A DNA stretch of 26,689 nucleotides from a virus. Location of the stretch: positions 1 through 26,689 of the IMG/VR virus record IMGVR_UViG_3300022074_000313. One strand, given 5' to 3'. Position numbers and translations under genes: made by a program. The notes beneath the pieces were generated by a model, which worked only from the letters and a program-made list of their open reading frames with translations, made no database searches and was not told where the DNA came from. Below, piece after piece: positions 1 to 26,689 of this stretch; position 1 is the first letter of the stretch; the number at the start of each line of letters is the position of its first letter.

Positions 1-24
1 GTTAATTCTTGCAGGAGTTCTTCA

Positions 25-297
25 ATGAAAAATATTCTTGATATGATGAAAGCAGATGCTGATCGCTGCAATCAAAGACTAAAAGAAACAAGTACAATAA
101 AATCAACTAAAAAGAAAAAAGAAAAAAAAGCAGGGATTACAAAAGGAGAAGGCTGGCGCAACAAGCCACTAACCAAAAAAGAAATAAGTGATATAAAATA
201 CTTCACTGAAAAAGATTGGTGCGTTACTTCTATTGCTATATTTTTAGGTCTTAGTAACTCAACGGTTAGAAAGTATCAGAAAAGGTATGTCAAGTGA
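25..297 (+). CDS. Small helix-turn-helix protein (putative DNA-binding regulator)
   Basis: A 90-residue basic protein. The middle (about residues 28-36) is a lysine cluster. The C-terminal half (about 49-88) reads as a helix-turn-helix: helices around LTKKEISDIKYF and VTSIAIFLGL, then a recognition-helix-like SNSTVRKYQKRY. A clear SD (AGGAG, 13-17) lies 7 nt before the ATG. It overlaps the next gene by 4 nt. Its N-terminus (LDMMKADADRCNQRLKE) matches the pattern LDxMKAxAxxxNQR in the next gene, so the two are probably tandem paralogues. It is probably a DNA-binding regulator of phage or host genes, but target and family are not recognisable. The + strand orientation separates it from the structural unit; the rest of its operon lies left of the window. 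Confidence 0.65.
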   Translation: MKNILDMMKADADRCNQRLKETSTIKSTKKKKEKKAGITKGEGWRNKPLTKKEISDIKYFTEKDWCVTSIAIFLGLSNSTVRKYQKRYVK

Positions 298-599
298 CCC
301 TATTAGATAAAATGAAGGCTTATGCCAAGATAGAAAACCAAAGGATGTTGGCTCGTATAGGTGGCAACAATGCTGTAGCTGGATGGAAGGGCAGGGACGG
401 AGGATATAATGGTGGCAGACTTAGTAAGGAACCTAATGGGACTATCAAGCTATCTCAGAAAGCAGAGAAAATATTGCTTTGCCTGAAGTCTGACATGAAG
501 GTTAGAGATATAGCCCAAGTTGTAGGCACTTCGCATCAAGCAGTTAGCCAAATTATTAGTAGATATAATCTCAGGGAGTTAGCAAGTGAACAATCTTAG
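294..599 (+). CDS. Second small helix-turn-helix protein, paralogue of the preceding gene
   Basis: A 101-residue protein starting at GTG (294), which overlaps the upstream TGA (GTGA junction). AAAGG at 281-285 is a plausible SD. An in-frame ATG at 312 is the alternative start. The N-terminal LDKMKAYAKIENQRM repeats the motif of the preceding protein. A Gly-rich linker (about 23-42) leads to a C-terminal HTH (about 53-92): LSQKAEKILLCLKS, then VRDIAQVVGTSHQAVSQIISRY, a textbook LuxR/MarR-like tri-helical pattern. Role inferred as DNA binding. Its linker is Gly-rich where the first protein's is Lys-rich, so the two may recognise different sites or form heterodimers. No enzymatic domain is seen. 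Confidence 0.65.
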   Translation: MTLLDKMKAYAKIENQRMLARIGGNNAVAGWKGRDGGYNGGRLSKEPNGTIKLSQKAEKILLCLKSDMKVRDIAQVVGTSHQAVSQIISRYNLRELASEQS

Positions 600-813
600 T
601 TTTGCTTTCATTGCTTTCTTGCTATTTACTGACTGGCAAGACTGTCAAGATTTTGTAAGATTTCACGATCTGCATAAATTTAATGATCAATGTGTTGGTG
701 TAGATATAAACGGCAACCGTACTAATTACGAACAAGAACCAAAACTTGCACCAGACTGGTCGCTCAGACCAAAAGCAAGACCTACATTAATTCAAAATGA
801 GGCCCATCAATAA
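586..813 (+). CDS. Small hypothetical protein with hydrophobic N-terminus
   Basis: A 75-residue ORF starting with GTG (586) inside the last codons of the previous gene (14 nt overlap), with CAGGGAG (572-578) as SD. Residues 3-15 (NLSFAFIAFLLFT) are hydrophobic and could be a short membrane anchor or secretion signal. The rest is polar, with one Cys in the N-terminal third (DCQDF) and a second further on (DQCVG). The gene runs 32 nt into the 3' end of the opposing endolysin gene. No family is recognised. The SD and the coupling to the HTH pair favour a real gene; the short length and the antisense overlap argue for caution. Confidence 0.4.
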   Translation: MNNLSFAFIAFLLFTDWQDCQDFVRFHDLHKFNDQCVGVDINGNRTNYEQEPKLAPDWSLRPKARPTLIQNEAHQ

Positions 814-1249
814 AGGGACGGCGATCTTGAGAGCGGCGTAAATCTATATAGGAGTTCATCGCCTCTTCCATTGTGCCTTCCCACTCTATAACATTTGGGA
901 CAGACCAAGCAGCACCCCAACGCAATTGAACAGAGTGGGCCATTGCACCCTTCTTCATTGCATCAGCGATGTTATCATAGAGAGGCAGTGACCAATCCAC
1001 ATTGCCACCAACATAAGCAAAGAGATCAACAGCATGACAAAAGCCATCATCTTGACGCAAGTGTTTGCTTTTAAGCGTTTGTGATGCGCCCTTCGCAACA
1101 AGAGCAGCCTGTTCTTCTTCAGTTCTCAAACCAATTCCAACACCAAAGTCTACATCAGTAACGTCAATTGCAGCCTTTACCACCTTAACTAAATCAGGGT
1201 GAACACCACGAAGGCGCGACAAACTTCTATCTGATAATTTAAATGCCAT
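782..1249 (-). CDS. Endolysin, M15-family (VanY/L-alanyl-D-glutamate peptidase type)
   Basis: A 155-residue peptidoglycan peptidase, the lytic enzyme of the phage. The M15 zinc site is visible: S61-K-H63 with A73-V-D75 (Ser-x-His...Ala-x-Asp), and D148-G-P-H151-F-E near the C-terminus. H63, D75 and H151 are the predicted Zn ligands and D148 the catalytic residue, with the same D-x2-H spacing as in T5 endolysin (established family knowledge). The H-to-D spacing is 12 residues, longer than the usual 7, so there is a small loop insertion (RQDDGFCH). There is no signal peptide or SAR helix, so it should depend on a holin. An excellent SD (GGGAGGAAG) lies within the upstream holin-like gene, and start and stop overlap as TAATG. 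It is the last gene of the - strand unit. Confidence 0.9.
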   Translation of the reverse strand: MAFKLSDRSLSRLRGVHPDLVKVVKAAIDVTDVDFGVGIGLRTEEEQAALVAKGASQTLKSKHLRQDDGFCHAVDLFAYVGGNVDWSLPLYDNIADAMKKGAMAHSVQLRWGAAWSVPNVIEWEGTMEEAMNSYIDLRRSQDRRPFIDGPHFELM

Positions 1250-1635
1250 TACTTCCTCCCAAAAAATTTAGTAGCTGACCTTACTGCAAAACTTGCACTT
1301 ACGATTACACCTAAGGTATATTGATAATAACTTGGCATTTTTTCCAAAGCAATAAAACCTTCTTCAACAACCTGTCTGCCCCAATCACCTGTAAATACTA
1401 ATATTAATGGAATTGAAAACAAAATTGTTAACCATTCGTCTTTCCAGCTAGACCCAGAATTCTGCGCCATAATTTTTTCCCAGTCTGCTACACTGGTTTC
1501 TTTACTAAGTAAAATTTTTGCTTTTGCTTCTGCTTCAGTAAGTTTGAGTTTGGCATCAGCAGCTTGCTTATCTGCCTTACCTTTCAACCATCCCCCTGCA
1601 AGCTCCGTGAGGGGGGCTATAAGCGCTTGTATCAT
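1249..1635 (-). CDS. Putative holin, GTA-type 3TM holin-like membrane protein
   Basis: A 128-residue membrane protein with an amphipathic N-terminus (2-16), a charged helical stretch rich in Ala/Lys/Glu (19-47), a hydrophobic hairpin region (69-82, LTILFSIPLILVF) and a further hydrophobic helix (104-118), ending in a basic tail (KFFGRK). This layout and the Trp-rich SWKDEW before the first membrane helix resemble the phage/gene-transfer-agent family called 'holin of 3TMs'. It sits directly before the endolysin (TAATG overlap), as expected for a holin. Role inferred: permeabilising the inner membrane so the endolysin can reach the cell wall. It overlaps the preceding two-TM gene as ATGA. Confidence 0.7.
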   Translation of the reverse strand: MIQALIAPLTELAGGWLKGKADKQAADAKLKLTEAEAKAKILLSKETSVADWEKIMAQNSGSSWKDEWLTILFSIPLILVFTGDWGRQVVEEGFIALEKMPSYYQYTLGVIVSASFAVRSATKFFGRK

Positions 1636-1832
1636 TTTTGTGACTCCTTACCCATCCAAATGCCAAAACATCCTGTAAGCGCCCCCATGCAGACAGACAC
1701 CAAACCTGATTGCTGAATCGTAGGATCAGGCAATGACATATACCAGTGTACAGATTGATAAGTCAGAATGGTAACGGCTAACATCATAAGTCGAGGAACA
1801 ATCTTCCAATCGTCTACAATAGTGTGGGCCAT
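1632..1832 (-). CDS. Small two-TM protein, holin-like
   Basis: A 66-residue protein with two predicted membrane helices (about 13-31 and 42-60) joined by a short loop containing PDPTIQQ; both ends are polar. A class II holin-like topology. A strong SD (GGAGG) precedes the ATG. It lies just before the 3TM holin-like gene and overlaps it by 4 nt. Similar small proteins with a VHWYM...LPDP...QQ pattern recur in marine podophages, without a proven role. It could be a holin, an antiholin partner of the neighbouring protein, or an unrelated membrane protein; the sequence alone does not decide. Confidence 0.6.
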   Translation of the reverse strand: MAHTIVDDWKIVPRLMMLAVTILTYQSVHWYMSLPDPTIQQSGLVSVCMGALTGCFGIWMGKESQK

Positions 1833-1844
1833 GATAAACCTCCG

Positions 1845-2288
1845 TTAAATCCTACCCTGTGACGCAAGCAAAACAACAACAGCAAAACCAATAATCAAAG
1901 TAAAAATTATTCCAATGCTGCTCCAGATAACAACAGCCTCAAATCTTTCAGCTTTTAATCTTGCTTGCTCTTCTTCTTTTTCTTTTCTTTCTCTGCGTAC
2001 CCTAGCTCTAATAGCAATTAATTCCTGCCAAGCACTATAGCCCCGCAAGTGAATAATAAGTTCACGAAGTTCATCCTCTGCATCCTTTGCTTTTTGCAAA
2101 GCAATAAAGGTCTCCATTGCATTTTCGTCTTCACTGCCAAACGCGCTATTTTTTTTCTTATTATGTTTATTGCGAAGATCATCAACGCCATCAAAAAATT
2201 CACCAATCTGCTTGGTGACGTTTACTAATTCCTGACCAGCGGAAACAGCAGCCTTGATTGCGGCGAACGCTGTTAAAGGATCAATCAT
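1845..2288 (-). CDS. Coiled-coil protein with C-terminal membrane anchor (lysis cassette)
   Basis: A 147-residue protein. Residues 1-30 are an Ala-rich amphipathic segment (MIDPLTAFAAIKAAVSAG). Residues 60-116 are strongly helical and charged, with a run of Arg/Lys/Glu typical of a coiled coil. Residues 118-142 form a single long membrane helix near the C-terminus. C-tail anchoring is the opposite of Rz-type i-spanins, which have an N-terminal helix, so I do not call it a spanin. Proteins beginning MIDPLTAFAA are common in marine phages, usually near lysis genes. TAATG overlap with the preceding gene. Function not known; a membrane-associated lysis or tail-ejection accessory is the best guess. 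Confidence 0.55.
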   Translation of the reverse strand: MIDPLTAFAAIKAAVSAGQELVNVTKQIGEFFDGVDDLRNKHNKKKNSAFGSEDENAMETFIALQKAKDAEDELRELIIHLRGYSAWQELIAIRARVRRERKEKEEEQARLKAERFEAVVIWSSIGIIFTLIIGFAVVVLLASQGRI

Positions 2289-2479
2289 TAGCCTGTCAGC
2301 GTCATACGCAAAAGAAGCACAATAATAAATGCGCTACTGCCAATTAGAATAGCTTCTATTCTTTTGACGCGATTAAACAAATCCTTAAACTGTATGTCCA
2401 TTTCAGTTTTCATAGCAATAATCTGTTTTTCTATTTTGTCGATACGCTCATGTGCTGATGCTACGGTTTGTTTGGTCAT
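2288..2479 (-). CDS. XhlA-like small coiled-coil/TM protein
   Basis: A 63-residue protein with an N-terminal heptad-patterned coiled coil (about 5-42: AHERIDKIEKQIIAMKTE...RVKRIEAI) and one C-terminal membrane helix (43-59, rich in Ile/Leu). This is the XhlA ('haemolysin') architecture found beside phage holins, where the coiled coil sits on the cytoplasmic face and supports lysis (family knowledge). The start overlaps the stop of the BppU-like gene (ATGA) and its stop overlaps the next start (TAATG), tying fibre and lysis modules together translationally. The SD is weak, which suggests coupling. Confidence 0.6.
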   Translation of the reverse strand: MTKQTVASAHERIDKIEKQIIAMKTEMDIQFKDLFNRVKRIEAILIGSSAFIIVLLLRMTLTG

Positions 2480-2799
2480 GCTATATCATCCACAACTTCT
2501 ATTTCTATGTAGTTACTATTGGGAAAAGTCTGAACACCACCCGCAGCAAAGGTAACTTGGAACTCACCTTCGTAGCTACCAACGGTTGCTGTGTCTGAGC
2601 CTGACCAAGTGTAACTGACCTCACCTGTTGTTGCATTACTAATAGCAGCCGAATCATTTACTGTAGTAGAGCTTGCCCCAGACTTCCGCATCTTAAAAGA
2701 CACAGCTGCGCCTGATAAAGTTGGCACACTTCCATCGTTGTTTATTAACGTGGCTGATAAGATGGGTCTTGTATCATTTTGTTTTATGTAGAATGTCAT
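2476..2799 (-). CDS. BppU-like Ig-fold tail/baseplate protein
   Basis: A 107-residue all-beta protein. It opens MTFYIKQNDTRPILSATL, followed by alternating strands (GAAVSFKMRK, GEVSYTWSGSDT, GSYEGEFQVTFAAGG) and a final strand ending IEIEVVDD. This matches the pattern of the phage BppU N-terminal domain family (about 100 residues: Q-x-D-T-x-P start, V-x-F-x-M strand, Y-x-x-E-F-x-V strand). In lactococcal phages that domain docks receptor-binding proteins on a baseplate. Here a role as an adaptor in the fibre assembly is inferred from family and from position at the end of the fibre module. SD TAGGAGA. Confidence 0.6.
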   Translation of the reverse strand: MTFYIKQNDTRPILSATLINNDGSVPTLSGAAVSFKMRKSGASSTTVNDSAAISNATTGEVSYTWSGSDTATVGSYEGEFQVTFAAGGVQTFPNSNYIEIEVVDDIA

Positions 2800-2829
2800 T
2801 ACGCATCTCCTAATTCTATCTACAACAAT

Positions 2830-4503
2830 CTAAGCAACATTAGCAAACACTATATCGTCGTGAATAATTATGTCGTTATGATCTACACTCACTAAAGCCT
2901 TAGATGCGCTGCTAACAACAATTATACTGTTTGCACCTTCAGAAGCCTTTATTGCATCTGCATTAACAATCGTAAGATCATTTCCAGTTACAACAAACAA
3001 ACCAGAAACAATTGATAAAGAAGGATTAACGCCTCCACCAAATGAAACAGCTTGGCCTGTTAAAGTAAATGAGCCATTTGACGCTGTTATCTGTTTGTTA
3101 TGACCAATACCTGCGCCTTGACCATTAAGAGCAAATGATCCACTATCAAGTGAAAGTGCTAAGGCTTTTTGCAGATTAACAACTTGGCCTGATAAAGTAA
3201 ACGATCCATTATTAGCAGTTAATACTCTGTTTTTGTTTAAAGAAACTAACTGCCCTGTTGTAGTAAATGACCCTGCGCTAATATTTAATTTTATAGCGCG
3301 AGATAGCGTTATTGCTTGACCTGTTAATATAAACGATCCACTTCCAAATGGAACTGACTCATCTTTTTCTAAATTAACATCTTGACCAGACAGAGAAATA
3401 GAACCAGAAGAGGCAGTTAAATTGATCTCTCTGTTTAGGTTTACTGCTTGGCCTGAAAGAATAAACGATCCGTTTGCAGCATCTAGCTTGGCGGCTTGCG
3501 TGTCTTCAAAGTTAACAGCTTGACCAGATAGGGTAAACGCACCACGCTCTGCCTCTATTTTTTTAGAAACATTTAAATCTACATCTTTTCCAGTGGCTAC
3601 AAAAGAACCATTGTTAGCTGCAATGTTTAAAAATTTATTAAATTCAATAGCTTGCCCAGAAAAATTAAACGCACCTGAGTCAGCAGATATAGCGTAGGCA
3701 TTACCAAATGTTACAGCTCTTCCTGTTAATACAAAACTTCCGCTTGCAGCTAAAACATTTAAACTTTTTACAAAACTTAAACTTTGACCTGTTAATACAA
3801 AAGTTCCAGAGTCAGAGCCAATGACCTTACCTTTATCAAGGTCAGCCGTTTGGCCTGTGACAGAGAAAGAGCCATTAGAAACAAATAAATTAAGTGACTT
3901 TACTAGTCCAGTATCTTGACCCGTAACAGTAAAGCTCCCATTCGGAGTTACTTCTGTTATAAGTTTTCCCGCGCCATGTAAACTGAGAGCAAAAGTGCCA
4001 TTAGATGCAGTTATGTTAAAGGCTTTTGCTAGAGAAACAGATTGTCCAGTTAACGTAAATGAGCCATTGCTTGCACTAATTTTAGGCGATTTCTTTAAAT
4101 CAACTAATTGACCTGTAAGCCCAAAACTACCATTCGATGCAATTATGTTTTGAACTTTGTTTAGCTCTGTTGATTGTCCTGTTAAAATAAAGCTGCCGTT
4201 TGATGCAGATATTTTTACTACTTTATTTAAATCAACAGTATTGCCTGTTAGAGTAAATGACCCTGAGTCAAGGGCAATCTTTCTGTTTAAATTTAATGAG
4301 GTAGCTTGACCAGTAAGGGTAAACGATCCGGAATTAACTGAAAGTGTAACAGCTGCAATACTAAAGTTTTCTGTTACTCGCGTATCACCATTCTCTAAAA
4401 TACGGCTGTCTGATCCTTCCGTAATTCGGTAGCCATCAACAGATGAACTGGCTGCACCTGTTGATCCTATTGGACCAGAAGCTAAGGGTGAAAAGCCTAG
4501 CAT
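2830..4503 (-). CDS. Repeat-built tail fibre/adhesin (21 x 22-residue repeats)
   Basis: A 557-residue protein. The N-terminal 24 residues (MLGFSPLASGPIG...) resemble heads of other marine-phage tail proteins. Residues 25-46 contain three copies of an 8-residue unit (RITEGSDS, RILENGDT, RVTENFS). Residues 57-521 are 21 tandem repeats of about 22 residues, consensus S/N-G-S-F-T-L-T-G-Q-x-V-x-L-x-K-x-x-x-I-x-A-S; Phe4, Gly8 and the Leu/Phe at position 13 are the most constant. Residues 522-557 form a different acidic, Ile/Val-rich cap (HNDIIIHDDIVF). The alternating pattern predicts a beta-solenoid or a trimeric beta shaft. Role inferred: long fibre shaft or adhesin contacting the host surface. 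SD TAGGT sits in the end of the upstream gene. Confidence 0.75.
   Translation of the reverse strand: MLGFSPLASGPIGSTGAASSSVDGYRITEGSDSRILENGDTRVTENFSIAAVTLSVNSGSFTLTGQATSLNLNRKIALDSGSFTLTGNTVDLNKVVKISASNGSFILTGQSTELNKVQNIIASNGSFGLTGQLVDLKKSPKISASNGSFTLTGQSVSLAKAFNITASNGTFALSLHGAGKLITEVTPNGSFTVTGQDTGLVKSLNLFVSNGSFSVTGQTADLDKGKVIGSDSGTFVLTGQSLSFVKSLNVLAASGSFVLTGRAVTFGNAYAISADSGAFNFSGQAIEFNKFLNIAANNGSFVATGKDVDLNVSKKIEAERGAFTLSGQAVNFEDTQAAKLDAANGSFILSGQAVNLNREINLTASSGSISLSGQDVNLEKDESVPFGSGSFILTGQAITLSRAIKLNISAGSFTTTGQLVSLNKNRVLTANNGSFTLSGQVVNLQKALALSLDSGSFALNGQGAGIGHNKQITASNGSFTLTGQAVSFGGGVNPSLSIVSGLFVVTGNDLTIVNADAIKASEGANSIIVVSSASKALVSVDHNDIIIHDDIVFANVA
2941..4335 (-). repeat. Array of 21 coding repeats, about 66 bp each
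   Basis: The DNA that encodes the 22-residue repeats of the fibre. Units are diverged at DNA level, but each + strand copy keeps a recognisable core such as 'TGACCAGTAAGGGTAAACGATCC'-like variants (Gly-Gln...Leu-Thr-Phe-Ser-Gly codons in reverse). Most units are 66 bp; repeats 1, 13 and 20 are slightly longer and repeat 6 is shorter and lacks the TGQ core. The protein pattern is conserved while the codons drift, which points to purifying selection on the fold rather than recent tandem duplication. Confidence 0.85.
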
Positions 4504-4513
4504 TTAGTTTTAC

Positions 4514-4786
4514 CTAATCAGTCGGACCAGCAGGTGGGGCGGGGTTGGCTGCTAGATACGCTGCCCAAGCATCTTTAACTGCTTGAGTGTGAACAACATT
4601 GCAAATCGCTTGAACATCTGCGCTCTCTCCTGAAATGTCAGCGTCGGGCTTAACGATGTGGCGATGGAAGCTGCGACCAATTTCGGTGCCGTCTCTTTTT
4701 ATAACTGTGGCTGTACGCACATGAACAATTCTGTGATCGCCAACCACGCTTATTTCATCTTGAATTGTTTCTTCTGATAGTGCCAT
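4514..4786 (-). CDS. Small fibre-module hypothetical protein
   Basis: A 90-residue soluble protein with strands around ISVVGDHRIVHVRTATVIKR, the sequence GTEIGRSFHRHIVKPDAD, a C-terminal helix (about 53-80, ending VKDAWAAYLAANP) and a Pro-rich end. Small proteins with the same plan (beta-rich start, FHRH centre, helix at the end) are frequent next to fibre genes in marine phages. No enzymatic motif is seen. Either a minor structural component or a fibre chaperone is possible. SD GAGGT before ATG. The stop lies 10 nt before the repeat-fibre ATG. Confidence 0.6.
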   Translation of the reverse strand: MALSEETIQDEISVVGDHRIVHVRTATVIKRDGTEIGRSFHRHIVKPDADISGESADVQAICNVVHTQAVKDAWAAYLAANPAPPAGPTD

Positions 4787-4798
4787 TTTTGTACCTCG

Positions 4799-5416
4799 TT
4801 AAGCTGCGCGATAACTTACTGTAAAGCCGTAGTAGCCGTTGGTTGAAGCGTTCACACTTTGAATTGCTGCATTGTCAATACTTTGCTCAAAAACTAGTGA
4901 ACTTGTTAGCACTCTGCAATTCACGCCAAGACCTGATCCAGCAACATTTACCTCTGATATCCGTCCCATGCCAACTGCCATTTCTGCTTCTTCCGACAAG
5001 CTGGCACTAGCATATGGCAAGTTGTTAATTACAAAAGTACCCCCGCTGCCATTGTTGTTAACCCTTACTTCACCCGTCACTGTGACTAAATCGCCTGTTT
5101 TAATATAGCTGCATAAATCGTTGGTGCTGTGTAAGGTCACACTGTTATCACACGTTGCTGTGAATGTTCCTTTTTCTTGGGATGCCTTGCTGTTAAATTG
5201 TGTTTGAACATCACTTGTTACACCTGATAAATAATTTAATTCAGCAGCAGTAACAGATGTATCGCTTAAGTCAGCCGTAACAATGTTACCTCTGACAAAA
5301 GTACTAATCTGAGTACCAGTAACTTTCTTAGACGTCCCTGCTTCATTTATTTCAAATTCATTGGCTGCTGCTACGGCAGAGGCAGCGGGAAGTTGGGATA
5401 TTTTTACATTAGCCAT
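4799..5416 (-). CDS. Tail fibre protein
   Basis: I place the start at the ATG of 5416 (MANVKISQLP, 205 residues) because AGGGAC lies 7 nt upstream and this leaves a 10 nt gap to the previous stop; the longer frame to 5464 lacks an SD and would overlap the upstream gene. The N-terminal segment (KISQLPAAS...NEFEINEAG) and the AELNYLSGVTSDVQTQFNSKA segment at about 55-75 are hallmarks of phage fibre stalks, where the latter motif forms trimeric coiled or knotted linkers. The remaining 130 residues are beta-rich, with NNNGSGGTF loops, and end in a Tyr-rich strand (GYYGFTVSYRAA) typical of a C-terminal fibre head. Likely receptor-binding. Confidence 0.7.
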   Translation of the reverse strand: MANVKISQLPAASAVAAANEFEINEAGTSKKVTGTQISTFVRGNIVTADLSDTSVTAAELNYLSGVTSDVQTQFNSKASQEKGTFTATCDNSVTLHSTNDLCSYIKTGDLVTVTGEVRVNNNGSGGTFVINNLPYASASLSEEAEMAVGMGRISEVNVAGSGLGVNCRVLTSSLVFEQSIDNAAIQSVNASTNGYYGFTVSYRAA

Positions 5417-5426
5417 TAAATTGTCC

Positions 5427-6995
5427 CTAACTAAAACTAAAGCTGTGAAGTATTCCGCCGCCACTACTCAGATTATATGCGTCTGCAATGTACAGGCGTT
5501 GACCATCTTGTCGAATGCCGACCCCTGTACATCTTTCGATATTAAGAGATGACGGTATTGTAAAAGTATAGTCAGGTGAGGCAGAGCAGGTTGTTAAATC
5601 CCAAGCAGTTGATAAGTCATGCTGCTTAATAAACCCAGCATCGTAATCTATTAGGTAGAATTTAGTTCCAGCGTCATTCATTCTCAACCCACTTGGGGTT
5701 CCATTATAGCCTGTCAAAGTTACGGATTGTCCGGTTGCATTTGATGCACTCGAAAATGTAGTTGTCCAATCGTAGCGTTTGATAACACCGCCGGTTTGAA
5801 TATAAAAATATTTCTGGGTTGCATCGTCCTTAACGACAACGCCGCTGTTCCGACCCATTGTTCCCAAAGAACTAACAGCGGTATCATTTGCGCTTTGTAA
5901 AACATACGCACTATTGATCGCTTGAATCAATCTTCCACCCGCACTTGTAACAAGAACGTAGGCGTGAGTCGGATTACTACCCCAAACCAAGTCCCAGTAA
6001 GCGCTTCCTGATCGTATTTGATCGTGTGGACTGCGTGAGATTGAGGCTGTTGAGATATCATACGCTGAAGTCAACGTACAGTTGTGAATAGATGCACCGT
6101 GCTGAATGACTGCCTTAGTTCCGCTATCGTAGAAGTCGATGCGGCCTCTATTGCCAGTGTCCAAATCTGTAATAGAAGCGTATGATTTTTGCTCACTGCT
6201 TTCAACACTTAGCTGATTAACGTTTCCAAAGCCAAAAGCAAGGCTAAAATTCTGTGTCACTTGAGCAGTGTTTATTTGATCGTGGACATTAAATGTCAGT
6301 GTAAATGTACCACCGCTACCAGACGTAGCAGGGACAACCTTAAATACATTTGTTGAATATTGAGTGCCAGCAGTAAGCGTTGTGTCAGAAGCATTCTTAA
6401 CTGTTGCAATACCAGATGTTGAGCCTGTGCTTACAGTAAATGAGTATGCAAGAGAAGTTCCTTCATCTGCGTCAGCTGCACTTATAGTAATGGTGGTAGC
6501 AGTACCATCACTTGCCAGTGTATTATCGGCTGCATTAGATGGACTGCTAATAGTCGGTGTGCTATTAATAACAGCTAGGCGATACCAACCACTATCATTT
6601 TTTACATAAACAGAATTGTTTGCAACAACATAGGCCAGAGCGCCAGTAGTTGCAGTAGATGCAGAAGTCATAGCTGATATTGTTGCATAGCTTTTTACAC
6701 CAACATCATCAGCAATTGCGGTAACAAAAACCACCGCGCTGCCTGATAAATTCAAGGCATTGTTGGAGTTCGAGCTTTCGCTAACAATACGACTAAGCGT
6801 TGTCCCACTTGCAGTATAGACCCCAACTCCTAGCTCAAATTCATTACCATCTTCAATGCAATACCTTACTGAGTCAGCATTGCTGACCCCTGCCGCAGCA
6901 AAGGTCTGATGACCATCTGAGGCAGAACCGAGCGTTATTGTACCCGTTCCAGTTGTGGCCGTGGACATCTTGGCTCTGTTAACCAGCTTAACCAT
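5427..6995 (-). CDS. Large tail fibre/adhesin: virion-binding head, Ig-like domain, beta-propeller-like C-terminus
   Basis: 522 residues in three parts. Residues 1-75 (MVKLVNRAKMSTATTG...TLSRIVSESSN) match an N-terminal domain shared by many marine-phage tail proteins; the part to about 140 ends in VYVKNDSGWYRL, another recurrent tail motif. Residues 145-253 look like a cadherin/Ig-type domain (TPTISSPSNAADNTL ... ISAADADEGTSLAYSFTV ... FTLTFNVHD). Residues 283-522 contain about five blade-like repeats of the form G-T-K-x-Y-(V/L)-x...G-x-I-x-Q-(H/Y)-D-L-S-T-A-W-D-(I/L)-(S/T)-T; the copies at 440-470 are clearest. This suggests a partial or oligomer-completed beta-propeller. Role inferred: host receptor binding. 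SD AGAGGT. Confidence 0.7.
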   Translation of the reverse strand: MVKLVNRAKMSTATTGTGTITLGSASDGHQTFAAAGVSNADSVRYCIEDGNEFELGVGVYTASGTTLSRIVSESSNSNNALNLSGSAVVFVTAIADDVGVKSYATISAMTSASTATTGALAYVVANNSVYVKNDSGWYRLAVINSTPTISSPSNAADNTLASDGTATTITISAADADEGTSLAYSFTVSTGSTSGIATVKNASDTTLTAGTQYSTNVFKVVPATSGSGGTFTLTFNVHDQINTAQVTQNFSLAFGFGNVNQLSVESSEQKSYASITDLDTGNRGRIDFYDSGTKAVIQHGASIHNCTLTSAYDISTASISRSPHDQIRSGSAYWDLVWGSNPTHAYVLVTSAGGRLIQAINSAYVLQSANDTAVSSLGTMGRNSGVVVKDDATQKYFYIQTGGVIKRYDWTTTFSSASNATGQSVTLTGYNGTPSGLRMNDAGTKFYLIDYDAGFIKQHDLSTAWDLTTCSASPDYTFTIPSSLNIERCTGVGIRQDGQRLYIADAYNLSSGGGILHSFSFS

Positions 6996-7007
6996 TTTTT
7001 TACCTCT

Positions 7008-7433
7008 TTATGCGAGGGTCAGGATACCATTTGTCCCAATATCAATCGTAAAAGTATCACCATCATTAAGTGTCAGTGAGCTTCCATAATCATAATATCC
7101 AATAACAGGATCATTTGTTACAGTGTCATTGTAGATAACAACATAACGAAATGCTGCTACAGAACCACCAGATGCAGTTAGCGTTAGGTCAGCTGCACTG
7201 AGCTTATATGTGCCAGATGACTGAGTACTTGTTACACTTGTCAGAGTTCTTGACGACAAGTTTGTATAACTAATCTGTGATATATTAGCTAATACACCAT
7301 TCCCATCTGCTGTAACATTTGTTCCCGCAGTTGGGTCTGTGTTAGATAGAGCCACAATTAGGGTATCACTTCCGAGATTCATACCTTCAACTGCATACTC
7401 TACAAAGTCATTTACTTTTACGAAACTAGCCAT
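7008..7433 (-). CDS. Small beta-rich virion structural protein (fibre module)
   Basis: A 141-residue beta-rich protein beginning MASFVKVNDFVEYAVEGM. It carries LGSDTLIVALSNTDPTAG, ISYTNLSSRTLTS, AAFRYVVIYND and VIGYYDYGSSLTLNDGDTFTIDIG, a set of segments that recurs in many marine phage and tailocin-like structural proteins. No experimentally defined role is known to me. It is the first gene after the 74 bp gap that follows the gp16-like gene and contains a copy of the TTTGTGCGTTG motif, so it may head a fibre/lysis transcription unit. SD AAAGGA. Confidence 0.7.
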   Translation of the reverse strand: MASFVKVNDFVEYAVEGMNLGSDTLIVALSNTDPTAGTNVTADGNGVLANISQISYTNLSSRTLTSVTSTQSSGTYKLSAADLTLTASGGSVAAFRYVVIYNDTVTNDPVIGYYDYGSSLTLNDGDTFTIDIGTNGILTLA

Positions 7434-7494
7434 TTCTATTTTCCTTTAGTTGTTAGACACCAGTTTATTTCTTGTTGTACAAAAACAAAAGAAC

Positions 7495-7507
7495 ATCAAC
7501 GCACAAA
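7495..7507 (-). promoter_or_regulatory. Conserved motif site A (TTTGTGCGTTGAT, - strand)
   Basis: Reading on the - strand, TTTGTGCGTTGAT begins directly after the stop codon of the gp16-like gene. The same 13 nt occur in the portal-side gap (22067-22079), and the 11-nt core recurs at 18836-18846 and 26099-26109. A -10-like TACAAC lies 15 nt downstream. The site is about 60 nt upstream of the first fibre-module ATG. Candidate promoter or regulator site for the fibre and lysis genes. The + strand also reads GCACAA...TTGTGC around this point, which may be chance. Confidence 0.5.
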
Positions 7508-10500
7508 TTAATATCTGCCAAAACTTGTGCGATCTTCAAGCTCACCTTCAATCATATTCGTAAGCTCATTCATCTTACCTTTCCAGAACCACATTCTAGC
7601 AAATGGTAAATTCCGAATGACTTCTTTAGTTCCTTCGCCAACTTCACCAGTAGCAAGATCATAGAGACCACGCCCTATATCAACACCAATACTAGGGCCA
7701 GCGCCAAGAACACCAGTAGCTGCATCTAAAGCATCTGGCTTTTGTGGGAACCTTGGCTGAAGCACACCGCCAGTAATATTTGGGCCACCCAGCGCCAAGC
7801 TGGTAGACATAGCTGTGTAAAACATATCGGAGTAAAGAGCAGCAACACCTGAATAATCAAATGATCTTGCAAACTGATCTTCAAAATCCATCTCAACAAA
7901 GTCTGGTGTCTTGTATTGCAGAACCATATAGCCAAGACCCATAGAGAGAGCAGTACCAATCCACTGGTTCTTCAGTTGTCCATGTCCATATGCAGCAGTA
8001 ATCTTGTTTAGCGCCGCAAAGCTGTAACTGTAGAACTGGAAAGGTAAGCCAAGAAGACCGTTTTCAATACGAGCATATCCCTTGAACTCTTTGTCTTCTT
8101 TCATTCCAAACTTACGAGCAACACGCATAGGAATGTAAACAATACCATCAGTAATGATTGGCTTATCCGCAGGAGTACCCATCAAGATTGTATTCATAAT
8201 TCCAGAGCTAAGAGCATTGCGGAATGTGCGTACTGTTTCTGGGTCAACTCTTGCTTGCTTTTCTATTTCAGCAACAGCTAAGTCATTGATTGCATTTTCA
8301 TAAGCAACCTTATCTGCATTCTTTCTCATGTCAAAGCCCATAGCCTTGGGCCTGTTTAAAGAGTGCATAATTTCGTGCATCTTAATAAAGGTAACATAAT
8401 CCTCTGGACTATTGATTATGCCTTTCTTAATTGGTTTTACGCCTTCGGTTCTAGGATTTTCCCAACCTCGCTCAGGCCACATTTCTTCTATAATATGCTC
8501 TTCATCAATGTATATTTTGTTTTCTGATTCTCTGTAGAAAGCTGGCTTATACCTGTTTCCATCGAAGCTATTTGTTGGCCCAGAAATAATTTCTGCTTTG
8601 GTTACGGGAAACTCAATAGTATTTGTCCATGCCTCAGTATTTGCCATATAAAGGCCAGACTCACCCTTTTGCCACGGCGCACTAGCAATCTTCTTGGCAT
8701 CTTCCAGATCAATATTATATCTTAGAAGATATTCTTGCTCTTGCTTGGTTGCTTTCCCTTGTGTCCAGCGAACAGAGTAATCAATCAAAGTATGAGAGCG
8801 CATCATTGCATCAAAGTCTTTGAAGATGCGAGTAATAGGGCCAAGTCCGTTTAGTAAATAGAAAGGGCTTTTTGCTCTATCTAAAATATCAGACCTAAAT
8901 GGGTTATTGTTTACATCATCAACCAAACGCAAATGCGCAGAGTTCATAATGTTATCTAATGCCTCACCAGCTACCCTTGCTTCTTTGCCTCCAAGACGAA
9001 GTTGATTGTTTTTCATTATAGAAAACAAACCACGGAATGTAGGGCCAAGACCATGTTCCATCATAATCTTAGCTGGCTCAGTCATTGTAGAAACGCCAGC
9101 AGAACCAAGATAATTTAACTGTGCAAGACTGCGCAATACTCTAGCTGTACTTTGATCCCAGCTATCAGGGTCACGCTGCAAGCTACCAGTAACCCGTTTG
9201 TAAAGGTGACGCATATCTTTCATTGCAGCATGTGCTTGTGCTTGCGTTCTTCCAGCGTCCATCATTTGATTGAAAGTATCGTCTAAGATATCATCAATAG
9301 AATCACCGCCAAACATACGAGCAAACTCATATCTAGCGCCTGTTCTTTGAGTATACGCTTTCATAACCGCAACTGGATTAGTTTGAATGTAATCTAAAAC
9401 CAATTCATTTGGTATATCTACCAAACGATGCTTGAAGTGTTTTGACTTACCAGCGCCATAATATCCTACTTCTGGATCAAGAATGTCCTTGATGCCCATA
9501 ATAGAATTTACTGTATGATTAACACGCTTAGAAACAGCTTCTTCAGAAGTATCTAAAGTTACCCTAGAAGATTTACCGTCTTTGCCTCGAACAATAATAG
9601 ATGGATTCTTTGTGTACCATTCTGAAAGAATGCGTTTGAAGTCTTCCATGTTTGCTTTGATTGCATCCTGATCCCAATATCTAGGACGAAACAGCTTTTC
9701 ATTAGGAGGCAGCACAGGGCCAGCTTCTTTAATATCAGTTAGGATTGCTTTGGCCTCATCTACTTCATCAGAGTAGCGACGAACTTGAGCCTCTAGCCTT
9801 GCTCTATAATCTGCATTCCTAGTTGTTTCTAATTTTTTCTGAACGCTTTCAATGCGGCGCTCACGACCAACAATAAACTTCTTATAATAAGAGGCAGAGC
9901 CAATTAACCCTTGCTCACTAAGTCTTTCTTCCCAATTTTGATAAAACTTATTAAGGGTATCCATTGCTCTAGCTTCAAAGTCATTGGCTGGTTCAATGCC
10001 GCGCATAGACTTGCTATCAACACCTTCAAGCCAAGTCTCAAAGTCTTTACGCTGAAAAGTATAATCAAGGGGATTTGTAACACCTTTGCCAGTGCTTTGG
10101 CCCCAGATATTAAGCATATCATCGTAGGCTTTGACCCACTCGCCTTCGAGCAGTTTTGCGTTCTGATAAACTGAGTTCCCAATTTTTTTGCCTTGTTTGT
10201 TTGCCGCAAGTAAAATGCCTGAGTCATTTGCAATCTTTAAAGTATTTAGCTTTACAGAGTTAGGAATGTTATCATCAGTAAGAATCCGCTTCATTGGTGT
10301 AGTTACAGCCTTGTAAAGCCAAGAGTCAGTAAACAGGCTTGGGGCTATTCTACCATCTGGCTCTTCGCCTTCTGGTGAGATTGCAGTTCTTAGATTATCT
10401 ATCTCAATTTCTGCATCTCTTTGCGCAGCAAGTCTTCTCTGCATTGGAATAGTTACAAGGCCAGAGAGTGTGCCACCAATCAATGCTGCTGACCCAATGT

Positions 10501-11002
10501 TAATAGCGGCCTCTGCGGGCGTTGCTAGGGGGTCTAGAGGATACCTAATGGCTTCTTGGCCAGAAACTACTGCACCAGTAGCCACTGCGCCTCTAAAGAA
10601 CGTTCTACCAAATGTAGCGGCTGGAGCAAAAGGTATTGCAACCCAATTAATAGGATCAAAGACTTCTGAGGTTAATTCAGCAAAAACACCAGACTGAGCT
10701 AATGTTTGTCTAACCTCACGGCGTTTTTCTAAATTACCAATTAGGTAATCCATATGTTCTTGATTAGTAGCCCTAAGAAGATAAGAGCCAAATGGCTTTA
10801 AATTCTCTGGGATATTATCAATTGCACTATATCCGTCTTCTGGGATGTTTGGAAAACGCGATGTTTCTTCTATGTAGTCTAAGAAAGGGCTGTATTTGTA
10901 AGCTAGGGAAGCAGAAACCGTATCATAAAAACTTACATCAGAAGGTGGCGCAACACCTCTGCCACTCTCAAGACCTTTTGTTATACTTAAACCATTTTGC
11001 AT
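7508..11002 (-). CDS. gp16-like large internal virion/ejection protein with inserted HExxH metallopeptidase-like domain
   Basis: 1164 residues, in the position of T7 gp16: last and largest of the three internal virion proteins, just before the fibres. Residues 120-190 are hydrophobic and Ala/Gly-rich. Residues 370-425 are a charged coiled coil. 980-1040 and 1055-1125 contain further hydrophobic stretches, fitting a membrane-spanning ejection conduit. No lytic transglycosylase domain is seen at the N-terminus, where T7 gp16 has one. About residues 795-918 look like a separate inserted domain carrying H876-E-I-M-H880 and, 22 residues later, Y901-E902-N-A-I-N-D, a gluzincin-like arrangement. Flanking segments (SGLYMANTEAW and DPETVRTFRNAL) would join smoothly without it. 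Role inferred: DNA translocation into the host, with the protease domain perhaps aiding envelope crossing. SD AGGT overlaps the previous stop. Confidence 0.75.
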   Translation of the reverse strand: MQNGLSITKGLESGRGVAPPSDVSFYDTVSASLAYKYSPFLDYIEETSRFPNIPEDGYSAIDNIPENLKPFGSYLLRATNQEHMDYLIGNLEKRREVRQTLAQSGVFAELTSEVFDPINWVAIPFAPAATFGRTFFRGAVATGAVVSGQEAIRYPLDPLATPAEAAINIGSAALIGGTLSGLVTIPMQRRLAAQRDAEIEIDNLRTAISPEGEEPDGRIAPSLFTDSWLYKAVTTPMKRILTDDNIPNSVKLNTLKIANDSGILLAANKQGKKIGNSVYQNAKLLEGEWVKAYDDMLNIWGQSTGKGVTNPLDYTFQRKDFETWLEGVDSKSMRGIEPANDFEARAMDTLNKFYQNWEERLSEQGLIGSASYYKKFIVGRERRIESVQKKLETTRNADYRARLEAQVRRYSDEVDEAKAILTDIKEAGPVLPPNEKLFRPRYWDQDAIKANMEDFKRILSEWYTKNPSIIVRGKDGKSSRVTLDTSEEAVSKRVNHTVNSIMGIKDILDPEVGYYGAGKSKHFKHRLVDIPNELVLDYIQTNPVAVMKAYTQRTGARYEFARMFGGDSIDDILDDTFNQMMDAGRTQAQAHAAMKDMRHLYKRVTGSLQRDPDSWDQSTARVLRSLAQLNYLGSAGVSTMTEPAKIMMEHGLGPTFRGLFSIMKNNQLRLGGKEARVAGEALDNIMNSAHLRLVDDVNNNPFRSDILDRAKSPFYLLNGLGPITRIFKDFDAMMRSHTLIDYSVRWTQGKATKQEQEYLLRYNIDLEDAKKIASAPWQKGESGLYMANTEAWTNTIEFPVTKAEIISGPTNSFDGNRYKPAFYRESENKIYIDEEHIIEEMWPERGWENPRTEGVKPIKKGIINSPEDYVTFIKMHEIMHSLNRPKAMGFDMRKNADKVAYENAINDLAVAEIEKQARVDPETVRTFRNALSSGIMNTILMGTPADKPIITDGIVYIPMRVARKFGMKEDKEFKGYARIENGLLGLPFQFYSYSFAALNKITAAYGHGQLKNQWIGTALSMGLGYMVLQYKTPDFVEMDFEDQFARSFDYSGVAALYSDMFYTAMSTSLALGGPNITGGVLQPRFPQKPDALDAATGVLGAGPSIGVDIGRGLYDLATGEVGEGTKEVIRNLPFARMWFWKGKMNELTNMIEGELEDRTSFGRY

Positions 11003-11006
11003 TTTA

Positions 11007-13967
11007 TTACCTGTTAAAAGGAGAGGTAAATATAGTTGGAGGAAGCTGCCTAACTCTTTCCTGATCTTGCGGAGTAATTAGAAACTGTTGTCTATAGTTA
11101 AATTTACGCAGTAATTCAGCATCAACTTCAACTTTTTTCCTAGCATAATAATCTGCCATATCATCCTTAGAGAATGTTGGGTTCCAAAGGCCGCCACCCT
11201 CTTGAGGATTACCAACAGCATCCGCTTCATAGACAAGTGGACGAAGCTCTTTGTTTTCATCAACAAAATAAACAGAATACCGAACGTCATCACCATTAAC
11301 AATTGGAACTAGCTTAATTAAAGTTGCTTCAGTAGCTGTTATATCTGCTTGTAGAGAAAACGATGAATGTATTGTTTCACCAATCTTTATATTTTGAGGT
11401 AGGCTATTATGAATTATTTTTTGAAACTCAATCCTAGCTTTGTCATCGCCTTCAAAATATTTTCTAAGGGCGTGACGTGATCTTGTTATATCTCCAACAG
11501 GCACTCTTGGATCGGCAATGTAATCAGACTTAGCATACTTTTCATCCAGAACAGTTTCTACTTTTTCTTTTGCGTACTTAAGTGTGCGAAAGTTAAGAAG
11601 GTGATATTCAAGAAGGCTTTTAACCTCTGGAGCAACTAGCGGATCATTTCCCGCAATCTTATTTGCCTCAGAGCTTAGAGTTGTGTCTTTTAGCTCAATG
11701 TCACGATTAGACATTGCACTAGGGCTTCTTTGCCTATCTTTAAGTGTTACAGCAATCTCAGAAATAGGCGTATCTGAATCTCTGGAAATATTAATAACAT
11801 TATCTAAAAAAGCCCTATCCTTATCAGAAAGAGTATCTCCAAATACGCCACTTGGCAGCGCAGAATACAAAGATAAAAATGACTCAGGGTTCTTAATTTG
11901 CTGTCCACTTACAATAGATTCTAAACCATCAACAAGAGTTTGAGGTACAGCACTAGCAATTATCGGTAGAAGCAATCCTCTTTGCTCATTTGTCCACGTT
12001 GAATAGTTTTCAACAGGAGCATCATTTCTCAGAAGAAGCTCATCAGTTGCCTGTCTGTCATCCCTAATATTAGAATTTCCGTTTCCTGAAATAACTCTAT
12101 TAAAAATCTGAAGTTTCTCTAAGTCTTCCTGTGATTGTCTTTCTTGCTCACTAACTGCAACTCGAACAGAGTTTATCTTTGATAAAACATCCTTGCGATC
12201 AGCCTCTTTAGTTTCAGCTAAAATATTATTGCCAAGAGAAATTGTTGTATCAAGCATTCCCTCTTTGCGTTTTCCGCTAGAGTTTACATAGATATGAAGA
12301 TTGTTAAGCTGTTTTGAACTTGCTGTAGCAGAAAAACCATCAATGCGATCTGAGGCTCTTGCTTTGCGCATTGAGCCAATTAAGGTATCAACCTTTGTTG
12401 CTCCAAGTGTGCCAGCATTCTCTTGAATCTTAGCGGACATTTTTTCAAAGGCTTCATCAGATATACCACCATCAATTAATGAGAAAACTTCATCACGAAG
12501 AGAAATCTCTAATCTGATGTTGTCCCTTGCTATTTTTATAGAATCCTCAGATGCCTCTAGAACACTTCGTCCAAACGCCTTTATTTCCTGAGTATCTAAA
12601 ATTTCTGAAGAATGTACTGCATCAATAAACGCATTCTGTTTTTGGGTAAGCATACTGCGATCAACTAAAGGATTGCTAAGAGCAGCCTTTAATGACTCGA
12701 CATTACCTTCAGCAGCAGCTTCTAAAAGAAAAGGTTCTAGCGCGGCTTCTTTTGCTGTATTTAAATCAGAGCGGCGACTATCATCACTAATAAGACCATC
12801 TACAAACTGCTTGTTAAGAGTTTCTTCTGCTTTAGCTAATTCACCTACAGCAGCGCTAAACGCATTGTTAATATCAGAAAGGTTATCAGAGTCAAAAGAC
12901 TTAGCAGCCAACTCAGTAGATATAGAGCGAAAATTCTCAATGGTTTCGCCAAACTTGAGAACAGCTTTTCTAGATAAAAACTCTGCTGCATTTTTTGCTG
13001 CAAGCGCTGCATCTCTTTCAACAGCATTGTAATCAGCAGCAACGCTAGAGGCATGACTTAGAATGCTTGCTTTTTCAGATGGCTGAATAAACTTTAAGAG
13101 CGCTTTGCCATTCTCAACTTGCTCATTTGTCAGGCCACCAGTTAGCTGACCATTACTGCGAAAGAACAAAATAACTTGACGCCTTTCAGCGCTAGTAAAG
13201 GTTTCCCTCATCATGTAATTCATACCACCAAGAGCAATCTCTTTGTCGTACAAATTAGATGTGCTTGTATCAGCGCCAGACTTCAAAAGAGCAGAGGTAA
13301 CACCATCTTTTGCAGCGCCAACATTCTTTGTTTTCTCTAAAACAGCAAGGGAATCATCACCAACAAAGTTACCCTCTTCAGCAGCCGCCCTAGCACTACT
13401 AGCCCCCTCTTGAATAGAAACAGTAAGCTGAGACGCAGTGTTCTGCCTTGCTCTTGTAATTGCCTTGTCTTGAAGGTTTAGCTTAGTACGCGCTAAATAC
13501 TCAGAGCCAACATATTCAATGTGTGCTTCGTATCTACCCTCAGAGCTTTCAGACATTTGCCCTATGTAATCACTCATAGCCTCGGCGTAGGCTTCTGGGG
13601 AAAACTCATACTTTATGGCAAGCTCTTTTGCCTTTAGCTGCATTTCATTATTTATTGAATCTTCAAAGCGTTTATCAATAACACGCTGATAGGCTTCAGC
13701 AGCAATCTGACCAAATCCCTCTGGCGCTTTATAAGCCTCTGGCTTGCCAGTTATAGGATTAAATGTTGTGAGTTTATCTTCTTGAGCAGCAAGAGCGGTA
13801 TCAATGCCCTTCTTTTCAGCAGCCCTTGCTGCATCTCTATAAGCAAGCTCCGCCATTGTTCCAGCAGCGCGGCTGATAGATTGAGCAACCGAACCTGCCC
13901 CTGCATCTGCTCGAACAACCCCGACTGGCTGATTAAAGATTTGTGTTCTTTGTCTAATTACAGCCAT
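11007..13967 (-). CDS. gp15-like internal virion protein
   Basis: A 986-residue, almost wholly helical, charged protein (many Glu/Lys/Ala stretches) beginning MAVIRQRTQIFNQPVGVVRADAGA and ending in a Pro-containing tail (LPPTIFTSPFNR). It lies between the gp14-like and gp16-like genes, the same order as T7 14-15-16. In T7, gp15 forms part of the periplasmic DNA tunnel during ejection (family knowledge). No catalytic motif is seen. Long helices with heptad-like spacing (about 300-420 and 590-640) fit an oligomeric tube. Start overlaps the stop of the gp14-like gene (TAATG). The function is assigned by synteny and overall composition rather than by a strong motif. Confidence 0.7.
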   Translation of the reverse strand: MAVIRQRTQIFNQPVGVVRADAGAGSVAQSISRAAGTMAELAYRDAARAAEKKGIDTALAAQEDKLTTFNPITGKPEAYKAPEGFGQIAAEAYQRVIDKRFEDSINNEMQLKAKELAIKYEFSPEAYAEAMSDYIGQMSESSEGRYEAHIEYVGSEYLARTKLNLQDKAITRARQNTASQLTVSIQEGASSARAAAEEGNFVGDDSLAVLEKTKNVGAAKDGVTSALLKSGADTSTSNLYDKEIALGGMNYMMRETFTSAERRQVILFFRSNGQLTGGLTNEQVENGKALLKFIQPSEKASILSHASSVAADYNAVERDAALAAKNAAEFLSRKAVLKFGETIENFRSISTELAAKSFDSDNLSDINNAFSAAVGELAKAEETLNKQFVDGLISDDSRRSDLNTAKEAALEPFLLEAAAEGNVESLKAALSNPLVDRSMLTQKQNAFIDAVHSSEILDTQEIKAFGRSVLEASEDSIKIARDNIRLEISLRDEVFSLIDGGISDEAFEKMSAKIQENAGTLGATKVDTLIGSMRKARASDRIDGFSATASSKQLNNLHIYVNSSGKRKEGMLDTTISLGNNILAETKEADRKDVLSKINSVRVAVSEQERQSQEDLEKLQIFNRVISGNGNSNIRDDRQATDELLLRNDAPVENYSTWTNEQRGLLLPIIASAVPQTLVDGLESIVSGQQIKNPESFLSLYSALPSGVFGDTLSDKDRAFLDNVINISRDSDTPISEIAVTLKDRQRSPSAMSNRDIELKDTTLSSEANKIAGNDPLVAPEVKSLLEYHLLNFRTLKYAKEKVETVLDEKYAKSDYIADPRVPVGDITRSRHALRKYFEGDDKARIEFQKIIHNSLPQNIKIGETIHSSFSLQADITATEATLIKLVPIVNGDDVRYSVYFVDENKELRPLVYEADAVGNPQEGGGLWNPTFSKDDMADYYARKKVEVDAELLRKFNYRQQFLITPQDQERVRQLPPTIFTSPFNR

Positions 13968-14416
13968 TATGCTTTAGCCTTCTTATATTGATAACCAGCT
14001 TCTGCCATAGTGCCAACCGCGCTAAACAAAGAAGAATAAAGAGCATTACGACCACGGCGTTTTTCAGACATAGCCATCATATCTGCCCTTAAATCCTCTG
14101 CTCTAGTCTGACGCGCTACCCTACCAAGGTCTTGACCAACAACTTCCTCTTGACGCTTCAGAAATGCTTCAACGCTTCTATCAGCGCCAATGTCACGACC
14201 CTGTGCAGCAAATGCAGCTATGTTTGCAGAGGTGGCTAGGTCATACTCTTCACGCCTTGCCCTAGCCTGTTGCATAGCAGTAATTTGATTTTCTTTCTTT
14301 TGCGTTTCCATTTGGAAAGCATTTACCTGTGCTTCTTTTTGCTCACCAATACCACCAAGTATTCCAGCCCCCGCTTGAACGCCGCTTCCAATCAACATTA
14401 ATATTAAAGGGTTCAT
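13967..14416 (-). CDS. gp14-like internal virion protein
   Basis: A 149-residue protein with a hydrophobic Gly-rich N-terminal helix (residues 3-23, LILMLIGSGVQAGAGILGGIG) followed by a long Gln/Lys/Arg-rich helix (25-70), a segment DIGADRSVEAFL typical of this family, and a small C-terminal helix (RNALYSSLFSAVGTMAEAGYQY). This plan matches T7 gp14-type proteins, which are ejected first and insert in the outer membrane. It sits immediately after the nozzle gene and before the gp15-like gene, with TAATG overlaps on both sides, so it is translationally coupled to both. Confidence 0.75.
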   Translation of the reverse strand: MNPLILMLIGSGVQAGAGILGGIGEQKEAQVNAFQMETQKKENQITAMQQARARREEYDLATSANIAAFAAQGRDIGADRSVEAFLKRQEEVVGQDLGRVARQTRAEDLRADMMAMSEKRRGRNALYSSLFSAVGTMAEAGYQYKKAKA

Positions 14417-16998
14417 TAAACTATTAACTCCGTAACTATTCCATTCACTTGCATGGTAAGCGGATCATCTTGCTCAATCGTAACTTGCGGATCACGGCTA
14501 TACCCCAGAGAACGAAACTCTTTCTTGCCAGTAAATCCAGCATCCATCGAAGGCTTTCTACTATTTACCTTTACTGAGTTTGCATTCTTCAAGTCTAAAA
14601 CAATATTCGTAATGCCTCTTGCAGTTCCAGTCGCAGGGCCACTACCCATAGAAGCATCAACAGGATTGCTAATAACCTTAGCTGTGTATTTGTTTCCTAC
14701 ATAAGCATGAGTATAACTTGATGCCGAGTGCGCAGACAAGTCAACTTGATTGCTTCCATTTACAGTAAAAGCTCCAAGCGAATATTGCGTAGAATTTTTA
14801 TCAACAATAAGATTGTTTATAGAAATTGTGTTGCCCATAGAATTACCATGAGCCGTGCAGTAATACTTTAAAGTATCTGGCGCATTAGCTGCTACTACTA
14901 TAGTAACCTTAGCCCCAGCTTGCCCAGCTGTTCCTGTTGTGGTTACACCAGTTGTGTATGAAGCATCTGAGCTTGTTCTAAATGCAAACGGATGACCAGA
15001 GTTTGATGCGTCTGAAAGATCAAATACATATGTGTTTCCACGAGAAAGGTTTAGAGCAGGAGCAGAGCCATAAAGACCAGATATTACATATTTGTTACCG
15101 CTATCATTTACAACAGTAACTGTATAATTAATATCGTCAGCTTTAATAGCAATTACATCAACAGAATCGCCAGAAGAATATACAGTGCTTACATCAACAA
15201 GGTTTGTTGATATTGCACCATACAGCCAGAAGTCTAAGCCTACCTGAGTGTCAAACTCACATAACTTCAAGTTACCATCTGAGTCATACACATTAGCAAA
15301 CAAGCGATCCTCAATGCCACAAACAGAACCAAACGTTCCAGCAGTTGTTACCCTAGTCCAAGCAGCCCTACGCTCTGCCCTGTTAGAAGTAAACAAGACC
15401 ATCTCGCCATTGGTCATAGTAAATGCAGCATAAGAATCTGGCAAACCAAAACCACTGTGCGCAATAGCAAGATACTTTGGAGTATCAATCAAATGAGAAG
15501 CAATTGTTGAAATAGCAACAGAGCTATAAGCATCTTCAGAATCAGTATAGATATACTCTCGAACAATCCTGCCATTTAACTCACAGAAAATAGTCGCGCC
15601 ATCAATCTCAACAGGTTTTACAAACTCAGTACCAAATGGAGTTTGTTTTCTAATCTGAGCATTTGTAGGTGTTATTGTTTGATTAAGATACGTTGGAACA
15701 TAAAGCTCACTTGATGCGCTAAATATTTGTAGATCACGATTAGAAACCATGTAACGAATTTCATTAACATCACCAGTTGCCGCAACAAGATTGATTGCAT
15801 CATCATCAGCCGCATCGCCAACATCAAAGTTGAAATACTCACCAATCTTACTAAACCAAAGCGTATCAGGTTCAGCTATCGTTCCACCGTAAACAAGCCT
15901 GTTTTCATGGAAAGTAACAGCAGCAGGATATCCCCTAAGTGCAGAAAATGATTGCTCATCCCAATCTACTCTTGGTGCATGAGTAACAACAGTTACTTGA
16001 CCACCGCCATCTGCAGCAGAAGAAGCAGCGCCACCCGCAGTAAAGGTAAATGTATTTTCGTCGATAATGCCGCTTACAGTTCTAGTTCCATTTAAGTTGC
16101 CAGTATTAATACCACCAGTTGCTGAAGCCCCAGAAAAGGTAATGGATTCACTACCTGAGAAACCATGACCAATCATAGTAACTTCTACAGTTGTACTCCC
16201 ATCAATGGTGCGAAACGGATTTAAAACAGATAGGCGCGTTGATAGTTCATCAACAACATTACCAGTTGCTTGAGTAGCAGACTGAACGCTTGTTATTAAT
16301 ATTTCATTACCACTATATCTAACAGTTACTCCAACATGCAAAGAGTCTGGATAGTCACCGCCAGATTGACTTCCTGTTATATCCCAATACGCAGAGCTTG
16401 TTGTAATTGTTATACCTGTTCCAGTCGTAGCGCTAGGATCAAGCGTTGTTCCATGAGCTTGAAACTTAGAGTAAGGCTGAAAAGTAACGCTATTATCTAA
16501 GCGCTTATCAAAGGTATAAGTACTGACCTCAAAGGCAGTTAGGCTTGTTCGTGTAAGCAAGCGCGTTGCAAACAAAGGATGCGCAATAAACATTACATCC
16601 CCACGCTGCGCTACTGTATACTCTTTGAGATAATCATGGTCAAAAGGCAAGGCATTGCTGCCAGTGTCTTGTGTAATAGTTGCGACAAGACTTACTGTTC
16701 CATCTGCTAAAAGGCGAAAGCATCTTACTTTGGCATTTTCAATCGAAATAACATACTCTTCATTCTGATCAAAAATAAATGGGAACAAGTGCGACTGTTC
16801 TTTTGCAGAATTATTTAAACTATAATCATAGATATGTTTTAGACCATGTCTTTTCTTCAAAGCACCTTCAGCAGTTACCAGCATATTCTCTATGCGCTGC
16901 GCAGATGCGGGATAAACCGCAGTATCAGTTCTCATTATTAATGAATCACTGACCTCACCAAACTGAAAGCTATTTTGAGCAACCCTAACTTTTTGCAT
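14416..16998 (-). CDS. Tail tubular protein B (nozzle, T7 gp12-like) with embedded cupredoxin-like domain
   Basis: 860 residues. The N-terminus (VRVAQNSFQFGEVSDSLIMR...QRIENMLVTAEGALKKRHGL) is characteristic of T7 gp12-like nozzles, as is the middle (FHENRLVYGGT...LWFSKIGEYFNF, about 363-391). About residues 262-342 form an extra beta domain (MIGHGFSGSESITFSGAS...NGTRTVSGI). About 622-728 look like a cupredoxin: GHPFAF (H669) and YYCTAHGNSM (C714, H717, M721) supply the His, Cys, His, Met set of a type-1 copper site. The nozzle closes the tail end and carries fibres. The additional domains lengthen it compared with T7 gp12 (about 794 residues). TAATG overlaps with both neighbours. Confidence 0.9.
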   Translation of the reverse strand: MQKVRVAQNSFQFGEVSDSLIMRTDTAVYPASAQRIENMLVTAEGALKKRHGLKHIYDYSLNNSAKEQSHLFPFIFDQNEEYVISIENAKVRCFRLLADGTVSLVATITQDTGSNALPFDHDYLKEYTVAQRGDVMFIAHPLFATRLLTRTSLTAFEVSTYTFDKRLDNSVTFQPYSKFQAHGTTLDPSATTGTGITITTSSAYWDITGSQSGGDYPDSLHVGVTVRYSGNEILITSVQSATQATGNVVDELSTRLSVLNPFRTIDGSTTVEVTMIGHGFSGSESITFSGASATGGINTGNLNGTRTVSGIIDENTFTFTAGGAASSAADGGGQVTVVTHAPRVDWDEQSFSALRGYPAAVTFHENRLVYGGTIAEPDTLWFSKIGEYFNFDVGDAADDDAINLVAATGDVNEIRYMVSNRDLQIFSASSELYVPTYLNQTITPTNAQIRKQTPFGTEFVKPVEIDGATIFCELNGRIVREYIYTDSEDAYSSVAISTIASHLIDTPKYLAIAHSGFGLPDSYAAFTMTNGEMVLFTSNRAERRAAWTRVTTAGTFGSVCGIEDRLFANVYDSDGNLKLCEFDTQVGLDFWLYGAISTNLVDVSTVYSSGDSVDVIAIKADDINYTVTVVNDSGNKYVISGLYGSAPALNLSRGNTYVFDLSDASNSGHPFAFRTSSDASYTTGVTTTGTAGQAGAKVTIVVAANAPDTLKYYCTAHGNSMGNTISINNLIVDKNSTQYSLGAFTVNGSNQVDLSAHSASSYTHAYVGNKYTAKVISNPVDASMGSGPATGTARGITNIVLDLKNANSVKVNSRKPSMDAGFTGKKEFRSLGYSRDPQVTIEQDDPLTMQVNGIVTELIV

Positions 16999-17582
16999 TA
17001 ACTACGCCTTTCAGCGATAAACCTCGATGTTGATAGCTTACGTGTTGTTTGTTGCTGAGAGTCAATATTCCTAGCCTTAATAAACAATGAAGCTGCTTTC
17101 TGCTCCATTAGGCCAGCTAACTGCGCATCTTTAGCTATTGATATTGCAAACGATGCAGCAAGCGAAAACTGAATTGGCGTTGTAAAGTAAGAAGGCCAAT
17201 TGGATTCAGCTTCACGCTCAACATAATCCAAGACTACAGTGTCTGATGAGGTCGCATTGCAGAATATTTTGTTACCATAAATATCGTATTTAATCAGAGC
17301 ATCATTAATCGTTGCTCCTATTACTGTAATGCAGGAAGAAGGTATATGGTAAGCAGACTCAAACTTGCCCTTGGGCGCTGTTGCTAACCGTGTTAGATTA
17401 AATTGTGTAGTTGCAAAACGCCATCTAAAAGAAGCAAATGATGTACGAACGATGTCTTCATAAAGAGCGTTCGCAACTTTTGCCTCTACTGTATTAGCAG
17501 TAAAATCAGTAATGGCATCTGCGCCAATAAGATATAAAGCGTTAGTTGCAACTTCTATTGCGGAATCTGCTACTTTTGGCAT
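16998..17582 (-). CDS. Tail tubular protein A (adaptor, T7 gp11-like)
   Basis: A 194-residue protein, the usual length for this family. The N-terminal helix AIEVATNALYLIGADAITDF, then VANALYEDIVRTSFASFRWRFAT, and the SSCITVIGATIN...DYVEREAESNWPSYF portion are the conserved pattern of gp11-type adaptors, which form a ring between portal and nozzle. The start is set by position and the family N-terminus. The only SD (AAAGGAG, 17608-17614) lies 25 nt upstream, separated from the ATG by a strong hairpin (see that entry), so initiation probably needs the hairpin to form. Stop overlaps the nozzle start (TAATG). Confidence 0.9.
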   Translation of the reverse strand: MPKVADSAIEVATNALYLIGADAITDFTANTVEAKVANALYEDIVRTSFASFRWRFATTQFNLTRLATAPKGKFESAYHIPSSCITVIGATINDALIKYDIYGNKIFCNATSSDTVVLDYVEREAESNWPSYFTTPIQFSLAASFAISIAKDAQLAGLMEQKAASLFIKARNIDSQQQTTRKLSTSRFIAERRS

Positions 17583-17614
17583 GACAGTATGGGGGCCGAA
17601 GCCCCCACTCCTTT
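17583..17614 (-). promoter_or_regulatory. SD-hairpin-AUG translation initiation structure for the gp11 gene
   Basis: Read on the - strand: AAAGGAG, then TGGGGGC-TTCG-GCCCCCA, then TACTGTC and ATG. The hairpin (17590-17607) has a 7 bp stem, six of the pairs G:C, and a C(UUCG)G tetraloop, the most stable class. It removes 18 nt, leaving 7 nt between SD and AUG, the optimal spacing. No T-run follows, so a rho-independent terminator is unlikely. Intervening hairpins that bring SD and AUG together are known in T4 genes 25 and 38; transfer of that model here is inference. Confidence 0.75.
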
Positions 17615-17615
17615 A

Positions 17616-17879
17616 TTAATCGCCGTCTGTTTCAACAACGGCAGTGCCGTCTGAAACATCGACTACAGTGCCAGTGTTCGACAGAACATTGACAAAGTTA
17701 GTTGTTGGTGTGCTTGTATCACAAACAATAATCAGATCACGAACAGCTAGCATATTTGCTGCACTGTTAAAATAACCTTCTGTGTTTACAGTCGCAATTG
17801 CGTCTGCGCTTGTGTACATCCACAAACTTCCGTTTGAGTCACCACCAATTCGAGCTAGCCCACTTGCTGCATAAGCCAT
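17616..17879 (-). CDS. Small head protein, putative capsid decoration protein
   Basis: An 87-residue protein with the segments LWMYTSADAIATVNTEGYFNSAANML and RDLIIVCD, ending in beta strands (FVNVLSNTGTVVDVSDGTAVVE). Small proteins of this pattern (a Thr-x-Asp-Ala...Val-x-Thr-x-Gly-Tyr-Phe-Asn motif) commonly follow capsid genes in marine phages and are taken as decoration or head-fibre subunits; direct proof is not known to me. Gap to the capsid stop is 12 nt, with SD AAGGAGAG, one of the strongest in the window, consistent with high expression. Confidence 0.65.
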   Translation of the reverse strand: MAYAASGLARIGGDSNGSLWMYTSADAIATVNTEGYFNSAANMLAVRDLIIVCDTSTPTTNFVNVLSNTGTVVDVSDGTAVVETDGD

Positions 17880-17891
17880 GTTTTACTCTCC

Positions 17892-18701
17892 TTAGTTATT
17901 GTCGAGGACTTCATAGACGCCATCATTGTCAATAACAACAGCCCCCATTGACATCATCGAGGTTGCGAGGTGTGACACTTTTTCTGCAACATAGTTAACC
18001 TCAGTTTGAACATCAGCATTGATGCCAAGGCCAACAGCGTTTGTGTGGTAAGCAAAGTTTTTGCCACCTGCAACCGCAGACGTTGAGAAAATTTTAAAGC
18101 CCAAGAACTCCTTCATGGTAATACCACCTGCAAACGGCAGGTTCTGATCGCCAACAAAGTCAGAAGATGCAAACTCTGTAATATTATACAGATCAGCAAA
18201 TCCCGCAGGAGACATTGCTAAGAAGCGCTGTCCGTCTTCTGGCATGTCAGCATTACCAACAGTCTCAAAAAGAGAAAGCAGATCAGCTTTTGCCAAAGCA
18301 GAGCCAGTGTCGTGGATTTGAGTTGAGTTAGCACCTGCATCAAGGGCAGTTGTTACAATCTCATCTGTCTTGCGACCAAGAGCAGCAGCAGCAGATTGTG
18401 CTACAGCTTGACGCTCATTGATGTTAATTTTCAACTCGTCTAGTTTATCAATGTACTCCGGTGCAAAAAAGTCATTCATAGTGACTTCGACGTTTGTATG
18501 CGCCAATTCCATTGGGGTTACGTTGCCGTTACGAGATTTCGTATTGGCTGTGCCTTTTCCAATTATTTGGAAACGAGCAGTTGAACCAGTCACATTAGTA
18601 GAGCGAACAGTGTTCCGTAGTTTAGAACCCATACGCTGATACGCCATGTGAACTTCGGTTTCAAACTGCTTAATAAAGGCTGTGGTAATTGTATTAGCCA
18701 T
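17892..18701 (-). CDS. Major capsid protein
   Basis: A 269-residue protein. The N-terminal arm (FIKQFETEVHMAYQRMGSKL) and following strand (NTVRSTNVTGSTARFQIIGKG) are characteristic of a widespread family of podophage capsids with the HK97 fold (Pfam 'phage capsid protein' group). The E-loop-like GNVTPMELAHTNVEVTMNDFFAPEYID, the spine helix (ERQAVAQSAAAALGRKTDEIV) and P-domain segments are in the expected order. It is shorter than T7 gp10A (345). It assembles on the scaffold encoded two genes upstream and forms the shell with the small downstream protein. It is preceded by a 79 bp gap, the largest within the head genes, and a regulatory motif copy lies about 135 nt upstream inside the preceding gene. 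Confidence 0.88.
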   Translation of the reverse strand: MANTITTAFIKQFETEVHMAYQRMGSKLRNTVRSTNVTGSTARFQIIGKGTANTKSRNGNVTPMELAHTNVEVTMNDFFAPEYIDKLDELKININERQAVAQSAAAALGRKTDEIVTTALDAGANSTQIHDTGSALAKADLLSLFETVGNADMPEDGQRFLAMSPAGFADLYNITEFASSDFVGDQNLPFAGGITMKEFLGFKIFSTSAVAGGKNFAYHTNAVGLGINADVQTEVNYVAEKVSHLATSMMSMGAVVIDNDGVYEVLDNN

Positions 18702-18780
18702 TTTTACAGTCCTAATTGAAGTTACGGTTTACAACGGGTGTCCACTCTCGCACTTCAATAAGGGTATCCTTTCGGGCCTT
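18702..18780 (-). other. Capsid gene leader region
   Basis: A non-coding 79 bp gap between the gp13-like stop and the capsid ATG. On the - strand it holds AAAGGATACCCTT, a 4 bp stem with a 4 nt loop, and a GTGGACACCC stretch. No T-run terminator and no strong SD next to the ATG are visible (nearest: TTAGGACTG, about 10 nt upstream). Its length in an otherwise gapless unit suggests a 5' leader or RNA-processing site for the most highly expressed gene. Confidence 0.35.
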
Positions 18781-19266
18781 TCAGTGCATTATGGGCCGTA
18801 ATGAGCTATCGTAAACATTCTTTTCGTTTGGATTGCAACGCACAAATTCAACATACTTGTTTTCTTTTACCGTCGAAATACCAACAGGTTCAAAACCAAG
18901 CCAAGCTGCCCAGTGCAATATTCCCTCATAATCTGCTAGAATAGTCATAGTCATGTTGGGTTGAGTCTTGTCAAAAAAGTTAACTAACATTTTTGATCCA
19001 CGCGCTAGCATAGTAAAGTTTTCTTTTATTTTATTTGAGAACATGCAGAACATTTGAGGAAAATCTTGATCTTCAGTAAAGAACAAGCCCCCAACAGCTA
19101 TAAAACTTTCGCCCTCTCGTCTTACAAGATAGCACTCAGATGTTTCGTACATTTCAATAATAGCTTGCTTAATGTCAGTGTGACCTAAGATCGCAAGCTC
19201 TCTTTTATTTTCCTTACTTAAGTTGGCAACAACTTCATCAACATGGCGTAAGGTAAAGGGGGTCAT
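18781..19266 (-). CDS. GNAT-like internal virion protein (T7 gp13-like)
   Basis: 161 residues starting at the ATG of 19266 (MTPFTLRHVDEVVANLSKEN). I prefer this to the longer frame (to 19380) because AAGGGGGC precedes it at a suitable distance, it follows the scaffold stop by 25 nt instead of overlapping by 89 nt, and GNAT-type proteins open this way. The fold is suggested by the N-terminal strand-helix, SFIAVGGLFF, and the C-terminal ILHWAAWLGFEPVG, the usual 'YxxxGF' element. The acetyl-CoA loop (Q/R-x-x-G-x-G/A) is not convincing (LARGSKML), so it may be enzymatically inactive. T7 gp13 belongs to a similar family but lies after gp12; here the gene sits between scaffold and capsid. A regulatory motif copy lies within its 3' end. 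Confidence 0.65.
   Translation of the reverse strand: MTPFTLRHVDEVVANLSKENKRELAILGHTDIKQAIIEMYETSECYLVRREGESFIAVGGLFFTEDQDFPQMFCMFSNKIKENFTMLARGSKMLVNFFDKTQPNMTMTILADYEGILHWAAWLGFEPVGISTVKENKYVEFVRCNPNEKNVYDSSLRPIMH
18836..18846 (-). promoter_or_regulatory. Conserved motif site D (TTTGTGCGTTG, - strand), upstream of capsid
   Basis: The 11-nt core lies inside the 3' end of the gp13-like gene (codons for F-V-R-C-N-P), oriented toward the capsid gene and about 135 nt from its ATG. A -10-like TACGAT occurs 24 nt downstream of the 13-nt frame used for sites A and B. Being in coding sequence, this copy could be partly constrained by the protein, so it is weaker evidence than the other three. Confidence 0.4.
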
Positions 19267-19291
19267 GTAATAATGCCCCCTTCTTAGAATT

Positions 19292-20026
19292 TTAACTTCT
19301 GTTTGGGTAAAGGGCTTGGAATCCTTCGGTAACTTGCTTAATGTAGTGAGGGTCGCGGTCTTTATGGTATCTTGGGTCACGCATCATCTCCTCTAATTCT
19401 TCTTGACCTTGACCTGCGCTTGGTTGCGTTTCGCCTGCAAACGAACCGTCTTTCATAGCTTCCATTATTGCTTCAAGAGCAACAATGCCCTCATGACTTT
19501 CGCACATTCTTTCTATTGCTGGAAGGGCAGTTTCAGGAAAAAACTTATTTGCAAAGAGCGATGCGGCCTCAATACGTTGTTCAGCATTGTCTCCTAGCTT
19601 TTGTGCCTCTGCTTGAATGTCTGGCTGACTATCTCCAATAGCTTCAGCATACATTTCGATGCCTTTTTCAAACTCGTCTTGAGAATATCCATTCTCGAAA
19701 GAGTGATCTGCCCACCAAGACAACAACTTGTTATCTACAGCAGATTCTTGATCAATGCTTTCTGGTAGTTGATAATCACCAGCAGTTTCTGGCCTATCAC
19801 TAAATGCCTCAGATTGTATCTCTTCTATTAGTTTACTGCGTATATCTTCTTCCTTAGTGCCGAGTTTTGACTCAAGCTCTTTATACGCTTTAGCTAAATC
19901 CTCACCAGTATTATACTTTTCTGGCAACCACTCTGGTTTTTGAGGTAATTCTCCTTGCTGAACATCTGCTTCAGTTACAAAGTCACGACCATCAGCTTCT
20001 GCTACTTGTGCTGCTTCTTCACTCAT
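19292..20026 (-). CDS. Capsid assembly scaffolding protein (T7 gp9-like)
   Basis: A 244-residue, very acidic, mostly helical protein: Glu-rich N-terminus (MSEEAAQVAEADGRDFVTEADV), the recurrent PEWLPEKYNTGEDLAKAYKELE segment found in podophage scaffolds, a Gln/Glu-rich middle, and a C-terminal helix (MMRDPRYHKDRDPHYIKQVTEGFQALY) that would contact the capsid. It is absent from mature virions in the family model. Position between portal and capsid agrees. Start overlaps the preceding stop (ATGA). Confidence 0.85.
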   Translation of the reverse strand: MSEEAAQVAEADGRDFVTEADVQQGELPQKPEWLPEKYNTGEDLAKAYKELESKLGTKEEDIRSKLIEEIQSEAFSDRPETAGDYQLPESIDQESAVDNKLLSWWADHSFENGYSQDEFEKGIEMYAEAIGDSQPDIQAEAQKLGDNAEQRIEAASLFANKFFPETALPAIERMCESHEGIVALEAIMEAMKDGSFAGETQPSAGQGQEELEEMMRDPRYHKDRDPHYIKQVTEGFQALYPNRS

Positions 20027-20283
20027 TTGTTTTTACTCCTGTGTGCATGAGCAATCCTTTGCTCAATCAATCCAACAAAATAGCGCTGTCCCTCAAGGTG
20101 ACGAAGTTCTTCCGTAGAAATATTAGGGCCGTTTACCAACTCAATGGTAACGGATCGAAAGTATCTCAAAACCTCTTGACCTGTTGCGCTAGAAAATACC
20201 TGTGCAATATTCTGACTTATCTGAACATCTTTCCCAGAACTACGCTGAATACCGTCTATTCCAATATTAACCTTGTTGCTCAA
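20023..20283 (-). CDS. Bbp19-like small protein between portal and scaffold
   Basis: An 86-residue protein whose only plausible start is TTG (20283), inside the end of the portal gene (17 nt overlap), with AAGG about 9 nt before it. The C-terminal half (EVLRYFRSV...ISTEELRHLEGQRYFVGLIEQRI) follows the pattern of the phage Bbp19 domain: an F/Y-x-x-V segment, then H-x-L-E-G-Q/R-R and an L-I-x-x-I helix. Members of the family lie near portal/terminase genes; function is unknown. The rare start and the overlap suggest low-level coupled synthesis. Confidence 0.6.
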   Translation of the reverse strand: MSNKVNIGIDGIQRSSGKDVQISQNIAQVFSSATGQEVLRYFRSVTIELVNGPNISTEELRHLEGQRYFVGLIEQRIAHAHRSKNK

Positions 20284-21796
20284 TAGCCATACCTTGCTGT
20301 TGTTGTGCCAATTGTTGCGCTAACGCAGCTATCTGTTTACGCTGTTCTTCATCACGAATCAAGCTCTCAGGCACACCAAATTTTTTAGCAAGGTAAATCG
20401 CAGTCTGTTCACCATCAATTAGTAGCTGCAACATCTCTGGGCCAAAGCCACTGCCAACCATTTCAATAAATCTAGCAACACTTGAAATATCTTGATTTGC
20501 TTGGGCTTGCGCTAATGGAGACACAGAGCGAACTTTAACCTCTCTTCCATTAACGGTGGGCACTTCTATACGGCCTTGTTTCTTTAAGATGTAAATAACA
20601 CGCTGCAACACAGGCTGAACTAACTCAGCTTGCAGTCTTCCAAACGCAGCACCCATTCTTCTTGAGAGGTCAGCCATTCTTTCTGCAATCTCAGTTGCGG
20701 TTGCTGGTGTTCGATCAGGATTGCCTAGCATATCATTGTAAAGAGCGCGTTTAATATTCAATCGCATATCGCTCAATACAAGTTGTGCAACGTCAAAACG
20801 ACCCGCTGCTTGAATTGGCTGAAGACCTGCTGACCCCATAGCTTTCGGTATGATTGTCCCAGGAACTAAATTTATCGTGTCAGGGTTGATTACGCCATCA
20901 TCTTCCATTTGATAAATGCCAGAAATAGACATCTGAGCATTTTCTAGAATTAATTCAATTGTAAGGTTAGTTGTTTTAATTGAAGATAAGGCATTAACAA
21001 GTGGGCCACGACCATATACTTCGCCAGCGCACTTCGACCACCTAAAACAAACAAAAGGATTAGAGCCAACGCCACTTAATTTTTTATAGTGTAGGATTGT
21101 TTCTGTAGACATACAAATTGCATAGTGCAAATAGGCTTCTTCATTCTTTGCAGAGTAGTCACGACAAACAAGTTCTAAAACAGTTGTCTCTCTGTTCGAT
21201 CCCATTTGTGACACAACTTTGTTATCAAATGTTCCATTTGGAAACATGAGAGGCAAGTGGTCAAACTTAACCTTTTTACGCTCACGAAATACGTGATCTA
21301 TTCTATCGTCGGGACCAGTATCAAGTACGACATGGGGGAGTGGTATCGCAGAAAAGTTTACTGGGCTTAGGGAGTCACCTTCCTCAACACAGAGAATACC
21401 AGTCCCGACAGCCAAATCCATGAAGGATTCATGGACTTCTTGGCTAAAGTTAGAGTTCTGAAGCACCTCAAATACATACTCGGTAACTTCATCTAATTCA
21501 TTATCAATAGCTTCTCTTTGCTCTGGCGGTATTTCACTGCCAGAAATTAGGTCAGCCCAGCGCGCATAGTTAGGTACTATCCCTGATTGAAGCCGACTTG
21601 CAAACTCTTGAACACCAACGACAGCAGTTTCATCAAAGATTTTTTCATCCCTGCGCTGTCCATGTTCTTCATAATAAAAAGATTCACGCTGTGGCAAAGC
21701 GTACTCATAGCACTCTTCAAACAGAGGAACCCACTGTTCCCGAAAGGCTTTTGCCTTCTGGTACTTTTCAATATAACGCTTTGCTACTTTATCCAT
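20267..21796 (-). CDS. Portal (T7 gp8-like head-tail connector)
   Basis: 509 residues, close to T7 gp8 (536). The opening (RYIEKYQKAKAFREQWVPLFEECYEYALPQ), the FDETAVVGVQEFASRLQSGIVP segment and ISGSEIPPEQR, followed by a long helical C-terminal half with NPDRTPATATEIAERMADLSRRMGAAFGRL, match the podophage head-tail connector family. Twelve copies form the portal ring through which DNA is packaged and to which gp11 binds. The end is Gln-rich (QQLAQQQQGMAIEQQG). TAATG overlap with the gp7.3-like gene. Confidence 0.92.
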   Translation of the reverse strand: MDKVAKRYIEKYQKAKAFREQWVPLFEECYEYALPQRESFYYEEHGQRRDEKIFDETAVVGVQEFASRLQSGIVPNYARWADLISGSEIPPEQREAIDNELDEVTEYVFEVLQNSNFSQEVHESFMDLAVGTGILCVEEGDSLSPVNFSAIPLPHVVLDTGPDDRIDHVFRERKKVKFDHLPLMFPNGTFDNKVVSQMGSNRETTVLELVCRDYSAKNEEAYLHYAICMSTETILHYKKLSGVGSNPFVCFRWSKCAGEVYGRGPLVNALSSIKTTNLTIELILENAQMSISGIYQMEDDGVINPDTINLVPGTIIPKAMGSAGLQPIQAAGRFDVAQLVLSDMRLNIKRALYNDMLGNPDRTPATATEIAERMADLSRRMGAAFGRLQAELVQPVLQRVIYILKKQGRIEVPTVNGREVKVRSVSPLAQAQANQDISSVARFIEMVGSGFGPEMLQLLIDGEQTAIYLAKKFGVPESLIRDEEQRKQIAALAQQLAQQQQGMAIEQQG

Positions 21797-22023
21797 TAGT
21801 AATTAAACCTACCAAGAAAACCGCCACCCCCAGAACGAAACAGAGAACGACGACCAGCACCACCGCGCATACCACGCTTTTGCGTTTGAGCACTTACTGC
21901 TTCAGAAATGTCTTCGCGTTTTTTCTGAGCTTTCTCTTCTATTTCTTGACGCTTTGCAACATCTGCCTCTACTTGCTGCTCAACAGCAGCTTGCTTTTCT
22001 TTTTTGCTTGGGCCAAAACACAT
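21796..22023 (-). CDS. Small basic protein, gp7.3-like virion/tail-assembly candidate
   Basis: A 75-residue protein: MCFGPSKKEKQ start, a charged helix (residues 6-45) and a Gly/Arg-rich tail (KRGMRGGAGRRSLFRSGGGGFLGRF). T7 gp7.3 lies at the same place, just before the portal gene, and also has a charged N-terminal part and a Gly/Lys-rich tail with a Ser-Leu and a terminal Gly run. I infer a gp7.3-type role (tail assembly and ejection with the virion); homology is not proven by this short sequence. The tail resembles those of several island proteins to the right. Strong SD AAAGGAG; motif site B lies just upstream. Confidence 0.55.
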   Translation of the reverse strand: MCFGPSKKEKQAAVEQQVEADVAKRQEIEEKAQKKREDISEAVSAQTQKRGMRGGAGRRSLFRSGGGGFLGRFNY

Positions 22024-22066
22024 AACAATCTCCTTTTCCTCTTCCTATTCATAAAGAATAGAAAAA

Positions 22067-22079
22067 ATCAACGCACAAA
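22067..22079 (-). promoter_or_regulatory. Conserved motif site B (TTTGTGCGTTGAT, - strand), upstream of portal genes
   Basis: Identical to site A over 13 nt, and like it located directly behind a stop codon (2 nt after the TerL stop) in a short gap. A T-rich spacer leads to TATGAAT 13 nt downstream, a reasonable -10-like element, then AATAGG and the SD of the next gene. Candidate promoter or regulator site for the portal-scaffold-capsid genes. Confidence 0.5.
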
Positions 22080-22081
22080 CG

Positions 22082-23602
22082 TCACATTCTCGTCCAAATG
22101 CTTTGCCGTTTTTTCTTAGGTGACTTAGTAAAAACATCAAAACTCCTTTGCGCAACAATGGGTTTCATTGGTTTTTGAGTAGCCATTAAAGCTCTGCCCT
22201 CACCAGCGCCTAAAAATAAATACTGAGCCGCATCATGGATGTGACTAAACATATTCTTATCAGGCTTGTCAGCATAACGCTCACCAGATACTTCCATACG
22301 TTTATAGGAGTAACCGCCCTCGAAGCCTTTGATTAGCTGAACGCAACGCCTATCAATTAAAAGTGCGGGTTTACCCTCAACCATCTTGGTAAGCTGAGAG
22401 GAAACGGCTTCCAAGCGGAGGTCAACAGAGTTGGAGGGCGCAGGGAACGCCCTCAAACCCGCACCGCGCAGAATGTGAAATGGAGTAGATTCATCAGTCT
22501 GCGCTCTAAAGTCGCCAGCGGGATCACCATAGATTATTACTTCCGATGCAGCCGCAAACCTTGTGGCTAATTCATTCCTAAGAACTTCGGCAAAACGCAC
22601 GATGCCCATGTCTATTGCCACAATTTCTGACTGCAAAAACCATCTGCCCCTTACTTTCTGTCCAAGAACTGCGGCAGGCGTCAAGCCAAAGTCTACGCCA
22701 ACATACACTGGCATACTCGCTGCAATAGGTATTTCCTCTTTGGCAATGTGAACTTCTGGTGCAAACATGGGGTACACAGGCTTTCCATCTTGAATATGAC
22801 CCAAACGGTTCATAACATAAACATCTATCCACGATTTTGTCTTACCTCTAATAAGATTAGAATAATAGGTCTTCAGCATATTCTTGCAGTTTTCAGCCTT
22901 CTTGTTTGGCTGATATTCTTCTATTTCTCCTTCGGAGTTTTTCTTTTCGACCATACCAGAAGGTTGGGTAAAGAAACGCCAATTGTCTGGCGTGACCAAC
23001 ATCTTAGCTTGCTCACGAGGAATATGATCTGGGATTGGAACCTCACCAGCCATAATAGGCCACCAATGATCTTCTTCAGGCGCGTTGGTATCGGCAATAA
23101 CGCCAGTCCAAGTAGGACCGCCATCACGCATAGAAGGAAAACGCCCAACACGCATCGTACAGGCATCAATAATAGACTTAGGAATTTCTCTCGCTTCGTT
23201 AATCCAGATACCAGTAAGTTCGAGCGAAAGAAGTTTCTTAACGTCTTCGGGACGATCAAGAGCCAAGAAAAGAACCTCAAGGTCTATATCCCCCTTTTTA
23301 ATATGATGGGTGTATGGCACCGACCAATAAAACTTACCCCAATCATTCTCAGGAAACCAGTCAAGCCAAGTCTTTATAGTAGTAGTTCTAAGCTGCGGAT
23401 TGGTATTCCGTATGATAGCCCAACGGCTTTTGCGAATACCGTCTGGACCTTTGTTCTGCATCAAAGCACGACGAAACACTTCAACGCAACAAGCTACAGA
23501 CTTGCCAGAACCAACAGGACCACGAATGCCACGAAAGAATAAGTCGTCTTTCATAAATTGTTTTAGTACATCGCCATCAGGTTTGTACTTGAAGTTTATC
23601 AT
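22082..23602 (-). CDS. terL: Terminase large subunit
   Basis: 506 residues. ATPase half: Walker A G28-P-V-G-S-G-K34-S35; Walker B-type strand I132-W-I-N-E136, with Asn where Asp is usual; coupling motif A170-D-T-N173. Nuclease half, RNase H-like: D304 in VGVDFG, D360 in IIYGDPAGD, D457 in HIHDAAQYL, the three metal-binding acidic residues. It cuts concatemers and pumps DNA through the portal with TerS. Length is typical of podophage enzymes of this sort. The start overlaps the previous stop (ATGA) with SD AAAGGA. Its separation from TerS by about 2.5 kb of small genes is unusual. Confidence 0.95.
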   Translation of the reverse strand: MINFKYKPDGDVLKQFMKDDLFFRGIRGPVGSGKSVACCVEVFRRALMQNKGPDGIRKSRWAIIRNTNPQLRTTTIKTWLDWFPENDWGKFYWSVPYTHHIKKGDIDLEVLFLALDRPEDVKKLLSLELTGIWINEAREIPKSIIDACTMRVGRFPSMRDGGPTWTGVIADTNAPEEDHWWPIMAGEVPIPDHIPREQAKMLVTPDNWRFFTQPSGMVEKKNSEGEIEEYQPNKKAENCKNMLKTYYSNLIRGKTKSWIDVYVMNRLGHIQDGKPVYPMFAPEVHIAKEEIPIAASMPVYVGVDFGLTPAAVLGQKVRGRWFLQSEIVAIDMGIVRFAEVLRNELATRFAAASEVIIYGDPAGDFRAQTDESTPFHILRGAGLRAFPAPSNSVDLRLEAVSSQLTKMVEGKPALLIDRRCVQLIKGFEGGYSYKRMEVSGERYADKPDKNMFSHIHDAAQYLFLGAGEGRALMATQKPMKPIVAQRSFDVFTKSPKKKRQSIWTRM

Positions 23603-23799
23603 CTAAGTCCTTTGTCTACTCCAAAGCGGATCATGCCTTCAACCACCTCTGGAGCAATACTATCAATTAGCTTATCACACTCATGGTCTGTAACAAAATG
23701 GTGTCCAAACTTTGCAATGACGCTTGATAGGTGAACCTTGCGAACAATGCCGCGAAGCATGTCACGATCTTGTTGAGTAATTGTAGAAGTAAAGCTCAT
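23599..23799 (-). CDS. Small hypothetical protein preceding TerL
   Basis: A 66-residue helical protein (MSFTSTITQQDRDMLRGIVRKVHLSS...FVTDHECDKLIDSIAPEVVEGMIRFGVDKGL). Similar short proteins with a D-x-x-x-L-R-x-I-V-R-x-V-H start and an S-I/L-x-P-E-V-V-E end occur next to terminase genes of marine phages; no role is known to me. ATGA overlaps on both sides couple it to TerL and to the preceding gene, which supports that it is real. Confidence 0.6.
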   Translation of the reverse strand: MSFTSTITQQDRDMLRGIVRKVHLSSVIAKFGHHFVTDHECDKLIDSIAPEVVEGMIRFGVDKGLR

Positions 23800-24026
23800 T
23801 TCTTAGCTTTCTTTTTAGTAGGTTTTTTTTTGGATTCATCAACATTAGGCGTAGAAGGATCATCCGATTTATAGGTCCCTTTCTTTGTCCTAGCCTTTAC
23901 TGGCTCTGGGCCTTCCTCCAACTTAACAGAATAACTCATGTGATTTGTTTCAGTCCAAGTAAAACCATGAAGAGTGTGAGTAGGGCCAGTCCATAACTCG
24001 CCAGTGTTTCTAATATACCAAGCCAT
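23796..24026 (-). CDS. Small hypothetical protein with lysine-rich tail
   Basis: A 76-residue protein. N-terminal 32 residues are aromatic-rich (MAWYIRNTGELWTGPTHTLHGFTW), suggesting a small folded beta unit. The remainder is disordered and charged, ending in KKKPTKKKAKK. The basic end could bind nucleic acid, for example packaged DNA; that is inference from composition only. Start lies 2 nt after the upstream stop; the preceding GGGG is a weak SD. Confidence 0.55.
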   Translation of the reverse strand: MAWYIRNTGELWTGPTHTLHGFTWTETNHMSYSVKLEEGPEPVKARTKKGTYKSDDPSTPNVDESKKKPTKKKAKK

Positions 24027-24028
24027 TA

Positions 24029-24193
24029 TTACCCCAAGTCTTTTTTTAGAAGGTCTTGAAGAGGTTGCCCAATAGAGGGCTTGGTTTCTTTGTGCATAGC
24101 CTCAATCATTTTAACTTGTTCATGATAATCATCCAATTTCATTATCGCTTTAGCCATTTTCTTAAAGCGCCACACTTGAGTTGATTCATTCAT
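24029..24193 (-). CDS. Small helical protein, 54 residues
   Basis: A short ORF with SD AAGGAAG 8 nt before ATG, starting MNESTQVWRFKKMAKAIMK and ending QPLQDLLKKDLG. It is predicted to be mostly helical and charged. It fills the space between its neighbours exactly: ATGA overlap with the upstream gene and 2 nt gap before the next ATG. This is the main reason to call it a gene. No family recognised. Confidence 0.6.
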   Translation of the reverse strand: MNESTQVWRFKKMAKAIMKLDDYHEQVKMIEAMHKETKPSIGQPLQDLLKKDLG

Positions 24194-24426
24194 GTTCTAT
24201 ACTTCCTTACTTTTCGAGCAATTGCTTTCGGTTGAGCCACAAACTGCTTGCCCTTAGCCTTGCCCTTTCGTTTAGCTCTGGTTGTAGCTGCATATTCAGA
24301 ATCACTAAGAGCAGCGATAGCTTTAGAAGGAAGGTAGCGCTCACCAGTCTCACTAGACTTTTTGCCAGACTTGGTGCGCCACTTCTGCTTTCCCCAATTG
24401 AGCAAAGATTTCTGAGAAGGCTTCAC
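24190..24426 (-). CDS. Small basic marine-phage protein (KWRTKSGK...ATTRAKRKGKA)
   Basis: A 78-residue, very basic protein starting with GTG (24426; GTGA overlap with the upstream stop, SD GGAGG 6 nt before). Conserved-looking blocks: SLLNWGKQKWRTKSGK, ETGERYLPSKAIAALSDSEYAATTRAKRKGK and GKQFVAQPKAIARKVRKYR. Proteins with this block order recur widely in marine phage and virus genomes, but the function is unknown. The charge and the lack of hydrophobic core suggest DNA or RNA binding or packaging in the head with DNA. Confidence 0.65.
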   Translation of the reverse strand: MKPSQKSLLNWGKQKWRTKSGKKSSETGERYLPSKAIAALSDSEYAATTRAKRKGKAKGKQFVAQPKAIARKVRKYRT

Positions 24427-24590
24427 TTATATCCTCCACCAGCAGCCTTATACCGCTTTGCTAAAAGTTGCGCCTTCCTTGCTGACCACTTGCCAGCCGC
24501 AGTACCTTGAACATTTGCAGCCTTTATTCTGTTGAATAAGCTCTTCCGCATCTTGGGTTTAGTGTAATTCCCAGCTTCATTTACCGCCAT
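24423..24590 (-). CDS. Small basic protein with WSARKAQ...AGGGYK motif
   Basis: 55 residues, beginning MAVNEAGNYTKPKMRKSLF and ending with KWSARKAQLLAKRYKAAGGGYK. The pattern Y-T-K-P-x-L/M-R...G-x-W-S-A-R-K-A-Q-x-L-A...Y...A/G-G-G-G-Y is one I recognise from many aquatic virus proteins of unknown function (DUF5872-like). The ATG at 24590 has AGGGAG about 14 nt upstream. A 17-codon frame that starts at the previous stop (24630-24577) runs across this start and could deliver ribosomes to it. Confidence 0.65.
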   Translation of the reverse strand: MAVNEAGNYTKPKMRKSLFNRIKAANVQGTAAGKWSARKAQLLAKRYKAAGGGYK

Positions 24591-24629
24591 TGCCTAGAAG
24601 CTCCCTAATATCTATCAGTCTCTTTTGCA

Positions 24630-24995
24630 TTAGAGCTTTTTCCTAAAATCAGACTGCAAAAGACTTTTTCCAGTGCGGCGAGTAAGATCAATCATAGCCC
24701 CGCCACCACCTTTACCTCGCAGAGATAATCCCTTTAGCTTTTCTTTTTTTGACTCTGTTGGTTTTTTTCTATCTTTTTCTTTGTTTCTTAATTTTTCTAT
24801 CTGAGCTTCTAATTTTTTTATTCCTATGCGCATTTTATCAATTTTTTTACTTCTTGCTCTAGCTTCTTTTGAGGGACCAGAATCGTCCCTTGCTGCCATG
24901 TCTGCTTGCATTTCATCAAAGTTTTGCTCTGCAAGGTCAAACAGCGCATCGGACAAATCATCTCTACGCTTTAGTAGTGTCTTTAAACTTGCCAT
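24630..24995 (-). CDS. Coiled-coil basic protein with GGGG/SLL tail
   Basis: 121 residues. A long charged helix (about 1-85; ALFDLAEQNFDEMQADMAARDD, then KKIDKMRIGIKKLEAQIEKLRNKEKDRKK) with coiled-coil heptads, followed by a tail GKGGGGAMIDLTRRTGKSLLQ. The architecture is repeated by the protein at 25585-25962, so the two look like diverged paralogues. Function unknown; possible virion-internal or scaffold-like protein. SD AGGA overlaps the previous stop; stop/start overlap TAATG at its end. Confidence 0.6.
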   Translation of the reverse strand: MASLKTLLKRRDDLSDALFDLAEQNFDEMQADMAARDDSGPSKEARARSKKIDKMRIGIKKLEAQIEKLRNKEKDRKKPTESKKEKLKGLSLRGKGGGGAMIDLTRRTGKSLLQSDFRKKL

Positions 24996-25005
24996 TACTT
25001 ATATC

Positions 25006-25125
25006 CTACTTAGCTTTCATAATCTTTCTCTTCAAAGCAGCCGGAAGTGTCTTCTGCTTCTTAGTCAGCATACTCTTCTTAGGGCGACCAACCTTACTTC
25101 CATAAGTACCTTTACCTGCTGGCAT
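25006..25125 (-). CDS. Tiny basic protein (MPAGKGTYGSKVGRPKK)
   Basis: 39 residues, 13 of them Lys/Arg. The N-terminus GKGTYGSKVGRPKK contains an AT-hook-like GRPKK core, and the C-terminus reads LPAALKRKIMKAK. Small proteins starting M-P-x-G-K-G-T-Y-G are very frequent in marine phages. The GRP core suggests minor-groove DNA binding, by analogy with AT-hooks. SD GAGGAG 7 nt before the ATG; TAATG overlap with the preceding stop. Confidence 0.65.
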   Translation of the reverse strand: MPAGKGTYGSKVGRPKKSMLTKKQKTLPAALKRKIMKAK

Positions 25126-25316
25126 TACATACTCCTCGTTGTTGTTGTTAAAGCACTCAGCAACGAAGCACGCTGTTTGCGCTTTGGCTTCGGAACATCC
25201 TTAAATACCTGCTCACCGCGCTCAATACGCTTAGAGGTCAAAGAAGGAAGAGGATCAAACTTAGGCTTCGCCTCTTCATACATCTTCTCAACACTATTAC
25301 CGCTACCAAAACACAT
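25125..25316 (-). CDS. Small protein sharing MCFG start and SLL tail with the gp7.3-like protein
   Basis: 63 residues: MCFGSGNSVEKMYEEAKPKF, a central charged part, and a basic tail KPKRKQRASLLSALTTTTRSM. The first four residues equal those of the gp7.3-like protein at 21796-22023 (MCFGPS), and both end in a basic stretch with Ser-Leu-Leu/Phe. It may be a second copy-like virion component. Function unknown. SD AAGAAGAG; TAATG junctions on both sides. Confidence 0.55.
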   Translation of the reverse strand: MCFGSGNSVEKMYEEAKPKFDPLPSLTSKRIERGEQVFKDVPKPKRKQRASLLSALTTTTRSM

Positions 25317-25588
25317 TAGCTCTTCTTTCTATGTCGCTTCGCAAAGTTACGAGCCGCCGCTACAGAGCCAAAGCCCCACTTCTTTAATGCCAATGCCTTC
25401 CGAGTCGGGCGACCCTTCTCATCTTTCATCGGCCCTTTCATTCCTGCAAACCGAGCAGCAAAAGAAACACGACGAGGATTTGTACCGCTGCTTAACTGAC
25501 GCTTTAAGTTAGCACCCTCAGTACGCTTAAAATGAGCGCGACCCGCAGCAGTCAAGCCGCCAGTCTTGCTTTTGTGTTCTTTCCTCAC
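25316..25588 (-). CDS. DUF6321-like small basic protein
   Basis: 90 residues starting with GTG (25588; GTGA overlap, SD AGAGG). The block KTGGLTAAGRAHFKRTEGANLK, then NPRRVSFAARFAGMKGPM and KGRPTRKALALKKWGF, is the pattern of a widely distributed virus protein family of unknown function (DUF6321, as I recall it: T-G-G-L-T-A-A-G-R, S-F-x-A-R-M/F-x-G-M-K, A-L-x-K-W). The extra C-terminal FAKRHRKKS is strongly basic. DNA association is possible. Family name given from memory; the motif is seen directly. Confidence 0.65.
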   Translation of the reverse strand: MRKEHKSKTGGLTAAGRAHFKRTEGANLKRQLSSGTNPRRVSFAARFAGMKGPMKDEKGRPTRKALALKKWGFGSVAAARNFAKRHRKKS

Positions 25589-25962
25589 ATCTGCCTCTTC
25601 TTAGCCATAGATAATAGAGACTGATCTTTTAGAGGCTTGCTAGGAGAGTACATACCACCACCACCACCCCCCTTTAAAGACTTAAGAAGGCTTTGCTTTT
25701 GACGAGTTACCTTTTTAAGCCTTTGCTTTTCTTTTTTAAGTTTTAATTTTTCAGTATTAGACGGATCGCCCTTTAACTTATGTTCGTCAATTGCATCAAT
25801 CATTTCTTCAAAATCAGAAAACGAAGAATCAAAACCAAAGGCATCACCTATTTTGCGCGATGCACTTCGATTAAAAAAACTATTACTCATAGAATTAATT
25901 CTACGAACAATTGTTCTCATTCTGCTGTCTAGCTTTTTTATTTTCTTCTTCGGATCAGCCAT
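25585..25962 (-). CDS. Basic helical protein with G6/SLL tail, paralogue-like
   Basis: 125 residues. Basic N-terminal helix (MADPKKKIKKLDSRMRTIVRRI), an acidic mid section (FSDFEEMIDAIDEHK), a Lys-rich coiled coil (TEKLKLKKEKQRLKKVTRQKQSLLK) and a tail with six glycines followed by MYSPSKPLKDQSLLSMAKKRQ. Same plan as 24630-24995. No family recognised. SD GAGAGG lies within the end of the upstream gene, which overlaps it by 8 nt. Confidence 0.6.
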   Translation of the reverse strand: MADPKKKIKKLDSRMRTIVRRINSMSNSFFNRSASRKIGDAFGFDSSFSDFEEMIDAIDEHKLKGDPSNTEKLKLKKEKQRLKKVTRQKQSLLKSLKGGGGGGMYSPSKPLKDQSLLSMAKKRQM

Positions 25963-26065
25963 CTCTAGAACCTCTCAAATGCCCAACACTCTTCAATGCA
26001 ACCTTTACCTTGGACATATCATCCCTCGGTGGCGTCTTCTCAGCCTGTTTTGCAAATCTAGCCAT
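25955..26065 (-). CDS. Tiny hypothetical protein, 36 residues
   Basis: MARFAKQAEKTPPRDDMSK start, ending HLRGSRDG. SD AGGTG lies 5 nt before ATG, and it overlaps the next gene by 8 nt. It is the first gene after the 115 bp gap below TerS, with motif site C just upstream. No family recognised. Called because of the SD, spacing and coupling. Confidence 0.5.
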   Translation of the reverse strand: MARFAKQAEKTPPRDDMSKVKVALKSVGHLRGSRDG

Positions 26066-26180
26066 AAAACACCTATACAATAAAAAAAATAATCTTGGCA
26101 ATGCACAAACCTTTTTGGCTAAAAATGTGAGTAAGGGACTATTACAGTAACAGACTGTGTAGTTTTTTGCCCCCCTACCC
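26066..26180 (-). other. Non-coding gap after TerS, with G-rich run, weak hairpin and motif C
   Basis: On the - strand, the TerS stop is followed by GGGGTAGGGGGG, a weak 5 bp hairpin (ACAGT-CTGTT-ACTGT, 26144-26158), then motif C and an 8-nt T-run. No convincing terminator (no T-run follows the hairpin). The longest gap of the structural unit; possible sites are a promoter and a terminase-recognition (packaging) site. Confidence 0.4.
26099..26109 (-). promoter_or_regulatory. Conserved motif site C (TTTGTGCATTG, - strand)
   Basis: Matches sites A, B and D in 10 of 11 positions (A for G at position 8). It lies 33 nt upstream of the first gene of the small-protein island. A T-rich spacer and TATTGTATAGG follow, so -10-like elements are present. 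Candidate promoter or regulator site for the packaging region. Confidence 0.45.
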
Positions 26181-26552
26181 CTAGCCTAGGTCTATGCTAA
26201 CGCGAATATCTCCCGCTACTTGTACCTGAGAACGATCTATAGGTTTATAGCCAGCTCTATCCAGTAAATCCTTGCTGGCTTCTAGCTGAACGTACTCTGA
26301 TTTAGCACCCGATGACAGCCTACGCACTGTTGCCAGCGCACTTGTAGCAGTGATTCCAAATGTCTCATTCATTCTCTGCTGCATATACTGTTGCACATGC
26401 GCAGCTTTTAAAGCCCTGTGTGCGCTGACTCTTCCACTTTCGCCCTTGGCATAGCCAGCAAGTTCAGCGGCTTTAGCTATACTACACCCTTCTGCTACGA
26501 GTGTATCCACCAGAGCGGCTTGTTTATCGGTCAGTTTCTTAGCTGGAAGCAT
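26181..26552 (-). CDS. terS: Terminase small subunit
   Basis: 123 residues. The N-terminal HTH (LTDKQAALVDTLVAEGCSIAKAAELAGYAKGESGRVSAHRALK) and the C-terminal end (DLLDRAGYKPIDRSQVQVAGDIRVSIDLG) are the standard pattern of TerS proteins. It recognises phage DNA and recruits TerL. The HTH is predicted at about 10-45; the central helices (HVQQYMQQRMNETFGI...ALATVRRL) form the oligomerisation part. The SD is weak (GAAAG). It is the first recognisable gene of the - strand unit in this window, ahead of a 137 bp region with no ORF. Confidence 0.9.
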   Translation of the reverse strand: MLPAKKLTDKQAALVDTLVAEGCSIAKAAELAGYAKGESGRVSAHRALKAAHVQQYMQQRMNETFGITATSALATVRRLSSGAKSEYVQLEASKDLLDRAGYKPIDRSQVQVAGDIRVSIDLG

Positions 26553-26689
26553 GTGTTAACTTTCTATATCTTCTCTGTATAGCTATAAGGATACAGACTT
26601 TCAGTCCAGTTGCTTAGTGGTGAAGGTCTATGCTATATCTTTCTACGCTTTGGGTTTAAGATGATCTATCTATATTCCCTTGCTGTATC
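26553..26689. other. Non-coding right end
   Basis: No ORF with an SD is seen. It contains the palindrome TATAGCTATA (26578-26587) and two copies of CTATATCTT (26564-26572 and 26633-26641). It is AT-rich, possibly the leader of terS; no copy of the TTTGTGCRTTG motif is present. The window ends here, so a promoter further right cannot be excluded. Confidence 0.35.

Follow-up and report, generated by a model that had tools for sequence, protein, structure and literature searches.

The late strand of this virus carries four copies of an 11-nt word, TTTGTGCRTTG, that recur at matching places in its relatives. In our judgement the word is very probably a conserved regulatory DNA element, a conclusion far more certain than what reads it or in which direction it acts. 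The reading best supported by comparison of the genomes, and one that we consider likely, is that the copies belong to late promoters dependent on a phage activator, with a small protein from the early arm (cluster c41) as the proposed activator.

Four copies of the 11-mer in the late unit

The window comprises an entire IMG/VR contig (26,689 bases) that stops short of most of the early arm. By protein family, its late unit is podovirus-like, with small and large terminases, a head-tail adaptor, capsid, tail, and internal virion proteins, and an endolysin. An exact scan found TTTGTGCRTTG exactly four times on the - (late) strand and not at all on the + strand, as the initial annotation had reported. 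It had also put the expected chance count far below one, and 100 dinucleotide-preserving shuffles agree (mean 0.12, largest 1, never 4), ruling out chance repeats as the source of the four copies.

Site A (7497–7507, - strand; TTTGTGCGTTG) directly follows the TAA of a long internal virion protein gene (7508–11002, -), and a weak -10-like stretch, TGTACAAC, lies downstream of it (7474–7481, -). Site C (22069–22079, -) is located between the large terminase gene (22082–23602, -) and the portal (head-tail adaptor) gene (20267–21796, -), and is followed after 15–17 nt by a second box, TATGAATAGG (22044–22053, -), which reads TGAA, a variant of TGNT. Site D (26099–26109, -; TTTGTGCATTG) is in the gap after the small terminase gene (26181–26552, -), with a second box, TGTATAGG, at 26072–26079 (-). 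Sites A and C have 13 nt in common, as first described, but only A directly follows a stop codon, C being 2 nt past the large-terminase stop. The claim that the motif marks gaps holds for the three copies that lie between genes (A, C, and D) and fails for site B (18836–18846, -), which is inside the end of a pre-capsid gene (18781–19380, -; PHROG 308, internal virion protein) about 55 nt ahead of its stop. The gap behind this gene is 79 bp, and the major capsid gene (17892–18701, -) lies downstream. That these are the four largest gaps is roughly true, the departures being a 129-bp stretch (24996–25124), which seems empty because its small ORF is shorter than 50 aa, and a 240-bp stretch (20027–20266) that contains a conserved TTG-start ORF (cluster 7).

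Site B encodes part of the peptide EFVRCN, with the codons TTT GTG CGT TG in FVRC, and a second box, TGTTTACGA, follows after 18 nt (18809–18817, -). The FVRC valine is GTG in 44 of 49 non-redundant sequences, compared to 40 of 224 (18%) for the other valines in motif-bearing sequences. Among the five exceptions, four (L106/G009, L066, L206/G025, and L052/G016) have the motif absent or varied at other sites too, and the fifth (L196) also lacks it after the terminase. Two relatives (L210 and L216) do not have the site B gene and retain the 11-mer there as non-coding DNA. Codon use and persistence of the word where the gene is absent rule out a coding coincidence; judged from these sequences, site B is under selection as DNA.

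Conservation and joint loss among relatives

Related phages were scanned, as the initial annotation had proposed. The best 80 viral contigs selected by terminase contain 120 sense copies of the 11-mer and 0 antisense copies, and the reversed pattern yielded 0 and 1 copies in the same contigs. Among loci selected by the internal virion protein, site A is present in 40 of 44, all sense with 0 antisense, the proteins being as little as 49% identical. The same arrangement recurs in near-complete relatives: after the small terminase, after the large terminase, before the capsid, and after the long internal virion gene. Whole-record counts give four copies at matching spacing in G001, G004, G005, G006, G010, and G015. 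Most other relatives have one to five copies on a single strand, with rare exceptions (G062 and G069) that have one copy on the opposite strand. A few relatives have an extra site upstream of D (class E), TTTGTGCGTTGACA...TGCTATGA. Copies within the portal gene of three relatives may be due to chance.

The viruses that share the 11-mer are uncultured, mostly marine viruses of bacteria, and the metagenome bins of the relatives carry labels of very different phyla. No close isolate was found among the phage records searched. The nearest by terminase is Pelagibacter phage Hodr (65% identity), and neither Hodr nor Methylophilales phage MEP301 contains the 11-mer. A wide scan of all viral contigs for TTGTGCRTTG followed by AAAGGAGA returned 38 matches, mostly scattered single sites in unrelated contexts. 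We found no phage paper in the literature that describes TTTGTGCRTTG.

The 11-mer is entirely absent from three relatives, G009, G025, and G012. In each, the gap after the large terminase collapses to TAGGAG...ATG, with the stop codon overlapping the next ribosome-binding site, and in G012 the gap after the internal virion gene is also gone. Of these three relatives, G012 has FIHC as the peptide, and the other two have GTT in place of GTG for the FVRC valine. This joint loss of sites is as expected from the loss of a trans-acting reader. Another genome, G016, has variant words (TTTGTACRTTG at A and B, TTTTCCATTG at C), and a scan for its relatives returned G016 alone. On the terminase tree, the absence of site C requires several separate changes; two rows (L054 and L033) are labelled as without site C, yet have the motif, because their terminase ends differently. 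A second motif-poor clade consists of L051, L055, L064, and G012, of which L064 retains the motif at D only, and scans found no contig from this clade that reaches an early arm.

A candidate reader in the early arm

The initial annotation took the word for a phage-specific promoter or a regulator site dividing the late unit. That relatives keep it at the same positions and on the same strand supports this interpretation, but one of its options, promoters of the phage's own RNA polymerase, is disfavoured and appears extremely improbable. A short invariant box, several copies on one strand, and a T7-like late-unit gene order are features such promoters would have, but the early ORFs of G001 and G002 (near 35 kb each) are not above ~365 aa and are therefore too small for a T7-type enzyme. 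A search with PF00940 gave no match, and neither did its positive control.

In an all-against-all comparison of 19 genomes, one early-strand cluster, c41, stood out. It comprises Cro/C1-type helix-turn-helix (HTH) proteins of ~82 aa and occurs in every one of the 13 motif-bearing genomes whose sequence extends over this region of the early arm, and in neither G009 nor G025. It is the sole early-strand cluster found in all 13 and absent from both motif-less genomes. The deletion in G009 and G025 is clean: neighbours c26, c27, c40, and c42 are retained, c27 begins at the end of c40, and a profile search of the whole records found no c41 elsewhere. Further contigs were gathered by the neighbour c26, so that their choice was independent of the motif. 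The c41 gene adjoins c26 in 65 of these, is cleanly deleted in 10, and 5 are cut too short to tell. All 10 deletion records are without the motif, most being too short to contain the late sites. The one c41-bearing record without the motif, of those examined, is G060, a short contig that extends only ~2 kb past c41 towards the terminase. Of records at least 24 kb long, all 33 with c41 have one to five motif copies, vs 0 of 2 in which c26 is present and c41 absent. A phage-encoded factor of DNA-binding type is thus co-distributed with the 11-mer in these long records, likely with one loss event behind the contrast. The c41 deletions probably form one clade and represent one evolutionary event seen several times; the link between c41 and the motif is therefore strong, but not proof.

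The source contig runs out before that region of the early arm and therefore does not contain c41, whose gene in G001 lies at L083:7743–7991 (-). The 11-mer was not found in the vicinity of the c41 gene. Two HTH genes at the early end of the contig (25–297 and 294–599) were rejected as the reader, having relatives in only part of the motif-bearing genomes, and c40 was dropped, being also present in motif-less phages.

Membership of c41 in the Cro/C1-type HTH (XRE) family is indicated by a match to HTH_3 (PF01381; 27.7 bits vs a cut-off of 23) and by the XRE helical fold of its model. The predicted structure has four helices (mean pLDDT 81), and its nearest PDB chains by Foldseek are HipB, C.AhdI, C.BclI, and C.Esp1396I, with modest E-values (best 1.5e-3). 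Sequence profiles match XRE-type proteins, the best being 2ef8 (C.EcoT38IS), and PHROG matches are transcription regulators, including repressors and one CII-like regulator family. Conservation is among the highest in IGCTxSLIHKWE, a stretch that includes the recognition helix. Remote c41-like proteins of outgroups differ in the recognition-helix stretch (LGVSDGMVAKWE and LGYADRLVSKWE), and other words are repeated after the terminase and before the capsid: ACTAGTCCATTGTGAC in L201 and TTTTGTGCGTA in L199 and L203. In the latter two, the first copy is ~340 bases past the aligned end of the terminase, making its context less certain, and words and c41-like genes are on different contigs paired by metagenome bin only. 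In Pelagibacter phage Hodr, one ORF is remotely c41-like, and the gaps that were inspected showed no recognisable repeated word. The broadest form of our proposal, to which we give an even chance, is that a small XRE-type protein would serve a large, mostly marine podovirus family as its dedicated activator of late genes, with a regulon of four sites, and that box and recognition helix have diverged together in the outgroups. If this is true, specificity would be readable from sequence.

Late promoters might also exist with the 11-mer read by the host, through an unusual sigma factor or a host regulator, and with c41 unrelated. The promoter-like anatomy described below stands without c41, and c41 loss may be a single event. 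We nevertheless regard a host reader as unlikely, given the exclusive distribution of c41 between the 13 motif-bearing and both motif-less genomes, the joint loss of sites, and the different words that accompany a divergent c41 and recognition helix in L201, L199, and L203.

Promoter-like anatomy and known activator systems

Of 82 non-redundant non-coding sites, 33 have a TGNT box at +17 to +19 past the 11-mer, compared to an expectation of 6.4 ± 2.4 and a maximum of 17 in 2000 shuffles. By class, it is present in 25/38 C sites (offset 17), 4/5 E sites, 3/15 D sites, and 1/24 A sites, and in 20/25 sites of the coding class B (offset 18). Class D sites have a TAGGG-type box in place of TGNT, which at site D of the contig is the second box given above, and class A sites have no clear second box. 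Class E sites read TTTGTGCGTTGACA, so that the TTG runs into a consensus -35 hexamer. If the -35 hexamer begins with the final TTG of the 11-mer, spacers to the extended -10-like box are 17–19, and TTTGTGCR would therefore directly precede -35, at the position bound by class II activators. Among the options first raised, a promoter of the host RNA polymerase type fits best, given the -35-adjacent box and a phage-encoded HTH regulator as candidate.

Two other readings of the 11-mer were weighed. As an operator, it would let c41 keep the late promoters repressed until infection is well advanced. Repressors are common among Cro/C1-type HTH proteins and occur among the PHROG matches of c41, and the 11-mer overlaps the -35 region. 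Loss of a repressor should leave the promoters in place, yet the whole post-terminase gap is gone in G009, G025, and G012, and the gene for c41 sits in the opposite arm from the late genes, where an activator made early would be expected. Repression is accordingly a distinctly unlikely account. The second reading is that the 11-mer acts in the transcript, through antitermination, processing, or leader control, and would agree with its constant sense orientation ahead of a start codon. In class A, the leaders often contain a hairpin ahead of the ribosome-binding site (mean z -1.65, with 38% of them under -2), but mean z is near 0 for B, D, and E and -0.64 for C, there is no common fold, the source contig has no Rfam match, and the co-varying gene encodes an HTH protein of DNA-binding type. 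Only in class A are the leaders clearly more structured than shuffles, so that folding of the RNA does not account for the sites, and we consider an RNA-level element very improbable.

In the favoured reading, activation by c41, each 11-mer would be the upstream element of a late promoter, in which TTTGTGCR immediately precedes a -35-like TTG and, in most classes, an extended -10-like box (TGnT...) follows 17–19 nt further on. The c41 protein, made from the early arm, would bind the 11-mer, and with its help the host RNA polymerase would start transcription at these sites. The appearance of c41 would then turn on the late arm from four points, covering the late leader genes and the portal, capsid, and fibre/lysis blocks.

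Several known systems resemble parts of this scheme. Middle promoters of T4 combine a MotA box with a sigma-70 -10. Like the proposed late promoters, they have a short phage-specific box replacing or abutting -35, use host RNA polymerase with a small phage activator, and occur in many copies; MotA has another fold, whereas the candidate here is a Cro/C1-type HTH protein with an 11-nt box at late structural blocks. In lambda, CI at PRM and CII at PRE are phage HTH proteins that activate at or beside the -35 region, and one PHROG match of c41 is named as a CII-like regulator. These act on lysogeny genes from one to three promoters, unlike the four sites in a row along the late unit here, and the 11-mer shows no evident palindrome. 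The early proteins C/Mor of Mu and Ogr of P2 each activate several late promoters of the host RNA polymerase type, as proposed for c41, and to our knowledge these protein families and their sites are unrelated to c41 and the 11-mer.

The controller proteins C.AhdI and C.Esp1396I of restriction-modification systems, among the nearest solved folds, are small XRE-type proteins that recruit RNA polymerase sigma and time expression, C.Esp1396I being reported to recruit sigma at its promoter (PMC4041747). They regulate their own operon through C-boxes, whereas c41 belongs to a phage and has no 11-mer nearby. Such a controller would be encoded with a restriction-modification pair; the neighbours of c41 are c26, c27, c40, and c42, inspection of the listed early ORFs by eye revealed neither a restriction nor a methylase gene, and c41 was not classed as a restriction-modification controller. 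A phage-encoded XRE protein acts as a transcription activator of prophage small-protein modules, but such activators switch induction via one small neighbouring gene, in contrast to the structural gene blocks proposed as targets here (PMC10432266).

Comparative genomics alone has led to a concrete pair, one box and one small candidate protein, for a widespread family, and late-gene timing in these viruses becomes directly testable. In podoviruses without their own RNA polymerase, such timing is mostly known from a few model phages. The 11-mer offers a promoter marker for annotating metagenomic viruses, and the variants of box and recognition helix form a natural series for studying how HTH specificity changes.

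The capsid leader

A conserved leader was identified upstream of the capsid gene on the - strand (window 18702-18830), where it contains GGCCCGNAAGGATACCC and GGACACCC. Across 60 relatives, a short helix in this leader carries compensatory changes, with A-T, T-A, and G-C occurring at one pair. This covariation extends to phages without the 11-mer TTTGTGCRTTG, the proposed late-promoter element. Rfam gave no match. The region is likely a structured mRNA leader.

Hairpins and repeats at the fibre-block and terminase sites

Many relatives, including the viral loci L097, L086, and L118, have a strong hairpin at the class-A site, which follows the long internal virion gene. This hairpin is located after the 11-mer and ahead of the fibre-block gene's ribosome-binding site. 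No strong hairpin of this type was found in the remaining site classes. The fibre/lysis block of the window encodes a 557-aa protein made up of many SNGSFTLTGQ-type repeats (2830-4503).

At site D, after the small terminase gene, the 11-mer is present twice in two relatives (L005:428 and 479; L010:444 and 477), and the paired copies are separated by an inverted repeat, AACGCTAAAGCGTT in L010 and a related one in L005. Three motif-less relatives (G009, G025, and G012) have lost the box after the small terminase but retain a -10-like remnant there (CTGTTAAGGG, GTGTTAAGGG).

Early-arm genes and a possible sister system

The early arm ends with the + strand genes of two small HTH_23-type proteins (25-297 and 294-599), which are convergent with the late unit.

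In phages of Novosphingobium metagenome bins, ACTAGTCCATTGTGAC recurs at the site C and site B positions, which follow the large terminase gene and precede the capsid gene, respectively (L198:4019; L201:1402 and 4868). These phages may represent a sister system having its own protein similar to c41, the ~82-aa Cro/C1-type HTH protein of the early arm that is the candidate reader of the 11-mer.
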